64,000 nt of DNA from an uncultured Cyclobacteriaceae bacterium (GTDB taxonomy: Bacteria; Bacteroidota; Bacteroidia; Cytophagales; Cyclobacteriaceae), in assembly GCA_905479015.1 (NCBI GenBank), contig CAJQKV010000007.1, positions 124,001 to 188,000 on the forward strand, written 5' to 3'. The notes under the pieces were generated by a model. That model was not told the DNA's origin and ran no database searches. It saw nothing but the letters and a program-made list of their open reading frames with translations. The position numbers and the translations under genes were made by a program. Numbering within the stretch: the stretch's first letter is position 1; each line of letters starts with the position of its first letter. Below are positions 1 through 64,000 of the stretch, piece after piece.

Positions 1-1234
1 CCAATACATCCAATTCCTTGGGAGTAGTAAATAAATTAGGAGTAATCCTCAATCCACGCACGCCCGGACGATCAATGGCTACGGTCCAAATTTGATAATC
101 ATCCAACAATTGCTTAGCGAAATCTGCTGGATCAATAGTTTCAATACCCACATTACCAATCGCACAATATCGACTGGATTCTACGGGGGTATTGACCACC
201 ACCCTAGGTAAATCTCTTACTTGATCGGTCCAATATTTTTGTAAGTAGCGCAACCGTGCCTCTTTTCGACTACCACCGATTTTATGATGGTAATCTATAG
301 CGTTGACGATGGCCAAATCTGTCTGCACAGGATAAGTCCCTACATGATTTAAGCGTAAAATATCTTCAGAATCACGCGGGTCTTCAGCGAATAATGGCCA
401 TAGATCAGTTATTTGCTCCTTTTTTATATACAAGAATCCAGCACCTAAAGGAACAGTTAACCACTTATGTAAGCTCGTCCCATAATAGTCACAATGTAGG
501 TCTTGAATTGAGAACTGGATATGACCAAAAGCATGTGCCCCATCTACCATCACGCGAACGCCATAGCGATGCGCCATATCACAAATTTTTTGAACAGGCA
601 TGATCTGTCCGGTGATATTAACCATGTGACAAATCATGAGCAATCGGGTCTTCCGTGTAATTACGGACTCATATAACTTAATGATCTCTTCATCATTTTT
701 GGGATGATTAGGAATTGAAACTTCCCTTACTGCTATCCCAAAACGACGCTCCATCAATCTAAATTGATTGCGCATAGCCCCATAATCTTGTGCTGCCATG
801 ATGGCCTCATCCCCTTTTTCCCACTTTTGCCCTTGGATGACTAAGTTGAGCGATTCTGTGGTATTTCGGGTAATAATTAGCTCTTCAGGAAGACAACCGG
901 CCATTTTTGCCAGACGCGTAGCACTGTTTTTTTTATTTTCCATTTGCACCGTGCGCATGTAATAGGACCCTTGAAAGTTAATTTCCTTCACATGTTCGAT
1001 GTAATGATCTTCGATGTATTTTGGCATGATACAATAAAAACCATTTTCTAGGTTGATGTAATCTGATTTCAACCGGTAATCCGTCCTTATTTTTAACCAA
1101 AAATCTTCATGGGTGGCTAAGGCATTATCAGAAAGGTGACTTATGGATGAAATCAATGCATCGAGGTGATCAAAAGTCAAAGGTGTTGATAATCCCAAAC
1201 CCGTTAGTCCTTTTAAAAATGCTCGCTTTTCCAT
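1..1234 (-). CDS. Aminotransferase class V family protein (3' part missing)
   Basis: PLP-dependent fold-type I enzyme of the cysteine desulfurase / isopenicillin-N-epimerase-like group. The gene starts at an ATG at 1234 and runs off the left edge, so about 411 N-terminal residues are visible. The N-terminus (MEKRAFLKGLTGLGLS) looks like a Tat-type export signal with a weak KR pair. The PLP lysine is K257 in a SLHKWL motif, and the D/H pair of the cofactor pocket is in VDGAHAFGH. It lies 67 nt downstream of the YncE-like gene on the same strand, so it is probably the last gene of that operon. Desulfurase and epimerase activities cannot be told apart by eye. Its substrate is unknown. Confidence 0.85.
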   Translation of the reverse strand, partial: MEKRAFLKGLTGLGLSTPLTFDHLDALISSISHLSDNALATHEDFWLKIRTDYRLKSDYINLENGFYCIMPKYIEDHYIEHVKEINFQGSYYMRTVQMENKKNSATRLAKMAGCLPEELIITRNTTESLNLVIQGQKWEKGDEAIMAAQDYGAMRNQFRLMERRFGIAVREVSIPNHPKNDEEIIKLYESVITRKTRLLMICHMVNITGQIMPVQKICDMAHRYGVRVMVDGAHAFGHIQFSIQDLHCDYYGTSLHKWLTVPLGAGFLYIKKEQITDLWPLFAEDPRDSEDILRLNHVGTYPVQTDLAIVNAIDYHHKIGGSRKEARLRYLQKYWTDQVRDLPRVVVNTPVESSRYCAIGNVGIETIDPADFAKQLLDDYQIWTVAIDRPGVRGLRITPNLFTTPKELDVL

Positions 1235-1301
1235 AAAAAAGTAAATGATTCATAATTTACGTTATGGATTTTGTTTTTCAAAAGAATACCACACCAAAGA
1301 G

Positions 1302-2432
1302 CTATTCTTCTACTTTCCAAAAAACAATTCCTCCGGCTTGCTTCCCTACTTCTACCACATCAATTAATTCATGTTTCTCTAATGAAATGATGTCTACTGA
1401 ACCTCGCTCATTACCTTTCCCCTCCACTGAGACGAATGCATATTTATGATCAGGAGAAACCGAAATGCCATGGGTAATCCCTCTAGAGTTCTTAATAACA
1501 GCCAATTCCCTCCCCTGATCAAGGTCCCAAATAGCAGTAGTTCCTTCGGTTTTGTAGCTTACAATCATTTTTTTTCCATCACCCGTAATTTCTATATTGT
1601 AAGGACCTTTTCCAGTTGGGAAGGTCTGGACTACTTCCCATTTAAGAAGATCTATTTCTAAAATCATATCCTTACCATTGGCGGCGACAAAAACACGTTG
1701 ACCATCGGGATGTGGGATGACCCAGGTAGGTTTGATCGCTGAATGATGGCTATCCTGATGGGGCGTCTCGTCATTCATGGTATGCCCCATAGCTGCGTGA
1801 TCTACCGCAGCATCGCTAGGTACCTTATTTAAAGAAGCTAAGGAACGATCTAAATCCAACTTTCGGCTTATTTCCATGGTCATGACATCTATTTCAAAAA
1901 GTTCTCCAGACATCATGGCTACGGAGAAATGATTCAGACCATCGGGACTGATTCTAGACCCATGAGGCATCGCGCCTGTTTGAATTTGTTTGAGCTCTTC
2001 CATTGAAAAAGGGTCTACTACAGAGACGGTACTGGGTGCCATCTTACCATGAAGATTAAAATTCACACAAAAAAGCATGCCATTGGCAGGACTGATCTGC
2101 ATGCTCGCCGGAAAAATTCCCAACTCGGTGAAATCGATCAATTGGTTTGATTCGGTAGCATACTTATATACTCTCCCAAAGGGATTGCCATGTGCCATGG
2201 TGACATACCAAAAATCTCCCGAAGGATCTAATGTAAGTCCATGAGGCCCTTCTATCTCAGTGGCCTGATAACCTACCGTGATGATCTCATCTACGGAACC
2301 CTGAGCACCATCAAATTTTATCACGGCTACTTCATCCTCAGACTCCGATGCTACATACAAAAAATAAGTTTGGGAAAATCCAATAAATGGTAAAAATAAG
2401 AAAAGACAAAGCGCCCAACTTTTTCTGATCAT
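1302..2432 (-). CDS. Exported YncE/YVTN-type beta-propeller protein
   Basis: 376 residues with a clear Sec signal peptide (about residues 1-20, ending GFSQ). The rest is made of repeated beta-propeller blades of the 'surface antigen / 40-residue YVTN' type (phrases such as SPDGLNHFSV, HPDGQRVFVAANG and SPDHKYAFVSVEGKG). Such proteins are extracytoplasmic and generally of unknown function. Residues about 212-232 form a histidine/methionine-rich insertion between blades that could bind metal. The start codon overlaps the stop of the upstream LVIVD gene by 4 nt (ATGA), so the two are translationally coupled. Confidence 0.8.
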   Translation of the reverse strand: MIRKSWALCLFLFLPFIGFSQTYFLYVASESEDEVAVIKFDGAQGSVDEIITVGYQATEIEGPHGLTLDPSGDFWYVTMAHGNPFGRVYKYATESNQLIDFTELGIFPASMQISPANGMLFCVNFNLHGKMAPSTVSVVDPFSMEELKQIQTGAMPHGSRISPDGLNHFSVAMMSGELFEIDVMTMEISRKLDLDRSLASLNKVPSDAAVDHAAMGHTMNDETPHQDSHHSAIKPTWVIPHPDGQRVFVAANGKDMILEIDLLKWEVVQTFPTGKGPYNIEITGDGKKMIVSYKTEGTTAIWDLDQGRELAVIKNSRGITHGISVSPDHKYAFVSVEGKGNERGSVDIISLEKHELIDVVEVGKQAGGIVFWKVEE

Positions 2433-4426
2433 CTTTTTTCTACTTTAATATTTTTTGGCTTTTTGATGTCTATTTTCACTGACCATAACCCACTGTTCCA
2501 ATCCGTGAAAAATACATGCCCCTTATGAGGTTGAGGACCCCATGTCATCGGTGCATTGGGTATTCTTCCCTTGGCATCAGTGGGTAAAAACCATGCAATC
2601 TCTCTACCCTGTTTAAAAAGGTCTCCCATTAAATCTCCTGAAAGATCAACTACACGTAAGCCTGCATTGTAATTGCCCACGTACAATAAGTCTCCTTCTA
2701 CCCATAAATTATGAGAGCCCGCTCCAGGTACTTCATACTTGGCTACTTCAACGGGATGTTCCAAATCTGTGAAATCTATGATATGAAGAAATCCTGCAGG
2801 AATGGTTGGGCCATCTTCAGTATTTAATCCATTTGGAAAAGCTTCATCTCCCGCAATCACATAAAATTTACCCGTTTTTTTATCATGGTAAGGAAAAGCA
2901 GCATGATTCCATCCACTTGGGTAGGCATAATTTGCTATCGGCTTTGGGTTCGAGGGTGATCCTCCAGCCATTCCGTTACCCACATCCACCATCCAAACAC
3001 CATAGGCCCAATTAGAGGAGTACGCTATGCCATCCTCTATCCAAACATCATGTATCGAATGACCCGGCTCATTCAATTCAAAGGTGCCTACCTTTTTAGG
3101 GTATTTTGGATCTTCAATGTTGATGATGTCATACCTTTCACCATTACTTAAAGCGTATATGTGATCTTTATAAATGAAAACATTATGCACTCCCCCCGTC
3201 AAACCTTCATCATAAGTACTGATAATGGCGGCTTCGTGGGGATTGCTGACATCGATGATCACCAAACCATTTTTCCTATTGGAAGCCCCTTCTCTAGAGA
3301 TTACACAAATTTTACCATCCTCAGAAACCTTCACATCATTTACCGTACGTGCATCGACCCTAATGGTATCTATAGGTATCAATTGATTAGGATCCGTCAC
3401 ATCCCAGAAATAAGCCTCTCCATTTCCTCCCCAGGTACCCGTAACACAATAATCTCTCCCATCGATGCCTTCCCATACCCAAAGGTCGGAGGTATGCACA
3501 TTACTTACCGAACCATGTCCTTTCAATTGAACCTTTTCTGTGACATTTCGTGCTGAAACTTGAAGTGTCCTCCTCGCTTCCCTGCCCCCAAAAGCAGCTA
3601 CAATAGTATAAATACCTGGCACATCCGCAACAAAGTCTCCATTATTTTTAATCATGCCAGAGGCATACTCTGAAGGGCTTTCAGAGACTCCCGCAAAAGA
3701 AAAAATAAAGGGAATCGTTTCAATAAGATCTCCCTCGTTATCGATTGCTTGAGCATCAAAATAAACCACCTCTCCTGTAACTGCCTCCTGAACATTGCTA
3801 GACAACTGTATTGATGTCACAGGATTTTTTTTCACAGCTATAACCGTCTCTGTTGAAATTTTACCTGAGCTTACTTTAATAATAGTCTTGCCTTTTTGAT
3901 GAGCGGTTATGTTTCCAAAAACGTCTACACTAGCCACAGGGGTATCGCTGCTTTCAAATACCAAATTTGGGTTGGAAATTTGATAATTTTGTGCATCCAA
4001 TAATTGCACCTGCATGCCAATTCTTTGGCCTGCAAAAACCTCTGAGGGTAGATTCATGATTTTAAGGTCTGTGCCTTCTGAGTGCTTCACATTGACCCAC
4101 AAGTTCAATCGCTGATAGTCTTTCATTCCCTCCAATCTACCAATGACAATTACATTCCCTTGACCGGGTTCTAGTGGGGTAATTAAGCCCTTTTTATCTA
4201 CTTTAAATAGTTGGGGAGCCGACGAGTAGAAGCTGAAATTTACTTCAGGAATGACTTGATTTTGGGCATCTACTGCTTGAACTAAAATTTGATGAACCCC
4301 TCCTGAAGAGAGTTCTATTTCATCCGAAGCCACAATAATTTCAAAAGATTGTGCCAAAGAATTTGACATCATGCCCAATAGCATGGCCCATAAGAGCCAT
4401 TGAAATTTATAAGGATAGGTACACAT
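2429..4426 (-). CDS. LVIVD-repeat protein with N-terminal Ig-like (Big_2) domains
   Basis: 665 residues. A signal peptide (about 1-25, ending SLAQ) is followed by two to three bacterial Ig-like domains (about 27-290; phrases such as VDKKGLITPLEPG and VDVFGNITAHQKG are typical of Big_2). A C-terminal propeller of LVIVD repeats follows (about 300-650; GLVIIDVSNP, LHIIDFTDLEHP and LRVVDLSG are visible). It is predicted to be secreted or surface-anchored; molecular function is unknown. It is first in a minus-strand run with the YncE-like protein (4-nt overlap) and the aminotransferase, and all three carry export signals. Confidence 0.8.
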   Translation of the reverse strand: MCTYPYKFQWLLWAMLLGMMSNSLAQSFEIIVASDEIELSSGGVHQILVQAVDAQNQVIPEVNFSFYSSAPQLFKVDKKGLITPLEPGQGNVIVIGRLEGMKDYQRLNLWVNVKHSEGTDLKIMNLPSEVFAGQRIGMQVQLLDAQNYQISNPNLVFESSDTPVASVDVFGNITAHQKGKTIIKVSSGKISTETVIAVKKNPVTSIQLSSNVQEAVTGEVVYFDAQAIDNEGDLIETIPFIFSFAGVSESPSEYASGMIKNNGDFVADVPGIYTIVAAFGGREARRTLQVSARNVTEKVQLKGHGSVSNVHTSDLWVWEGIDGRDYCVTGTWGGNGEAYFWDVTDPNQLIPIDTIRVDARTVNDVKVSEDGKICVISREGASNRKNGLVIIDVSNPHEAAIISTYDEGLTGGVHNVFIYKDHIYALSNGERYDIINIEDPKYPKKVGTFELNEPGHSIHDVWIEDGIAYSSNWAYGVWMVDVGNGMAGGSPSNPKPIANYAYPSGWNHAAFPYHDKKTGKFYVIAGDEAFPNGLNTEDGPTIPAGFLHIIDFTDLEHPVEVAKYEVPGAGSHNLWVEGDLLYVGNYNAGLRVVDLSGDLMGDLFKQGREIAWFLPTDAKGRIPNAPMTWGPQPHKGHVFFTDWNSGLWSVKIDIKKPKNIKVEKR

Positions 4427-4606
4427 AAATATTTTTTTTATACTAATCTAATGCTGACTCGTCAAGATATCAATCAAGGTTTTTTAAACGGAATATGGAT
4501 AAAAAAAGGTTGTTACGAAATCTTGACTATTTTAATTTCACCCATATACTCAATATGGACTCAGATCGTTCTGAGGTGTCACAATCAAAAAAATCAATAG
4601 ATTAAA

Positions 4607-5446
4607 TCACTCGCCCAATTTTGCCAAATAATTTAAATTATATTGAATGCTATCAAAGGGATTATTATCATATTCTTCTTGCTCCATAAACATGTATTTG
4701 ACTCCTGATAAATCAATATTTTCAAGCATTTCGGCTATGTTTAAATCTCCCTTACCAAATTCTGTACTCCCCCCTTCCAAGATGCTCATATCTTTAAGAT
4801 GCCATAAGGGAAATCTTCCTGGGTATTGATTAAAATAGTCAATAGGATTCTTCCCCCCCATGACCACCCAACCTAAATCTAATTCCATATGTACTAAACT
4901 GGGATCTGTATTTTTAAGGAGCACATCATAGAGCACTTGCCCCTTATCAGACTCAAACTCATAGGAATGGTTGTGATATCCAAACTTTAATCCTAGCTTT
5001 TTGCAATCCTCCCCAGCCTTATTGAAGGCTTCAGCTACCCTGAGATAATTATCAATATCCTGACCTTCAGTTGGCATAGATGAACAAATCACATATTCTT
5101 GTCCTGCCTCAGCGGCCTGCTCCATCGTCTGATTCCAATCCGCATCTAAATGAACATGTCCACTTCTAATAGAAAGACCTAATGCCTTGCAAGTATCACG
5201 CATCTCAATGGGAGTCAATCCATAATATAAGCCTTTATCACTCCGTGCACTTTCCAATTGCTTGAACCCTAATTCAGCAACTTTTGAGAGCGTCCCTTTG
5301 GGGTCTTGGGTCATGGCGTCTCTAAAAGTGTAGAGTTGTACGCCTACGTCTTCACGTGCGCTATGAGTTGGAATGAATGAAGGTAAAGTCAGACTCCCAA
5401 CTGCCAAAGCAGTCGTTTGATAAATAAAGTTTCTGCGTGATGTCAT
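4607..5446 (-). CDS. Sugar phosphate isomerase/epimerase-like TIM barrel, Tat-exported
   Basis: 279 residues of the AP-endonuclease-2/xylose-isomerase-like TIM-barrel family. The N-terminus MTSRRNFIYQTTALAVGS is a classic twin-arginine signal, so the protein is expected to be exported folded, probably with bound metal. Candidate metal ligands lie in YHNHSYEF, HMELDLGWV and HLKD, spaced as in hydroxypyruvate isomerase/xylose isomerase relatives. Such Tat-exported members are common in Bacteroidota; the substrate is unknown. It lies 180 nt upstream of the LVIVD operon on the same strand and could be co-transcribed with it. Confidence 0.82.
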   Translation of the reverse strand: MTSRRNFIYQTTALAVGSLTLPSFIPTHSAREDVGVQLYTFRDAMTQDPKGTLSKVAELGFKQLESARSDKGLYYGLTPIEMRDTCKALGLSIRSGHVHLDADWNQTMEQAAEAGQEYVICSSMPTEGQDIDNYLRVAEAFNKAGEDCKKLGLKFGYHNHSYEFESDKGQVLYDVLLKNTDPSLVHMELDLGWVVMGGKNPIDYFNQYPGRFPLWHLKDMSILEGGSTEFGKGDLNIAEMLENIDLSGVKYMFMEQEEYDNNPFDSIQYNLNYLAKLGE

Positions 5447-5599
5447 GTTATTGGATCTTTGAAATAAAATAAATAATTCAAATTAATAAATTAAAAGCGT
5501 ACCATTCTATTTTTAGGTTTTTAATTTACATTGTTGATGAATAAGTGAATGGTTCCAATCGTTTACCTAAAATTCTATAATATTTAATATCTGAAAAAT

Positions 5600-6508
5600 A
5601 TGCCCGTAAATAACTTACAACTTGCAACTGATTTATCACTATCCCGCATCATTCATGGTCTTTGGAGACTCGGGGATTGGAATCTTGGCAAAAAAGATTT
5701 AGTCGCTTTTTTGGAAGAAATCATGGAGATGGGTATTACCAGCTTTGACCATGCGGACATTTATGGAGATTATAGCTGCGAAAAGATTTTTGGAGACGCC
5801 CTCCGCCTGCAACCTTCCCTTAGAAAGGATATGCAAATCATCACAAAATGTGGTATAAAGCTGCGCTCTGATAAATATCCCGAAAGAAAGTTGCAAATCT
5901 ATGATTACAGTTATCAACACATCCTACAATCGGTAGAGCAATCCCTACAAAATTTAGGTATTGACACCATCGATTTACTCCTTTTGCATCGACCCGCTCC
6001 CTTCTTTGACCCCGATGAGGTCACCCGAGCCTTTGACCAATTATATCAAGCGGGTAAGGTGCGTTATTTTGGCGTTTCTAATTTTACCTCCGGGCAGTTT
6101 GAAATGCTACAAAAACATTGGCATCAAAAACTATTGACCAATCAAATCGAAATTTCACCTAGTTGTCTGGAGCATTTTGAAAATGGCAATTTAAATTTCT
6201 GTTTGAAGGAACAAATAAAGCCCATGTCTTGGTCACCCTTATCTGGAGGTGAACTCTTTCATCCGACCACTACAAAAGGTATTAGAATCCTGAAAGTTCT
6301 TGAAAAAATAACTGAGGGAATTGGGGCAAAAAGTATAGATCAAGTGGTCTATGCTTGGATCGTAAAACACCCTAGTCAAATCATGCCCATCGTCGGTAGT
6401 GGAAAAATTGATCGCATTCAAACAGCACTTGATGGACTCGAACTCGAGTTATCAATGGAACAATGGTACGAAATATACAATGCCTCTACAGGAGTCGAAT
6501 TACCCTAG
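5600..6508 (+). CDS. Aldo/keto reductase
   Basis: 302 residues, a full-length AKR-family NADPH-dependent oxidoreductase with a TIM-barrel fold and probable cytosolic location. The catalytic tetrad is recognisable: D and Y in DHADIYGDY, K in IITKCGIK and H in LLLHRPAPF. The family's NADPH pocket near the C-terminus is in IMPIVGSGKIDRI. It resembles the YdhF-like oxidoreductases. It is divergent from the sugar isomerase gene and convergent with mdh, from which it is separated by a bidirectional terminator. The physiological substrate cannot be inferred. Confidence 0.88.
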   Translation: MPVNNLQLATDLSLSRIIHGLWRLGDWNLGKKDLVAFLEEIMEMGITSFDHADIYGDYSCEKIFGDALRLQPSLRKDMQIITKCGIKLRSDKYPERKLQIYDYSYQHILQSVEQSLQNLGIDTIDLLLLHRPAPFFDPDEVTRAFDQLYQAGKVRYFGVSNFTSGQFEMLQKHWHQKLLTNQIEISPSCLEHFENGNLNFCLKEQIKPMSWSPLSGGELFHPTTTKGIRILKVLEKITEGIGAKSIDQVVYAWIVKHPSQIMPIVGSGKIDRIQTALDGLELELSMEQWYEIYNASTGVELP

Positions 6509-6538
6509 CCGAACCTGTTTTCTTGGCCTCCGCTACTT

Positions 6539-6580
6539 AAAGTGGATAAAAACTCGTTGAGACGGCTTTTTATCCACTTT
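6539..6580. terminator. Bidirectional intrinsic terminator between the aldo/keto reductase gene and mdh
   Basis: Perfect 14-bp inverted repeat: AAAGTGGATAAAAA at 6539-6552 and TTTTTATCCACTTT at 6567-6580, with a 14-nt loop. The A-tract and T-tract inside the arms give a U-rich tail in both orientations, as expected for two convergent genes (stops at 6508 and 6597). Confidence 0.85.
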
Positions 6581-6596
6581 CTAAACTAATCGTAAT

Positions 6597-7535
6597 TTAT
6601 ATTAAGTTGAGATCCCTCAGGGCAGCATTCATATTGCGTACCGCAAGGGCACTGACGTCAAATTTGACCTTTTCAGCTGAATCTAAATGATAATCGATGA
6701 TCTTTTCTAATCCATTTTTGCCAATGATTGTTGGCACGCCAATACAAATATCAGATTGTCCATATTCACCATCAAGATATACACATGAGGAAAATAATTT
6801 TTTCTGATCACGTACAATACTCTCCACTAAAAACGCTCCAGCAGCACCCGGTGCATACCAAGCAGAAGTTCCAATGAGTTTGGTCAAAGTCGCACCGCCT
6901 AGCATGGTTTCTTTAACTACTTTTGCCTGCTCATCTTCCGTTAAAAAATGGGTGACGGGCGTACTGTTGTAGGTAGCATGCTTGATTAAAGGAATCATTG
7001 TGGTGTCACCATGCCCCCCAATGACCACTGCTTGCAAATCCAATGGCGAACAACCGATGGCTTCACTCAAACGATACTTAAATCTGCTGCTGTCCAACAA
7101 TCCACCCATACCGATGACTCGCTCTTTAGGTAAACCACTGGCCTTCACACTCAGGTAAGTCATGGTGTCCATGGGATTTGAAATGACGATGATAATGGTA
7201 TTTGGTGAGTACTTTAGGATATTTTCTGTTACCGTTTGAACGATACCGGCATTGGTGCCAATTAATTCCTCACGTGTCATTCCCGGTTTTCTTGGGATAC
7301 CAGAGGTGATGACTACTACCTCAGAATCGGCGGTGGCAACATAATCATTGGTAGATCCAATTACCTTTGTATTGAACCCATTTAAAGTAGCACATTGATT
7401 CATATCCATGGCTTTACCTTCTGCAAGGCCTTCCTTAATATCCAAGAGAACCACTTCTTCGCACAATTCTTTGCGGGTAATATTTTCTGCACAAGTAGCT
7501 CCAACAGCTCCTGCTCCAACAACGGTAACCTTCAT
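6597..7535 (-). CDS. mdh: Malate dehydrogenase
   Basis: 312 residues, the LDH-like type of malate dehydrogenase found in Bacteroidota. It oxidises malate to oxaloacetate with NAD+ in the TCA cycle. The NAD-binding GxGxxG is GAGAVG at residues 7-12. The substrate-specificity loop is RKPGMTREEL (arginines bind malate), and the catalytic histidine is in IGGHGD. The gene has its own probable promoter: a -7 element CAAAGTTA on the plus strand at 7581-7588 (TAACTTTG on the coding strand). Transcription ends at the 6539-6580 terminator. Confidence 0.95.
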   Translation of the reverse strand: MKVTVVGAGAVGATCAENITRKELCEEVVLLDIKEGLAEGKAMDMNQCATLNGFNTKVIGSTNDYVATADSEVVVITSGIPRKPGMTREELIGTNAGIVQTVTENILKYSPNTIIIVISNPMDTMTYLSVKASGLPKERVIGMGGLLDSSRFKYRLSEAIGCSPLDLQAVVIGGHGDTTMIPLIKHATYNSTPVTHFLTEDEQAKVVKETMLGGATLTKLIGTSAWYAPGAAGAFLVESIVRDQKKLFSSCVYLDGEYGQSDICIGVPTIIGKNGLEKIIDYHLDSAEKVKFDVSALAVRNMNAALRDLNLI

Positions 7536-7580
7536 CTATTTTTTTTTAGTTTAACAATTGAGCCGATTCATTTGGCTGCG

Positions 7581-7588
7581 CAAAGTTA
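7581..7588 (-). promoter_or_regulatory. Bacteroidota -7 promoter element for mdh
   Basis: Reads TAACTTTG on the minus strand, an exact match to the Bacteroidota TAnnTTTG -7 consensus, 45 nt upstream of the mdh ATG. I see no convincing -33 box at the expected distance, so this rests on the -7 match alone. Confidence 0.45.
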
Positions 7589-7680
7589 CACGTCATGGAA
7601 TTAATAGAAAAGTAATGCTGCTGATATCACAAATTTAAATGCCAACAAAAACTCAGAAAGCACTACGCATTTATGTTTTG

Positions 7681-9027
7681 CTATCCATCATTTCCCTTCA
7701 AATCTTTCATCTCGATCCTTAAAATGTCTTTGGTTGAATTTTTCAACCTAAATCGATCGTCAATGCGAAGACCAACAAGCCAGCAAATTTCTTGTTTAGA
7801 GGTCAAGATTAAAAGGCTTTCCTTCCTAATTATAGGGATTTTTTGATCTATCAAAAAGTCACTGACTTTTTTCTTTTGAGTCATACCCAAGGGATAAAAA
7901 TAATCTCCTTTTTTCCATTTTCTTAGGGTAAGTGGAAAGGTCAATTTCTCCATATCCAAATAAGCAATGTTCAAACTTTTATCAACCGGTTCAGTAGTCG
8001 ATGAAATAAGATTGAAGGTAAACTGATGATCATAAAATGCAACCGCCTCCACTGCATTAGCGATGGTCCTTCGTGCTGCTGGATCAATGGTCTGATCTGT
8101 CGTCCCAATCCAAACTTTGTGCCTGTCTACGTTTAATTGGTATGCATCCCAATAAAACATGGCCGAATGATTCTGAACCACTGATCTAAATATTTGCTTG
8201 AATTGCGCATAGCCCAACCGATAACTTTCAAGCAATTCAAAAAGCAACAAACTATCCAATGGATGATCTCGAACCCAAGACACGTCCAAACAATCTATTT
8301 TACCTGATTTGAAATATTGTGCCTTCAGGTCCGAAACCTTTTGGTCAAGTAACATTTCAGTGGCGATGAGACGAGCTTGCGTGTCCCCAAAAGTTTGTAA
8401 GACTGAAGGATTGAGCTCTTTCAGAACAGGCAATACTTTATTCCGAATTTTATTGCGCACATACTTATTGCTCGCGTTAGACACATCTTCACGCCAAGAA
8501 ATACGCTGTTTCTCTGCATAATTTATTATTTCTTGCTTGTCAAAAATCAATAAAGGACGTACCAAAAGTCCCTGTTGTATTTTCATGCCTCTTAAACCTC
8601 GGATACCCGTTCCTTTGGTCAAATTAAATAATACTGTCTCTAAGTTATCATCAGCATGATGCGCTGTTAATATAGCCGAACATTTATGCAAAGAAGCGAG
8701 CTCAGAAAACCAATCATAACGCAATGATCGGGCAGCCATTTGAATCGATGCTTGATTTTTTTTTGCATGGGCCTCTGTATCTACCTTCAAAATGTGAGTA
8801 ATAATACCATGACTTCGGCCCCATTGCTCAACAAAATCAGCGTCCAAATCTGATTCCTGACCTCGAAGGCCAAAATTCATGTGGGCAATAAAAAAATCGA
8901 AAGATAGCTCTTTTAACAAATGCGCAAGCACGATAGAATCAACCCCAGCACTTACCCCTAAAAGCAGCCGGTCTTGGGTATTAAATAAATGATGAGATTC
9001 AATATGAGCTTTTAATTTTACTAACAT
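7681..9027 (-). CDS. tilS: tRNA(Ile)-lysidine synthetase
   Basis: 448 residues. Converts C34 of the AUA-decoding tRNA-Ile to lysidine with ATP and lysine; essential for AUA decoding. The N-terminal PP-loop ATPase domain (about 15-210) has the P-loop as GVSAGVDS, where the family consensus is SGGxDS, so the first glycine is Ala here. The HADD and RNKIR family motifs are present. A C-terminal TilS domain (about 365-440; LRKWKKGDYFYPLGM) is present, so the protein is complete. It is divergent from the OstA-like gene with a 60-nt shared promoter region. Confidence 0.93.
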   Translation of the reverse strand: MLVKLKAHIESHHLFNTQDRLLLGVSAGVDSIVLAHLLKELSFDFFIAHMNFGLRGQESDLDADFVEQWGRSHGIITHILKVDTEAHAKKNQASIQMAARSLRYDWFSELASLHKCSAILTAHHADDNLETVLFNLTKGTGIRGLRGMKIQQGLLVRPLLIFDKQEIINYAEKQRISWREDVSNASNKYVRNKIRNKVLPVLKELNPSVLQTFGDTQARLIATEMLLDQKVSDLKAQYFKSGKIDCLDVSWVRDHPLDSLLLFELLESYRLGYAQFKQIFRSVVQNHSAMFYWDAYQLNVDRHKVWIGTTDQTIDPAARRTIANAVEAVAFYDHQFTFNLISSTTEPVDKSLNIAYLDMEKLTFPLTLRKWKKGDYFYPLGMTQKKKVSDFLIDQKIPIIRKESLLILTSKQEICWLVGLRIDDRFRLKNSTKDILRIEMKDLKGNDG

Positions 9028-9061
9028 AAAATTAACGCTATTTTACTGTCATTATATATAT

Positions 9062-9069
9062 TACTTTTG
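9062..9069 (+). promoter_or_regulatory. -7 promoter element of the OstA-like gene
   Basis: TACTTTTG matches TAnnTTTG exactly, 18 nt before the ATG at 9088, so the leader would be only about 10 nt. No clear -33 TTTG is present at the usual distance. Confidence 0.45.
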
Positions 9070-9087
9070 CAGACCATTTAAGTTGAG

Positions 9088-10713
9088 ATGAGAAACTACC
9101 TTATAATATTTATGTTACTCCTACTCTCTTTGGCATCTACGGCTCAGAAGAGAATTAGATATACTGCCAAAGGTAAGCAGGAAGTTGTACGAAAAGAGGG
9201 TCAATCGATAAGATATCTCATTGACAGTGTGGTCTTTGTTCAGAAAGAGACTACTGTTTATTGCGATAGTGCTATTTATATAAAAGCCGAAAATCAAATG
9301 AGGGCTTACGACCATGTGAAAATTATCAATGATTCAACCGTCGTCACTTCCGATCGTCTCCTATATCAAGGAGAAGATCGCATCGCCCAACTTCGAGAAG
9401 ACGTGATTTATAAGCGGGGATATCAGGAACTCTACACTGACCATTTGGATTACAGCTTAGACACCGAAGTTGCCTATTACTACAATGGAGGACAATTGAT
9501 TGATACCACCAATATCCTTTCAAGTACATTAGGCTATTTTTATGCCAAGGAAAATATCGCACGATTTTATCAGTCAGTAGTTTTGCAGTCTCCAGAGTTT
9601 ACCTTAAAAACTGATACCCTAAGATACAATACGCTTACCAAAATAGCTTACAGCTTTGGTCCTACCGAAATCATCAATAAAGAGGGTGCGATAATATATG
9701 CTGACGGAGGTGAATTCCGAACAGAAATCAGTCAAACAGAAATATCATCTGGAAATATTGAAACCTCCGAATATATCCTGGATGGTGATAAATTATTTTT
9801 TGATGATTTTAACCAGTATTATTTAGGTGAGGGTAACGTAAAACTTACTTCAAAAGAAAATAATCTTATCCTACTCGGCGATGAAGGCTATCACGATAAG
9901 GTCAATGGCTACAGCAAAATTTATGGTAATGCCATCATGAAAAAGATTATGAAATTAGATACCTTTTACATAGCCGCAGATACGATGATGGCCATCGAAA
10001 GTGAATACGACTCGATTAGGAGAATATTGGCCTATCCAGACATCAGGATATTTAAAATGAATGTCCAAGGGATTGCCGATTCTTCCGCTTATTTATTGGC
10101 TGATTCTATTATAATGCTTTATCAAAATCCTGTTTTATGGACAGGGGAAAATCAAGTCCTGTCAGATACAATTGCCATCCACCTTAACGACAGCAGCATA
10201 GAAAAAATGGACTTAAAACGAAATGCATTTCTGATCACCCAAGATTCAGTCAGTAATTTCAATCAAATAAAAGGAAGACTGATGAACATCTATTTTCTCA
10301 ATAAAAGCTTAAACTACATCGATATTAATGGTAATTGTGAAAGTCTATTTCATTCAATGGATGAAACAGATACAGTTTTATTAGGAATCAATAAAATGCT
10401 AACAAGCAATATGACCATTCGTTTTCTCAAGAATCAAATTAATAACTTCACATTATATAAATCTCCGGAGGGTCGATTTTTACCTCCACACATGATTACA
10501 GAAGCAGACAAAACACTGGATGACTTCAACTGGATGATTGATCGACGACCTTCTCTCCAAGATATTTTTGTAAAACGTATTTTTGAAGACGTTTTGGTGC
10601 CCTCAAATAATCTTGAAGAAAAAGTTAAACCTGGTGAACAAGAAAGAGAGGAAAATACAAATAAACTTCAGGAAGGAAAAAAAGGTAAGAAAATACAAGG
10701 TGCACGTAATTAA
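9088..10713 (+). CDS. OstA-like/LptA-like LPS-transport family protein
   Basis: 541 residues with a signal peptide (about 1-20, ending ASTAQ). The mature part consists of OstA/LptA-type beta-jellyroll repeats, with many short 'D-x-L-x-Y' type strands (SDRLLYQGEDRIAQL, LKTDTLRYNTLTKIAY). Family members bridge lipopolysaccharide between the inner membrane and LptD; this is the long Bacteroidota form. The C-terminus is very charged and low in complexity (about 505-541, rich in E and K). It is followed closely by bamD, and an LptF/G-type permease is encoded at 18.6-19.7 kb, so this chromosome region concentrates outer-membrane biogenesis genes. Confidence 0.8.
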   Translation: MRNYLIIFMLLLLSLASTAQKRIRYTAKGKQEVVRKEGQSIRYLIDSVVFVQKETTVYCDSAIYIKAENQMRAYDHVKIINDSTVVTSDRLLYQGEDRIAQLREDVIYKRGYQELYTDHLDYSLDTEVAYYYNGGQLIDTTNILSSTLGYFYAKENIARFYQSVVLQSPEFTLKTDTLRYNTLTKIAYSFGPTEIINKEGAIIYADGGEFRTEISQTEISSGNIETSEYILDGDKLFFDDFNQYYLGEGNVKLTSKENNLILLGDEGYHDKVNGYSKIYGNAIMKKIMKLDTFYIAADTMMAIESEYDSIRRILAYPDIRIFKMNVQGIADSSAYLLADSIIMLYQNPVLWTGENQVLSDTIAIHLNDSSIEKMDLKRNAFLITQDSVSNFNQIKGRLMNIYFLNKSLNYIDINGNCESLFHSMDETDTVLLGINKMLTSNMTIRFLKNQINNFTLYKSPEGRFLPPHMITEADKTLDDFNWMIDRRPSLQDIFVKRIFEDVLVPSNNLEEKVKPGEQEREENTNKLQEGKKGKKIQGARN

Positions 10714-10735
10714 TACGTTTGTAATAATAGTGCAT

Positions 10736-10743
10736 TACTTTTG
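10736..10743 (+). promoter_or_regulatory. -7 promoter element of bamD
   Basis: TACTTTTG matches TAnnTTTG, 19 nt before the bamD ATG at 10763. It shares the string ATTACTTTTGCAG with the OstA-like promoter. A TTTG at 10718-10721 lies only 14 nt upstream, closer than usual for a -33 box. Confidence 0.45.
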
Positions 10744-10762
10744 CAGTAATATTTTTTAGAAA

Positions 10763-11578
10763 ATGATCAAAAGTTATATCAAAATATCCCTAATAGGCCT
10801 TTTGTGCCTTTTTATTGCGAGTTGTACTAAGTATCAAAAATTACGTAAAACTAGTGATTGGCAACCGAAATACGAGGCAGCCATGAAATATTATGAAAAA
10901 AAGGATTTTGCAAGGGCCATTGGCCTTTTCGAGGATATACTGCCTATTATTCGAGGTACCAAGGAAGCAGAGTCAGTAAATTTTTATTATGCCTACGCGC
11001 ACTACTACCAAGATTTATTTATTTTAAGCGCCCATTATTTTGAAACCTTCTTAGAAGTTTATTCTAGGAGTGATTTAGCACTTGAGGCCAATTATATGTT
11101 TGGCTATTCACTCTATATGCAGTCGCCAGAATATGATTTGGACCAAACGCCGAGCTATGAAGCCATCAATGTGATGCAGAACTTCATCAATCAATACCCT
11201 ACTTCAGAATTTGCGAAAAATGCGGGAGGTATTGTCAATGAACTAGAACTTAAACTGGAAAAAAAAGAATTTGAAAATGGCAAACTGTACTTCAAGCTTC
11301 GAAAGTATGAGGCAGCCATCGTCACTTTAGAAAATTTCATCACGGAATTTCCAGGTTCTTCTTTTCAAGAAGAGGCTTTCTTCTTGACCATCCAAACAGC
11401 ACATGATTATGCGCAAGCCAGCATCCGTTCGGCTCAAAATAAACGTTTTGAATCTTGTATAGATAAGTATCAAACTTTCGTTGATAAATATCCTAACAGT
11501 AACTTTTTGAAAGAAGCCGAAAAATATTATGTAAATAGTACAGATTTTTTATCTAAATTTGCCCTTCGAAATAATTAA
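10763..11578 (+). CDS. bamD: Outer membrane assembly lipoprotein BamD (YfiO)
   Basis: 271 residues. A lipoprotein signal with lipobox IASC puts the acylated cysteine at C21. The rest is tetratricopeptide-like helical repeats (YYEKKDFARAIGLFEDIL, LRKYEAAIVTLENFI, YPNSNFLKEAEKYY). BamD is the essential lipoprotein partner of BamA in inserting beta-barrel proteins. It is the first gene of the run bamD - omega-like - coaBC - DUF4835 - small ORF - recN, a gene order characteristic of Bacteroidota. Confidence 0.92.
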   Translation: MIKSYIKISLIGLLCLFIASCTKYQKLRKTSDWQPKYEAAMKYYEKKDFARAIGLFEDILPIIRGTKEAESVNFYYAYAHYYQDLFILSAHYFETFLEVYSRSDLALEANYMFGYSLYMQSPEYDLDQTPSYEAINVMQNFINQYPTSEFAKNAGGIVNELELKLEKKEFENGKLYFKLRKYEAAIVTLENFITEFPGSSFQEEAFFLTIQTAHDYAQASIRSAQNKRFESCIDKYQTFVDKYPNSNFLKEAEKYYVNSTDFLSKFALRNN

Positions 11579-11583
11579 AGATT

Positions 11584-11910
11584 ATGGCTACTGACGCATC
11601 ACTCAAAACAAGAGAAAGTTCTATTCTAGCAGAACCTACAGACAATATATTTGAATCTTTGGTAATCATAGGCAAACGTGCCCGACAAATTTCAAGTATT
11701 CAGAAAGAAGAATTGAATGGGAAATTGGCTGAATTTGCCTCTACCGTCGATAATCTAGAAGAAATTTTTGAAAATAGAGAACAAATTGAGATTTCTAAAT
11801 TTTACGAGCGGATGCCCAAGCCAACTACTACAGCGACTGAGGAATTCCTCAACGATGAGGTAATATTCAGAAGACGCGATGAAGATGACGCAGAGGGCAT
11901 AAAACTGTAA
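11584..11910 (+). CDS. RNA polymerase omega-like (Rpb6 family) subunit
   Basis: 108 residues, lying 5 nt after bamD and 13 nt before coaBC. The core NIFESLVIIGKRARQIS resembles the omega/Rpb6 signature in which a helix with an (A/G)KRARQI segment clamps the beta' C-terminus. The C-terminal half is acidic. Position between bamD and coaBC is the standard Bacteroidota place for this subunit. The assignment rests on the short motif plus synteny. Confidence 0.75.
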   Translation: MATDASLKTRESSILAEPTDNIFESLVIIGKRARQISSIQKEELNGKLAEFASTVDNLEEIFENREQIEISKFYERMPKPTTTATEEFLNDEVIFRRRDEDDAEGIKL

Positions 11911-11923
11911 CCTGCCCAAGCCT

Positions 11924-13117
11924 ATGCTGGCAGGAAAAAAAATACTTTTAGCCGTTAGTGGGTCTATTGCAGCTTATAAAGCAGCATTAATTGTTCGGCT
12001 TTTAATGAAAGAACAAGCTGAGGTACGAGTCATCATGACGGAGAGTGCCAAAAAATTTGTTACCCCCACCACCCTATCCACCCTATCAAAGCAACCCGTC
12101 TATACCTCTTTTTATAAGAATAATTCAGAAGAGTGGCACAATCATGTTGCTCTCGGTCTTTGGGCAGATGTGCTGATCATTGCACCTGCCTCGGCCCATA
12201 CCCTCTCGAAAATGGCACAAGGTTTATGTGATAATTTTCTGTTGTCTGTCTTTCTTTCGGCAAGATGCCCTGTATATTTTGCTCCAGCAATGGATTTAGA
12301 TATGTTGGCGCATCCAGCAACTCAAAAAAACATTGATCTCCTGGTCTCACGTGGAAACCATCTCATTGCCTCCGATGTCGGTGAACTTGCCAGTGGTCTG
12401 AACGGAAAAGGAAGAATGGCTGCGCCAGAAACCATCATTAATATTCTGGAAGCGCATTTCAAAATAGGGACTTTTCATAATAAAAGAGTATTGATTACCT
12501 CCGGCCCTACCTATGAGGCTCTTGACTCAGTTAGGTTTATTGGAAATCATTCTTCTGGTAAAATGGGATATGCCTTGGCTACCTTATTTGCTGAGCAAGG
12601 GGCCCAAGTTGTGTTTATTTCTGGTCCGGTAAAAGATTACCCTAAACACACTGATATCAAGGTCATTAAAGTCACTTCAGCTGATGAAATGCTGGACGTA
12701 TGTATTCAGCAATATGTAGAGATCGACTTTGCTGTTTTTACTGCTGCAGTAGCCGATTACAAACCCAGCGAGGCGTTTGACAAAAAGCATAAAAAGGATG
12801 GTAATCCTATAAAAATAACCTTGATTGAAAATCCAGACATTGCTCATGAATTGGGTAAACTAAAAACTGAAAAACAAATCCATGTTGGATTTGCCTTAGA
12901 AACCCATAATGAAGAAGCCTCTGCTAAAGCGAAAATAAAGCGTAAAAATTTAGATCTTATTGTTCTAAATTCGTTGCAAGATATTGGTGTCGGTTTTGGT
13001 CAAGATACTAATAAAGTCACCATTTATGATCGCTTTGAAAAACAATTTCCTTTTGAATTAAAGGATAAAAAAGAAGTTGCTCAAGATATTTTGAAAATAA
13101 TGGAAAGCTATGCTTAA
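11924..13117 (+). CDS. coaBC: Bifunctional phosphopantothenoylcysteine decarboxylase/phosphopantothenate-cysteine ligase
   Basis: 397 residues. It catalyses two successive coenzyme A steps: ligation of cysteine to 4'-phosphopantothenate (CoaB) and FMN-dependent decarboxylation (CoaC). The N-terminal flavoprotein domain (about 1-180) shows SGSIAAYKA, the catalytic-histidine region EEWHNHVALG, and APAMDLDM in place of the usual PAMN motif. The C-terminal CoaB domain (about 187-395) shows GPTYEALDSVRFIGN followed by HSSGKMG. The length is normal for a fused Dfp. The stop overlaps the start of the DUF4835 gene by 8 nt. Confidence 0.95.
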   Translation: MLAGKKILLAVSGSIAAYKAALIVRLLMKEQAEVRVIMTESAKKFVTPTTLSTLSKQPVYTSFYKNNSEEWHNHVALGLWADVLIIAPASAHTLSKMAQGLCDNFLLSVFLSARCPVYFAPAMDLDMLAHPATQKNIDLLVSRGNHLIASDVGELASGLNGKGRMAAPETIINILEAHFKIGTFHNKRVLITSGPTYEALDSVRFIGNHSSGKMGYALATLFAEQGAQVVFISGPVKDYPKHTDIKVIKVTSADEMLDVCIQQYVEIDFAVFTAAVADYKPSEAFDKKHKKDGNPIKITLIENPDIAHELGKLKTEKQIHVGFALETHNEEASAKAKIKRKNLDLIVLNSLQDIGVGFGQDTNKVTIYDRFEKQFPFELKDKKEVAQDILKIMESYA

Positions 13118-14006
13118 GCTCGCTACATTAATTTTTTTTTTAATCCCGATGATACTGCTAAGTCAAGAGCTGAATTGTCGTGTAATCATCAATGCGCAAG
13201 CCATTCAAAGTAGTGACCCAAGTACGATTTCCGAAATGGAAGTTGCCTTTAGCGAGTTTCTAAATAATACAAAATGGACTTCTGATCAGTTTAAAGTTGA
13301 AGAAAGAATTAATTGTAATATTGTTCTCACACTAACGGACGCAAGTGATCCTGCATTGGGGCAATACCAAGCCTCCGTACAGGTACTTTCCTCTAGACCG
13401 GTATATAACACCAATCATGAAACAATCCTATTGAATTTTGGCGATAGAGACTGGGCATTTGAATTTGTTAATTCTCAGCCCATCATTTATAACGAAAATA
13501 GCTTTATTGACAACCTTTCTTCTCTCCTATCATATTATGCTTTAGTCATCATTGGCTTGGATTATGATTCATTTGGAAAGTTAAGTGGCGAGCCTTACTT
13601 CAATCTGGCATGGCGGGTAGTGACCAACGCCCAAAATACTGGTTTTATAGGATGGGATCAATTCAATAGTATCAGAAATCGCTATTGGTTAGTAGAGAAT
13701 TTGTTAAATGCTCAAATGAAACCCATAAGAGAGGCCAGTTATCAATATCACTTACAAGGCATGGATCATTTTTTGGAAAATCCTGAAGAAGCCAGAAAAA
13801 CGATCTCTGAAAGTATCCAAAAAGTACTTAAAGTCAACCAGGCAAGACCCCGTTCGATACTTACCATCAGCTTTCTAGATGCCAAAACTGACGAGCTCAG
13901 TAAAATATTTTCAAAAGGAGATCCATCCCTTCGCAAGCGGACTTACAATATGCTCGTAAATATTGATGCAACCAAGCGTTCAGATTTTGCAGAGATGATT
14001 AAATAA
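13110..14006 (+). CDS. DUF4835 family exported protein
   Basis: 298 residues with a signal peptide (about 1-19, MLKLATLIFFLIPMILLSQ). The sequence matches what I know of DUF4835, a Bacteroidota-specific exported family almost always encoded between coaBC and recN (phrases NCRVIINAQAIQSSDP, NDRYWL-like RNRYWLVENLLN, RPRSILTISFLDAK). Its function is unknown; the context of bamD, coaBC and recN is conserved rather than functionally informative. Start overlaps coaBC by 8 nt; the last base of the stop is the first base of the next start. Confidence 0.85.
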   Translation: MLKLATLIFFLIPMILLSQELNCRVIINAQAIQSSDPSTISEMEVAFSEFLNNTKWTSDQFKVEERINCNIVLTLTDASDPALGQYQASVQVLSSRPVYNTNHETILLNFGDRDWAFEFVNSQPIIYNENSFIDNLSSLLSYYALVIIGLDYDSFGKLSGEPYFNLAWRVVTNAQNTGFIGWDQFNSIRNRYWLVENLLNAQMKPIREASYQYHLQGMDHFLENPEEARKTISESIQKVLKVNQARPRSILTISFLDAKTDELSKIFSKGDPSLRKRTYNMLVNIDATKRSDFAEMIK

Positions 14007-14215
14007 TGCCCAGTCGACAAGTCAGAATAACTCTATCAGATCTAGAAAGCCATTTTCAAGAATGGCTCACATTTATGCGCAAAGATGGTGCGGTAATATT
14101 TGGAAAAATGATTAGTATTGAAGGAAATAAAATTTTATATCAAAATTCATCTATGAAAAGAGCCCTCATATTCCGCTCAGAATTGGATGAAGTTTGGAGA
14201 GATGTACAAACCTGA
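14006..14215 (+). CDS. Small hypothetical protein between DUF4835 and recN
   Basis: 69 residues, starting on the last base of the DUF4835 stop (TAATG overlap) and ending 5 nt before the recN ATG, so it fits the operon spacing well. The sequence contains FGKMISIEGNKILYQNSSMKR, with alternating hydrophobic strands suggestive of a small beta-rich (SH3/Sm-like) fold. I do not recognise a family. The tight coupling on both sides makes a real gene likely. Confidence 0.6.
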   Translation: MPSRQVRITLSDLESHFQEWLTFMRKDGAVIFGKMISIEGNKILYQNSSMKRALIFRSELDEVWRDVQT

Positions 14216-14220
14216 TCGAT

Positions 14221-15879
14221 ATGATCAAATCGCTTTCAATTATCAATTTTGCTTTAATTAAGGAATTAGAACTGATCCCGGCTATGGGATTGAATGTCAT
14301 TACGGGAGAAACGGGAGCTGGAAAATCAATTATGATGGGTGCCTTAGGCCTGCTGATGGGCCGTCGTGCAGATAGTAAAGCCCTATGGGATGTCTCTAAA
14401 AAATGCCAAATCGAAGGGCATTTTGACATCTCTGCCTATCAACTTCAATCTTTTTTTGAAACCCATGTGCTAGACTATGAAACGGAGACCATCATACGTC
14501 GAGAGGTTTCTCCCAACGGAAAAAGTAGGGCCTTTATTAATGACACTCCCGTAAATTTAGAGGTACTCAAAACCTTTGCTTTAAAACTCATGGATATCCA
14601 TTCTCAAAATGAGTCCTTAAATCTAGGAAACCACCAATACCAACTTGACGTATTGGATCAGTTTTCACTTAATGCACGTCAGCTCCAAGTCTACAAAGAG
14701 GCCTATGAGGTCTATCAATACCGAAAAAAGACATATGAAGAATTGGTTTTATGGCATTCTACCTCTCGAAAGAATCAAGATTATGAACGTCATAATCTTC
14801 AAGAATTAGAAGATGCGGGGTTAGATAAATTTGATTTAGAAGGGCTAGAGCAAAATTTGAATACCATGCAACATGCAGAGGAAATTAAACTAAAGCTCTC
14901 TCAAGCGATCCGTCTATTAGATGAAGAAGACTTTTCTGTCATCAAACAACTGGAACTATTGGATATGTTAATGATATCTATCAGCAGTCTGTCTGGAACA
15001 TTCCAAGAGGCTCAAGAAAGAATTACGAGCTCATTAATCGAATTAAAAGATGTCTTTGAAGTTCTCCTAGAGAAACGAGAACAGATTGAATTCGATCCCC
15101 AGAGAATAGCCGAATTGAACGAACAACGCTCACTCATTTATCGCTTGCAGCAAAAACATGAACTTCATACGATGAAAGGCCTCATAGATTTGAGGGAGCA
15201 ATTATCTAAAAAACTTGATGAAATAGATCATCTTGATGAAAAGCTCACTGCCTCAAAAGAGCAAATGGATCTTGCTATGAATCAACTAATGATACATGGA
15301 ACAGCACTTTCAAAACTTCGGAAGCAATCAGCCCTTAATTTTGAGCGAGAAATTACCGATATCATTCATGAAATTGGCATTGAAAATGGTCAAGTAAAAA
15401 TTGAACTAGAAGTCATTGAACCTAATAAAAATGGGATCAACAAATGTTCCATTCTATTTTCAGCCAATAAAGGTGTCGCACCACAATCACTTAAAAATGT
15501 TGCCTCTGGTGGTGAATTGTCGCGGCTCATTTTTGCTATTAAATATTTAATTGCAGATAAAATTGCATTACCTACGCTTATTTTCGATGAAATCGATACC
15601 GGAGTTTCTGGAGAAATCGCTATTAAAATGGTGAAAATGATGAAAACCATGGCAAAAAATCATCAGGTTATCTCCATTAGTCATTTACCACAATTTGCTG
15701 CCGGAGGAGAGGCTCATTTCTTTGTCTACAAAGACCATAGTGCCGATAAGTCCGTCACTAAAATCAAACAATTGGCAGCCGAGGAACGTATCGAAGCCAT
15801 CGCCCAAATGATTGCGGGGGCGCATCCCACGGAAAGTGCCTTTAAAAGTGCGCGGGAATTGTTGTCATTACCCCAATAA
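14221..15879 (+). CDS. recN: DNA repair protein RecN
   Basis: 552 residues from the ATG at 14221; the longer frame from 14194 overlaps the upstream gene and adds nine unlikely residues. This is an SMC-like ATPase that acts early at double-strand breaks. Walker A is GETGAGKS at residues 29-36, followed by paired coiled-coil arms (about 150-390). The ABC signature is ASGGELSRL and Walker B is LIFDEIDTGVSG, then the H-loop region SISHLPQFAA. The length is normal for the family. It is the last gene of the bamD-recN block. Confidence 0.95.
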   Translation: MIKSLSIINFALIKELELIPAMGLNVITGETGAGKSIMMGALGLLMGRRADSKALWDVSKKCQIEGHFDISAYQLQSFFETHVLDYETETIIRREVSPNGKSRAFINDTPVNLEVLKTFALKLMDIHSQNESLNLGNHQYQLDVLDQFSLNARQLQVYKEAYEVYQYRKKTYEELVLWHSTSRKNQDYERHNLQELEDAGLDKFDLEGLEQNLNTMQHAEEIKLKLSQAIRLLDEEDFSVIKQLELLDMLMISISSLSGTFQEAQERITSSLIELKDVFEVLLEKREQIEFDPQRIAELNEQRSLIYRLQQKHELHTMKGLIDLREQLSKKLDEIDHLDEKLTASKEQMDLAMNQLMIHGTALSKLRKQSALNFEREITDIIHEIGIENGQVKIELEVIEPNKNGINKCSILFSANKGVAPQSLKNVASGGELSRLIFAIKYLIADKIALPTLIFDEIDTGVSGEIAIKMVKMMKTMAKNHQVISISHLPQFAAGGEAHFFVYKDHSADKSVTKIKQLAAEERIEAIAQMIAGAHPTESAFKSARELLSLPQ

Positions 15880-15894
15880 AGAAATAGTTTTCAT

Positions 15895-15902
15895 TATTTT
15901 TG
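15895..15902 (+). promoter_or_regulatory. -7 promoter element of fabI
   Basis: TATTTTTG matches TAnnTTTG exactly, 20 nt before the fabI ATG at 15922 and immediately after the recN stop. No good -33 box was seen. Confidence 0.45.
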
Positions 15903-15921
15903 CAACTTAAATAATAAAGAA

Positions 15922-16734
15922 ATGGCTTATAATTTATTGAAAGGTAAAAGGGGAATCATTTTTGGCGCTTTAGATGAAAGCTCAATTGCATGGAAAGTTG
16001 CCCTCAAAGCCCATGAGGAAGGCGCTCAGTTCACTTTAAGTAATGCTCCTATTGCAATGCGAATGGGCGAAATTAATAAGTTAGGAGAGATTTGTGGTGC
16101 AGAAATCATTCCAGCTGACGCAACTTCTCTAGATGATCTAGAAATTTTAATCAGTAAATCAACTGAGATCTTGGGAGGAAAATTAGATTTCGTTCTTCAT
16201 TCGATCGGAATGAGTCCTAATGTTCGCAAGAAAAAATCATATGGTAATTTGAACTACGATTGGTTTCAAAAATCACTTGACGTATCGGCCCTTTCTTTCC
16301 ATAAAGTCATGCAGGTAGGTGAAAAATTAGATGCCTTTAATGAATGGGGTTCCATTTTAGCCCTGTCCTACATTGCGGCCCAAAGAACTTTTCCAGATTA
16401 CTCGGATATGGCCCAAGCAAAAGCCGTATTAGAATCCATTGCACGGAGTTATGGCTATCGACTCGGTCAAAGCAAAAAAATAAGAGTAAATACGATTTCG
16501 CAGTCTCCAACTTGGACGACTGCAGGTTCAGGTGTCCCAGGATTTGATATTTTTTATGATTATGCAGATAAAATGTCCCCTTTAGGAAATGCTTCTGCCG
16601 AAGCATGTGCAGATTATTGCGTCTCATTATTCTCGGATTTTACCAAAATGGTTACCATGCAAAATCTCATGCATGATGGGGGATTTTCATCATCAGGCAT
16701 GACCGATAAAATCGTGGAAACACTGCAAAAATAA
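15922..16734 (+). CDS. fabI: Enoyl-ACP reductase (NADH) FabI
   Basis: 270 residues, an SDR-fold enzyme that reduces trans-2-enoyl-ACP in the last step of each fatty-acid elongation cycle. The FabI-specific features are the N-terminal KGKRGIIFGALDESSIAW nucleotide-binding segment, LDFVLHSIGMSP, the first active-site tyrosine region YIAAQR, and the catalytic Y-x6-K in YSDMAQAK. It has its own -7 element upstream. It is the target of triclosan-type inhibitors in other bacteria. Confidence 0.93.
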   Translation: MAYNLLKGKRGIIFGALDESSIAWKVALKAHEEGAQFTLSNAPIAMRMGEINKLGEICGAEIIPADATSLDDLEILISKSTEILGGKLDFVLHSIGMSPNVRKKKSYGNLNYDWFQKSLDVSALSFHKVMQVGEKLDAFNEWGSILALSYIAAQRTFPDYSDMAQAKAVLESIARSYGYRLGQSKKIRVNTISQSPTWTTAGSGVPGFDIFYDYADKMSPLGNASAEACADYCVSLFSDFTKMVTMQNLMHDGGFSSSGMTDKIVETLQK

Positions 16735-16858
16735 GATTGATTTCAGGAAACTCATTTGATCTGATCTTTTGAGTCCAATTCTTATCATTTTGTCTATATT
16801 GATTGGAAAAATGATCGGTTCATCAATCGGTAAACTATTAATAACTTAAATTGATCTC

Positions 16859-17680
16859 ATGATTACCTTTCCTAACTCGAAAATTAATCTTGGGCTGAAC
16901 ATTCTCAACAAAAGAGCAGATGGATTTCATGATATTGAAACCTGTATGTATCCCATACTTTGGCATGACATCCTAGAGATTGTACCCGCAAAATCATTTT
17001 CTTTTGTTCAAACAGGACGCAATATTCCTGGTGAACCTACGCATAACCTTTGTGTAAAGGCCTATGAACTCATTAAAGAACATAACAACATACCCCCCAT
17101 CAACATACATTTACATAAAGTCATCCCTATGGGCGCTGGCTTAGGCGGCGGGTCCGCAGATGCAGCATTTACGCTCAAGATGCTTAATCAACTTTTTTCA
17201 TTGAAAATCCCGAGTCAACGTCTTAAACATTATGCTAGTTTGCTGGGGAGTGATTGCCCCTTTTTTATAGATAATTTACCTGCCATTGCCTCCGAAACAG
17301 GAACAAAATTGAAACTTTACGAACTAAACTTATCAAAATATTACATTCTTGTAATATTTCCTGATCTACATACGAGCACCTCACATGCTTATGCCAATAT
17401 CCAACCAAAAATTCCCGAAAATTCATTGGACTTCTCATTAAAAGATTTAAAAAAATGGCACTCCCTCCTCCGTAATGACTTTGAGGATCCCTCGTTCAGA
17501 AACACACCCGTCTTAGCTAATATAAAATCACAACTTTACGATCAAGGCGCTTTTTATGCTGCTATGAGTGGTTCAGGATCTGCCCTTTATGGCCTATTTG
17601 AAGAACCTCCAGCGGTTACTGCTTTTCAAAAATACGAATGCATCCTTCGTTCATTGATACTTCCAACTGAGTCATCTTAA
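16859..17680 (+). CDS. ispE: 4-diphosphocytidyl-2-C-methyl-D-erythritol kinase
   Basis: 273 residues of the GHMP kinase family. It phosphorylates CDP-ME in the non-mevalonate (MEP) isoprenoid pathway, which feeds the carotenoid genes further along this window. The GHMP ATP-binding motif is PMGAGLGGGSADAA, the N-terminus SKINLGLNIL and the C-terminal AAMSGSGSALYGLF are diagnostic. The gene is preceded by a 124-nt gap and its 3' end overlaps the convergent EamA transporter gene by 9 nt. Confidence 0.93.
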   Translation: MITFPNSKINLGLNILNKRADGFHDIETCMYPILWHDILEIVPAKSFSFVQTGRNIPGEPTHNLCVKAYELIKEHNNIPPINIHLHKVIPMGAGLGGGSADAAFTLKMLNQLFSLKIPSQRLKHYASLLGSDCPFFIDNLPAIASETGTKLKLYELNLSKYYILVIFPDLHTSTSHAYANIQPKIPENSLDFSLKDLKKWHSLLRNDFEDPSFRNTPVLANIKSQLYDQGAFYAAMSGSGSALYGLFEEPPAVTAFQKYECILRSLILPTESS

Positions 17681-18583
17681 AATATCAGTCTCCAAGGCCT
17701 TCCTTTTTCTTTTGCGATTGAGTAGTGGATACAACAATACGGAAGACAAAATTAAACCCGTACCTAAATAAAAACCCCCACTCATTTTCTCGCTATCCCC
17801 AAAAACCAACAAGGCCAATATAATTCCATAAATAGGCTCCAAGTTAATGGTCAAATTAACAAAAAAAGCGGAGAGTCGCTTCATCAATTTAATCGAATAG
17901 GAAACTGCAAATACGGTACAAACACTTGCCAATATCAGTAGCCACATAGCCTGTTCTAAAGTTGGCCATTCAAAAACTTCATGGCTCACATAAAGAAAAT
18001 AGAAAGGCAAACTCATACCCGTAAATAGGCATGCGAATATCATTTCATAAAAGGTGATGACAAAATGATCATCGCTTTTTATCAATGACACATTAATAAT
18101 AGAAAAAAGTGCTGCTAAAATAGCGGCCACTATCGCAAAAGACAATCCTAAAAAATACTGGATTTCCATATTGAAGACAATCAAAATTCCCAATAAAGCC
18201 AATAGACTCAACAAAACTTCAAACAGCTGTATTCGCTTTTTAAAAAAAAGAGGCTCAATAATACTGGTCCAAAAAGAGGTTGTGGCCATACCCACCAAAC
18301 AAACAGCAGCGGTTGATATTTTTGCTGACAAGAAAAAAAGTACCCAATGGGCTGCCAATAGAAACCCCACAATACTTGTTTTCAATAAAGAACGACGCGA
18401 ACTCAATACAAAGGATCGCTTCAATGCCAAAAGAACAATGACCAATAAGAACGCAGCAATACCGGTACGGTAAAAGACAATTTCAGCTGGCGTAAGGTCA
18501 ATTAACAAGCCTATAACCGCTGTAAACCCCCATATAAGTACAATGAAATGGAGAAAGACAATGTCTTTGCTGTTCTGCTTCAT
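17672..18583 (-). CDS. EamA-family (DMT superfamily) transporter
   Basis: 303 residues, about ten hydrophobic segments in two EamA repeats, each roughly 140 residues; typical of the drug/metabolite transporter superfamily in the inner membrane. The N-terminal LIWGFTAVIGLLIDL and the TINLEPIYGIILALLVFGD segment near the end are family hallmarks. Substrate is unknown. It starts inside the last codon of the LptF/G permease gene (4-nt overlap), so it is co-transcribed with tgt and that permease. Confidence 0.85.
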   Translation of the reverse strand: MKQNSKDIVFLHFIVLIWGFTAVIGLLIDLTPAEIVFYRTGIAAFLLVIVLLALKRSFVLSSRRSLLKTSIVGFLLAAHWVLFFLSAKISTAAVCLVGMATTSFWTSIIEPLFFKKRIQLFEVLLSLLALLGILIVFNMEIQYFLGLSFAIVAAILAALFSIINVSLIKSDDHFVITFYEMIFACLFTGMSLPFYFLYVSHEVFEWPTLEQAMWLLILASVCTVFAVSYSIKLMKRLSAFFVNLTINLEPIYGIILALLVFGDSEKMSGGFYLGTGLILSSVLLYPLLNRKRKRKALETDILR

Positions 18584-19656
18584 CTAGGCACCGTACGATA
18601 TAAAACCACTCCTACCAGACCGAAAATTATGTTGGGCATCCATACTGCTAAAAAAGGACTGTTAAATGTGTTGGCCTCGGCTAAAGCCCTGGAAAGCATG
18701 AAAGCAATCACAAATAAAAAGGCTATTAAAAATCCCAATGCAATCTGAACACCCGTCCCTTGCCTTGATTTTTTTGAAGAGACGATGATGCCGATGAAGG
18801 TCAGAATGATCACTGAAAAGGGAGACATGAATCTAATGTACTTTTCAATTTTATAGATATCTACATCGGCTGACCCTCTTAAGGTCTGTTGATCAATATG
18901 GTCATTCAATTCACTCATGGTTAAAGTCTCCCACAATCTCTCTTGATTCTCAAAATCAACGGGTGATACGTTCAATACGGTGTCCATAGCATCTCCACTA
19001 TAGATCATTTCCTCCGCCTCATTAAAGACGCGCCTATTCCATCTATTCAGCCTCCATTTATGACCTGCCGTATCCCATTTCATGGTGCGCGCATAAAGCT
19101 TTTCATTCAAAATACCATTTTCGATCTGTTCTAAGGTGATATTATAACCTACATTGCCTTGATTGTTATATCGATCCATATAAATATAAAGGTCTGGAGC
19201 CACCCGAATATGAATGTTTCGATCATTGAAATAAAACGCCTTTTTTACATATTGTAGTTCAAAAGCAATTCTGAATTTATTGGTCTCAGGAATGAGATAG
19301 GAATTTGCTAGAAAACTTACGAATCCAATCAGTACAGCACCCATAAAATAGGGTAGCATGAATCTTTTAAAACTGACCCCACTTGCCAATATCGCAATTA
19401 TTTCTGTTTTTGCCGCTAACTTTGCGGTGACGAATACGGTAGCTATAAAGACGATAATAGGTGTCAAAAAGCTGGCCATATAAGGTATGTAGGTCAAGAA
19501 GTAATGTAAAATTTCTTCGCTGGCTACGTCATTTTTAATGAAATTGTCGTTCTTCTCCGTAAAATCAATAATGACAATGATGAAAATCAAGATGGACATC
19601 ACAAAGATGAAAGCTCCTAAAAATTTTTTAAGAATGTAGACATCAAGTTTTTTCAT
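18580..19656 (-). CDS. LptF/LptG family LPS export permease (YjgP/YjgQ)
   Basis: 358 residues. The N-terminus MKKLDVYILKKFLGAFIFVM is the standard start of LptF/LptG subunits, with six predicted transmembrane helices (three before and three after a periplasmic jellyroll domain at about 130-260). These permeases extract LPS from the inner membrane and pass it to LptC/LptA. Which of LptF or LptG it is cannot be decided. It sits 7 nt after tgt and overlaps the EamA gene by 4 nt. Confidence 0.87.
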   Translation of the reverse strand: MKKLDVYILKKFLGAFIFVMSILIFIIVIIDFTEKNDNFIKNDVASEEILHYFLTYIPYMASFLTPIIVFIATVFVTAKLAAKTEIIAILASGVSFKRFMLPYFMGAVLIGFVSFLANSYLIPETNKFRIAFELQYVKKAFYFNDRNIHIRVAPDLYIYMDRYNNQGNVGYNITLEQIENGILNEKLYARTMKWDTAGHKWRLNRWNRRVFNEAEEMIYSGDAMDTVLNVSPVDFENQERLWETLTMSELNDHIDQQTLRGSADVDIYKIEKYIRFMSPFSVIILTFIGIIVSSKKSRQGTGVQIALGFLIAFLFVIAFMLSRALAEANTFNSPFLAVWMPNIIFGLVGVVLYRTVPR

Positions 19657-19663
19657 AACATGA

Positions 19664-20794
19664 TCACAACCTATTGGCTAATTTTTGCACCATTCTATTT
19701 TTCCATAAACTAAAGTCTCCTTGGATGATGTGCTTTCTGGCTGATTTAACTAACCACAAATAAAAACTAAGATTATGAATACTTGATATTTGAGCACCTA
19801 AAATCTCATTACTGATAATTAAATGCCGCAAATAAGCTTTGGAGTGTAGGGTATCTAGGTATCCCCCCAAATTGATATCAATAGGTGAAAAATCATTTTT
19901 CCACTTCTCATTTCGAATATTGATGATCCCCTCGGAAGTAAACAGCATCCCATTTCTCGCATTTCTTGTCGGCATAACACAATCAAACATGTCTACTCCC
20001 AACGCAATGCATTCCAAAATATTGACTGGAGTGCCCACACCCATCAAATAACGTGGTTTATCTTTGGGTAAAATGCTGCACACAAGCGCTGTACTTTCAT
20101 ACATCATTTCATGTGGCTCGCCTACCGATAATCCCCCAATAGCATTGCCATCTTGATTTTGTTCGGCAATAAATTCTGCGGACTGCTTGCGCAGGTCATG
20201 ATACGTGCTTCCTTGCACAATAGGAAAGAATGTTTGATCAAAACCATGCAGTGGATCCGTTTGATCAAAACGATGGACACATCTTTTCAGCCATCTATGG
20301 GTCATATGCATAGAGTTTTCTGCATATTCTTTTGAACAGGGGTATGGCGTACATTCATCAAAGGCCATGACAATGTCAGCACCAATCTTCCGCTGGATAT
20401 CAATGACATGTTCGGGTGAAAAGTCATGATATGATCCGTCTATGTGAGATTGAAATCGAACCCCCTCTTCTTTTATTTTTCGATTAGCTCCCAAAGAGTA
20501 TACTTGATAGCCCCCGCTGTCGGTTAAAATAGGATGCTCCCAGCCCATGAATTTATGTAAGCCTCCCGCTCCTTGAATGATGTCCATACCCGGCCTCAAA
20601 TACAAATGGTACGTGTTTCCTAAAATAATCTGTGCTTCGATATCAGTCTCAAGCTCGCGGTGATGGACCGCTTTAACCGTTCCCGCTGTACCAACAGGCA
20701 TGAAAATGGGTGTTTCGATGGGACCATGTGCCGTCGTTAAAACGCCCGCCCTCGCATCACTTTTCGTGTCTGTATTTAAAAGATTAAATTTCAT
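19664..20794 (-). CDS. tgt: tRNA-guanine transglycosylase
   Basis: 376 residues. It exchanges G34 for preQ1 in tRNAs with GUN anticodons (queuosine pathway). The TIM-barrel active site is visible: LTDSGGYQVYSL (general acid/base Asp), DECTPYPCSKEYAENSM, and the nucleophile Asp in GVDMFDCVMPTRNARNG. The zinc motif CxCxxC expected before the conserved AYLRHL segment is missing: the sequence there reads INLGGYLDTLHSKAYLRHL. The final His of the zinc site (SIHNLSFYLWL) remains. It is first of the tgt - LptF/G - EamA run. Confidence 0.93.
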   Translation of the reverse strand: MKFNLLNTDTKSDARAGVLTTAHGPIETPIFMPVGTAGTVKAVHHRELETDIEAQIILGNTYHLYLRPGMDIIQGAGGLHKFMGWEHPILTDSGGYQVYSLGANRKIKEEGVRFQSHIDGSYHDFSPEHVIDIQRKIGADIVMAFDECTPYPCSKEYAENSMHMTHRWLKRCVHRFDQTDPLHGFDQTFFPIVQGSTYHDLRKQSAEFIAEQNQDGNAIGGLSVGEPHEMMYESTALVCSILPKDKPRYLMGVGTPVNILECIALGVDMFDCVMPTRNARNGMLFTSEGIINIRNEKWKNDFSPIDINLGGYLDTLHSKAYLRHLIISNEILGAQISSIHNLSFYLWLVKSARKHIIQGDFSLWKNRMVQKLANRL

Positions 20795-20802
20795 AAAGAA
20801 TG

Positions 20803-20810
20803 CAAAAATA
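20803..20810 (-). promoter_or_regulatory. -7 promoter element of tgt
   Basis: Minus strand reads TATTTTTG (TAnnTTTG consensus) only 8 nt upstream of the annotated ATG at 20794, which would give an almost leaderless message or imply a slightly downstream true start. No -33 box was identified. Confidence 0.4.
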
Positions 20811-21068
20811 CGCTTTTGATCGAAAGAAAATCCTATAAAATTTGTTATTCCCTCAATAAAAAATTCCTAAGATGAATGTCTTCCGCTTACCTGAATCTAT
20901 AATATAGAATGACTTTCAAACTAAGAAAGAGAAATATCTTAATGGGACCCAGCGTTGTAGGCTACTATAAGTACAACATGTCACAGTAGTTATTAATTAT
21001 CTGTTTTAAAAAGGTCTCTTTTTTAAATGGGCTTCATCTCAAAGGTCAGTTAGATCTCTTTAACCTAT

Positions 21069-21236
21069 TTATTGCATTGACGATCCTTCTAACATGAGCA
21101 TTTTTATTAACTCATCAATTTCTTTAACTTCCCTTTCAAGGGTATAACTTTTACTCGCAACTTCCCGCGCATCACGGCTCATCTTGTCAATGGCTAAGTC
21201 ATTATTAAGAAGCCAAGGCAAAAACATCAATGGCAT
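21069..21236 (-). CDS. Possible small membrane-anchored protein
   Basis: 55 residues from the ATG at 21236 (a TTG at 21266 would extend it by ten hydrophobic residues). A short hydrophobic N-terminus (MPLMFLPWLL) is followed by a charged, helical, probably coiled-coil tail (REVKEIDELIKMLM). I recognise no family. Its reality is supported by a good promoter just upstream: -33 ATTG and -7 TATATTTG with 20-nt spacing on the minus strand. It stands alone in an otherwise empty 846-nt gap between tgt and rsmG. Confidence 0.35.
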   Translation of the reverse strand: MPLMFLPWLLNNDLAIDKMSRDAREVASKSYTLEREVKEIDELIKMLMLEGSSMQ

Positions 21237-21282
21237 TATAAAAGACAACCAAAACTTCAAGAGCAAATCTTTTTCAAGTAGT

Positions 21283-21314
21283 CAAATATAAACTGCTAAA
21301 ATGTTGAATCCAAT
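21283..21314 (-). promoter_or_regulatory. Bacteroidota-type promoter before the small ORF
   Basis: On the minus strand, ATTG (21314-21311) and TATATTTG (21290-21283, exact TAnnTTTG) are separated by 20 nt, the canonical spacing of the Bacteroidota -33/-7 promoter. Predicted start of transcription is near 21277. Confidence 0.5.
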
Positions 21315-21640
21315 GAATATTTACTACTCTCAAATCGCAAATCAACAAGGTAAATAAAAGGACACAAATTGAAAAACTTTTCTGCGATCGTTCATATCAC
21401 AGAAAAATAAGATCTCTGAGACTTTATTTATTCAAAATATCATAAATCACAACAAAGGAATGGTAAGGCTATTGGTGATACTTGAGCATTAAATCTCAAC
21501 TTGTTTGTGATTATTTTATGGCCTATATTCGCTCAATTCAGCCTTTTTTATTCGTGGGTCATCGATTAAATATGATAAAAAAATTCATATTTAAATCGCT
21601 CCGTTTTCCTTTAAAGTCATGCTAAAACAGAAAAATTGAT
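21315..21640. other. Intergenic region before rsmG
   Basis: About 330 nt of AT-rich sequence with no convincing gene, hairpin or repeat. It must hold the rsmG promoter, but I could not place it confidently. Confidence 0.4.
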
Positions 21641-22267
21641 TTGAATGCCGCCCTGATAAAACATTACTTCCCTGAGTTGAGTAAGTCCCAAGAAGAACAA
21701 TTCATACAGCTACAAGATTTATATGAGTTTTGGAACAAACAAATAAATGTCATTTCTAGAAAAGATATTCAAGAACTCTATATCAGACATGTTTTGCACA
21801 GTTTGGCCATCGCTAAGTTCATTCAATTCAAACCAAAAACAAGCATTCTTGATATCGGTACAGGGGGTGGATTTCCGGGCATCCCGCTGGCGCTACTGTT
21901 CCCTAAGTCTACCTTTCATCTGGTCGATTCAATGGCCAAAAAAATCAAAGTAGTGAAAGCAATTAGTGCTGAATTAGAATTAGTAAATGTCACCAGTGAA
22001 GCTGCTCGCGCAGAAAAAATAACCGGTGAATTTGATTTTATCGTCAGCCGAGCCGTTGCTCCGGCACGAAAAATATGGCAATGGACACATCAAAAAATAA
22101 AAATTAGCACCTCTGCTGAAAATGCCAATGGTATCATTGCCCTAAAAGGAGGTGATCTAGAGATTGAAATGAAAGCCCTCAATAAATCTCATCAGGAAAT
22201 AAACATAAGAAATTATTTTGACGAACCTTTTTTTGAGACCAAAAAAATAATTTATATTCCCTTATGA
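21641..22267 (+). CDS. rsmG: 16S rRNA (guanine527-N7)-methyltransferase RsmG (GidB)
   Basis: 208 residues. Methylates N7 of G527 of 16S rRNA with SAM. Recognised by the N-terminal helix KHYFPELSKSQEEQF, the WNKQINVISRKD segment, the SAM loop DIGTGGGFPGIPL and DFIVSRAVAP. The reading frame opens with TTG at 21641 (MNAALIKHYF); an in-frame stop lies at 21623-21625 and no ATG exists between it and the conserved helix, so TTG (or ATT at 21635) must initiate. The stop overlaps the ATG of the next gene (ATGA). Confidence 0.93.
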   Translation: MNAALIKHYFPELSKSQEEQFIQLQDLYEFWNKQINVISRKDIQELYIRHVLHSLAIAKFIQFKPKTSILDIGTGGGFPGIPLALLFPKSTFHLVDSMAKKIKVVKAISAELELVNVTSEAARAEKITGEFDFIVSRAVAPARKIWQWTHQKIKISTSAENANGIIALKGGDLEIEMKALNKSHQEINIRNYFDEPFFETKKIIYIPL

Positions 22268-23664
22268 ATGCCAAGGAATTCAGGAAGCATGGACATCAAG
22301 TAATTGATTGGGTCGCCGATTACTTAGAGAACATCGAGCAATATCCTGTAAAATCACAAGTCAATCCAGGTGATATTGCTGCTACCCTACCCAGACTTCC
22401 TCCGGAACAAGGAGAACCTTTTGAACAACTCCTTTCAGATGTAGAAGAGAAAATATTACCTGGCATCACCCATTGGCAACATCCTAATTTCCATGCTTAC
22501 TTCAATGCTAATGGAAGTTATGCTTCCATACTGGCAGAATTGATTACGGCTGCTATTGGAGCCCAATGTATGATCTGGGAGACTTCTCCAGCTGCAGCGG
22601 AACTAGAGGAACGCGTCATGGAATGGCTGATAAACATGACCGGTCTGCCCCAAAATTGGGATGGGGTCATTCAAGACACTGCGAGCACAGGTACTCTGGT
22701 CTCTATACTTACGGCCAGAGAAAAAATCACCCGCTTCAACATCAATAATCATGGGTTTTCTAATGAGAAACTAAGGATTTATTGTTCCGCTCAGACCCAT
22801 AGCTCGATAGATAAATCAGTAAAAATTGCGGGTATTGGGTTAGATAACTTAGTGAAAATTCCTGTAGATGATCAAATGGCGCTTTTGCCCCATTTATTGG
22901 AAGAAGCTATTAAATCCGATTTAGCATTGGGTAAAATTCCCTGTTGCATCATTACCACACTGGGTACAACAGGTACTACAGCAATGGATCCACTAGAAGC
23001 CATTGCCGATATTGCCATTAAATATAATGTCTGGCATCATGTTGATGCGGCTTATGCAGGAGCCGCCTTTGTTCTTCCCGAATACAGACATTTTCTAAAA
23101 GGAATAGAAAAAGCAGATACTTATCTTTTTAATCCTCACAAATGGATGTTTACCAATTTTGATTGTACCGCTTATTTTGTCAAAGACAAAGAAGCCTTAA
23201 TTCAAACCTTTGAAATACTTCCTGAATATCTAAAAACAAACACAAGAGGGAAAGTAAATGATTACAGAGATTGGGGCATACCGCTTGGACGCAGGTTCAG
23301 AGCATTGAAGTTATGGTTTGTGATCCGAGAATACGGTGTTTCAGGCATCAAAATCAAAATCAAGGAACATATTGCGCTTGCCGCGTGGCTCGAACAACAA
23401 ATAATGAATCACCCTGACTTTGAAATGGTCGTGGGCAGAGTCATGAGTTTGGTCGTATTTAGATGTGTTAAATACGCTGATTTGGAAAAGAATAATGCCC
23501 TAAACGCTCACATTTTAACCGCCGTCAATGCGTCTGGCCAAGCCTATATTACCCATACGAAGGTAAATAGTCAATACGTGCTTCGTGTAGTTACCGGTCA
23601 GACCCATATTCAGAAGCATCATGTTGAAAAGCTGTGGAAGCTGATTCAGCAAGCTGCTCAATAA
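22264..23664 (+). CDS. PLP-dependent aromatic amino acid/tyrosine-type decarboxylase
   Basis: 466 residues of the group II decarboxylase family (aromatic-L-amino-acid decarboxylase-like, DDC/TDC). The internal PLP lysine is in NPHKWMFTNFDC; the cofactor-binding aspartate and following alanine are in HHVDAAYAGAAF; the N-terminal region WQHPNFHAYF and the AIGAQCMIWETSPAAAELE segment are typical. It would release CO2 from an aromatic amino acid to give an amine; the specific substrate (Tyr, Trp, DOPA, Phe) is not decidable here. It is translationally coupled to rsmG (ATGA). Confidence 0.88.
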   Translation: MNAKEFRKHGHQVIDWVADYLENIEQYPVKSQVNPGDIAATLPRLPPEQGEPFEQLLSDVEEKILPGITHWQHPNFHAYFNANGSYASILAELITAAIGAQCMIWETSPAAAELEERVMEWLINMTGLPQNWDGVIQDTASTGTLVSILTAREKITRFNINNHGFSNEKLRIYCSAQTHSSIDKSVKIAGIGLDNLVKIPVDDQMALLPHLLEEAIKSDLALGKIPCCIITTLGTTGTTAMDPLEAIADIAIKYNVWHHVDAAYAGAAFVLPEYRHFLKGIEKADTYLFNPHKWMFTNFDCTAYFVKDKEALIQTFEILPEYLKTNTRGKVNDYRDWGIPLGRRFRALKLWFVIREYGVSGIKIKIKEHIALAAWLEQQIMNHPDFEMVVGRVMSLVVFRCVKYADLEKNNALNAHILTAVNASGQAYITHTKVNSQYVLRVVTGQTHIQKHHVEKLWKLIQQAAQ

Positions 23665-23735
23665 TATAGCGCTATTTGCCCCTAAAATATCTCCAGGAAT
23701 AAGTCTAGATCTTAGTAAAAAAAATAGTAATGCAA

Positions 23736-23755
23736 CATTCATGGAACCATGAATG
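23736..23755. repeat. 20-bp imperfect palindrome downstream of the decarboxylase gene
   Basis: CATTCATGG and CCATGAATG are 9-bp inverted arms separated by AA. There is no U-tract directly after it, so a terminator is unlikely on the plus strand; a poly-T run about 10 nt further on the minus strand leaves a weak possibility there. It may be a protein-binding site. Confidence 0.35.
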
Positions 23756-24104
23756 AGACCAAAGAATATAATTCAAGGAAAACCTCCAACTAATGATGGT
23801 AGTCTTGGCGAAATCAAATGTTTTGTAAGACCTATTTTAAAAGCTTCATCATTCCTTAAACGGCAACTGATTTCCTAAGCAAATAATAAAATAAATCTTG
23901 TCCCCCTTTATGACTGAGGGACCAAGGTGGTATAACGAACAAATCAGATGTCTCTCTTCACATAAAGCTTATGTTTCCTTACTTCATTAGAACGACAGAT
24001 GATCACAGTTTTATCATCTCAAATGATCCGATGCCCTAATTCATTGACAAAGCAGTAACAAATAAAAAAATACAAAAAAACAAAATGATATTATTAATTA
24101 AATG

Positions 24105-24148
24105 TGTAACAAGTGTTACATTCATTCTTTATTGAATTATTAAAATTG
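24105..24148 (+). promoter_or_regulatory. Promoter with FNR-geometry palindrome, small-RNA unit 1
   Basis: The palindrome TGTAAC-AAGT-GTTACA (24105-24120) overlaps the expected -33 position, and 21 nt after its TTAC comes TAAAATTG (24141-24148), one mismatch from TAnnTTTG. Two 5-bp GTAAC half-sites around 4 nt have the geometry of Crp/Fnr-family operators. The same arrangement, with identical spacing, recurs 215 nt downstream. Confidence 0.5.
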
Positions 24149-24151
24149 TAA

Positions 24152-24210
24152 TGATTTATGGTTGGTAAGGGGTTCTTTTTAAGTTTTTAACTTAGGGAAC
24201 CCTTTTTTTT
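24152..24210 (+). ncRNA. Putative small RNA, unit 1 (tandem pair)
   Basis: A predicted transcript of about 60 nt beginning near 24152 and ending at a strong intrinsic terminator: GGGTTC (24170-24175) pairs with GAACCC (24197-24202), with an inner AAGTT/AACTT hairpin, followed by eight T. The 5' part contains TTTATGGTTGGTAAGG. Almost the same sequence occurs in unit 2, while the DNA between the units is unrelated. A 10-codon ATG frame runs into the terminator stem and differs between copies, so RNA function is more likely than a peptide. I do not recognise a named RNA family. Confidence 0.5.
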
Positions 24211-24320
24211 GTGATAATTATAATTAAACGGTCTAACCTGCCGGTAATGGTCTTTATTGATCTCATAGTCAAACAGGATACATCATCTCAATTTTCAATC
24301 TTTTACTAATTAATTATCCG

Positions 24321-24363
24321 GTAACAAATGTTACATAGTATTTATTTTACTGAAATACATTTG
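24321..24363 (+). promoter_or_regulatory. Promoter with FNR-geometry palindrome, small-RNA unit 2
   Basis: GTAAC-AAAT-GTTAC (24321-24334) overlaps the -33 position; 21 nt after its TTAC lies TACATTTG (24356-24363), an exact TAnnTTTG. The centre-to--7 distance is identical to unit 1. Confidence 0.55.
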
Positions 24364-24366
24364 TAA

Positions 24367-24423
24367 GGATTTATGGTTGGTAAAAGGGTTCTTTTAAGTT
24401 TATACTTGGAGAGCCCTTTTTTT
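24367..24423 (+). ncRNA. Putative small RNA, unit 2 (tandem pair)
   Basis: A predicted transcript of about 57 nt starting near 24367, with GATTTATGGTTGGTAA identical to unit 1 followed by a terminator in which AGGGTTC (24385-24391) pairs with GAGCCCT (24411-24417) through one U-G wobble, with an inner AAGT/ACTT hairpin, then a T-tract to 24423. The loop and 3' arm bases differ from unit 1 while pairing is kept, which argues for conserved RNA structure. Confidence 0.5.
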
Positions 24424-24567
24424 ATAGCTGACTAAGGCACTGGAGAATCACTCGATCATTAAATCAAAAATACTGATGAAACTTTCTCAAATAAGCATCT
24501 GCATCCTTATTCAAACTGAATCCCCAGACACTTGAACTAAAAAAAATATCGCTTTAGGAGATAAGAG

Positions 24568-25455
24568 TTATGGAAAGAGGTCCTTTCTTGCATAATGGCC
24601 GGTCACATCAAAATCCATTTTTGATTGAATGAGCAGGTCACTGGACAAGTTGGCATAAATAATCCCCCCCACATCCCATAAAGGATCGACCAATGGATTG
24701 CCTAAAGGATCAATCACAGTACTACCCCCTCTTGATAAGATATTGGGTAGTTGTTCTACTGCCTCCCCAGGTAAATCTAATGGGTAATCCTCACGAGCAA
24801 CAAACTGGTTGCAGCTGAGTACAAAACATCTCCCTTCCATAGCGATATGACGAATGGTATGTTGCCAACTGTCGCGATGATCCGCTGTCGGTGCCACATA
24901 AATTTCTATCGCTTGATCATAAAGACACATTCTCGCCTGCGGCATGTAATTCTCCCAACAAATCAGGCCTCCTATTTTACCAAGAGAAGTATCATAAACA
25001 AGTAAATCAGATCCATCACCCTCACCCCAAACAATACGTTCTGCAGCTGTTGGCTTAATTTTCCGATGCTTACCAATACATTTACCCTCAGGATCAAAAT
25101 ACAATAAGGTACAGTACAAAGTCCCCGACCGCACCCGCTCTGTCACACCAATACAACAGTAAATACCATTTTTCTTTACAATATTGGCCAAATCAAGAAA
25201 CGCTTGAGCGTTCAAATCTAGTGAACTATCGTGGTAGCGCTGCCACATGGCACGACCCATTTCAGACCTGCTCCCCACAACCGTACCAAAGGTAATACCC
25301 CTTGGATACGCCGAAATGAAGGCCTCTGGAAAAAGAACAAATTCAGCACCTTCGGATTTTGCTTGGCCAAGTAAGCCATCCACTTTCTCCAAAGTCCTGG
25401 ATAAATCAAAGAGTACAGGTGCCTCTTGTACGAGGGCCACACGAAGGTCTTTCAT
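24568..25455 (-). CDS. Carbon-nitrogen hydrolase, nitrilase type
   Basis: 295 residues of the nitrilase superfamily. The Glu-Lys-Cys catalytic triad is E44 (LFPEAF), K132 (KHRKIKPT) and C166 (GGLICWENYMP). The CWEN context is that of branch-1 nitrilases, which hydrolyse nitriles to carboxylic acids and ammonia, rather than amidases, and the overall sequence is nitrilase-like, though slightly shorter than many nitrilases. Cytosolic. It is a single gene bounded by the small-RNA pair and by tmRNA. Substrate unknown. Confidence 0.87.
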   Translation of the reverse strand: MKDLRVALVQEAPVLFDLSRTLEKVDGLLGQAKSEGAEFVLFPEAFISAYPRGITFGTVVGSRSEMGRAMWQRYHDSSLDLNAQAFLDLANIVKKNGIYCCIGVTERVRSGTLYCTLLYFDPEGKCIGKHRKIKPTAAERIVWGEGDGSDLLVYDTSLGKIGGLICWENYMPQARMCLYDQAIEIYVAPTADHRDSWQHTIRHIAMEGRCFVLSCNQFVAREDYPLDLPGEAVEQLPNILSRGGSTVIDPLGNPLVDPLWDVGGIIYANLSSDLLIQSKMDFDVTGHYARKDLFP

Positions 25456-25558
25456 AATTGCTGAGGTTAAGCAAACAATATAGTATGAAATTAAATGAAC
25501 CAGAGAATTTAAAAAAATATCATTTTATAATTTCATCAACTTATTGGATGGCAAAGCT

Positions 25559-25566
25559 TAATTTTG
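25559..25566 (+). promoter_or_regulatory. -7 promoter element of ssrA
   Basis: TAATTTTG matches TAnnTTTG exactly, 20 nt before the mature 5' end of tmRNA at 25587, leaving a short precursor leader. Confidence 0.5.
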
Positions 25567-25586
25567 CGTCTAGTTCATTGACTTAT

Positions 25587-25984
25587 GGGGCCGAATGGAA
25601 TCGACAGGAAGTGTGAATACTGTATTTGCGTGTCGGGTGATGAGTGTACATCCGTAATCAAAGCACTTAAATTTTAATTGGCGAAGATTCTTACGCCATG
25701 GCTGCTTAATTTAACTTTTTAGTTAAATACAGGTTTAAACGGTTGAGCGTCTAGCGATGTTCCCGGGCCACATCCTACCTTGCTTTCGCCTTTTGAGCGA
25801 GGAATTAGGGTGTCGTATAAAAGGCTAGCGCTGTGAGGTTACTAAGCAGTTGCGAAATTTAGTGACTGGCAGAAAAGGTAGGTTGTTATTTACCAGCCCT
25901 TCTGTAAGATCTAATAAATAACTACACATGTAGACGATGCAATGTTTCCTTAGCTGGACGCGGGTTCGAATCCCGCCGGCTCCA
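25587..25984 (+). ncRNA. ssrA: Transfer-messenger RNA (tmRNA)
   Basis: One-piece tmRNA of about 398 nt that rescues stalled ribosomes with SmpB. The tRNA-like domain is formed by 5' GGGGCCG and 3' CGGCTCC(A), a 7-bp acceptor stem with one G-U pair, and a T-arm GCGGGTTCGAATCCCGC. The 3' CCA is not encoded (ACAA follows). The internal reading frame at 25680-25709 encodes the degradation tag GEDSYAMAA and a TAA stop, a typical Bacteroidota tag ending in AMAA. Pseudoknot-rich sequence follows. An intrinsic terminator lies just downstream. Confidence 0.96.
25680..25709 (+). other. tmRNA tag reading frame (GEDSYAMAA)
   Basis: Resume codon GGC at 25680-25682, followed by GAA GAT TCT TAC GCC ATG GCT GCT and TAA. 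The non-polar AMAA end is the proteolysis signal read by ClpXP-type proteases in relatives. Confidence 0.85.
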
Positions 25985-25990
25985 CAAAAA

Positions 25991-26023
25991 AGCTCTAATA
26001 CTGATAGTATTGGGGCTTTTTTT
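25991..26023 (+). terminator. Intrinsic terminator of ssrA
   Basis: AGCTCTAATACT (25991-26002) pairs with AGTATTGGGGCT (26006-26017) over 12 bp including two G-U pairs, loop GAT, followed by seven or more T. Confidence 0.85.
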
Positions 26024-26423
26024 ATTCTATGGTACAAACATTTTGATTCCGGATTGATATTTCAAAGAACTCTTGGCTTTTAATATATGTCATATAGCTT
26101 AAACTCTTTTTATCAAAAATGATTAGCTATATGATTACATTTACATCCATATTAATAAGTTTATTTTGATTAATATCAACATTAATTGATTCAAGAAAGC
26201 TATTCTTAATCTGCTTTCACTGAGGGTCTAATTAATATTTCTGTCTAATCCTATCTTATTTGGTCAGCTAATTAAGATACTTTGTCAGCTTAATGACGCT
26301 TCATCACCTTAGCTAAATAAGCCTTTCCAAGAGCCTCATTTCTGAGGTTACAGAACTATTTTTTAAAATCACAAGTTATAGAAGTAGATAAACTAAAATT
26401 ATCATAAAAAAAGCATAACATTT
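26024..26423. other. Gene-free region after ssrA
   Basis: About 400 nt of very AT-rich DNA. I see no open frame of note, hairpin-terminator or repeat; the promoter for the small membrane-protein pair must lie near its right end. Confidence 0.4.
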
Positions 26424-26636
26424 ATGAAAAAAGCGATTGAATTTTGGGGAGTATACTATCCCGTCATTTTGGCATTTCTGTCATTCCTGTATTCTGTTAC
26501 CCTGTGGTTCATGGGAAATAAGTTAGAGGGAATATTTGTTGGGATTTGGGTGCCCTCTATACTTTCAGCTTCCATTGCCTTGAGGCAAAGAAGATCGGAT
26601 CATTCTAACCAAAAAAATATAAATGATGGAAACTGA
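26424..26636 (+). CDS. Small membrane protein (two TM helices)
   Basis: 70 residues with two hydrophobic helices (about 8-30 and 36-54: VILAFLSFLYSVTLWF and IFVGIWVPSILSASIAL) and a short charged tail. No family recognised with confidence. Its end overlaps the next small membrane gene by 14 nt, indicating translational coupling and a shared function, possibly as small subunits of a membrane complex whose larger partner is not encoded nearby. Confidence 0.6.
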   Translation: MKKAIEFWGVYYPVILAFLSFLYSVTLWFMGNKLEGIFVGIWVPSILSASIALRQRRSDHSNQKNINDGN

Positions 26637-26853
26637 AAATGTTATAATGTTCTCAATCGGTCTTACCATTTTTGTATTGTACATGGTTGGATATCTCTTC
26701 ATGGTTAAAAAAGCAAATGATTTGCAGAAAAGTAAGGTGAAAAATGATCCCGAACTTACTGCTCATTACAGAAGAGCGGATAATATTGATATGGATGGAA
26801 TTGGTAATTATGGACGGTTTCCAAGCGAAAAGCCAGGGAAAAAAAACAAATGA
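26623..26853 (+). CDS. Small membrane protein with one TM helix
   Basis: 76 residues (ATG at 26623 or the adjacent ATG at 26626). One transmembrane helix (about 8-29, IMFSIGLTIFVLYMVGYLFMV-like) and a hydrophilic C-terminal tail with HYRRADNIDMDGIGNYGRFP. Not recognised. It overlaps the preceding small membrane gene by 14 nt. Confidence 0.55.
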   Translation: MMETENVIMFSIGLTIFVLYMVGYLFMVKKANDLQKSKVKNDPELTAHYRRADNIDMDGIGNYGRFPSEKPGKKNK

Positions 26854-26943
26854 TCAAAAAAAGCTGTACAATCCTTTCCACATAGTTAGTTATTGTTCCC
26901 ATCTTGGAACCTTTCCCTTTATGAACCTTTTTTATATTACGAT

Positions 26944-27180
26944 TAGGGGTTCAAAAATAATCCTTTGAGTTTGGGACAACCTCTCTCTAGGAGCGTCTCT
27001 AGCCAATAATTCTTTTCCCATTTAGTTGATTCCTTGATCCTCTTGCCTCTCCTATTATAATGTCTCTGGGTAGGTCTCTATATGATTCTTAAAAGATTGC
27101 GAGTTCGTCGGTTATAGCCTCTTAAATGTCGCTTATCTTCCTTAATTTTAATGATAAATACTAAAAGTATCTTTTGATTA
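26944..27180 (-). pseudogene. Possible degraded coding remnant (uncertain)
   Basis: On the minus strand, one frame reads basic, protein-like text (KEDKRHLRGYNRRTRNLLRI, an in-frame TAG, then RPTQRHYNRRGKRIKES, and TKWEKNYWLETLLERG further on) ending with TAA at 26944. The high content of Arg/Lys and the single interrupting stop suggest a decayed gene such as a transposase, but I cannot name a family and chance cannot be excluded. Confidence 0.2.
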
Positions 27181-27280
27181 TTAGTATTAATCCCTGTTGC
27201 ATTACCCTCGATGGTTATTATTGTAAGCTGCATCAAAAAATCTGTCAATTAAGTCAAAATCTAAATTGATGCGTAGTACG

Positions 27281-27376
27281 CCCGTGATTGCTCCTGCCTT
27301 GGTCAATGCCCTATTCAATGCTACCGGTAAAAGAATTCGTACACTCCCTATCCAAAATTTTGATCTAACTCTCTGA
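27281..27376 (+). pseudogene. 3' remnant of a xanthine dehydrogenase-family molybdopterin-binding subunit gene
   Basis: The frame reads PVIAPALVNALFNATGKR followed by IRTLPIQNFDLTL and a TGA stop at 27374-27376. This is the characteristic C-terminus of molybdopterin-binding subunits of xanthine dehydrogenase/aldehyde oxidase/isoquinoline oxidoreductases (consensus around PAIANAIFDATGKRIRxLP). No upstream part of such a protein is present: the in-frame sequence before it is unrelated. It is therefore a leftover of a deleted or rearranged gene. Confidence 0.65.
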
Positions 27377-27464
27377 CTGTTTTCATCGAAAATCGGGACC
27401 GTTTTATGATTAATCGAATGAGATTGATTAAATTAACTTACCATTTAAAACTTAGTTTTAACTT

Positions 27465-29129
27465 ATGATACGCGCACTCATTATTCTAGCTTTATTTTTT
27501 CTGATCAGTTGTACTTCTGAAAAAGAGGCTCAAATGCCTCCTGAAGAGGTTCCTACGCTTAAAAATTATAAGGACTTAACTACCCTTTTTGAGGCCTGGA
27601 GAACTTTTGAAAACCCTCCCCTTTTTAAGGGAGCACCGGATTATCGTGATGAAACCTTTAAGAAGAGAAATGCTCAATTTATATCCTTACAAAATAAATT
27701 AATCAGCATAGATACCCTTGGTTGGCCCATTGAACATCAAGTAGATTGGCATTTGATTTGGGCTGAGATGAATGGATATGATTTTAATCAACGCGTGCTG
27801 AAGCCTTGGCAGCGTGATCCAGCATTCTATGTTACTCTTTGGTTGGAAAAAAGTGATGTGCCTGGACATGAAGGCCCTACCCATCACAAAATACTTGACC
27901 TATGGACTTATCATTTCCCGTTAGATAAAGAAGATAGAGCAAGAATCATAAACGAACTGAAGGTCATCCCCGCGATCAATCGGCAGGCACAGGAAAATCT
28001 CACTGGCAATGCGAAGGACTTATGGATTACAGGTATTAAGGACATTCGAACTCAAACTGTGGACCTCAGTAATATATTAAATCTAAAGGGTGTACAAAAT
28101 GATTCTGAATTGGTGGCAATGGTTAATGAGGCCATCCTATCTACAGACCAATTGGTCGAATGGTTAGAAAAAAAAGCGGCCTCAAAAACAGGCCCTTCCG
28201 GTATCGGTAAAGCATCCTATACCTGGTACCAACAAAATGTGCATTTGGTCCCACTTACTTGGGATGATGAGGTCATGATCTTAAAAAGAGAATTGGCTAG
28301 GGCGTGGACGGCATTGAAATTGGAAGAACATAGGAATAGAGACTTACCTCCTTTAATTGCAGCCGATTCCCCTGAAGCCTATGAAAAAAAAGCCAAAGCA
28401 TCAGCAAAAAACCTTATGACCTTTCTAGAGGAAAATGAAATTCTTACCGTCCAAGATTATTTCAGTCCAGCCCTCGATGAGCATTTGGGTGCATATATCC
28501 CTGAGGCCACTCGGAACTTCTTTATGATTGGAGCTCATTATGACCCTAGACCTCTTTATTCTCATTTTTATCATTGGTTTGAACTGGCCATCATGGACCG
28601 GCATCCACCAGAAAGTACCCTGCGCCAAGGACCCTTGCTTTATAATATTTTTGATTCTCGAAATGAAGGTACCGCTACAGCTGTTGAGGAAATGTTCATG
28701 CAAGCGGGATTGTATGATCAAAGTCCAAGAGTAAGAGAAATCGTATATATCATGATTGCTCAACGAGCCGCTCGAGGATTGGGTTCACTGTATGCACATG
28801 CCAACGAAATGACTATGGAGGAAGCTGGGGGCATTCATTCGGAATTTACGCCTCGGGGCTGGATGAAGACAGAAAAAGAATTACTGATTTTTGAGCAACA
28901 TTTATACCTAAGACAACCGGGTTATGGGTCGAGTTATATCACAGGAAAATACCTCTTAGAGCAAACCTTTGCCGATTATGCCAAAATGAAATCGAGCCAA
29001 GAAAATGGGTTTGTTTTACGAGATTTTTTTGATAAATTAAATGCGATTGGAAGTGTACCGATTTCTCTTACCCGATGGGAAATGACAGGTTTAAAGCCTA
29101 GCCTAAATAAATCTAAAAGCATGTTTTAG
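27465..29129 (+). CDS. DUF885 family lipoprotein
   Basis: 554 residues. A lipoprotein signal with lipobox LISC (acylated C16). The body matches DUF885, a mostly helical, probably metallopeptidase-like family; the conserved Glu-rich helix is [16 protein letters not shown] in place of the usual EGWA motif, followed by [18 protein letters not shown]. It is predicted to sit at the periplasmic face of a membrane. The stop codon overlaps the stop of the convergent histidine kinase gene (4 nt, TTAG). Enzymatic activity is unproven for the family. Confidence 0.75.
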
Positions 29130-32122
29130 AGCAAACTTCGCAGCAGGTTAAGTTGATCCTTTACCTCCTTTTTTTGCTTTTCAAATTTTATTCTGAGTTC
29201 TTCGGGCGTTATGTTTATTTTGCTTAAGTCTTTAACTTCAATGATGGATTCTATCTCAAGAAGTTTATCACTCATCATTTCTAATCCCACCATAGCAAAA
29301 TTGGGCCTCATCTTATGCGCCAAAGCCTTCATTGATGAGAGATCAGCCGCAGAAAATGCAATTAGAAAGGCATCGAAATCTACATCCATTGTTTTTAAAA
29401 AAATTCCGAACATCACCGCGGCCCGTCTATGATCCCCACCGTAATATTTATTTAAAATGTTTTGATCCAACTGATAAGACCTATTCTCTTCATTCAAAAC
29501 GTTACTTAACAATCCCAATTCAAGAAATATTACCTTGATCTCATCGGCGTCAAATGGTTTCGTGATATGATAATTCATACCTGCGCGCATTGCCTTGTCT
29601 CGCTCGTCAATTAGGGCAGAAGCCGTTAAAGCAATGATCGGAACCATTTTATTACGATTTGATTGATCATCTCTTAATCGAATAGCAAACTCGTACCCAT
29701 CCATAATAGGCATCCTAATATCCATTAAAATCAGGTGGTAATGCTGATTTTCAGTCAACCCCAAAGCTTCCTTTCCGTTTGATGCTAAATCAAATTTGAA
29801 TCCCCAATTTTCTAGCACTCCAGCGAGGTATTGTTGGTTGAATTGATTGTCTTCCACAATCAAAATATGGCCTTCACGCGCTGCAGAAAATGTTTCTTTT
29901 TCTGTAATCGTCTCAATATAATTGGCGGTTGACAGCCACAAATTAAAGGTGAATTCGGCGCCTTGACCCGATTGACTTTTAACCTTGATTTCACCGTCAT
30001 ATATGGTGATTAGATTCTTAACTATAGAAAGCCCAAGTCCTGTGCCTCCATATTTAAGTTTTGTCTCAGCATCCGCTTGTTTGAATGAATTGAAAATATC
30101 TTCAACCAAAGGAGCACTGATGCCGATACCCGTATCCTTGATACTAAAAAGAAAATTAGTTTTATCCCCTTTAACAGATATGGGTTCACCAAACACTTCA
30201 ATGCTTCCTCTTTCTGTAAACTTTGTGGCATTACTCAAAAGATTTAAAAAAATCTGATTGATGACCACAGGATCCGCCTTTACCTGAAAATTCACCTCTT
30301 GGGATAACTTATTCAAATATTTTATGGATTTATGATCCAGATTAAAGCCTACAATTTTTAACAAAGAATCAATGATGGTTCTTATATTCAAAGATTGCTC
30401 ACTGAGTTCCATGACCCCACTTTCTATTTTGGACAAATCCAAAACATTTGATATTAATCCCATGAGAATGCTAGAAGAATGCTTTAACCCTTCTAGATGA
30501 CTCAGTTGTTTTTGGGTCGGCTTGGTATCGTATAACAAATGGGTCAAGCCAATGATCGCATTCAATGGGTTTCTTATCTCATGACTCATGTTGGCTAAAA
30601 AAGCTTTTTCTGCCTCACGGGAAAACTCTGCTTCTTGATAGGCTTTCTTGATCTCACTTTCAAGATTTTTTCTGTCTGTAATATCAAAGTGGATTCCCAA
30701 AGAACCCACCATCTGACCTTGTTCGTCAAATAAGGGTGCCCCGCTGATGATCACCCAAATCAACGCCCCCGATTTTTTTCTCAATTGAACCTCATAGCTA
30801 GACGGTCTTCCTTCTAACCTAAGATCGCTATGGTAATCAATTAAATTTATTTGATCCCTGTTCGCACTGAAGAGATCAACCGCATTTTTCCCTATGATTT
30901 CTTCTTCAGTATATCCAAGCATATCGCAAAACCAATCATAAGCACGCAAGATCCTATGCTCATGATCTACCTCTAATAAACCAAGATGCATATTTTCAAT
31001 AAGACCTCTGTACTTTTCTTCTGATCGCTCGATACGCTCATTGAATCTGAACTCCTGTGTTACATCCCGGACTTGCCATAATTGTCCGATGTACTCCTGA
31101 TCAGACATGAGCGGGATAAAATCGCAGTCAATGATACTTCCATTTTTTAGTTCAACCCCCTTAATTAATGTTTTTTGTTTTATGTTTTTGGCTCGGTCAA
31201 CAAAACCATAAAACTTATCTGGTGTAACGAACAACCCTTCATAATCTTTGGCCACTTGTGCTTGATCTACTCCAATGATGTTTTTATCCTCAAAAGAAAT
31301 CTTAAATATCCTTTTAAATTCTGAATTGATCATGGCAATTTTATCCCGCTCATCAAAGAGCAGCACACCGGTATGCAAGTTGTCTACGACGCTATCTAAA
31401 ATGTGAATATTTTTACGGATGCCTGTCCGTAAATCTTGATTCTTTTGTTCAATCAAAGAATTTTTAAATAACAGCGAGATGATGTTGGCAATAATTGAAA
31501 AAAAATTAAAATGCTCATCATTAAAAAAGTCCTTTTGAGTATGTTCGGAATCTATAATGCCTATGGTCATTCCCTCATACGTAATAGGCACAGTCAATTC
31601 AGAATTTCGAAAAACATCATTGATGCGATAACGTTTGTCTTGGCTTGTGTCATTAACAATTTCACCCTTACCGCTAGCAGCTACCGTCCCGACAATTCCT
31701 GTTCCTAATGGGATTTTCAATTTTTTAAACCTATCTTGACGTACCTTTCCTTGATTTTCAAAAGGCGTAATCTGATAGCATTGATTGTCTTTTATGGCAT
31801 ATATAAAGCAATTGTCTAAATCATACTTATGAATCAGCTTTTCCGATACAACCCATGCAATTTCGTTGAGATTGTTTTTGCCTACTAGACTTAATCCAAA
31901 TTCATTGATCGCCTCAAAAAAATGATTGTTTTTTTCTACTTCCAGTTTTAATTTGTCATTAAGTTCTGAGAGCCATTTATTTAATTCAAAAAGTTCTTTA
32001 GACTTAGACTCAAGCAATTTTTCAGCGGCTTCTCGAGACTTAATCTCTCGTGCAACACGCTTTTCTAAGAGTCTATTTTGGTCCTTAATTTTTTCGAATT
32101 CTGAATCTGACAATTTCGCCAT
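29126..32122 (-). CDS. H-NOX-associated hybrid sensor histidine kinase (HnoK-like)
   Basis: 998 residues from the ATG at 32122; the open frame extends three codons to a TTG at 32131. It is soluble, with no membrane segment. Order: N-terminal coiled coil (about 1-70), GAF domain (about 75-215), PAS (about 235-355), PAS/PAC (about 365-485), HisKA with phospho-accepting H514 ([13 protein letters not shown]), HATPase with DTGIGI and [10 protein letters not shown], receiver domain with D801 ([13 protein letters not shown]), and a C-terminal Hpt domain with H936 (ALAHKMRPN). The 5' end overlaps the H-NOX gene by 38 nt, the usual arrangement of an NO sensor regulating its partner kinase. The output regulator is not encoded next to it. 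Confidence 0.9.
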
Positions 32123-32624
32123 CGTTATCAATATTATGCTTATCTACCCTTCCATCCTCATCATAATGGATCATACAGGCATCAATCAATCCTGAGGCCA
32201 AGGAAGACATTTTTCTAGCTGATTCGTACACAAAGATCATTTCATTCCCCTCTTCTTTTTCAACTGTAAATTTAGGGAGTTCAGCGTCAGGATAAAGCTT
32301 CCGTACTTCGGGGTGGATGTAGGAATCTAAGGATCGAAATACATCAAAGGAAGAATTTGCTGAGGAAAAAAAGTGTGAATGCCCCATGACAAACGCCTGA
32401 AATATAAATTTACCAAATTCAAAAAATAAATCGTCAATGGTCCTTTCTGTAATTCTACTGGTATTTGAAACCAAGTTGAACATCTGAGAATAGTGGTAGG
32501 ATCCTACAGTTGTGAAGGCACCACCATCGGGTAGATTAGAGGATTCTATTACTTTATCTACCAAACTATAATCGTACTCTGCCTCTAAAAACTTTAAATA
32601 TTCAACAATAACAAGTCCTTTCAT
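32085..32624 (-). CDS. Heme NO-binding (H-NOX) sensor protein
   Basis: 179 residues, the standard length of a stand-alone H-NOX domain. The N-terminus MKGLVIVEYLKFLEAEY, the SNLPDGGAFTTVGSYHYSQM segment, the proximal heme ligand H104 (SYIHPEVRKLYPDAELP) and the heme-propionate YxSxR motif (Y133, S135, R137 in VYESARK) are all present. The position equivalent to the distal tyrosine of O2-binding H-NOX proteins is Leu (L142), which predicts an NO-selective rather than O2-binding sensor. It overlaps the hybrid kinase gene by 38 nt and is divergent from the photolyase operon. Confidence 0.93.
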   Translation of the reverse strand: MKGLVIVEYLKFLEAEYDYSLVDKVIESSNLPDGGAFTTVGSYHYSQMFNLVSNTSRITERTIDDLFFEFGKFIFQAFVMGHSHFFSSANSSFDVFRSLDSYIHPEVRKLYPDAELPKFTVEKEEGNEMIFVYESARKMSSLASGLIDACMIHYDEDGRVDKHNIDNDGEIVRFRIRKN

Positions 32625-32916
32625 TTCTCATCTTTTTTATTTAAAAAATCACGATTGATTTTTTTGCCTCTCTAACAATTGATCGAAGCTTATACAAGAA
32701 ATTCAATAATTTGAATCAAATGTAAAATGGTGAAACTTTAGGATAATTAATATTGAAAGCAAACCTAAACGTAGAACATTTATTTTAAAAGTAATTCCTT
32801 CAAAGAATGAAAATAACAGATCCTAATATTAAAAAAAAACGGATCATTTACGCATCTTGGGAACATTAATAAACACGCATGTGTTAAAAAGGAAATCGAT
32901 AATTATTCAAAATCAT

Positions 32917-33087
32917 ATGTTTAATATTTTTAAAAAGACTTCACCTCTCCAAAAATTGTATCAGAAATATGAACAACTTTTGAAGGATGCTCACCAACTT
33001 TCAAAAACCAATCGTTCGCTAAGTGATCAAAAACATGCCGAAGCGGAAGAAATACTTAATAAAATTAAAGCTGCTGAAAGCAAATGA
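32917..33087 (+). CDS. Lacal_2735 family small protein
   Basis: 56 residues from the ATG at 32917; the longer upstream frame (from 32857) adds non-conserved residues. The sequence MFNIFKKTSPLQKLYQKYEQ followed by a helical region with KTNRSLSDQKHAEAEEIL matches the small Lacal_2735 family of marine Bacteroidota, of unknown function, which I know mainly from photolyase neighbourhoods. It is first in the photolyase operon; its stop overlaps the next start (ATGA). Confidence 0.7.
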   Translation: MFNIFKKTSPLQKLYQKYEQLLKDAHQLSKTNRSLSDQKHAEAEEILNKIKAAESK

Positions 33088-33368
33088 CAAACCCCTCTTT
33101 TTCTACAAACGAGGAGAATAGAATTATTGAAATGGCTTGGGAGGATCGCACTCCTTTCGAGGCCATTAATTATCAATTTTCTCTTCCAGAAAGTGGAGTC
33201 ATTGCGCTGATGCGAAAGCGGCTAAAAAGATCTAGCTTTAATTTGTGGAGATCTCGAGTACACCAAGGCATCAGTCAAAAACACGGCAAAAAAAGGAATT
33301 CTGAAATACAACGATTCAAATGTACACGCCAACGATCTATCACAAAAAATAAAATTTCGAAAAGATAA
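33084..33368 (+). CDS. TIGR03643 family (DUF2805) protein
   Basis: 94 residues. The helix-turn-helix-like core IIEMAWEDRTPFEAINYQF and GVIALMRKRLKRSSFNLWR is the signature of TIGR03643/DUF2805, a small basic protein typically encoded beside photolyases/cryptochromes. The C-terminal third is very basic (RFKCTRQRSITKNKISKR), consistent with DNA or RNA binding, which has not been shown. It starts within the stop of the Lacal_2735 gene and is 13 nt before the first photolyase homologue. Confidence 0.8.
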   Translation: MTNPSFSTNEENRIIEMAWEDRTPFEAINYQFSLPESGVIALMRKRLKRSSFNLWRSRVHQGISQKHGKKRNSEIQRFKCTRQRSITKNKISKR

Positions 33369-33381
33369 ATACTAAACCTTA

Positions 33382-34470
33382 ATGGCGTTTTTTCCTACCC
33401 AGTTTAGCGATATATACCAGCGTCTCAAATCCATAGATCCTGAGAAATATAGCCATACAAGAAACTATGTAGATGGGGCTGTAACGTACTTGTCTCCCTA
33501 CATCTCAAGAGGGGTAATTTCTACGAAAACAGTTTTTAACTATTTGTTGGAAGAGGAATATCCCTTTGAAACCATTGAAAAATATGTGCAAGAATTGGCT
33601 TGGCGTGATTATTGGCAACAAGTTTGGATTCATAAAAAATCTGCGATAAATACGGACTTAAAAAGTCAACAGCAAGAAGTTCAACATTATGAAATTCCCA
33701 CCGCTATATTGACAAAATCAACAAGTATCGAAGCCATAGATAGAGCGATTAAAGCATTGGAAGATACCGGCTACATGCACAATCACATGCGCATGTACGC
33801 CGCAGCTCTCATTTGTAATATGGGTAAAAGTCATTGGTTGACCCCTTCGCGATGGATGTATTATCATTTATTGGATGGAGACTGGGCTAGCAATGCCTTG
33901 AGCTGGCAATGGGTAGCGGGTAGCAACGCATCAAAAAAATATTATGCAAATCAAGCGAACATTAATAAATTTTTTAGGACGGATCAACGCAATACTTTCT
34001 TGGACTGCGATTATGATGTTTTAGTCAATCGTCCCTGCCCTAACGCTTTAGTCCCAACGACGTTACCTCTATTCAAAACAGAACTGCCAGAGCCTCAAAC
34101 AATGGTCATAACACCGAGTGAGCCTATCCTTGTTTATAACTATTATAACCTAGATCCAAATTGGCGCCATGAGGGTGATTATAACCGTATTCTTTTACTA
34201 GAACCTAAAATTTTCGAACAATATCCGATCGCGCCTAAAAATATTGAATTCATGCAAGCCTTGGGGATAAATATTAAAAATTTACAAGTATATGTCGGCT
34301 CCTTTGAGGCCTTAAGTAAAAGCTATCCAAATCAAGAGATCATTTATAAAGAGCATCCCCTAAATGTGCATTATGTAGGTACTGAAGATGCGAGAGATTG
34401 GATGTTTGATGTGCAGGGCTATTTCCCCTCTTTTTTTGCTTTCTGGAAAAAATGCAAGAAACATTTGTGA
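33382..34470 (+). CDS. Photolyase/cryptochrome homologue with FAD-binding domain first (apparently permuted)
   Basis: 362 residues. The protein begins directly with the helical FAD-binding domain: YLSPYISRG (36-44), ELAWRDYW (71-78), TGYMHNHMRM (129-138) and ASNALSWQWVAGS (169-181) match the FAD-binding motifs of class I photolyases. The alpha/beta antenna domain that normally comes first is missing from the N-terminus, but residues about 247-362 look like an alpha/beta domain and end in YFPSFFAFWKK, resembling the 'Y-x-F-T-P-F-x-x-x-W' segment that closes the normal N-terminal domain. This suggests a circular permutation. Its 3' end overlaps the next photolyase gene by 19 nt. Activity is unknown. 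Confidence 0.82.
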   Translation: MAFFPTQFSDIYQRLKSIDPEKYSHTRNYVDGAVTYLSPYISRGVISTKTVFNYLLEEEYPFETIEKYVQELAWRDYWQQVWIHKKSAINTDLKSQQQEVQHYEIPTAILTKSTSIEAIDRAIKALEDTGYMHNHMRMYAAALICNMGKSHWLTPSRWMYYHLLDGDWASNALSWQWVAGSNASKKYYANQANINKFFRTDQRNTFLDCDYDVLVNRPCPNALVPTTLPLFKTELPEPQTMVITPSEPILVYNYYNLDPNWRHEGDYNRILLLEPKIFEQYPIAPKNIEFMQALGINIKNLQVYVGSFEALSKSYPNQEIIYKEHPLNVHYVGTEDARDWMFDVQGYFPSFFAFWKKCKKHL

Positions 34471-35930
34471 AAGAGAAAAAAAACCCGGTTAACCTCGTAT
34501 GGATAAAAAGAGATATCCGAACACAAGATCATGCAGCACTTGAAGCTGCAGAGCAAGCTCAGATTCCCTATCTCATCGTTTATTTATTTGAGCCTTCTTT
34601 GCTCGCTTATCCCGATAGTTCCTTAAGACACCAACAATTTATATACAACTCATTGGCCGATGCCAATAAAACCCTCCATTTTTTCAATCGATCTATACAA
34701 ATTTGCTATGTTGAAGCGCCTCTTTTTTTTGAATTCATCCTCAATCATTTTGATCTAAAATCGGTCTATTCCTATCAGGAATCGGGTATCAAACTGACTT
34801 GGAACAGAGATCGAAAGGTGACGGAAATTCTTAAAAAAAACAACGTTTATTGGCATCAATTTCAAAAAGGTGGGGTCATAAGAGGGATGAACAATCGGAA
34901 AAATTGGGATCGAGTGTGGCTCAAGGATATCGCCATTCCACCCATCAAAAATGTATTCACTCAAAACGAACAACCTCCCTTCAATCATCCGTTTTCCTTA
35001 CCTCCCACTTTAGCATCAAAATTCCTTGAAGTTACTCCTCATTTACAAGCCGCTGGTGAGACGCAGGCTTGGAAATACTTGATCTCATTTACCCATGATA
35101 GAGGTAAAAATTATCATAAAATGATCTCTAAACCCCTTGAAAGCAGAAAGTCTTGTGGAAGAATCTCTCCCTACTTATCTTGGGGTAATTTGAGCATCAA
35201 ACAGGCGATGTATCATGTCTCTGATCACGCGGATTTTGAAAAACATAAACGTGCTTTTGGGGGTCTCATGACACGCCTCAAATGGCATTGCCATTTCATT
35301 CAAAAATTTGAAGTGGAATGTGACTATGAAATCTTATGCGTCAATAGAGGCTACGAATCCCTAGTAAGAGTTGAAAATAATAACCATCTGCTGGCTTGGC
35401 AATCAGGACGTACCGGTTTTCCATTGGTAGATGCCTGTATGAGGTGTCTTCACACCACGGGTTGGATTAATTTTCGTATGCGTGCCATGTTGGTATCCTT
35501 GTTATGTCATCACCTAGACCAAGATTGGAGAACTGGCGTCTATCACCTCGCCCAATTATTCCTTGACTATGAACCAGGCATTCATTATCCACAATTTCAA
35601 ATGCAAGCAGGTACGACCGGTATTAATACAGTCCGGATTTATAACCCTATAAAACAGTCTTACGAACATGATCCTGAGGGTATATTCATTAAAAAGTGGG
35701 TACCTGAACTCATTAATGTACCCATTCCCTTTATCCACGAGCCTTACAAAATGAATCATTTTGATCAATCTTGTTATGGTATTGAAATGGGCGTTGACTA
35801 TCCCTTTCCCATCGTAAATTTGGAGGAAAGTGGAAAAATAGCTCGAGAAAAAATTTGGGGCCACCGGAAAGGCCAAAAAGTAAAAAAAGAAAGTCAAAGA
35901 ATTTTAAAAACACATGTCAGAAAACAATAA
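34452..35930 (+). CDS. Cryptochrome/deoxyribodipyrimidine photolyase family protein
   Basis: 492 residues in the normal domain order. The N-terminal alpha/beta domain starts NLVWIKRDIRTQDHAALE; the FAD domain contains RISPYLSWGNLS, TRLKWHCHFIQKFE and TGWINFRMRAML. The usual 'GTDAAPYFRIFNP' segment is replaced by TTGINTVRIYNPIKQS, so this is a divergent clade, not a canonical CPD photolyase. The extreme C-terminus is very basic (from about 470). It is third from the operon's start region, overlapping the permuted homologue by 19 nt, and is followed 2 nt later by a flavin reductase. Confidence 0.88.
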   Translation: MQETFVKEKKNPVNLVWIKRDIRTQDHAALEAAEQAQIPYLIVYLFEPSLLAYPDSSLRHQQFIYNSLADANKTLHFFNRSIQICYVEAPLFFEFILNHFDLKSVYSYQESGIKLTWNRDRKVTEILKKNNVYWHQFQKGGVIRGMNNRKNWDRVWLKDIAIPPIKNVFTQNEQPPFNHPFSLPPTLASKFLEVTPHLQAAGETQAWKYLISFTHDRGKNYHKMISKPLESRKSCGRISPYLSWGNLSIKQAMYHVSDHADFEKHKRAFGGLMTRLKWHCHFIQKFEVECDYEILCVNRGYESLVRVENNNHLLAWQSGRTGFPLVDACMRCLHTTGWINFRMRAMLVSLLCHHLDQDWRTGVYHLAQLFLDYEPGIHYPQFQMQAGTTGINTVRIYNPIKQSYEHDPEGIFIKKWVPELINVPIPFIHEPYKMNHFDQSCYGIEMGVDYPFPIVNLEESGKIAREKIWGHRKGQKVKKESQRILKTHVRKQ

Positions 35931-35932
35931 AT

Positions 35933-36589
35933 ATGTATTTATCAGAATCTAGTATTGAAAAAATGCCTCATGTCAAAAGATTGAATATCATTAATTCAGT
36001 CTCAGGTATTAAACCAGGCAACTTAATTGGTACCAAAGACAAAAATGATCAAACGAACTTAGCCATCATAAGCTCTGTCGTTCATCTAGGCAGTAACCCT
36101 CCCTATCTTGGATTCATTTTACGCCCTGATCAAAATGTGCGCAGGCATACGCACGAAAACATTTCAGAAAATAAGGTATTTACCATCAATCACATTCCTT
36201 CCGATTTCATTGAACGAGCACATTATACCTCAGCTAAATTTGATAAAAATATTTCTGAATTTCAGAAGTGTGGATTTACTGAGGAATACTATGAGGATTT
36301 CACGGCACCTTTTGTCAAAGAAAGTAAATTAAAAATGGGCTTAATCCATGAAGAAAGTGTCCCCATAAAATCCAGTAATACACTCATGATCATTGGAAGA
36401 ATATTACATTTAATCATTCCTGACACCTCTCTGAGTGAAGAAGGATATATTGACTTAGGTGTTGCGGACAGTGTTGGTATCTCTGGACTAAATGCCTACT
36501 ATACACTCAAAAAAGTAGGCGAGTTCCCATACGCTCGTGTAGAAAAAACCCCTGAGTTTAATGATAAAAAAACAAAATTTACCTCATAA
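35933..36589 (+). CDS. Flavin reductase-like, FMN-binding split-barrel protein
   Basis: 218 residues from the ATG at 35933, 2 nt after the preceding photolyase stop; the frame is open further upstream but inside that gene. Recognisable flavin-reductase features are [47 protein letters not shown] and the [11 protein letters not shown] strand. It probably reduces or stores free flavin; in this operon it could supply reduced FAD or FMN to the photolyases, which is inference. The DUF2256 gene starts inside its last codons (29-nt overlap). Confidence 0.8.
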
Positions 36590-36704
36590 AATATGTCCTG
36601 TATGTGCACGTCCCTTCAACTGGAGAAAAAAATGGCGACTGTCATGGGATCAAGTAATTTATTGTAGCAAACGTTGCCGAAGCCAAAAGAATGAAAGGAA
36701 TTAA
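36561..36704 (+). CDS. DUF2256 family small zinc-finger-like protein
   Basis: 47 residues, between the flavin reductase and the next photolyase homologue, overlapping both (29 and 14 nt). Two CxxC-type knuckles are present: CPVC at residues 12-15 and CSKRC at 35-39, with a conserved [16 protein letters not shown] stretch between. This is the DUF2256 pattern, a tiny protein encoded beside cryptochrome/photolyase genes in many bacteria. Zinc binding is inferred from the cysteines; function is unknown. Confidence 0.85.
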
Positions 36705-38175
36705 CATTATATTTCCCCACCAACTTTTTCAAACACATGTCCTGTACGAGAATGGATATGATATTTACATGATCGAAGAGCCCTTGTTCTTTTCACAATA
36801 TAAATTTCATAAAATGAAGTTGGCCTACCACCGTGCTACCATGAAAGCACACGCTAGCTACTTGGAATCCAAAGGCCTTACGGTGCATTACATAGAAGTT
36901 GGTGATCAAAGATCAGATTTAGGGCATTTACTGAGCCTGCTCTCTACCCAAAAACAGGAGGTAATCAACCTTGTTGATCCTACCGATTACTGGTTAGAAA
37001 AAAGAATAAAACAAGCTGCACTACAGCAAAAAATCAAACTTAACTTCTACGAGAATCCTATTTTCATCAACACCCGCTCAGATCTTAGTAACTTCTTTAG
37101 TCCTCATAAAAAAAAGTATTTTCAAACTTCTTTTTATAAACAATCTAGAATCAAACAACATATTTTAGTTGATACTGCAGATCAGCCCATCGGTGGGAAA
37201 TGGAGTTTTGATGATGAAAACAGGAAAAAATATCCTAAAAATAAGCTTCCTCCGACCATTAAAAGTCCGTTAAATAATTCTTTTTGGAGCGAGGCCTTGA
37301 TCTACGTTGAAGCACATTATGCGAAGAATCCCGGTAACCTTACGCCAAAACCTTTATATCCCATCGATGGGCCTACCACTCAAAAATGGCTAGCAGCCTT
37401 TTTTGAACATCGATTTGAAGACTTTGGTACTTATGAAGATGCTATCGTTAAAGATGAGCTCTTCTTGAATCACAGTGTCTTGTCCCCGATGCTCAACATA
37501 GGACTGATCTCACCAAAGTCCATCATTGATGCGGCCCTTCTTCATGCCAAAAAAGCTGATATCCCACTAAATTCGTTGGAAGGCTTTATCCGTCAAATAA
37601 TGGGCTGGCGTGAATTTATAAGGGGCATGTATATTTCGCAGGGTTCTGTTTCTCGATCTACCAATTACTGGGGATTCAAACGTAAAATACCCTCTAGTTT
37701 TTATGACGGTACGACTGGCATATATCCCATTGATCAAACCATTCAAAAAATCCTGAAAACTGGGTACTGTCATCATATTGAACGTCTCATGGTCTTGGGG
37801 AATTTCATGGTACTTTGTGAGTTTGATCCAGATGAGGTCTACCGTTGGTTTATGGAGTTATTCATAGATGCCTATGATTGGGTCATGGTCCCTAACGTAT
37901 ATGGTATGAGTCAATTTGCAGATGGGGGTCTTTTCGCAACTAAACCCTACATCAGTGGATCTAATTACATAATGAAGATGAGTGATTATCCCAAAGGAGA
38001 TTGGCAACCGATCTGGGATGCCCTATTCTGGAGGTTTATGGATGTCCATCGACTGTTTTTTATAAAAAATCCACGGCTTGGTTTACTCATAAAGACTTTT
38101 GACAAGATGGAAGATCAGAAAAAAAACCAATTCCATACGACCGCCAACCAGTTCATAAACCAATTAAATGCATAG
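36691..38175 (+). CDS. Cryptochrome/photolyase of the bacterial (6-4)/PhrB-like family, Fe-S motif absent
   Basis: 494 residues. The N-terminus [10 protein letters not shown] and [17 protein letters not shown], the [20 protein letters not shown] segment, [28 protein letters not shown] and [20 protein letters not shown] are hallmarks of the FeS-BCP ((6-4) photolyase, PhrB-like) family. In that family the motif after the MSDY segment normally carries three of the four Fe-S cysteines. Here it reads [18 protein letters not shown] (430-447) with none; C360 is the only cysteine nearby. So the protein probably lacks the 4Fe-4S cluster. It ends the photolyase operon. Confidence 0.88.
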
Positions 38176-38276
38176 CCATGGATTCGTTTTTCTTTTAAAA
38201 CAAGGCACTTTATGAAAATTATATTAGTTTAGCCGATCTATTTTTAGCTATTAACCCCCCAACCATTACCTGACAT

Positions 38277-39758
38277 ATGAATTTAATCACTGAAAAATTA
38301 TGCTTCATTTTTACACTTGGTATTTGCCTCAGTTGCACCTCAAATAATACGCCCCTGATGACTGAAAAAAATACACCAAATACCGTTCGATCCGTTCCCA
38401 CTTCCGCCCGCATCTACACCACCGCAAAGGATACAGATTTAAGATTACAACGAACAGCTGATCTCAACTTTAAAGAGGGGAAACAGCCGCTAGAAACAGA
38501 ATTATCTATTTTTATAAATCCTGAGAAAACCTTTCAAACTATGGTTGGCATTGGTGGTGCCATAACCGATGCATCCGCTGAAGTTTTTGCCAAAATGTCC
38601 CCTGAAAAACAAGAGCTATTCTTGGAAGCCTATTATGGAAAAAATGGGATTGGATACAGCCTCCTAAGAACTACAATTCACAGCTGTGACTTTAGTGAAA
38701 AGTCATATACGTATATACAAGAAGGTGATAGTGAGCTCGAGACCTTTGATATCACGCCAGACTTGAGCTACCGGGTGCCCCTCATTAAGAAAGCCATTGC
38801 CAAAGCAGGGGGGTCTTTGTTGACCTATGTAAGTCCGTGGAGTCCGCCCGCGTTTATGAAGACAAATGGGAGTATGCTTCAAGGGGGCAGTTTATTGCCC
38901 GATTTTTACGAATCTTGGGCACGTTACTATGCCAAGTTCATCAAAGCGTATGAGGCACTTGATATTCCTATTTGGGGTCTAACCATTCAAAATGAACCCA
39001 TGGCAACCCAGCGTTGGGAATCCTGTATTTACACAGCACAAGAAGAAAGAGATTTTCTGAAAAATTACTTGGGACCCATATTGGCCGCCGAGGGATTAGG
39101 AGATAAAAACATCATTGTTTGGGATCACAACCGTGACCTTATCACCAATCGAGCCAATACGATATTAGGTGATCCGGAAGCGGCTAAATATGTTTGGGGT
39201 ACCGGATTTCATTGGTATGAAACCTGGACCGGCAGTAAAGCCAAATTTGATAACTTAGGAAAGGTCAAGGAATCGTTTCCCGATAAAGAATTGATGTTCA
39301 CCGAAGGTTGTAATGAGAATTTTGACGCCAATAAATATCAGTTTTGGCCTAATGCTGAGCGCTATGGCAACTCTATGATCAACGATTTTAATCAAGGAAC
39401 GGCAGGCTGGACCGATTGGAATATCCTCTTAGATCAAAATGGTGGTCCCAATCATGTGGCTAACTTTTGTTTTGCACCTATCCATGGTGATACAGAGACC
39501 GATGAGCTTATTTTGACACCAACTTATTATTATATTGGACATTTTTCAAAATATATCCGTCCGGGTGCCAAAAGAGTCAGTACGGTCAGTAGCAGAAGCT
39601 TTCTCCAAGCCACTACTTTCGTCAATCCAGATGATTCATATGCCACTGTCATCATGAATGATAGCAATGAGACCATAGATTATCACATGTATGTAGGCAC
39701 ACAGAAAATAGCTTCATCCATTCCTCCAAGAGCCATCCAAACGATTGTGTATGATTAG
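38277..39758 (+). CDS. Glycoside hydrolase family 30 lipoprotein
   Basis: 493 residues. Lipoprotein signal with lipobox LSC at C20, so it is membrane-anchored outside the cytoplasm. The GH30 (TIM barrel plus beta-sandwich) signature is complete: GIGGAITDASAEVF, YVSPWSPPAFMKTNGSM, acid/base E240 (IQNEP) and nucleophile E343 (MFTEGCNE). GH30 members cleave beta-1,6-glucan, glucosylceramide or xylan; the bacterial clade this resembles acts on beta-glucosidic links. With the GH16 enzyme at 53.6 kb it may take part in algal beta-glucan use. It appears to be a single gene. Confidence 0.9.
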   Translation: MNLITEKLCFIFTLGICLSCTSNNTPLMTEKNTPNTVRSVPTSARIYTTAKDTDLRLQRTADLNFKEGKQPLETELSIFINPEKTFQTMVGIGGAITDASAEVFAKMSPEKQELFLEAYYGKNGIGYSLLRTTIHSCDFSEKSYTYIQEGDSELETFDITPDLSYRVPLIKKAIAKAGGSLLTYVSPWSPPAFMKTNGSMLQGGSLLPDFYESWARYYAKFIKAYEALDIPIWGLTIQNEPMATQRWESCIYTAQEERDFLKNYLGPILAAEGLGDKNIIVWDHNRDLITNRANTILGDPEAAKYVWGTGFHWYETWTGSKAKFDNLGKVKESFPDKELMFTEGCNENFDANKYQFWPNAERYGNSMINDFNQGTAGWTDWNILLDQNGGPNHVANFCFAPIHGDTETDELILTPTYYYIGHFSKYIRPGAKRVSTVSSRSFLQATTFVNPDDSYATVIMNDSNETIDYHMYVGTQKIASSIPPRAIQTIVYD

Positions 39759-39790
39759 CATTTATGATCAAGAATGGGTGTGAAGAGTAA

Positions 39791-39807
39791 CTAGAAAAAT
39801 ATTCTAG
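39791..39807. repeat. 17-bp palindrome after the GH30 gene
   Basis: CTAGAA and TTCTAG are inverted 6-bp arms around AAATA. No T-tract follows, so it is not a typical terminator. Possible binding site; nothing else supports it. Confidence 0.25.
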
Positions 39808-40029
39808 AATGTATTTGACCTTAGAGAAAATAATTCCATTTCGGTAGGTTTTCCCCTTTATTTTAAGGAATTAAAATAAACATTAGAAATAGTTATTTGA
39901 AAACCCCTTTATTCTTCATGTGATACAAAATCATATTTGATTCCTTGAATGAACTTGTTTGGCTCACGAATGCGGTATCATATCCTTAGGTAGACTACTT
40001 GTTTGAAATTACACTTAAACAAGAAAGAA
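39808..40029. other. Gene-free region between the GH30 and CDP-alcohol phosphotransferase genes
   Basis: AT-rich and without a convincing small gene; together with its borders the gap spans 39759-40130. Only the palindrome on its left and the promoter on its right could be recognised. Confidence 0.4.
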
Positions 40030-40063
40030 TTTGAACTCGATTGCCGATCAGTTAGTATCTTTG
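40030..40063 (+). promoter_or_regulatory. Bacteroidota promoter of the CDP-alcohol phosphotransferase gene
   Basis: TTTG at 40030-40033 and TATCTTTG at 40056-40063 (exact TAnnTTTG) are 22 nt apart, close to the -33/-7 spacing of the group. The transcript would have a leader of about 60 nt. Confidence 0.55.
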
Positions 40064-40130
40064 CATATTAACTTGTGATTGATTTCAGTTCTTTTTTCAT
40101 AACTAGCCTAATTTTTTATAATCCCCGATT

Positions 40131-40898
40131 ATGTCGAAACTACCAGAGAAACATCAATTTGTTGATCTCTCCGACTATGGTAGACCCGCCGCAAGGGTCA
40201 TCGCAGGGTCCTTGAGAAAAAGTAGTTTCACCCCTATTCACGTGACCCTTGCTTTTATTTTCAGTGGCCTGATTGCCATATATTGTATCCTAAATGATTT
40301 TCTTGTTTTGGCCGCTATTTTTCTAGTCATCAAATCCATACTTGATGCAGCAGACGGCGAACTGGCAAGAATCAAAAAAACACCTTCCTATACGGGTAGA
40401 TACTTTGATTCAATCGCTGATATTATCCTGAATCTCTTGATCATGATGGCCATCTGTAAAACTTCTGATGCCCGCATTTCAACCACTTTAGTCGCTTTTG
40501 TTGGATTGCAATTACAAGGCACTCTCTACAATTATTATTATGTCATTCTCAGAAATAAATTAGGAGGCGACACGACCAGTAGAATCATTGAAAGTGAGGC
40601 CCCCACCGCAATGAAAGGGGAACAACAAAAAAATGTACAGCGCCTTTTTTATATATATCATCTGCTGTACAATTACTTTGACAGAATTATTTACAGGCTT
40701 GATAAAAATGCGGCTGACGGTGAAATATTTCCAAATTGGTTTATGACAGCGATCTCAACGCTGGGCCTAGGCTTTCAATTACTCCTTATCAGTTTGATGC
40801 TCATTTTAGGATGGAAAGAATACATTGTTCCCTTTTTCATAGGCTATACTTTCTTAATTGTGCTTTTTATTGGGATAAGGAAAAATTGGTTACAATAG
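40131..40898 (+). CDS. CDP-alcohol phosphatidyltransferase family protein
   Basis: 255 residues with several membrane helices. The CDP-alcohol phosphotransferase motif D-x2-DG-x2-AR-x8-G-x3-D-x3-D is complete (beginning DAADGELARIKK and ending GRYFDSIAD). Enzymes of this family join a CDP-linked donor to an alcohol acceptor such as glycerol phosphate, serine or inositol phosphate at the inner membrane. The acceptor is not evident. It has its own promoter and lies tail-to-tail with the MerR-family regulator gene. Confidence 0.85.
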   Translation: MSKLPEKHQFVDLSDYGRPAARVIAGSLRKSSFTPIHVTLAFIFSGLIAIYCILNDFLVLAAIFLVIKSILDAADGELARIKKTPSYTGRYFDSIADIILNLLIMMAICKTSDARISTTLVAFVGLQLQGTLYNYYYVILRNKLGGDTTSRIIESEAPTAMKGEQQKNVQRLFYIYHLLYNYFDRIIYRLDKNAADGEIFPNWFMTAISTLGLGFQLLLISLMLILGWKEYIVPFFIGYTFLIVLFIGIRKNWLQ

Positions 40899-40960
40899 CT
40901 TTGACTAACCTTATCTTAATTTCCTTGTTTCCCGCCGAACGGCAGATTTTTTTTTTTAAT

Positions 40961-41866
40961 TCAATGGGGCTCGTCCTCTCTATTCTCATTTAAGAAATCT
41001 ATAAATGATTCTGGTTTTGGAAGATGAACGATCCGTTCATTTTGCATCAGTGACACAAAATTTTGCGGATTGCCTGAAATCAAAAATGGTATTTCAGTAG
41101 TTTTTAATACTTTTTCAATTTGCCGTACCGTCTTGTCTGCCTTTGGTACCACAAACATAGACATCATGAAATCTGCATTTACAATACTTAAAACTTCATG
41201 AATATTTTCCCCTGGTACATTTTGCCCTAGATAATACACTTTAAATCCTCTTTCTGCAGCAATGAAGGAAGCCAACAGAAGACCTACCTCATGGTGCTCA
41301 TCTTCAAGAAGAAAAAAAACCATTTTTTTAGCATGGGCCGGAGGATGTGGAATCGCATCAATGGCACTGATGATTTTTTTCCTTATCAAGCAGGAGATAA
41401 AATGTTCCTGAGCAGGCATGGTTTTTTGTGTATTCCACAAAATACCAATGTGGTGAAGAAAGGGATAAATTAAATCTCTGACGGTACCCAATAAACCTTT
41501 TCGAATGACATGGAGCCTGAATATTTTGTCAAACTTAATTTCATCCATGGAAAGCATGGCCAAGGTCAACGATTGTATATCCTCTTTTTTTTCTTGATCT
41601 ACATCTTGATCAGGAAGCGCTAAAATTTGATTTACTAACTCATGAATTTTATCGTCAGTCATTTTTTCAACTTTGGATATTTTGTGCCCATTTCGGAGTA
41701 AAATCCCAAAATTGACCAATTGAATGAGTTGAAGATCTGAAAAAAAACGAATGTTTGTTTCAGTACGACTGGGATTTAAAAAACTGTAGCGACGTTCCCA
41801 AATACGCAACGTATGGGCGTTAATTCCTGTTAAGGCTTCTACTTGAGCCATGGAGTAAGTACTCAT
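40961..41866 (-). CDS. CarH/LitR-like MerR-family regulator with B12-binding domain
   Basis: 301 residues. N-terminal MerR DNA-binding domain (about 1-72; SMAQVEALTGINAHTLRIWE), helical bundle (about 95-170) and cobalamin-binding Rossmann domain (about 180-295). The motifs of light-sensing CarH are conserved: W144-x9-E154-H155 in the bundle and E190-x-H192-x2-G195 in the cobalamin loop, H192 being the predicted lower cobalt ligand. CarH/LitR proteins bind adenosylcobalamin and repress in the dark; light breaks the Co-C bond and releases DNA. It is divergent from the photoprotection operon starting at 42090 and near carotenoid genes, as in known LitR/CarH loci. Confidence 0.9.
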   Translation of the reverse strand: MSTYSMAQVEALTGINAHTLRIWERRYSFLNPSRTETNIRFFSDLQLIQLVNFGILLRNGHKISKVEKMTDDKIHELVNQILALPDQDVDQEKKEDIQSLTLAMLSMDEIKFDKIFRLHVIRKGLLGTVRDLIYPFLHHIGILWNTQKTMPAQEHFISCLIRKKIISAIDAIPHPPAHAKKMVFFLLEDEHHEVGLLLASFIAAERGFKVYYLGQNVPGENIHEVLSIVNADFMMSMFVVPKADKTVRQIEKVLKTTEIPFLISGNPQNFVSLMQNERIVHLPKPESFIDFLNENREDEPH

Positions 41867-41951
41867 GAATGAATTTACTAATTAATGAATAATTGATAAC
41901 CTAAGAACTGTGAAAAATAAATTTTAGTTCAGAACCAAAATAATTCTTTCT

Positions 41952-41968
41952 TTCACTCATTCAGTGAA
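41952..41968. promoter_or_regulatory. Candidate operator between merR-type regulator and photoprotection operon
   Basis: The inverted repeat TTCACT-N5-AGTGAA lies in the 223-nt divergent region, just upstream of a -33-like TTTG. This is a plausible binding site for the B12-dependent regulator to control both directions; the sequence is not one I can match to a published operator. Confidence 0.4.
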
Positions 41969-41982
41969 CAAAATAATGGAAT

Positions 41983-42017
41983 TTTGTGTTCTTTTAATGT
42001 ACGTGCTATTTTCTTTG
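41983..42017 (+). promoter_or_regulatory. Candidate promoter of the SRPBCC-photolyase operon
   Basis: TTTG at 41983-41986 and TTTCTTTG at 42010-42017 (one mismatch to TAnnTTTG), 23 nt apart. Transcription would start near 42024, giving a leader of about 65 nt. The TTCACT palindrome lies immediately upstream. Confidence 0.4.
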
Positions 42018-42089
42018 CAAAAGAGGAGTCAATATTATTTTACAAGACATACGAGAAAGCCCTAAAAACTATTTAATTCATATTAAGAT

Positions 42090-42560
42090 ATGGCCTTTTA
42101 CCAATTTTCCGTAGAACAACATGTTGCCGCTGACCTTGAACAAGTTTGGGGGTTCATTTCTTCCCCCTCAAATCTTAAAAAAATCACTCCCAAAGAGATG
42201 GGATTCAATATCACTTCAAAAGATGAAAAAGTTAAGATGTACCCAGGGATGATCATTACCTATAAAGTGAGTCCCCTGTTGGGTATAAAAATGAACTGGA
42301 TGACAGAAATCACTCAGGTAAAGGAAATGGATTATTTTATTGACGAACAAAGAGTAGGACCCTATAAAATGTGGCATCATCAGCACAAACTGATTCCTGA
42401 CAAAAAAGGAGTTAAAATGGTTGATTTAATTACCTACATTCCACCCTTTGGTTTCATTGGAGCGATAGCCAATACCTTAATCATTGAAAATAAACTTAAA
42501 GAAATTTTTGATTACCGAACCATAGCGGTAAACAAAGAGTTTAATATTATAGAAAGTTAA
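42090..42560 (+). CDS. SRPBCC family (START/Bet v1-like) protein
   Basis: 156 residues. The N-terminus FYQFSVEQHVAADLEQVWGF and ISSPSNLKKITP is typical of SRPBCC ligand-binding proteins; the C-terminal helix follows TYIPPFGFIGAIAN. Such proteins bind hydrophobic ligands in a deep cavity. Relatives occur in LitR-controlled light-response gene sets. It is the first gene of the operon and directly faces the B12-dependent regulator. The ligand is unknown; given the context a lipid or carotenoid-related molecule is a guess. Confidence 0.82.
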   Translation: MAFYQFSVEQHVAADLEQVWGFISSPSNLKKITPKEMGFNITSKDEKVKMYPGMIITYKVSPLLGIKMNWMTEITQVKEMDYFIDEQRVGPYKMWHHQHKLIPDKKGVKMVDLITYIPPFGFIGAIANTLIIENKLKEIFDYRTIAVNKEFNIIES

Positions 42561-42570
42561 ATTTAAATAC

Positions 42571-43227
42571 ATGGCAAAGAAAAATAAGTCTCAAAAAGAC
42601 ATCATCACAGCGTACATGCAGCATGTACTAGAGCACAGCAGTACTCCAGAGTCAGTTTATAAATTTGGTAAGGATAATGGTTTTACTGAAGCTGAATTTT
42701 ATAACTTTTTTGGCACCTTTGAATCGCTTGAAAAATCTATTTTCAGCAACTTTTTTGACAACACCATGATGCTTCTTGAAAAAAATGAAGAATATCAAAA
42801 TTTCGATGCGCAAAATAAACTACTCAGCTTTTACTTCACCTTCTTTGAAGTACTCAAAGCTAACAGAAGCTATGTCATCATGACCCTCTCCACCCACAAA
42901 CCTAGTCTTAAGACACATGGCGTGTTGGTCGGGCTAAAAGAAGCGTTCAAGAAATTTGTAGATGGATTAGATATCGAAACATTGGATTTAAAACAAGAAA
43001 AATTGGAAGAAGTAAAGCAGAAAGGACTCTCCGAGCTCTCTTGGCAACAATTATTATTTACCATTAATTTTTGGATGGAGGATTCCAGTGCTTCCTTTGA
43101 AAAAACAGACATTTTTATTGAAAAATCTGTAAAAACGAGTTTTGAACTAATGAACATCACCCCACTGAAAAGTCTGTTAGATTTAGGTAAATTTTTTGTG
43201 AAAGAGAAAATAATGGGTAAAAATTAA
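42571..43227 (+). CDS. TetR family transcriptional regulator
   Basis: 218 residues. The N-terminal TetR-type helix-turn-helix is recognisable (DIITAYMQHVLEHSSTPESV then KFGKDNGFTEAEFYNFFGTF) although the first helix lacks the usual positively charged start. The C-terminal ligand domain is Bacteroidota-specific. It ends exactly at the base before the next start codon (43228). As second gene of the light-response operon it may provide a second input, or tune the operon to a lipid ligand. Confidence 0.75.
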   Translation: MAKKNKSQKDIITAYMQHVLEHSSTPESVYKFGKDNGFTEAEFYNFFGTFESLEKSIFSNFFDNTMMLLEKNEEYQNFDAQNKLLSFYFTFFEVLKANRSYVIMTLSTHKPSLKTHGVLVGLKEAFKKFVDGLDIETLDLKQEKLEEVKQKGLSELSWQQLLFTINFWMEDSSASFEKTDIFIEKSVKTSFELMNITPLKSLLDLGKFFVKEKIMGKN

Positions 43228-44550
43228 ATGGAGACAATCGATCAAATTCCAATAACAAAAATTCAGCGAGCGACCAAAATCGTTAAGACTGGAGCAAAAG
43301 TAGGTGTCAACTACATCAAATACTATGGCAACCGCATAACACAAGAAGAAGAGGAAGCTAAAAAGACATTAAACAATGCCAATGCCGATGATATCTATGA
43401 TGGCCTCAAAAATCTCAAAGGCAGTGCGCTAAAGGTGGCTCAAATGCTGAGTATGGAAAAATCTATCATGCCCGCAGCTTATGTAGAAAAATTTTCCCTT
43501 TCACAATTTTCTGTGCCCCCATTGTCACCGGCACTTGTTAATAAAACTTTTAGAAAATACTTTGGGAAATCTGCCCATGAAATTTTTGATAAGTTTGATG
43601 CCACCTCTGTCAATGCCGCCAGCATTGGTCAAGTACATCAGGCTGAAAAAGAGGGTAAAAAAATAGCCGTAAAAATTCAATATCCTGGGGTTGCAGGAAG
43701 TATCAGCAGCGACCTGTCTTTGATAAAGCCCATTGCTATTCGCATGTTTAATATCAAGGGCAAAGATTCCGATAAGTATTTTAAAGAGGTAGAAGAAAAA
43801 CTCATCGATGAGACCAACTATATACTTGAGGTAGATCAAAGTATTGAAATTGCAAAGGCATGCAAGCACATTCCTAATATGAAGTTCCCTGAATACTACA
43901 AAGAATATTCAACCGATCGCATCATAAGCATGGAATGGATGAATGGACTCCATCTGACAGAATTTGCCGCTCAAAATAGTGACCCCGTGTTGGCCAACAA
44001 AATTGGTCAAGCCCTTTGGGATTTCTACATGTATCAAATTCATGTCTTAAGAAAAATGCATGCGGATCCACATCCTGGAAATTTTCTAGTGTCAAAAGAA
44101 GAGGATCTCATCGCACTTGATTTTGGTTGTATGAAAAGTTTACCTGATGAATTTTATTACCCTTATTTCACACTCTCAGAGAAAGAAAATATCAATAATA
44201 AAAGTCTATTTGAAAAGAAACTTTATGAACTCGAAATTTTAAGATCTGATGATTCAAAAAAGGAGCTTGATTTTTTCAAGGAAGTATTTTATGATCTGCT
44301 CAGCCTGTTTACACAGCCCTTTCACACAGATTATTTTGACTTTTCAAATAAAACCTTCTTTGATGCCCTCTCAAATATGGCACAAGAGTTTGCTCAAAAA
44401 ACGGAATTAAGAAAATACAATGGGAATCGAGGATCTAAACATTTTATCTATGTGAATCGGACTTTTTTTGGTTTATATAACTTGATGCATACGCTAAAAG
44501 CGACGCATATTGAAATAAAAAGTCCTTTGGCACTTAAAAAAATAGCGTAA
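43228..44550 (+). CDS. ABC1/UbiB/AarF family atypical kinase
   Basis: 440 residues of the UbiB protein-kinase-like family. Visible features are the KxxQ motif (GSALKVAQMLSME), the ATP-binding segment SIGQVHQAEKEGKKIAVKIQYPGV-like region, and the catalytic HADPHPGNFLV plus LIALDFGCMKSL metal-binding DFG-like motif. UbiB relatives support quinone and lipid metabolism; in plants, ABC1K proteins act in photo-oxidative stress and prenyl-lipid homeostasis. It is tightly placed between TetR and glutathione peroxidase genes. The true substrate is unknown. Confidence 0.87.
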   Translation: METIDQIPITKIQRATKIVKTGAKVGVNYIKYYGNRITQEEEEAKKTLNNANADDIYDGLKNLKGSALKVAQMLSMEKSIMPAAYVEKFSLSQFSVPPLSPALVNKTFRKYFGKSAHEIFDKFDATSVNAASIGQVHQAEKEGKKIAVKIQYPGVAGSISSDLSLIKPIAIRMFNIKGKDSDKYFKEVEEKLIDETNYILEVDQSIEIAKACKHIPNMKFPEYYKEYSTDRIISMEWMNGLHLTEFAAQNSDPVLANKIGQALWDFYMYQIHVLRKMHADPHPGNFLVSKEEDLIALDFGCMKSLPDEFYYPYFTLSEKENINNKSLFEKKLYELEILRSDDSKKELDFFKEVFYDLLSLFTQPFHTDYFDFSNKTFFDALSNMAQEFAQKTELRKYNGNRGSKHFIYVNRTFFGLYNLMHTLKATHIEIKSPLALKKIA

Positions 44551-44553
44551 CCT

Positions 44554-45081
44554 ATGATCACTGCCAAAATAGCTCCGACAAAACTTACGCCAAAGTTTTA
44601 TGAATTGGCAGCCAAAAATGCGGCTGGAGATGAGATGCAATTTGATCAATTCAAAGGCAAAACAGTTTTGATTGTAAATACAGCGACACGTTGTGGATTG
44701 GCCCCACAATTTAAACAGCTCGAGAAATTATATCATGATTATCAAGCGCAAGGGCTCGTCATTTTAGGCTTTCCTTGTAATCAATTCATGTCCCAAGAAC
44801 CTGAATCGAATGAGACAATGGAGACTTCCTGCCTCTTAAAATACGGGGTTACCTTTCAATTGATGTCAAAAACAAAAGTAAATGGCCCCAATGCACATCC
44901 GGTATTTAAATACTTAAAAAATGAATTATCTGAGTTATTTGGAAGTCGAATCAAGTGGAATTTCACGAAATTTCTAATCACCAATTACGGAAGTCCGTTT
45001 CGAAGATACGGCCCATATACAAACCCAATTGCGCTAGAAAAAGACATCAAAAAGCTTCTCGCGAGAAAAACGAAAATTTGA
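44554..45081 (+). CDS. Glutathione peroxidase family protein
   Basis: 175 residues, thioredoxin-fold. Peroxidatic Cys is in NTATRCGLAPQ; the catalytic Gln is in FPCNQF, and Trp/Asn in KWNFTKFLI. A cysteine in the usual resolving position (about residue 90, TSCLLKYG) suggests a thioredoxin-dependent reaction, as for most bacterial GPx-like proteins. It reduces hydroperoxides. Position in the light operon fits protection from photo-oxidised lipids. Confidence 0.9.
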   Translation: MITAKIAPTKLTPKFYELAAKNAAGDEMQFDQFKGKTVLIVNTATRCGLAPQFKQLEKLYHDYQAQGLVILGFPCNQFMSQEPESNETMETSCLLKYGVTFQLMSKTKVNGPNAHPVFKYLKNELSELFGSRIKWNFTKFLITNYGSPFRRYGPYTNPIALEKDIKKLLARKTKI

Positions 45082-45091
45082 CCTCTTCAGC

Positions 45092-46507
45092 ATGAAAATA
45101 TTATTAACAGGAGCAACGGGTTACATTGGAAAAAGACTGCTCCTCGAATTAATATACCATGGCCATCACATAGTTTGTAGCGTTCGAGACAAAAATAGAT
45201 TTTCTGCACCCGCCTCTATTTTAAACCAAATAGAAGTCATTGAAGTTGATTTTTTGGATTTCAAGTCTCTAGAAAAAATACCCCAAGATATTGAGGGTGC
45301 TTATTATCTGATGCATTCCATGTCTAATACCCATGATTATGAAAAATTAGAAAAACAATCTGCTATTCATTTTCGTGAAATTATGAAGGGTAAAGATGTG
45401 CGACATGTCGTTTACCTCAGTGGTATTACCAATGAGGACTCATTGTCAGCACATTTATCATCCCGACGTACTGTCGAGCATGAATTAGGACTGGGTTCTT
45501 ATCCTTTGACTACATTACGCGCAGGCATCATTATTGGATCGGGCAGTGCTTCTTTTGAGATCATTCGTGATTTGGTCGAAAAGTTACCTATTATGATTAC
45601 TCCAAAATGGTTGAATACTAGATGTCAGCCCATAGGTGTTGACAATGTCCTAGATTGTTTGGTGAAAACACTAGGCAATGAAAAAACTTATGATCAAAAT
45701 TTTGATATTGGGGGACCTGAAATCATGACCTATAGACAAATTCTACTTGGCTTTGCCCAGGTCCGAAATTTGAAGCGGGCCATCATTACTGTTCCCATAA
45801 TGACACCCAAGTTGTCCTCCTATTGGCTGTATTTTGTCACCTCCACCTCTTTTAAATTAGCTTCAGCCCTAGTCAGCAGTATGAAAGTCGAAGTGGTGTG
45901 TAGAGATCTTAAACTGCTCGAAATTTTAAATGTTGAACCCATCAATTATCATGAGGCCCTCAAAAGAACTTTATCAGAAATTGTAGAAAATCGAATTGTA
46001 TCCAGCTGGAAAGATTCCTTGATCAGCAGTGCATTCAATCTCAATATCTCAGAATTTCTTCAGGTACCCGTCTTTGGGTGTTTTCGAGATCAAAGATCAC
46101 ATCAAATCTTAAATAAAAAAGAATGTGTTGATCGTATTTGGCGCATCGGAGGGCAAAGAGGCTGGTATTACGCCAATGGCCTGTGGAAGCTACGGGGATT
46201 TATAGATAAACTATTTGGGGGGGTTGGGTTGCGCAGAGGTAGAACGCAAGAAGACACGCTCCATGTCGGGGATGCCATAGATTTTTGGCGTGTTTTATAT
46301 GCAGACAAAGAAGAAGGTAGATTACTGTTATTTGCTGAAATGAAACTCCCCGGGGAAGCTTGGTTAGAATTCAAAGTTAAAGGAACCTATTTGGAGCAAA
46401 CGGCTACTTTCAGACCCAAAGGTGTTTGGGGTCGACTTTACTGGTATGCTGTTTTTCCCTTTCATGGTTTTATCTTTAAAGGCATGTTAAATAACCTTAC
46501 AAAATAA
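45092..46507 (+). CDS. NAD(P)-binding epimerase-like protein with DUF2867 domain
   Basis: 471 residues. N-terminal atypical SDR domain (about 1-230) with the nucleotide loop LLTGATGYIGKRL and YYLMHSM; C-terminal DUF2867 domain (about 320-465) with GWYYANGLWKLRGFIDKL, GLRRGR and FRPKGVWGRLYW. This fused architecture is widespread in photolyase/LitR neighbourhoods; its reaction is unknown. The stop TAA directly abuts the photolyase ATG at 46508. Confidence 0.85.
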   Translation: MKILLTGATGYIGKRLLLELIYHGHHIVCSVRDKNRFSAPASILNQIEVIEVDFLDFKSLEKIPQDIEGAYYLMHSMSNTHDYEKLEKQSAIHFREIMKGKDVRHVVYLSGITNEDSLSAHLSSRRTVEHELGLGSYPLTTLRAGIIIGSGSASFEIIRDLVEKLPIMITPKWLNTRCQPIGVDNVLDCLVKTLGNEKTYDQNFDIGGPEIMTYRQILLGFAQVRNLKRAIITVPIMTPKLSSYWLYFVTSTSFKLASALVSSMKVEVVCRDLKLLEILNVEPINYHEALKRTLSEIVENRIVSSWKDSLISSAFNLNISEFLQVPVFGCFRDQRSHQILNKKECVDRIWRIGGQRGWYYANGLWKLRGFIDKLFGGVGLRRGRTQEDTLHVGDAIDFWRVLYADKEEGRLLLFAEMKLPGEAWLEFKVKGTYLEQTATFRPKGVWGRLYWYAVFPFHGFIFKGMLNNLTK

Positions 46508-47797
46508 ATGAAAATCGCTATTTTTTGGTTCCGAAGAGATCTTCGACTTGAGGATAATACTGCGCTTCATGCGGCGTTAAAATCAGGTAACCAAGTACTT
46601 CCCATATTTATATTTGATCAAGATATCTTGTCCGATTTACCAGAGCAAGATGCACGATTGGGCTTTATTCATGATTTATTAACAGATATCAATTCAAGCC
46701 TTCATACGCTTGGAAGTGGGGTACAATGTTTGTTTGGTAGTCCACTTAATGTTTGGAAATCCTTGATTGAGACTTACGACATTTCCTCAGTGTTCATCAA
46801 CAAAGACTATGAACCCTATGCACGGAAAAGAGATCAAGAAATTGCCGCCTTACTCTCAGAAAATGGTATTGTCTTACATACCTTCAAGGATCAGGTAATT
46901 TTTGAAGAAAATGAAGTTTTAAAGGCAGATGGCAAACCTTATACTGTTTTTACTCCCTATAAAAATAAATGGCTTTCTCATTTCAACAAAGAAATGTTAC
47001 CATTTGAAGCTTCCGACTTCAAAGCCCTATATAAACAAACGCAAGTTTTACCCTCTTTGATTAGTATGAATTTCAAAGTTGCCACCATAAAGGTTAAGCC
47101 CTATGATCTCTCATCACTGAGCGAATACATCAAAAGTAGAGACTTACCCAGTACAGATAATACGAGCTATCTGAGTCCACATTTGAGATTTGGGAGTGTC
47201 AGTGTCCGAAAAATTATCAGTACACTTAAAGAAACAGATGCGGTCTTTTTAAGCGAACTGATCTGGCGTGAATTTTTCATGCAAATAATCTACCATTTCC
47301 CAAGAGTCATAACTGAGAACTTTAAGGTTAAATACAACAGCATCGTTTGGAGAAATGATCAACAGGAATTTGAAAAATGGTGTGCAGGTAAGACGGGTTA
47401 TCCTATGGTTGATGCGGGTATGAGACAATTGAACGCCACGGGATATATGCATAACCGCGTGCGCATGGTCACTGCAAGTTTTCTGTGTAAGCATTTACTC
47501 ATTGATTGGCGTTGGGGAGAAGCCTATTTTGCTCAAAAACTTTTAGATTATGAGCTTTCTTCTAATAACGGCAACTGGCAATGGTCGGCAGGTACGGGCT
47601 GTGATGCTACCCCTTATTTTAGGGTATTTAATCCAACTTCACAACAACAAAAATTCGATGGCAAAGGAATTTATGTCAAAAAATGGATTCCTGAATTAGA
47701 TTCCTTTGACTATGTCCCTCCAATGGTTGATCACAAATTGGCACGTGAAAGAGCCTTGAGTACCTATAAAATAGGCCTTGCAGCGTATCAAAATTAA
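46508..47797 (+). CDS. phr: Deoxyribodipyrimidine photolyase (class I, CPD-type)
   Basis: 429 residues, complete. Repairs cyclobutane pyrimidine dimers with light energy and reduced FAD. N-terminal antenna domain begins IAIFWFRRDLRLEDNTAL and ends YTVFTPYKNKW. The FAD domain has the canonical YLSPHLRFGSVS, ELIWREFFMQI, TGYMHNRVRMVTASFL and the segment GNWQWSAGTGCDATPYFRVF. Of the four homologues in the window it is the most canonical. It is the last gene of the SRPBCC operon, and its stop shares bases with the stop of the converging carotenoid operon. Confidence 0.94.
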   Translation: MKIAIFWFRRDLRLEDNTALHAALKSGNQVLPIFIFDQDILSDLPEQDARLGFIHDLLTDINSSLHTLGSGVQCLFGSPLNVWKSLIETYDISSVFINKDYEPYARKRDQEIAALLSENGIVLHTFKDQVIFEENEVLKADGKPYTVFTPYKNKWLSHFNKEMLPFEASDFKALYKQTQVLPSLISMNFKVATIKVKPYDLSSLSEYIKSRDLPSTDNTSYLSPHLRFGSVSVRKIISTLKETDAVFLSELIWREFFMQIIYHFPRVITENFKVKYNSIVWRNDQQEFEKWCAGKTGYPMVDAGMRQLNATGYMHNRVRMVTASFLCKHLLIDWRWGEAYFAQKLLDYELSSNNGNWQWSAGTGCDATPYFRVFNPTSQQQKFDGKGIYVKKWIPELDSFDYVPPMVDHKLARERALSTYKIGLAAYQN

Positions 47798-48498
47798 TGA
47801 GCTCTGGACTGTAAGGCTTTGGGTAAAAAGGTTTCGGTCAATAAAATATTCAGCAAAACCAAGCCCATGCCGTAAAATACATCCTCTACTGGAATGGTAA
47901 AGATTCGGATACCTAAATTCTCAGCATCGTTGTACCAAACGATGGGTGCATCAATTAAACTACCCGTAAGCACACCGTTGACCATTAAAAAGGGCAATAT
48001 AAGTAGGCCCCAAGCGATATAAAACCTCCTCAACAATATAGGTTTTGATACAAAAGTGACTACCAATATGGTCAATGTAAAAAAAGCATTGAAAGCAGTG
48101 TAGGTTTTATCAAAAAAGAACACCAGCATCAGCACTAAAATCAGAGCTAAAAAAGCACTGATCAGATTAGTCATACCTCTGGACAATCCCCCTTGGGGAG
48201 AGATCGCTATCAATGTGTAATGAGAAAAAACACAAGCAAAAGGGATACATACAAAGAAGAGCACTTCTTCAATGGGCAACTGCCAAATACGCAGCGCCAT
48301 GAGATAATCTGGGTTAAAACCCCAAATTCCTTGCACAGTAAAATAAATATCCCAGCTGAGGTAAGCACATCCACTGAGGACCATCGCAGGAAAAAAAGCT
48401 TTGAATTTCTTATGAAATTTTAGACGAGGATGAAAACTAAAAAAAAAGGGCACAAAAATAGTTGCAATATCTATTATCAAGTATAAATAATGCCTCAT
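47794..48498 (-). CDS. Lycopene cyclase (fused CrtYc-CrtYd type membrane protein)
   Basis: 234 residues from the ATG at 48498, which overlaps the crtZ stop (ATGA); the longer open frame begins with GTG at 48552 inside crtZ. About six to seven transmembrane helices in two repeats, each with a catalytic Pro-x-Glu-Glu/Asp motif: LPIEEVLFF and IPVEDVFYG. These are hallmarks of the heterodimeric-type cyclase domains fused into one chain, as in Bacteroidota and fungal CarRP. It cyclises lycopene to beta-carotene. Last gene of the crt operon. Confidence 0.88.
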   Translation of the reverse strand: MRHYLYLIIDIATIFVPFFFSFHPRLKFHKKFKAFFPAMVLSGCAYLSWDIYFTVQGIWGFNPDYLMALRIWQLPIEEVLFFVCIPFACVFSHYTLIAISPQGGLSRGMTNLISAFLALILVLMLVFFFDKTYTAFNAFFTLTILVVTFVSKPILLRRFYIAWGLLILPFLMVNGVLTGSLIDAPIVWYNDAENLGIRIFTIPVEDVFYGMGLVLLNILLTETFLPKALQSRAH

Positions 48499-48947
48499 CT
48501 GCTCCATTCTGATTTGAAATACTTGAGCGGGACTAGTAACATCCCAAAGCACTCCCCTTCCTCCTTCGTCTGGTTCTTATGATGTATTTTATGGGCTTTA
48601 CGTATGGCACGTAAGTAAGCATTATTTGATCTAGTGAAAATTTTAATTCTTTGATGTATGAAGATATCATGCACCAAAAAATAACAAAGACCATAAGCTG
48701 CGATACCAAAGCCAATAGCCATAAGATAAAAAATAGAAAAATGGGAGCCTAATACGATACAGAGCATACTTGGGGTGGCAAAAATCAAAAAGAAACTATC
48801 ATTCCGTTCAAAAATGTGTGCCTCATTTTCTCTGGTATGATGGTCTTCATGAAGATTCCAAAATAGGCCATGCATGATGTATTTATGGGCAAACCAAGCT
48901 ACGAATTCCATAAAAAAGAAAGTACCTACAAAAGCAATAATGTTCAT
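48495..48947 (-). CDS. crtZ: Beta-carotene hydroxylase (fatty acid hydroxylase superfamily)
   Basis: 150 residues from the ATG at 48947 (the open frame extends to a TTG at 48956). Membrane di-iron hydroxylase. The histidine clusters are visible: AHKYIMH, HEDHH, HDIFIHQR and HKIHHK, with membrane helices between them. It adds 3-hydroxyl groups to beta-ionone rings to make zeaxanthin. It lies between the unknown exported protein gene and the cyclase gene in the crt operon. Confidence 0.9.
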   Translation of the reverse strand: MNIIAFVGTFFFMEFVAWFAHKYIMHGLFWNLHEDHHTRENEAHIFERNDSFFLIFATPSMLCIVLGSHFSIFYLMAIGFGIAAYGLCYFLVHDIFIHQRIKIFTRSNNAYLRAIRKAHKIHHKNQTKEEGECFGMLLVPLKYFKSEWSR

Positions 48948-48976
48948 CGAGACCAATATGTTTTAGCTATTCAAAA

Positions 48977-49477
48977 TTAATCATTTATATCAAGTAAAAA
49001 AGCATTCAACCGACCCTGTTGTAAATCAGAAAGACGTTTCCCATTTAATAAATTGTCACAAAATTTTTTAATCCACGTCATATTTAACCCTGAATTCAAA
49101 ATATTACTGATATAAAATTCTAAGTCTGTTTCAATACTTTCGTCATAGCTTAAAAAGCTAGGTGCATTGAGTTGAACTAGCAGACGGAGGTATCTTAATT
49201 CTGGATTGTCTTGGTTTTGATCAATCGCCTGTTCAATTTTTTCTTTACCACTATTGAAATAATTCCATTTTTCTCCAGGCCAAAAAGCATTTTCTGCCAA
49301 CATGGTCTCCGAGACCCCTACATAAGCCATGACCAAAGGATTTGAATCCCATTGCGCATCTGATTGTAATGCATCTAAATAAGCCTGCGTAATTTTTTGA
49401 CTGTGGAATTCTATCCTGATACTCACTTCAGGGATACTCAATGGGGTTAATATGAGCCAAATAAAAATGATTTTCAA
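48977..49477 (-). CDS. Exported hypothetical protein within the carotenoid operon
   Basis: 166 residues. An N-terminal hydrophobic signal (about 1-18) is followed by a soluble helical domain; WPGEKWNYFNSGKEKIEQAI and NPELRYLRLLVQLNAPSFL suggest a TPR-like or helical-hairpin fold. I do not recognise a named family. The start overlaps the crtB stop by 4 nt (ATGA), so it is co-translated with phytoene synthase, which suggests a role in carotenoid metabolism or deposition; this is inference. Confidence 0.7.
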   Translation of the reverse strand: MKIIFIWLILTPLSIPEVSIRIEFHSQKITQAYLDALQSDAQWDSNPLVMAYVGVSETMLAENAFWPGEKWNYFNSGKEKIEQAIDQNQDNPELRYLRLLVQLNAPSFLSYDESIETDLEFYISNILNSGLNMTWIKKFCDNLLNGKRLSDLQQGRLNAFLLDIND

Positions 49478-50313
49478 ATGAAATTAAATTTAACTTTTAA
49501 ATAAGATTTAAAAAATAAATAAGTTTTCATAAAATTATTCACTCTTATCCTCGTTTCCAAGAGTCTCGATGACGGTGTTTTTTTAAGCTTTACCAAAAGC
49601 TCAAAATAATATGAATAGGCAGTATAAACTCCTAATTTAGCCACTAAAGGTAGTTGTGTAATTCCTATTTGAGCTGCATAAAAATCTTCCTGTATCTCTT
49701 TAATAATCCCGTCCTTAGATTTTTCATCTAAATTCTCTAAATCTACTTGAGGAAAGTAAGAACGATTTAAAACATCTAAATCGTTTTTAATATCTCTTAG
49801 AAAATTTACTTTTTGAAAAGCTGAGCCCAAGCGCATGGCGCTGTCTTTAAGTGATTCATAAAGTTGATCATTCCCCTCCACAAAAACTTTGAGACACATC
49901 AAGCCCACGACATCAGCAGATCCATAAATGTATTGCTTATACTCCTCCTTGGTACTATATTGCGTTTTATAAAGATCCATTTTCATACTTCGCATAAAAG
50001 CATCGACTAAGGATATGTCAATGTCATATTTAAGTATCGTTTTTTGAAAGGAATTGAGAATAGGGTTTAAACTAATTCCAACCTTGAGTGCCGCATAAAA
50101 ATCTTCTTCAAATTGCTTAAGTAATTCCTCTTGATTGTGCTCATGAAAGGTATCTACAATTTCATCTGCAAATCTCACAAACCCATAAATGTTATGAATG
50201 TCTTGTTGAATAGTCGGAGACAATAAGTTTACAGCCTTATAAAAGGAAGTGCTGTATCTGAGGGTTACTTCTTTGCTACACGCTTCGGTCAGCTCATCAT
50301 ATAACAACGTCAT
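49474..50313 (-). CDS. crtB: Phytoene synthase
   Basis: 279 residues of the squalene/phytoene synthase family. It condenses two geranylgeranyl diphosphates to phytoene. The two Asp-rich motifs are DEIVD (in GFVRFADEIVDTF) and D-I-K-N-D (in KVNFLRDIKNDLDVL), with RSYFP after the second. The start overlaps the crtI stop by 4 nt. Geranylgeranyl diphosphate synthase is not encoded in this window. Confidence 0.94.
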   Translation of the reverse strand: MTLLYDELTEACSKEVTLRYSTSFYKAVNLLSPTIQQDIHNIYGFVRFADEIVDTFHEHNQEELLKQFEEDFYAALKVGISLNPILNSFQKTILKYDIDISLVDAFMRSMKMDLYKTQYSTKEEYKQYIYGSADVVGLMCLKVFVEGNDQLYESLKDSAMRLGSAFQKVNFLRDIKNDLDVLNRSYFPQVDLENLDEKSKDGIIKEIQEDFYAAQIGITQLPLVAKLGVYTAYSYYFELLVKLKKTPSSRLLETRIRVNNFMKTYLFFKSYLKVKFNFI

Positions 50314-51785
50314 GTTAATACTTGTTTACTCGTGTTTTGAGAGATCAGTTCCGCCGCAATTTTACCAGAAATCAAAGAAGGGGGTACGCCCGGTCCTGGG
50401 ACGGTTAGTTGCCCAGTAAAATATAAATTTTTTACTTTTTTACTCATTATTTTTGGCCTTAAAAATGCCGTCTGGAGTAAGGTATTGGCCAATCCGTAGG
50501 CATTTCCTTTATAAGAATTATAATCCTCCTTAAAATCATTGAGGCAATAGGACTCCTTAAAGGAAATGAATGTTTTTATGGATTGTTTAGTGTGCTTTTC
50601 TAATCGTGCGAGTATCATATCAAAATACTTTTCTCGTAAGGTTTCAGAGTCTTCTAGATCTGGTGCCAAAGGAATGAGAAAAAAACCACTTTCCTTGCCC
50701 TCGGGAGCAACCGTAGGATCTGTCAGACTCGTGAAACTGGCGTAAAATAAAGGAGCCTTCGGCCATTTAGGATCATCATATATTTCACTGGCATGGGCTT
50801 CAAAATTAGTATCAAAAAACAACATATGATGCAGTATGCCAGATAGTTTTGTATCAAAACCGACATAAAACAATAACGATGAGGGTGCAAACGTCTTTTT
50901 CTGCCAATAAGATTCTTTGTAAGATCTTAGTGCAACAGGCAATAAAGTTTCTGTATGATGGTAGTCCGCGCCGCTCAGTACTAAATCTGAATGTATCAAG
51001 GCTCCATCAATTACTAACCCTTGTACTTTCCCCTTATCGGTAGCAATTTTTTCGACATTGCTTCCCGTATGAATTTTCACACCGAGCGATAAAGCCAACG
51101 TTTCCATGGCTTCGACAACCTTGTACATACCTCCCATTGGATACCAGGTGCCCAAAACAAAATCTGCATGATTCATGAAATTATAAAAGGCAGGTGTATC
51201 TTGAGGTTTAGCTCCCAAAAATAACACAGGGAATTCCAAAATTTTGATGAGCTTTGGATTCTTAAAACGTTTCCTTATTTGATGGCTGATGGTCACCACA
51301 AACTGATCTAGCTTCTTGACAGTTTCAAAGGTCACTAGTTCAAGCGGTGAAATACCTGGTTTATAAACCAACTTCTCAATAGCGATGCGATAATTATGGC
51401 CCGCATCTTCAAGAAATTTAGCTAAAAGGTTACCCGCTCCCGCTTCTTCTTTTTCAAATATTTTAAAAATCTCATCTAATGAATCTGGAATATCTATAAA
51501 GGTACCATCTTCAAAATACACCCTATAAGCGGGGGCCAGACGTTTCAGATCATAGAAATCAGAAGTTTTCTTTCCAAAATCTTGAAAGAACTTATCAAAA
51601 ACATCAGGCATCCAATACCAACTAGGTCCCATGTCGAAGGTAAACCCTTCTTTGACCATTTTTCGAGCCCTTCCCCCTATAGATACATTTTTTTCAAATA
51701 CATCTATCTCAAACCCTGCCTTGGCCAGATAACACGCAGCAGACAAAGAAGAAAAGCCAGAACCAATAATATTTACTTTTTGCAT
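50310..51785 (-). CDS. crtI: Phytoene desaturase
   Basis: 491 residues, FAD-dependent CrtI-type desaturase. The N-terminal dinucleotide fold is IIGSGFSSLSAACYLAKAGF with the adenine-binding VFEKN; GGRARKM and DMGPSWYWMPDV follow. The C-terminal carotenoid-desaturase signature is YFTGQLTVPGPGVPPSLISG. Desaturates phytoene to lycopene. It is the first gene of the minus-strand operon crtI - crtB - unknown - crtZ - cyclase, in which all junctions but one overlap. Confidence 0.95.
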   Translation of the reverse strand: MQKVNIIGSGFSSLSAACYLAKAGFEIDVFEKNVSIGGRARKMVKEGFTFDMGPSWYWMPDVFDKFFQDFGKKTSDFYDLKRLAPAYRVYFEDGTFIDIPDSLDEIFKIFEKEEAGAGNLLAKFLEDAGHNYRIAIEKLVYKPGISPLELVTFETVKKLDQFVVTISHQIRKRFKNPKLIKILEFPVLFLGAKPQDTPAFYNFMNHADFVLGTWYPMGGMYKVVEAMETLALSLGVKIHTGSNVEKIATDKGKVQGLVIDGALIHSDLVLSGADYHHTETLLPVALRSYKESYWQKKTFAPSSLLFYVGFDTKLSGILHHMLFFDTNFEAHASEIYDDPKWPKAPLFYASFTSLTDPTVAPEGKESGFFLIPLAPDLEDSETLREKYFDMILARLEKHTKQSIKTFISFKESYCLNDFKEDYNSYKGNAYGLANTLLQTAFLRPKIMSKKVKNLYFTGQLTVPGPGVPPSLISGKIAAELISQNTSKQVLT

Positions 51786-52033
51786 ATAAACAAGAATACC
51801 TTGTATTAACTTAAAAAAACAACTAAAAGTTCATCTAAAAACTGCAATTTTTCTACAAAGATGATGTTTGACTTGCTATTTAATGAAAACCTTGCACTTA
51901 AACAATTTCAATTAAAAATTAAGTCGTTGGGTGTCAAAATCAATCCCAAACTAATTTCTGTATAAATTGTGCTTCTGTTTTGATGAGAAGTAGAAAATAA
52001 AGCAAAAAAACTTACGAGATAATTTAAAAAAAT

Positions 52034-53569
52034 ATGTCAAAAAAATTACTACTCATCTCCTTTGTCGTTTCTCTTGGGGGATTTTTATTTGGGTTTGATG
52101 CAGGTATTATTTCTGGTGTAATGTCTTATGTTGGGCCTGAATTCAATTTAACTGATGGGCAAATTGGATGGGTGGTCAGTGCCCCCTCCTGGGCAGCCAT
52201 GATCGCCATGATCTTTTCGGGACGATTGAGTGATCGTTTGGGTAGAAAAAAAATGCTTTTACTGGTTGCCTTCCTCTATGCAATGTCTGCTTTGTTCTCA
52301 GCTTATGCCGTCACCTACGAAATGTTATATCTCGCTAGAATGATTGGAGGACTCGCCTTTGGCGCCGCTTTGATTTTGGCACCCATGTACATCGCCGAAA
52401 TTTCAACTGCTGAAAATCGAGGAGTTTTGGTCTCTATACAGCAATTAAACATTGTTTTAGGATTCTTTGCTGCTTTTTTAAGTAATTATTTTTTTAATAA
52501 ATACAATAGCCCTGAGCATTTATTCTTAAATGATGAGAATGTTTGGAGATGGATGCTGGGTGTGGAGCTCATTCCTGCGCTCCTTTATTTTTTAACTTTG
52601 TTTCTCGTACCTCGGAGTCCAAGATGGCTCTACCTTAAAAATAAATATATCGAAGCAAAACAAGTCCTCAATCAAATTCATGGCAAAACCCGGGCTGAAC
52701 TCGAAATTAATTCTATAGAAAAAAGCATCAGTCAGGATAAAGCATTAGGTGAAGCTAAATGGACAGATATTTTAAAGCCCAGTTTTCGTTTCATTATGGC
52801 TTTGGGATTGGTTGTTGGCATTTTACAGCAAATTACAGGGATAAATGCCATCTATTTTTATGCTACCTCTATTTTTAAACAAACTGGGATCGGTACAGAT
52901 GCCGCTTTTTCATCGGGTATTCTATTAAGTTCTGTTACCGTCATTTTCACCTTTATTGCAATGTACTTAATTGACCGGGCAGGAAGAAGACCCTTACTGT
53001 TGGTTGGTACTGCTGGAATTGCTTTTAGTTTGCTTTTATGTGCCTTTGGCTTTAATCAAGCCACTTATCAGCTCACCTCGCAAGATATTGCCCAATTCAA
53101 ATTTGAAAAAGCCCAAAATCTAATCCCTCTTGCGGGTAAGATCTACCAAAATGATGTCGCCTTTAAAGAAGAAATGAAAACCGTCTTGGGAAACCGTTCT
53201 TACAACAAGAATGACGGCGTAATTCTTGAGGCAGCGACTCAAATAAATGCCACTTTGGTCCTCGCAGGTATTTTAGGATTTATTGCCTGCTTTGCCTTCT
53301 CACTTGGACCTGTCATGTGGGTCTTATTGTCTGAGTTATATCCCATTAAATACAGGGGAATTGCCATTGGCATTGTTGCCTTCGTTAATTCATTTATAAG
53401 CTCTGCCGTACAGCTTGTATTTCCATGGGAGTTATCAAACTTAGGCAACGCCATGAGTTTCTTCATCTTTGGTGCTATTGCTGCGGTGGGCTTCTTTGTC
53501 TTATTAAAAATATTACCAGAAACCAAAGGAAAATCCTTGGAGGAACTTGAAACCGCATTGATCAAATGA
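52034..53569 (+). CDS. Sugar porter family MFS transporter
   Basis: 511 residues with 12 predicted transmembrane helices. Sugar-porter signatures: RLSDRLGRKKMLLL after TM2, PRSPRWLYLK after TM6, DRAGRRPLLL and the PETKGKSLEELE end. An unusually long loop (about residues 345-405) between late helices contains QFKFEKAQNLIPLAGKIY and is predicted to lie outside the membrane. It probably imports a hexose or pentose with protons or sodium. Stop and start overlap (ATGA) with the GH16 gene, linking uptake to beta-glucan hydrolysis. Confidence 0.88.
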   Translation: MSKKLLLISFVVSLGGFLFGFDAGIISGVMSYVGPEFNLTDGQIGWVVSAPSWAAMIAMIFSGRLSDRLGRKKMLLLVAFLYAMSALFSAYAVTYEMLYLARMIGGLAFGAALILAPMYIAEISTAENRGVLVSIQQLNIVLGFFAAFLSNYFFNKYNSPEHLFLNDENVWRWMLGVELIPALLYFLTLFLVPRSPRWLYLKNKYIEAKQVLNQIHGKTRAELEINSIEKSISQDKALGEAKWTDILKPSFRFIMALGLVVGILQQITGINAIYFYATSIFKQTGIGTDAAFSSGILLSSVTVIFTFIAMYLIDRAGRRPLLLVGTAGIAFSLLLCAFGFNQATYQLTSQDIAQFKFEKAQNLIPLAGKIYQNDVAFKEEMKTVLGNRSYNKNDGVILEAATQINATLVLAGILGFIACFAFSLGPVMWVLLSELYPIKYRGIAIGIVAFVNSFISSAVQLVFPWELSNLGNAMSFFIFGAIAAVGFFVLLKILPETKGKSLEELETALIK

Positions 53570-54804
53570 CTCTAAAATCAATTACCCCTATTCTCATTTT
53601 TTTAATGGGTTGTACCGCTAAATCATTGCGTCAAGAAAAGGAGGTCCAATTTCAAGAAGTAGACGTCATCTCACTCTCTACAACTAACTATTCCGAAATA
53701 TCAACAGATGTAAAAGTGGAAGATGGACAATTTGATACGGCAAATCAGGGTTGGATCATTTTTGATTTGAACGTCCCTCAAGCGGGACGGTATCAAGTAA
53801 AAATTTATGGCTCCGGTCACTCCGATGCGACTGTTTATCTTGAAGATTATGTAGACAATAAAGAAGCAAGACACTACAAGATTACAGGCCAAATTCCCTT
53901 TGATAAAAACCTTGGTTATGGCCTTATAGATGGGAGTCCCTTGAATGCCGGTGCACATAAGATTAAATTACACATCAAGGGTGTGGCTAAGATTCAAAAA
54001 ATAACATTTGAATTGATGTCCATTCATGAATCCTCACCTCAAACCTATACCCAGCGCATGGAGGGTGAAGACTGGGCCATGGTCTGGTCTGATGAATTTA
54101 ATGGAACTGAGATAGATACCTCAAAATGGGTGTTCGATGTAGGCAATTGGGGGTGGGGAAATGACGAAATTCAATATTATACCAAGGCAAATCAAAAAAA
54201 TGCGAGAGTAAAAGAAGGAAACCTCATCATAGAGGCCCTTAAAGAAGCACAAACAAATATATGGACCTCGGCCCGTCTTACTACCAGAGGTAAAGTTTCC
54301 TTTTTGTATGGGAAAATAGAATTTAGAGCTCGTGTTCCCAACAAAAAAGGATATTGGGCCGCTGGATGGCTGTTAGGAGATAGCTATGTTGATGAGGGCT
54401 CTTGGCCATATTGTGGGGAAATAGATATTTTAGAGAATGTCGGTTATGAAATACATCCACTTTCGGGAGATGGTATCGCTCATCTATCCGTTCATACTCC
54501 TGCCTATTATTTTAAACGCAACAATCAGATAACCAGCACCACCCAGGTGACAGATATGGTCGGTAGTTTTCATACCTACACCATGGAGTGGAGTCCAAAT
54601 GAAATGTTAGGCCTTATTGATGGAGTGCCCTCTTATGTCTACGACAAAACAGCCAATGACCTAGAGTGGCCTTTTTATCAAGCACATAACTTGATTATTA
54701 ATTTGGCCATGGGTGGGAATTGGGGTGGTGCTCAAGGTATAGATCCTGATCTCACCTCTCAAAAACTAATCATAGATTATGTAAGGGTGTTCGAAAAAAG
54801 GTGA
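53566..54804 (+). CDS. GH16 beta-glucanase (laminarinase-like) lipoprotein with N-terminal CBM6-like domain
   Basis: 412 residues. Lipobox MGC at C16. Residues about 40-160 form a beta-sandwich similar to CBM6 modules (GWIIFDLNVPQAGRYQVKIY). The catalytic GH16 domain (about 165-412) begins WAMVWSDEFNGTEIDTSKW and holds the EIDILE active site: E285 nucleophile, D287, E290 acid/base. GH16 members of this type cleave beta-1,3-glucans such as laminarin. It overlaps the sugar porter gene by 4 nt. Confidence 0.9.
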   Translation: MTLKSITPILIFLMGCTAKSLRQEKEVQFQEVDVISLSTTNYSEISTDVKVEDGQFDTANQGWIIFDLNVPQAGRYQVKIYGSGHSDATVYLEDYVDNKEARHYKITGQIPFDKNLGYGLIDGSPLNAGAHKIKLHIKGVAKIQKITFELMSIHESSPQTYTQRMEGEDWAMVWSDEFNGTEIDTSKWVFDVGNWGWGNDEIQYYTKANQKNARVKEGNLIIEALKEAQTNIWTSARLTTRGKVSFLYGKIEFRARVPNKKGYWAAGWLLGDSYVDEGSWPYCGEIDILENVGYEIHPLSGDGIAHLSVHTPAYYFKRNNQITSTTQVTDMVGSFHTYTMEWSPNEMLGLIDGVPSYVYDKTANDLEWPFYQAHNLIINLAMGGNWGGAQGIDPDLTSQKLIIDYVRVFEKR

Positions 54805-54828
54805 TCCCCTAAACGCCTTGATATGTAC

Positions 54829-54853
54829 GAGTGTAATCATCATAATAACACTC
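54829..54853. terminator. Possible weak hairpin between the GH16 gene and the converging sigma-factor operon
   Basis: GAGTGT (54829-54834) and ACACTC (54848-54853) form a 6-bp stem with a 13-nt loop, followed by TTTATAA. The stem is short and the T-run is interrupted, so it is only a candidate. Confidence 0.25.
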
Positions 54854-54888
54854 TTTATAACGCTCTTTAATTGAATTCCTACTTCTGA

Positions 54889-56085
54889 TTACAGAATGAT
54901 CCCAAAGGAAAAAGCATTTAACTCAGGTCCGTTACCACTGGTGAAAACTTGATTTAAATCATAGTTAACAAAAAGATCCATTCCTTTCCAGCCAACTCTA
55001 CCTCTGAGTCCATAGCGCACATTACTCAAATAGAAGTTTCCATTGTCTTTTTCTTTATTTCTTAACTTATTGTCTTCTTTATACACATATTTTGAACGTC
55101 CATACATCCGATAGCCTAGGTAACCACCTACCCCTATTCGAAAGCCTATTTTTTTTGACCTATTCCATTTAAAACTACCTGCTTCATTCACGATGACCTT
55201 ACGCGTGCCTTGGGCAAAATCGAATAAAGGGACCAATGAAACATTCAAATAGCTCGCCACCAATTTGCTCTTAATAGGATCTATCTCCCTTATATTGACC
55301 GGTTGAGCAAATTTGACTTGGGTGGTAGCTTTAGTGATCTGATAACTTGGAGCTTCCAATTTCCAATTGTACCAGCTTAACCCTGCTCCCCATTCTAAAA
55401 ACAAAGAATTCTTAAGGTGGGTTTTATTGACCGAGGCCAATCCAAAATACCATGAGCCCCAGGGTTTAACCGAATAGCGGTCCTCAGCAAGACCATTGAG
55501 ACTTCCACCTTTATCTAACCAATTATTTAATCCCATTTCAATATTAAAATCATGAAGGGTGCCTCTATCTTGATCTTCTTCGTAACTATAACGCTTCAAA
55601 TCAGTAATCCATGGCTTTTTTTTATAATAGGTTCTCGAGGTTCGCGTGAAACCATTAATACTGTCGTAATGATATTGTTGCCCCCCTTCGAAATGCCAAT
55701 TTGAAAATTCATCTGCTAGATCATACCATTTATCTTCTAAACTTTGATCTTCTTTGAGTCCATCAATTTCAATAGTCACGTTACCCATTCGAATCTTAAA
55801 ATCCTTCCCACTTTCATAAATGAAGGTTGAATCCTTTAAATATCTATTACCAGAGTTGTTTGTTATATGATAATAATCTGGTAACTCCTTTCCACCTACA
55901 GCATTATTCAAATCCGAAACAATCTGATTGATGTTGTAATCATTGAGTTGTTTCAATTGTGCTCTGGTCTCAGCATAAATGATGATTTGGGTTTCATCCT
56001 CAAACTCTATAATCACCGTATCAGCGGTAGGATCGGCAAATAATGACAAAGGATAAGTCAAGATGCATAATAAGAAAAAGTGCAT
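54889..56085 (-). CDS. Probable outer-membrane beta-barrel protein of the ECF operon
   Basis: 398 residues from the ATG at 56085, which starts a good signal peptide (MHFFLLCILTYPLSLFADP); the frame is open to 56124 and overlaps the anti-sigma gene if used from there. The C-terminal half has alternating strand patterns (KSLFL-like NSLFLEWGAGLSWYNWKL, GFRIGVGGYLGYRMYG, VGWKGMDLFVNYDLNQVF) typical of an outer-membrane barrel with a short terminal strand. Function unknown. Coupled to the sigma/anti-sigma pair, so it is a likely regulon member. Confidence 0.7.
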   Translation of the reverse strand: MHFFLLCILTYPLSLFADPTADTVIIEFEDETQIIIYAETRAQLKQLNDYNINQIVSDLNNAVGGKELPDYYHITNNSGNRYLKDSTFIYESGKDFKIRMGNVTIEIDGLKEDQSLEDKWYDLADEFSNWHFEGGQQYHYDSINGFTRTSRTYYKKKPWITDLKRYSYEEDQDRGTLHDFNIEMGLNNWLDKGGSLNGLAEDRYSVKPWGSWYFGLASVNKTHLKNSLFLEWGAGLSWYNWKLEAPSYQITKATTQVKFAQPVNIREIDPIKSKLVASYLNVSLVPLFDFAQGTRKVIVNEAGSFKWNRSKKIGFRIGVGGYLGYRMYGRSKYVYKEDNKLRNKEKDNGNFYLSNVRYGLRGRVGWKGMDLFVNYDLNQVFTSGNGPELNAFSFGIIL

Positions 56086-56107
56086 AATATATGGAGGTGT
56101 TATATAA

Positions 56108-56737
56108 TCAATCATTTTTAGCAATCATTTTTTCAAACTGCAAAAAGTTGTTTTTTGCCGCTCTTAAGTCTCCAATGATATCGGCAGGAGCCTTGTTTCT
56201 CGCATATTTTAAAATCTTGGCGAGTGTCTTTCTTTGTGATTCCTTTTTACTCATAACTACATCATCAGAACCTATCAAATAGGCCAATTGAATCGAGAAT
56301 TTGGGCTCCGAAACCGCGATAGGTTCAAAAGATTTTGACTTCAGTGAGATCATTACCTTTGCTGAGCGCTCAGCATGATCATCCTCAAGGATTTCAGGTG
56401 ACTTAGCCAGCTTAATAAGGTCCATCTTCGGAATAATTACGGGAACTTCAGATTCTTTATTCACTTCTAATTCAGGGATGGCCTTGGGTAGTTCTGAATT
56501 AAATGCATTTTTAACCGCCAGCACTGGTTCGGTTGATGATTCAGACATTGTTTGAACCAATATAAAAGTGAAGATGCAGAGCAGTGAAACAGCCGCGGCG
56601 CTCGCCATCCAAAAATGATGATTGTTATTTTGATCGATTTTCTCGGCCACTTGATCCCAACTATTTGATTTAGGCGTGAGTTCAAAATTGTCCACACCAT
56701 TCTTAAACTTACGATCGATTTCATTAGATGATTTCAT
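56108..56737 (-). CDS. Probable transmembrane anti-sigma factor
   Basis: 209 residues. A cytoplasmic N-terminal part (about 1-42, with DNFELTPKSNSWDQVAEKID) is followed by a single transmembrane helix (about 43-62, ASAAAVSLLCIFTFILVQ) and a periplasmic part. The arrangement and its 14-nt overlap with the ECF sigma gene fit an anti-sigma factor; no zinc-finger HxxxCxxC motif is present, as is common in Bacteroidota. Confidence 0.65.
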   Translation of the reverse strand: MKSSNEIDRKFKNGVDNFELTPKSNSWDQVAEKIDQNNNHHFWMASAAAVSLLCIFTFILVQTMSESSTEPVLAVKNAFNSELPKAIPELEVNKESEVPVIIPKMDLIKLAKSPEILEDDHAERSAKVMISLKSKSFEPIAVSEPKFSIQLAYLIGSDDVVMSKKESQRKTLAKILKYARNKAPADIIGDLRAAKNNFLQFEKMIAKND

Positions 56738-57308
56738 TGCGATGGTTTTTAGGTTTCTGGATATTTAATGCTACCAATCTCTTCTGCAAAAAACTTCTGG
56801 CTCGACTTAACTGTGATTTCGATGTATTCACGCTTATTTGAAGCATCTCGGCAACCTCAGCATGTGAATATCCCTCTATAGCATATAGGTTAAATACACT
56901 ACGGTAACCTAAAGGAAGAGACTGAATCAATCCAACAAGTACTTCAGAATCAATGGAATCTTCCGGCCAATGGCCCGCGATTTTTTCCTCATAAGTATCA
57001 AGAGAAGTTTCTAGTAAGGTCATCTTTTTTGTTTTTCTCAAGTACATTAAGCATTCATTGATCATGATGCGTCTGACCCAAGCCTCAAAAGGACTATCAC
57101 CTTTATATTGATCAATTTTATTAAAAACTTTAACCATTCCCCCAATCATGATGTGTTCAGCCTCAGACCGATCGGCTATGTATCGAAAGCAAATGCCGAG
57201 CATTCTAGGTGCTAACTTTTCAAAAAGCTTGTTTTGAGCCGTTTTATCCTTGTTTTTGCATTTCAACAAGATTTCATCAAGAACAATTGATTTTTGGATC
57301 AACAACAT
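56724..57308 (-). CDS. ECF-type RNA polymerase sigma-70 factor
   Basis: 194 residues. Region 2 (about 28-95) includes MLGICFRYIADRSEAEHIM and GDSPFEAWVRRIMINECLMY; region 4 (about 128-185) includes LPLGYRSVFNLYAIEGYSHA and the helix-turn-helix EVAEMLQISVNTSKSQLSRAR. It directs RNA polymerase to extracytoplasmic-stress-type promoters. It heads an operon with a probable anti-sigma factor and an outer-membrane protein. Confidence 0.92.
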   Translation of the reverse strand: MLLIQKSIVLDEILLKCKNKDKTAQNKLFEKLAPRMLGICFRYIADRSEAEHIMIGGMVKVFNKIDQYKGDSPFEAWVRRIMINECLMYLRKTKKMTLLETSLDTYEEKIAGHWPEDSIDSEVLVGLIQSLPLGYRSVFNLYAIEGYSHAEVAEMLQISVNTSKSQLSRARSFLQKRLVALNIQKPKNHRNEII

Positions 57309-57685
57309 TAATATTTAAGGTTACAATAAGGGGATGCCACATGAAGCAATAAAGTTGCACGGAGACAAAGTTAATTATTAATTGAAGAGAAAAATTAGGC
57401 TTTAATTAGATTAGAGCAGTTCCAAAAAGGCCATTGGTTTGGCTGAGTAACCTATAATAATACATGATCTATTATTATTCCATTTTGAGTATTTATTATT
57501 TCATAAATTACGCTGCATGCATAACAATTTTATCTAACTTTAAGTTTAATAACTCTTGTATCCCTATCGCTTATTTGGTGGTAGACTATCTGGTACGATG
57601 GAGCAACTTATTATTAAAATATTAAATCCTTGTAAGGCTATTTTGTGTTTGCTAGTAGTTTTTTACAAGTCATATATGTAAATTC
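57309..57685. other. Divergent intergenic region between the sigma-factor and beta-oxidation operons
   Basis: 377 nt, AT-rich, carrying the promoters of both operons. I found no exact TAnnTTTG element at a convincing distance; a near match CTATTTTG occurs around 57640-57647. No small gene or hairpin of note. Confidence 0.4.
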
Positions 57686-59527
57686 ATGGAAGACCCCTTA
57701 ACCCAAAAAATGAATACTAACCCGCCTCGTTCCCGCCTGACTGGGGGCGGATTCATAGTGGATGATGCCACCCCTGATGATATTTTCATCTCAGAAGAAT
57801 TTACGGAGGAACAATTAATGATCAAAGAGATGGTCATTGATTTTTGCGTTCAAAATATCCAAGAGCCTTTCTTTAAAAATGGCAGAGAGTTAGAGGCAAC
57901 CCTTCCAGAAGATCGTAATAAAATCTTAGCGCTGCTAAAAAAGGCGGGTGACCTAGGTCTTTGTGGCATCAGTATTTCGGAAGCCTACGGAGGTATGGGT
58001 CTTGATTTCAATACCGGTATCTTGTTCAATGAAGCTTTGGCTTCGGGTTTTGCCTTTGCTACCACCCTAGGTGCACAAACCTCCATAGGGTCCCTACCCA
58101 TTTATTATTACGGGAATGAACAACAAAAACAACAATATTTACCCGGTATCGCCAGCGGAAAATTAATCGCCTCTTATGCATTAACCGAGCCCAATTCGGG
58201 ATCAGATGCCAATTCAGCAAGAACAAAAGCCGTGCTCTCTGCCGATGGAACTTCTTACAGTCTCAATGGTCAGAAAATTTGGATCACCAATGGTGGCTTT
58301 GCCGATGTCTATATTGTATTTGCAAAAATAGAAGACGATAAAAATTTATCCGCATTTATTGTGGAACGAAATTATCCCGGATTCAGTGTCGGAGAAGAAG
58401 CGAAAAAAATGGGAATCAAAGCCTCCTCTACGGTACAAATATTTTTTGATAATTGTATTGTCCCTTCTCAAAACTTATTGGGAGATCGAGAAGCAGGCTT
58501 TAAAATGGCTCTAAATATCCTCAATACAGGAAGAATTAAAATTGCTTCGGGTGGCGTGGGGGCAGGCAAGTTCTCTGTGACTAGAGGTATTGAATATGCC
58601 CTAAAACGTCAGCAGTTTGATCAACCGATAGCTAATTTTGGAGCAATCAAGCAGAAGATTGGAACTATCATCACTCAGACCTATGCCCTAGAGGCAGCCG
58701 TCTATCGGACGGGTAAAAATGTAGATGAAAAAATAAATGCCCTAGTTAAAAATGGCGTAAACGATGGGGCATCCAAACTCAACGGTGTCAAAGAGTTTGC
58801 CATTGAATGTGCCATTTTAAAAGTTGTGGGTGCCGACTTAGCGTGTTACGCTACAGATGAAGTCATGCAAATACATGGCGGTATGGGATATGCGGCAGAG
58901 TTAGGTCTAGAAATGGCTTACAGAGATTCTCGAATCACTAAAATATACGAGGGTACCAATGACATCAATGGCATGCTTTCGGTCGCCGAACTGATCAAAA
59001 AAGGATTAAAAACAAAAGAAATTGATCTCAATGGCGCGGGTAAAAAAATACCCTTCATGGTCCTTTTTGAACATTTCCGTTGGGGCAAAGGCCTCCATTG
59101 GAAACGAGAACAAAGATTGATTAAAGGTCTAAAAAACACCTTTTTATTAATTTTAGGCGCTGCTGGTCAAAGGCTAAAACAAGACCTTATCAAAGAACAG
59201 GAAATTATTCTGAACCTCTCTTCGATATTGGCAGAAGCTTATGTGGCAGAAAGCGTCTATTTAAAAGTTCGAAAGTTGGCCTCCTCTAATCAGGACATTG
59301 CTGATTTATCTATTCAAGAAAAAATAGCTCAACTCTATCTCTATAAATCACTGAATAAAGTACAAAATGAAGCCAAAGAAGCCATCGACAGCTTCGCTTC
59401 TGGATTTGAAAAGCGTATCTTGAACTACTTTGTGGGCAAACTTCTGCCACCCTATCTACAGAATCCAAAAGCTTTAAGTAGAGAAATTACCGATCATGCT
59501 TTAATACAAAAAAAATATCCCTTCTGA
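57686..59527 (+). CDS. Acyl-CoA dehydrogenase (long, VLCAD-like form)
   Basis: 613 residues, longer than the common 380-residue type because of a C-terminal helical extension (about 450-613), as in very-long-chain/ACAD9-like enzymes. FAD- and substrate-binding motifs: ALTEPNSGSDANSARTKAV and IWITNGGFADVYIVFA; the catalytic glutamate is in KIYEGTNDINGML. Oxidises acyl-CoA to trans-2-enoyl-CoA in beta-oxidation. It is first in an operon with thiolase and the hydratase/dehydrogenase genes, with gaps of 48 and 27 nt. Confidence 0.92.
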   Translation: MEDPLTQKMNTNPPRSRLTGGGFIVDDATPDDIFISEEFTEEQLMIKEMVIDFCVQNIQEPFFKNGRELEATLPEDRNKILALLKKAGDLGLCGISISEAYGGMGLDFNTGILFNEALASGFAFATTLGAQTSIGSLPIYYYGNEQQKQQYLPGIASGKLIASYALTEPNSGSDANSARTKAVLSADGTSYSLNGQKIWITNGGFADVYIVFAKIEDDKNLSAFIVERNYPGFSVGEEAKKMGIKASSTVQIFFDNCIVPSQNLLGDREAGFKMALNILNTGRIKIASGGVGAGKFSVTRGIEYALKRQQFDQPIANFGAIKQKIGTIITQTYALEAAVYRTGKNVDEKINALVKNGVNDGASKLNGVKEFAIECAILKVVGADLACYATDEVMQIHGGMGYAAELGLEMAYRDSRITKIYEGTNDINGMLSVAELIKKGLKTKEIDLNGAGKKIPFMVLFEHFRWGKGLHWKREQRLIKGLKNTFLLILGAAGQRLKQDLIKEQEIILNLSSILAEAYVAESVYLKVRKLASSNQDIADLSIQEKIAQLYLYKSLNKVQNEAKEAIDSFASGFEKRILNYFVGKLLPPYLQNPKALSREITDHALIQKKYPF

Positions 59528-59575
59528 TATGTTTAAAAAGTTGAATTATTTTAAATTAATTAAAAAATTAGCATC

Positions 59576-60865
59576 ATGAACCCACTGCACAAGGTAGTTA
59601 TTATCGAAGGTTGCCGAACACCCTTTCTCCGTTCAGGTACCGATTATATGGATTTACTCTCCTATCAATTGGGTGGTTTTGCCATCAAAGGTTTATTGAA
59701 AAAAACAGGCATCGATCCTCAATTAATAGACGGAGTGGTCTTAGGTAATGTCATTGCCAATGTAAAAACCCCCAATGTCGCTAGAGAAGCTGCATTGGTG
59801 GCTGGAATACCCCAAAAAGTACCTTGCCGGACCGTTTCTCAAGCCTGTATTTCTGCCAATAGAGCGATTGCAGACGCCTGTCAAGAAATCATGACGGGGC
59901 AAGCGGATATTATGATTGCAGGAGGTATTGATCATACCTCGGATGCGCCCATACAGTTCCCAAGGAAAATGCGTAAAAAATTATTCCTTGCTCAAAAACT
60001 CAAAGGATTGGGCGATGGTCTCAAATTTCTAACCGGCCTGCGTTTCTCAGACTTTATACCTGAAAGACCAGCCATAGCTGAATATACCACCAACAAAGCC
60101 ATGGGTGCCGATTGTGATATCATGGCAGCAAGGTTTGGAATTCCAAGAGCCGAGCAAGATGCTTATGCAGTAAGATCCCATCAAATGGCTGCTCAAGCCC
60201 AAGAAAAAGGATTTTTAACTGAGGAAATGGTAAGCGTAAAGCTTCCACCAAAATTCAAAGAGATTCAGACCGATAATGGAATAAGAGTAGATAGTAAAAT
60301 TGAAAAATTGGCTCGTTTACGTCCTGCTTTCGATAAAAAATTCGGAACACTCACGGCAGCAAATTCTTCATTTCTCACAGATGGTGCCAGCGCCGTACTC
60401 TTAATGTCGGAGGAAAAGGCCAAAGCCTTAGGATTTATTCCAAAAGCAGAAGTTGTGGATTATGTATTTACGGGACAACGTTTAGAGGATGAACTCCTTC
60501 TAGGACCCGCTTATGCGGTTTCAAAATTATTGGACCGCCAAAAAATGACCTTTAACGACATAGACGTCATCGAATTTCATGAAGCTTTTGCCGGTCAAAT
60601 ATTATCTAATTTAAAGGCCTTAGCGTCTGAGGATTTTGCCGTTAATGAACTTGGACTAAAAAAAGCTTTGGGTGAAGTCCCAATGGAAAAGTTCAACCTA
60701 TGGGGAGGTTCGCTATCTATTGGACATCCTTTTGGTGCTACAGGCGGTAGATTATTAACTACCACATGTAATAGGTTAAAACATGAAAAAGGAACTTATG
60801 GCCTCCTCGCGGCTTGCGCTGCGGGTGCTCATGGTCATGCCATGCTCATAAAAACCTTATCATAA
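59576..60865 (+). CDS. Acetyl-CoA C-acyltransferase (3-ketoacyl-CoA thiolase, FadI/FadA type)
   Basis: 429 residues of the thiolase family. The acylated cysteine is in TVSQACISANRAIADAC, the second active-site residue pair in GGSLSIGHPFGATGGRLL and the catalytic C in AACAAGAHGHAML. Cleaves 3-ketoacyl-CoA to acetyl-CoA and a shortened acyl-CoA. Between the acyl-CoA dehydrogenase and the bifunctional enzyme genes, so together they form a full beta-oxidation spiral. Confidence 0.93.
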   Translation: MNPLHKVVIIEGCRTPFLRSGTDYMDLLSYQLGGFAIKGLLKKTGIDPQLIDGVVLGNVIANVKTPNVAREAALVAGIPQKVPCRTVSQACISANRAIADACQEIMTGQADIMIAGGIDHTSDAPIQFPRKMRKKLFLAQKLKGLGDGLKFLTGLRFSDFIPERPAIAEYTTNKAMGADCDIMAARFGIPRAEQDAYAVRSHQMAAQAQEKGFLTEEMVSVKLPPKFKEIQTDNGIRVDSKIEKLARLRPAFDKKFGTLTAANSSFLTDGASAVLLMSEEKAKALGFIPKAEVVDYVFTGQRLEDELLLGPAYAVSKLLDRQKMTFNDIDVIEFHEAFAGQILSNLKALASEDFAVNELGLKKALGEVPMEKFNLWGGSLSIGHPFGATGGRLLTTTCNRLKHEKGTYGLLAACAAGAHGHAMLIKTLS

Positions 60866-60892
60866 ATTTCAAACGTTCTCATTAAAAATATC

Positions 60893-63010
60893 ATGACTAT
60901 GAAGTTAGAAGATTTTGTTACCGTTGACGTTCAAGAAAACATCGCAGTATGTACCCTCGATCATCAACATGAAAAAATGAATGTTGTTTCTCCAGGTGTC
61001 ATTGGCATTTTTGAAACCTTGGGGAATCAACTGATCGAAGATGATCAAATACACGCCGTCATCTTTATCAGTGGTAAAAAAGATTTTATGGCAGGGGCTG
61101 ATATTAAATCTTTTCAAATTGAAAAAGAAGGCGATTTCAGACCTTTTCAAGCCAAAGGTCATGCCTCATTAGACCGTATTGAACATTCGAAAAAGCCTTT
61201 TATCGCTGCCATTAATGGGGCTTGTGTCGGTTTAGGTACCGAAATCGCCCTGGCTTGTCAAGGACGGATTGCTACTCTTGCTACACATACTAAAATGGGC
61301 TTGCCTGAAGTCCAAATAGGCCTACTCCCGGGTGGTGGAGGTACCCAGCGCTTGCCCCGCCTGATAGGTATTCAAAAAGCATTAGACATGATGCTGACTG
61401 GCAAAACTTTGAATGCTTTCAGAGCTAAAAAAATAGGCCTAATTGATGAGATCACTGATGAGGGCAAGCTACTTCAAGCCGCCTTGGTGATGGCAAAAAA
61501 ACTCATCCAGCAACCTATCGTACGTAAATCCAAACTACCATTAAGTTCCAAAATATTGGAAAGTGCCCTAGGAAGAGGTCTTTTATTCAAGCAGGCCCGA
61601 AAAATGGCCTTAAAGCAGTCTCAAGGAAATTATCCTGCTATTCCTGCCATTATAGATTGCGTCGAGACCAGTTATAAAAAAGGGCTCAAGGCTGGATATG
61701 AAAAAGAACTCGAAGGATTTGAACGTTTGATGTTGACTCCTGAAAGTGCGGCTTTACGTGCCCTCTTTTTTGGTATGTCCAACAATAAAAAAAATCCTTA
61801 CACGGGTGCTAAACCCCTGAAGAAATTAGGGATGATAGGTGCGGGTTTCATGGGTGCGGGTATTGCTGAAATCAGCGCCACCCGAGGAATTGATGTCTTG
61901 CTCAAAGATATCAATGCCGATATGCTGAGCAATGCCTCTCGCCAGATTTGGAAAAGCATCAGTAAAAAGTTGGGTTTTAAAAGCATCACTAAACTCCAAG
62001 CCGAACAACAAATAGGTCGGGTCCAGGGACAATTAACTTATGACAACTATGATAAAGTTGATGTAGTCATCGAAGCAGTACTTGAACGGATGGATGTCAA
62101 GAAGCAAGTCATTGAAGATATTCAAAAACATTGCAAAGAAGATGTAATCATCGCCTCCAATACCTCTTCGCTCTCTGTCACTGAAATGTCCCAATATGCA
62201 AAAAACCCTGCACAAGTGATTGGCATGCATTATTTTTCACCTGTGCCTAAAATGCCCCTATTGGAAATTGTCAAAACGGATACAACCGCAGATTGGGTCA
62301 TTGCCTCTTGCTATGATATGGGCATTAAACAAGGGAAAACCTGTATTGTGGTCAAGGATGGTTCTGGATTTTATGTCAACAGAATATTGGCACCCTATAC
62401 TAACGAATGCCTCCTCATGTTAGACGAGGGTCTCGCAATCGAAACGGTAGATCGATCATTAAAGAAAAAAGGATTCCCCGTTGGCCCCATTTCTCTACTC
62501 GATGAAGTGGGTTTAGATATTGCCGCACATGTTACGGAAAGTTCGAAGAAAAATGTAGCTGGAAGAGCCGGTTTTGAAGTTTCTGAAGCTGTTATTGAAA
62601 TGAATGCAGCAGGTAGAAAAGGCCGTAAAAATAAGAAAGGATTCTTTTGCTATGATGTCAAAGGAAAAAAGACAGGAGTCGATGCAACGGCCTACAACTT
62701 CTTTAAAGGAAAAGGGAATCAATCCCTGCCTATAGTAGACATCCAAGATCGGGCGGTCTTCCTTATGTTAAATGAGGCAGTACTTTGCTTAGAAGAAGGG
62801 ATCATTGCGAATCCCACAGATGGCGATTTAGGCGCTGTATTTGGCATTGGATTTTTGCCTTTTACAGGAGGACCCTTTCGAGCATTAGATACCTGGGGCA
62901 TCGCTCCTGTTGTAGCGCGTATGGAAGACTTCAGAAGCACCTATGGTGAGCGCTTTGCTCCTGCCAAGACTTTGATTAAAATGGCTAAAGATGGGAGTAC
63001 TTTTCATTAA
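60893..63010 (+). CDS. Bifunctional enoyl-CoA hydratase/3-hydroxyacyl-CoA dehydrogenase (FadJ-like)
   Basis: 705 residues. N-terminal crotonase domain (about 1-200) with the oxyanion-hole segments [10 protein letters not shown] and [16 protein letters not shown], plus [20 protein letters not shown] (both catalytic Glu). The 3-hydroxyacyl-CoA dehydrogenase domains follow (about 310-700), with NAD motif [15 protein letters not shown] and active-site His in [15 protein letters not shown]. Two steps of beta-oxidation in one chain; last gene of the operon. Confidence 0.94.
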
Positions 63011-63105
63011 TCAGTATCGTCATTGGTTTGAAATATTTATGGATTAGTATGCAGTAAGGAACGTTTAGGCTTTTTATTTCTGTCAAAAGTTTAAAAAACC
63101 ACTCA

Positions 63106-64000
63106 TTAAGGATTTTTTAAAATGAAATCTGCCAATTCCTCTACCATTTTACGGCTCCCACAATAAAAAGCGACCCGCTGATGTAATGATGTTGGTTTTA
63201 TACTCATAATTCGCTTTTCTCTATTAATGGCTTTCCCTCCTGCCTGCTCCGCAATAAAAGCCATCGGATTACATTCATATAGTAAACGAAGTTTTCCACT
63301 CGGATGCTTAGCCGTTTCCGGATACAAGTAAATACCTCCCTTAATCATATTACGATGGTAATCTGATACAAGAGAACCAATGTATCTCGAGGTATAAGGA
63401 CGATCTTCTGATTCCATTTGACAGAACTTAATATAATTTTTTACACCCAATGGGAAATGAATATAATTTCCTTCATTGATAGAATAAATAGATCCATTTT
63501 TCGGATAAATCATATTGGGATACGACAAATAAAATGTGCCTAATGCTGGATTTAAGGTAAAGCCATTCACTCCATTTCCAGTAGTATAAACCAACACGGT
63601 TGAGGTGCCATAGATCACATATCCTGCCGCCACCTGCTGATCTCTTGCTTGCAAAAAGTCTGCTGTAATGACAGGGCTTCCCAAAGGAGTCCTACGCCGG
63701 TAAATTGAAAAGATCGTCCCTACAGAGACATTCACATCAATGTTAGAAGAACTATCAAGGGGATCAATCAAAACAACATATTTGTTTTGATTTTTTTTAT
63801 CCATACTATTTACTTGGATGAAATGCTCTTCTTCTTCACTGGCAATGCCACAAACAATATTCCTATTTGTTAAAGTTTGGATAAATATTTTATGTGCGTA
63901 AATGTCAAGCTTTTGCTGCTCCTCTCCTTGGGTATTGATATGGTTTGTATCTCCTAAAATATCTACCAAGCCCGCTTTGTTTACTTCATGATTAACCACC
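63106..64000 (-). CDS. fbp: Class I fructose-1,6-bisphosphatase (5' part missing)
   Basis: About 298 C-terminal residues are visible; the true start lies beyond the right edge, as shown by the family sequence [14 protein letters not shown] continuing from outside. Hydrolyses fructose-1,6-bisphosphate in gluconeogenesis. The metal/substrate signature is [20 protein letters not shown] (the consensus has DPLDGSSN, here Gly to Ser). The substrate loop [19 protein letters not shown] is intact. It is convergent with the beta-oxidation operon; beta-oxidation and gluconeogenesis are physiologically linked. Confidence 0.93.

Follow-up and report, generated by a model that had tools for sequence, protein, structure and literature searches.

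Why would a bacterium keep four photolyase homologues, a candidate photoreceptor and a set of carotenoid genes side by side? The question is raised by a DNA stretch of 64,000 nucleotides from an uncultured Cyclobacteriaceae bacterium, here called the window, in which the part from 32.9 to 51.8 kb combines two operons of closely spaced genes with a CarH-like B12 regulator and a crt operon of five genes. A light-induced island for photorepair and photoprotection, in which DUF2256 serves as a photolyase accessory, is the answer that we consider rather likely. Gene content, open frames, operon packing, the four lineages, the recurrence of the operon and the linkage of DUF2256 to photolyases are observed; light control, lesion specificities and the accessory role of DUF2256 we infer.

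Genes of the locus

About 32917-33087, +, Lacal_2735/DUF6435 family small protein, 56 aa (NF033487, 81.5 bits; PF20027)
33084-33368, +, DUF2805/TIGR03643 small protein, possible helix-turn-helix (PF10985, E 3e-32; TIGR03643, 106 bits)
33382-34470, +, inverted-topology photolyase, NewPHL/SPL-like (FAD_binding_7 at residues 69-197 only; model; full-length relatives)
34452-35930, +, CPF2, uncharacterised class I/DASH-related photolyase/cryptochrome subgroup (PF00875 + PF03441)
About 35933-36589, +, flavin reductase-like protein (PF01613, E 5e-14; longer ORF from 35855 scanned)
36561-36704, +, DUF2256, 47 aa, CxxC...CSxxC zinc-finger-like (PF10013, 72 bits; translation)
36691-38175, +, DPRP, prokaryotic (6-4)-type photolyase, all four Fe-S cysteines absent (PF04244, E 1e-52; PDB 7ykn)
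40961-41866, -, CarH/LitR-like MerR regulator with B12-binding domain (PF13411, PF02607; 3whp alignment)
42090-42560, +, SRPBCC (polyketide cyclase-like) protein (PF03364, E 3e-4, below cut-off)
42571-43227, +, TetR-type regulator, TetR_C_23 (PF17931)
43228-44550, +, ABC1/UbiB-like atypical kinase (PF03109; UbiB below cut-off)
44554-45081, +, glutathione peroxidase-like (GPx-like) protein (PF00255)
45092-46507, +, fusion of an NAD(P)-binding SDR with DUF2867 (PF13460, PF11066)
46508-47797, +, class I photolyase (PF00875 + PF03441; PDB matches; tree)
47794-48552, -, lycopene cyclase, CarR-type (PF18916; TIGR03462)
48495-48956, -, putative CrtZ-like carotene hydroxylase (position, inspection by eye, gene order as in PMC7064467)
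48977-49477, -, hypothetical protein of the crt operon (position in operon)
49474-50313, -, phytoene synthase CrtB (PF00494; NCBIfam CrtB models below cut-off)
50310-51785, -, phytoene desaturase CrtI/CrtID (CrtID 718 bits, cut-off 640 exceeded)

Every gene named by the initial annotation was found where it had been placed, with an open frame. Frames and domains bear out its three photolyase homologues in the seven-gene operon 1 (32917-38175), the fourth in operon 2 (42090-47797), and a five-gene carotenoid operon (47794-51785, minus strand). Packing is dense: the intergenic gaps are, in gene order, -4, 13, -19, 2, -29 and -14 nt in operon 1 and 10, 0, 3, 10 and 0 nt in operon 2. The FAD_binding_7 domain has four matches in the genome, which is 99.88% complete, and all four lie in the island. 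Directly upstream of operon 1, and divergent from it, are genes for an H-NOX protein and a hybrid histidine kinase; adenosyltransferase and rhodopsin genes are present in the genome. Neither the CrtZ-like protein nor the hypothetical protein of the crt operon matched a family in Pfam or NCBIfam, and an Rfam scan of 28-54 kb yielded nothing at gathering score.

Four photolyase lineages

The four homologues occupy four separate parts of the photolyase tree. They represent four old lineages, the inverted NewPHL/SPL-like type, CPF2, DPRP and class I; the distinct subfamilies of the initial annotation are thus confirmed by phylogenetic placement, and recent duplication of one photolyase is ruled out. 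The kinds as such were already known.

The class I enzyme groups with class I enzymes and carries the NNGxWQW motif, and its best PDB matches are 4u63, 2e0i, 1tez, 1owl and 1dnp. It does not reach the NCBIfam equivalog cut-offs, and the class I rows do not form one resolved clade in the tree.

In the inverted enzyme the FAD domain comes first and a smaller alpha/beta domain is C-terminal (model pLDDT 96.1, pTM 0.93), which is the domain order of the NewPHL/SPL class; relatives match along the whole length. In the tree it joins rows from Ruegeria (99/91) and Deinococcus (99/83), both on long branches. Its FAD domain is 33% identical (68/209) to that of the Ruegeria protein, which is annotated only as FAD-binding domain-containing; the second domain could not be aligned by sequence to this protein, nor was a sequence link to the N-domains of normal photolyases detected (hhalign E 0.015-0.12). 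The Ruegeria protein is itself likened to NewPHL by its shape and is no characterised member of the class. The NewPHL or short photolyase-like (SPL) class reportedly goes back to Emmerich 2020 and Xu 2021. The FAD domain in front, a short second domain and the lack of the Fe-S cysteine set are common to the class and the inverted enzyme; CPD repair specific for single-stranded DNA is a property of the class that the inverted enzyme may share. Phr7 belongs here, too (PMC9426592).

With a DPRP N-domain, a PhrB-type FAD domain and full-length similarity to PDB 7ykn (E 6e-79), the DPRP protein is a prokaryotic (6-4) photolyase in the wide sense. The DPRP domain and the full-length similarity it shares with PhrB and CryB. 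In contrast to these FeS-BCPs, it lacks the four [4Fe-4S] cysteines; MSDYPKGD replaces MSDY-CxxC. An alignment of 49 rows has cysteine columns at window-protein positions 376 (47 rows), 360 (33) and 110 (18), none of them, as we read it, opposite a cluster cysteine of PhrB. In this respect the protein resembles PromaPL/group M, in which Fe-S cysteines are absent (PMC9178010, PMC9426592).

CPF2 has a GIHYPQxQMQ-type motif and a clade support of 100/100. Its scores stay under the cut-offs of all NCBIfam models that it matches, and none of the solved structures is close to it. It is not a DASH cryptochrome: with TIGR02765 it scores 128 bits against a cut-off of 317, and the DASH-like rows lie in a clade of their own (100/99); L102, the one row tested from it, scores 507 bits. 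Both the usual proximal tryptophan and the usual FAD asparagine are missing, which singles CPF2 out as a photolyase/cryptochrome lineage of unusual residues. PhrSph98-type photolyases have been placed beside class II (PMC9649867).

DUF2256 and its link to photolyases

DUF2256 (PF10013) has a single match in the genome; this DUF is a common one in bacterial proteins no longer than 50 residues (PMC11796252). Among 296 genomes, 94 have DUF2256, 100 have DPRP and 86 have both; DUF2256 without DPRP occurs in 8 of the 94, DPRP without DUF2256 in 14 of the 100. The association persists within families (Mantel-Haenszel odds ratio 120, CMH chi2 54.5, stratified by family, 144 of the 296 genomes). These counts leave out a cross-phylum comparison based on a record labelled Rhodobacteraceae, since its genome turned out to lie in Bacteroidota and the comparison repeated part of the first sample. 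Position tells a similar story: 48 of the 94 DUF2256 genes lie within 5 kb of a gene for DPRP, CPF2 or an inverted photolyase, each of these 48 on that gene's strand. Same-strand pairs that adjoin or overlap are found in Bacteroidota, and in Proteobacteria with DPRP and CPF2 as well. On plasmids (14 copies sampled, one per genus), five adjoin an orthologue of DPRP (3) or CPF2 (2) on the same strand. A search of a phage collection gave no DUF2256 match. A link of DUF2256 to photolyases was not met in the literature searched.

An exclusive role as Fe-S chaperone was considered and dropped, because DUF2256 adjoins the Fe-S-less DPRP of the window, Fe-S-type DPRP (Rhizobium, Acinetobacter, Novosphingobium) and CPF2 alike. 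DUF2256 gains a testable candidate function, and DUF2805 gains a lead. The latter is predicted to be helical (mean pLDDT 76); a fold search gave no significant match (best E 0.52) and a PDB profile search nothing up to E 1. A metagenome correlation study places DUF2805 among translation-linked domains (PMC3597751), an observation that counts against a photorepair reading.

Recurrence in other genomes

The locus was compared with 40 + 80 photolyase-centred loci, all chosen for an inverted enzyme or CPF2; 119 are distinct, L068 and L135 being one contig, and 36 of the 80 are shorter than about 20 kb. The six-gene set DUF2805-NewPHL-CPF2-flavin reductase-DUF2256-DPRP is complete in 5 of the 119 neighbourhoods, in four of them in the same order, and partial runs of operon 1 occur in 69 of the 80 named loci. 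The recurrent operon pairs inverted with normal photolyases; no description of the six-gene set was met in the literature searched.

That four subfamilies in one place are unusual, as had been claimed, is right insofar as none of the 119 loci has the same four classes. Four homologues do occur in L102 and L105, a DASH-clade one replacing the inverted type. The island is nevertheless not singular, because a photolyase gene cluster has been published in flavobacteria, where it is enriched in proteorhodopsin-bearing members (PMC5932025), and stretches of operon 1 are widespread elsewhere. The proposal that the uncharacterised genes are photorepair candidates stands best for DUF2256 and DUF2805; the others lie nearby in fewer than half of the 40 and 80 loci: Lacal_2735 in 2 and 13, SRPBCC in 8 and 2, ABC1 in 6 and 2, SDR-DUF2867 in 10 and 3, respectively.

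Synechococcus sp. PCC 7335, too, carries overlapping photolyase genes in its two-photolyase UV-B operon (PMC9649867). There, however, a photolyase is accompanied by a bifunctional enzyme that has been put next to class II, whereas the window has three other classes plus DUF2256, DUF2805 and a flavin reductase.

CarH-like regulator and light control

In the alignment with 3whp, the regulator shows a MerR domain and the B12-binding residues (W, EH, ExHxxG). The "intact CarH-type regulator" of the initial annotation holds for these and for the lower-ligand His, but not for the position of Thermus CarH His132, which is Asn; the roles of these residues (W, EH, lower-ligand His, His132) are those we presume from CarH. 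NCBIfam TransRegCarH gives 92 bits, short of the equivalog cut-off of 400. A CarH operator shared by the three upstream regions did not emerge (best 16-mer mismatch sum 7; 4-8 in ten shuffles), no consensus stood out in a scan with a Bacteroidota promoter pattern, and a sigma-70 and terminator scan remained at shuffle level. CarH light control of the island operons is a plausible hypothesis.

The light-inducible LitR genes of Pseudomonas (PMC9758184) likewise combine a LitR/CarH-type MerR protein with phrB, SDR and cryB. Their LitR, however, is of class II, its B12-binding part only partly similar, and their light response was shown by experiment, while that of the island is predicted. In Chryseobacterium lacus, light-induced crt genes (PMC7064467) stand in the same order as here, cyclase-crtZ-hypothetical-crtB-crtI; a light regulator of unknown identity has been proposed for them, whereas in the window a CarH-like gene lies 6 kb from the crt operon.

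Proposed function and alternatives

In the dark, CarH loaded with adenosyl-B12 would repress; in the light, the Co-C bond would be broken and the promoters freed. Operon 1 would then supply three different photolyase-fold flavoproteins plus helpers, operon 2 the class I photolyase together with putative peroxide- and membrane-protecting proteins, and the crt operon carotenoids to quench photo-oxidants. CPDs would be repaired in duplex DNA by the class I enzyme and in single strands by the inverted one, and 6-4 (or CPD) lesions by DPRP; CPF2 may be either a photolyase or a cryptochrome. The flavin reductase could supply reduced flavin or keep it reduced. DUF2256 may be a dedicated accessory of DPRP and CPF2, either in cofactor loading or folding or in reaching damaged DNA. 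We only tentatively go further and suggest that in Bacteroidota and Proteobacteria alike it is their dedicated small zinc-finger partner, on which the making or targeting of active enzyme depends, and that the six-gene operon is a multi-enzyme photorepair unit for single-strand, duplex and 6-4 damage.

The genes might be co-located for repair, yet respond to DNA damage, oxidative stress, nitric oxide (via H-NOX/kinase) or the TetR regulator of operon 2 instead of CarH. We regard this as possible but not probable. The divergent H-NOX and kinase genes next to operon 1 fit it, as do the failure to find a CarH box and the TetR gene inside operon 2, which recurs in 6/40 and 2/80 loci against 4/40 and 1/80 for CarH near photolyase genes. 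However, CarH sits between both operons, and in L078, L090, L092 and L094 it recurs alongside both crt and photolyase genes. Across the 40 + 80 loci, an H-NOX query remained without a match and a kinase query gave only scattered ones. DUF2256, in turn, could be a general small protein of light or UV stress with no functional tie to photolyases, its profile tracking sunlit habitats through common ecology; this, too, we hold to be doubtful. The 46 of 94 genes not within 5 kb of DPRP, CPF2 or an inverted photolyase, the eight genomes lacking DPRP and the 8 of 14 sampled plasmid copies without an annotated photolyase within 3 kb would suit it. Yet DUF2256 tracks DPRP within families (in f7, 16 genomes have both, none has either alone and 13 have neither), and the same-strand pairs involve the same two photolyase types in Bacteroidota and Proteobacteria.

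Ordinary clustering of repair genes after horizontal transfer, with no coordinated system, appears improbable. The order of operon 1 is indeed shuffled between taxa, and the inverted gene stands alone in its run in 11 of the 80 named loci and with DUF2805 only in 10; but reading frames overlap in the window, and the same-strand order of operon 1 genes is repeated in other genomes.

Layout of the island

The stretch between the coordinates below is a genuine island for photorepair and photoprotection; it recurs elsewhere, and its parts are of known kinds. The initial annotation had described a light-response island with four photolyase homologues, a CarH-type B12 photoreceptor and a carotenoid (crt) operon; every gene it named is present, in open frame and tightly packed.

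Main features of the island
32917-38175: operon 1, seven genes (Lacal_2735, DUF2805/TIGR03643, inverted photolyase, CPF2, flavin reductase, DUF2256, DPRP); gaps or overlaps of -4, 13, -19, 2, -29 and -14 nt
40961-41866, minus strand: CarH-like gene, between operons 1 and 2, past the GH30 and CDP-alcohol phosphatidyltransferase genes
42090-47797: operon 2, six genes (SRPBCC, TetR, ABC1, GPx-like, SDR-DUF2867, class I photolyase); gaps of 10, 0, 3, 10 and 0 nt
47794-51785, minus strand: crt operon, tail to tail with operon 2

In the source genome (2.93 Mb, 99.88% complete), FAD_binding_7 matches four times and DUF2256 once, in every case inside the island. The genome belongs to Bacteroidota and, to judge by kinship labels, perhaps to Cytophagales. 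On another contig (C35, 81278-87123) it also carries genes for a rhodopsin and a cob(I)alamin adenosyltransferase, about 5 kb apart. Polysaccharide-use genes flank the island: GH30 between the operons (38277-39758), an MFS sugar transporter and GH16 beside the crt operon (52034-54804). Divergent from operon 1, an H-NOX (haem-NO-binding) gene lies beside a hybrid GAF/PAS histidine kinase gene (29126-32624, minus strand); the kinase also carries a receiver domain and matches Hpt weakly.

Four photolyase lineages

In a maximum-likelihood tree built from FAD domains (73 rows, thinned from larger sets; long branches in the Ruegeria, Deinococcus and Sphingomonas rows), the window photolyases fall in four separate places. 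They are therefore not recent duplicates, and the proposed distinctness of the four subfamilies holds. The inverted short enzymes form a clade of 13 rows (99/96), CPF2 one of 14 (100/100) and DPRP one of 11 (96/93), the latter joined with the Fe-S-type DPRP clade at 100/100; class I (9 rows) is not one resolved clade.

The inverted enzyme (33382-34470) has a Pfam match to the FAD domain alone (residues 69-197). Its AlphaFold2 model, built with 58 relatives (pLDDT 96.1, pTM 0.93), predicts a helical FAD domain and, starting near residue 247, an alpha/beta domain, the topology of NewPHL/SPL as described in PMC13274461 and PMC9426592. Foldseek's top hits align with the FAD core of solved photolyases over about 200 columns, with a TM-score to the model below 0.5. 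A single cysteine is conserved among its relatives (16 of 17 aligned rows); the enzyme therefore lacks a four-cysteine Fe-S motif. A Deinococcus plasmid (L187, 3872-5242) encodes an inverted short photolyase which, unlike the window enzyme, has a CxxC...C cluster (CAGCPLADAEC).

CPF2 (34452-35930) scores under the cut-off of each NCBIfam model that it matches; in PDB profile searches it matches best a cryptochrome from Synechocystis (1np7) and a photolyase from Sulfolobus (2e0i). The stretch that reads NNGxWQW in class I enzymes is GIHYPQFQMQ in CPF2. At the positions of the proximal and second Trp, the 54 aligned rows have F, L, I or V and an invariant Met, respectively; the middle Trp (W359) is invariant.

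The solved structures closest to the DPRP enzyme (36691-38175) are 6-4 photolyases (7ykn, E 6e-79). In the alignment it lacks the PhrB cluster cysteines, the MSDY-CxxC region reading MSDYPKGD; its Cys columns, filled in 47, 33 and 18 of 49 rows, lie away from them. By sequence, the enzyme resembles the Fe-S-less group. Opinion on the lesion is split: PMC9178010 places PromaPL among the 6-4 photolyases and PMC9426592 suggests that Fe-S-less forms repair CPD.

Recurrence in other genomes

The inverted enzyme is not rare in Bacteroidota. Near-full-length relatives occur in 17 of 296 genomes, the source genome included (one in two pieces), and partial ones in two more. In a contig scan, at least 579 of 594 pattern-matching stretches encoded a relative; the best 80 were used, 44 of them longer than 20 kb. 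Together with a set of 40 they make 119 distinct loci out of 120, L068 and L135 being one contig; two genomes (G150, G204) gave two loci each.

Neighbours of the inverted gene in these best 80 loci were DPRP (42), DUF2805 (41), DUF2256 (39), CPF2 (31), flavin reductase (23) and Lacal_2735 (13); for the 44 longer loci the counts were 26, 25, 28, 15, 12 and 11. The synteny of operon 1, for which a search in other Bacteroidota had been proposed, recurs as partial runs in 69/80 loci (inverted gene continuous with one or more further query genes; alone in 11/80) and with all six core genes, from DUF2805 to DPRP, in five: L132, L162, L164 and L180 of the best 80 in window order, and L074 of the 40 in a different order. 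L164 (TetR-ABC1-Lacal-SRPBCC-DUF2805-NewPHL-CPF2-flavin reductase-DUF2256-DPRP) unites parts of both window operons. L102 and L105 hold TetR, ABC1, flavin reductase, SDR-DUF2867, DUF2256, a DASH-clade protein, DPRP, CPF2, DUF2805, GPx, Lacal_2735, SRPBCC and class I. As a small control, the rest of the window (outside 32-54 kb) was compared with the queries; apart from the kinase itself, nothing matched. Directly after the NewPHL-like gene of Ruegeria sp. TM1040 (L186, 3974-6576) comes a kinase gene of the AarF/ABC1/UbiB type, a kind of partner that operon 2 has as well. One Rhodobacteraceae-labelled record within the Bacteroidota sample (L121/G297) is probably a mislabelled MAG.

Kumagai et al. 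reported a photolyase gene cluster enriched in proteorhodopsin-bearing flavobacteria (PMC5932025), so the mere clustering of photolyase genes was already known, and the source genome, with rhodopsin and island, fits this pattern. In the literature searched, neither the gene-level operon, nor the inverted enzyme within it, nor a DUF2256-photolyase link was found. Their supplementary list may include DUF2256 or DUF2805.

Regulation

The CarH-like protein, aligned to Thermus CarH (3whp, E 1e-18), keeps the W, EH and lower-ligand His and has Asn at the His132 position. In L078, L090, L092 and L094 of the 40 loci, CarH is found together with crt and photolyase genes; among the best 80 it is nearby in only 1. 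Upstream of operon 1, carH/operon 2 and crt, no common motif exceeded shuffles, and promoter scans were uninformative. The neighbourhood and the experimental LitR/CarH systems (PMC9758184) suggest that the island may be under light control.

DUF2256 and DUF2805

The operon in this form was not found described in the literature searched, and DUF2256 gains a testable role. Its family is placed in the TRASH clan, whose members are metal-binding fingers (PMC4047054). At least 93% of 69 rows keep K4, L7, P8, K10, C12, C15, F19, W21-R22-K23-K24-W25, W29, V32, Y34, C35, S36 and C39. The searched literature never put DUF2256 or TIGR03643 together with a photolyase, and the available portions of PMC4047054 and PMC11796252 do not tie DUF2256 to light. 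DUF2805 was grouped with translation-linked domains in marine metagenomes (PMC3597751), which counts against a photorepair role for it.

Among the 296 Bacteroidota genomes, 100 have DPRP, 94 DUF2256 (two weak, E above 1e-6) and 86 both; DUF2805 occurs in 84, of which 70 also have DPRP. Because Fisher values ignore kinship, the data were stratified by family, using the 144/296 genomes that have a listed family label and fall into 19 families with at least two members; outside the strata are families with a single member, those listed in which DPRP is uniform (uninformative), and genomes beyond the listing, which have neither gene. The Mantel-Haenszel odds ratio for DUF2256 and DPRP was 120 (chi-square 54.5); for DUF2805 chi-square was 29.7. 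In one family (f7), 16 genomes have both DUF2256 and DPRP and 13 neither. Within 5 kb of a DPRP, CPF2 or inverted gene lie 48/94 DUF2256 genes, all 48 on the same strand; the other 46 do not.

On plasmids, DUF2256 matched in 132 records, and 14 of 60 listed were inspected, one per genus, other listed genera being left out. No annotated photolyase lay within 3 kb in 8/14, and TIGR03643 adjoined in 2/14. A photolyase adjoined DUF2256 in 6/14: DPRP in Rhizobium, Acinetobacter and Novosphingobium, CPF2 orthologues in Salinivibrio and Tritonibacter, and, on the opposite strand, a class I photolyase in Sphingomonas.
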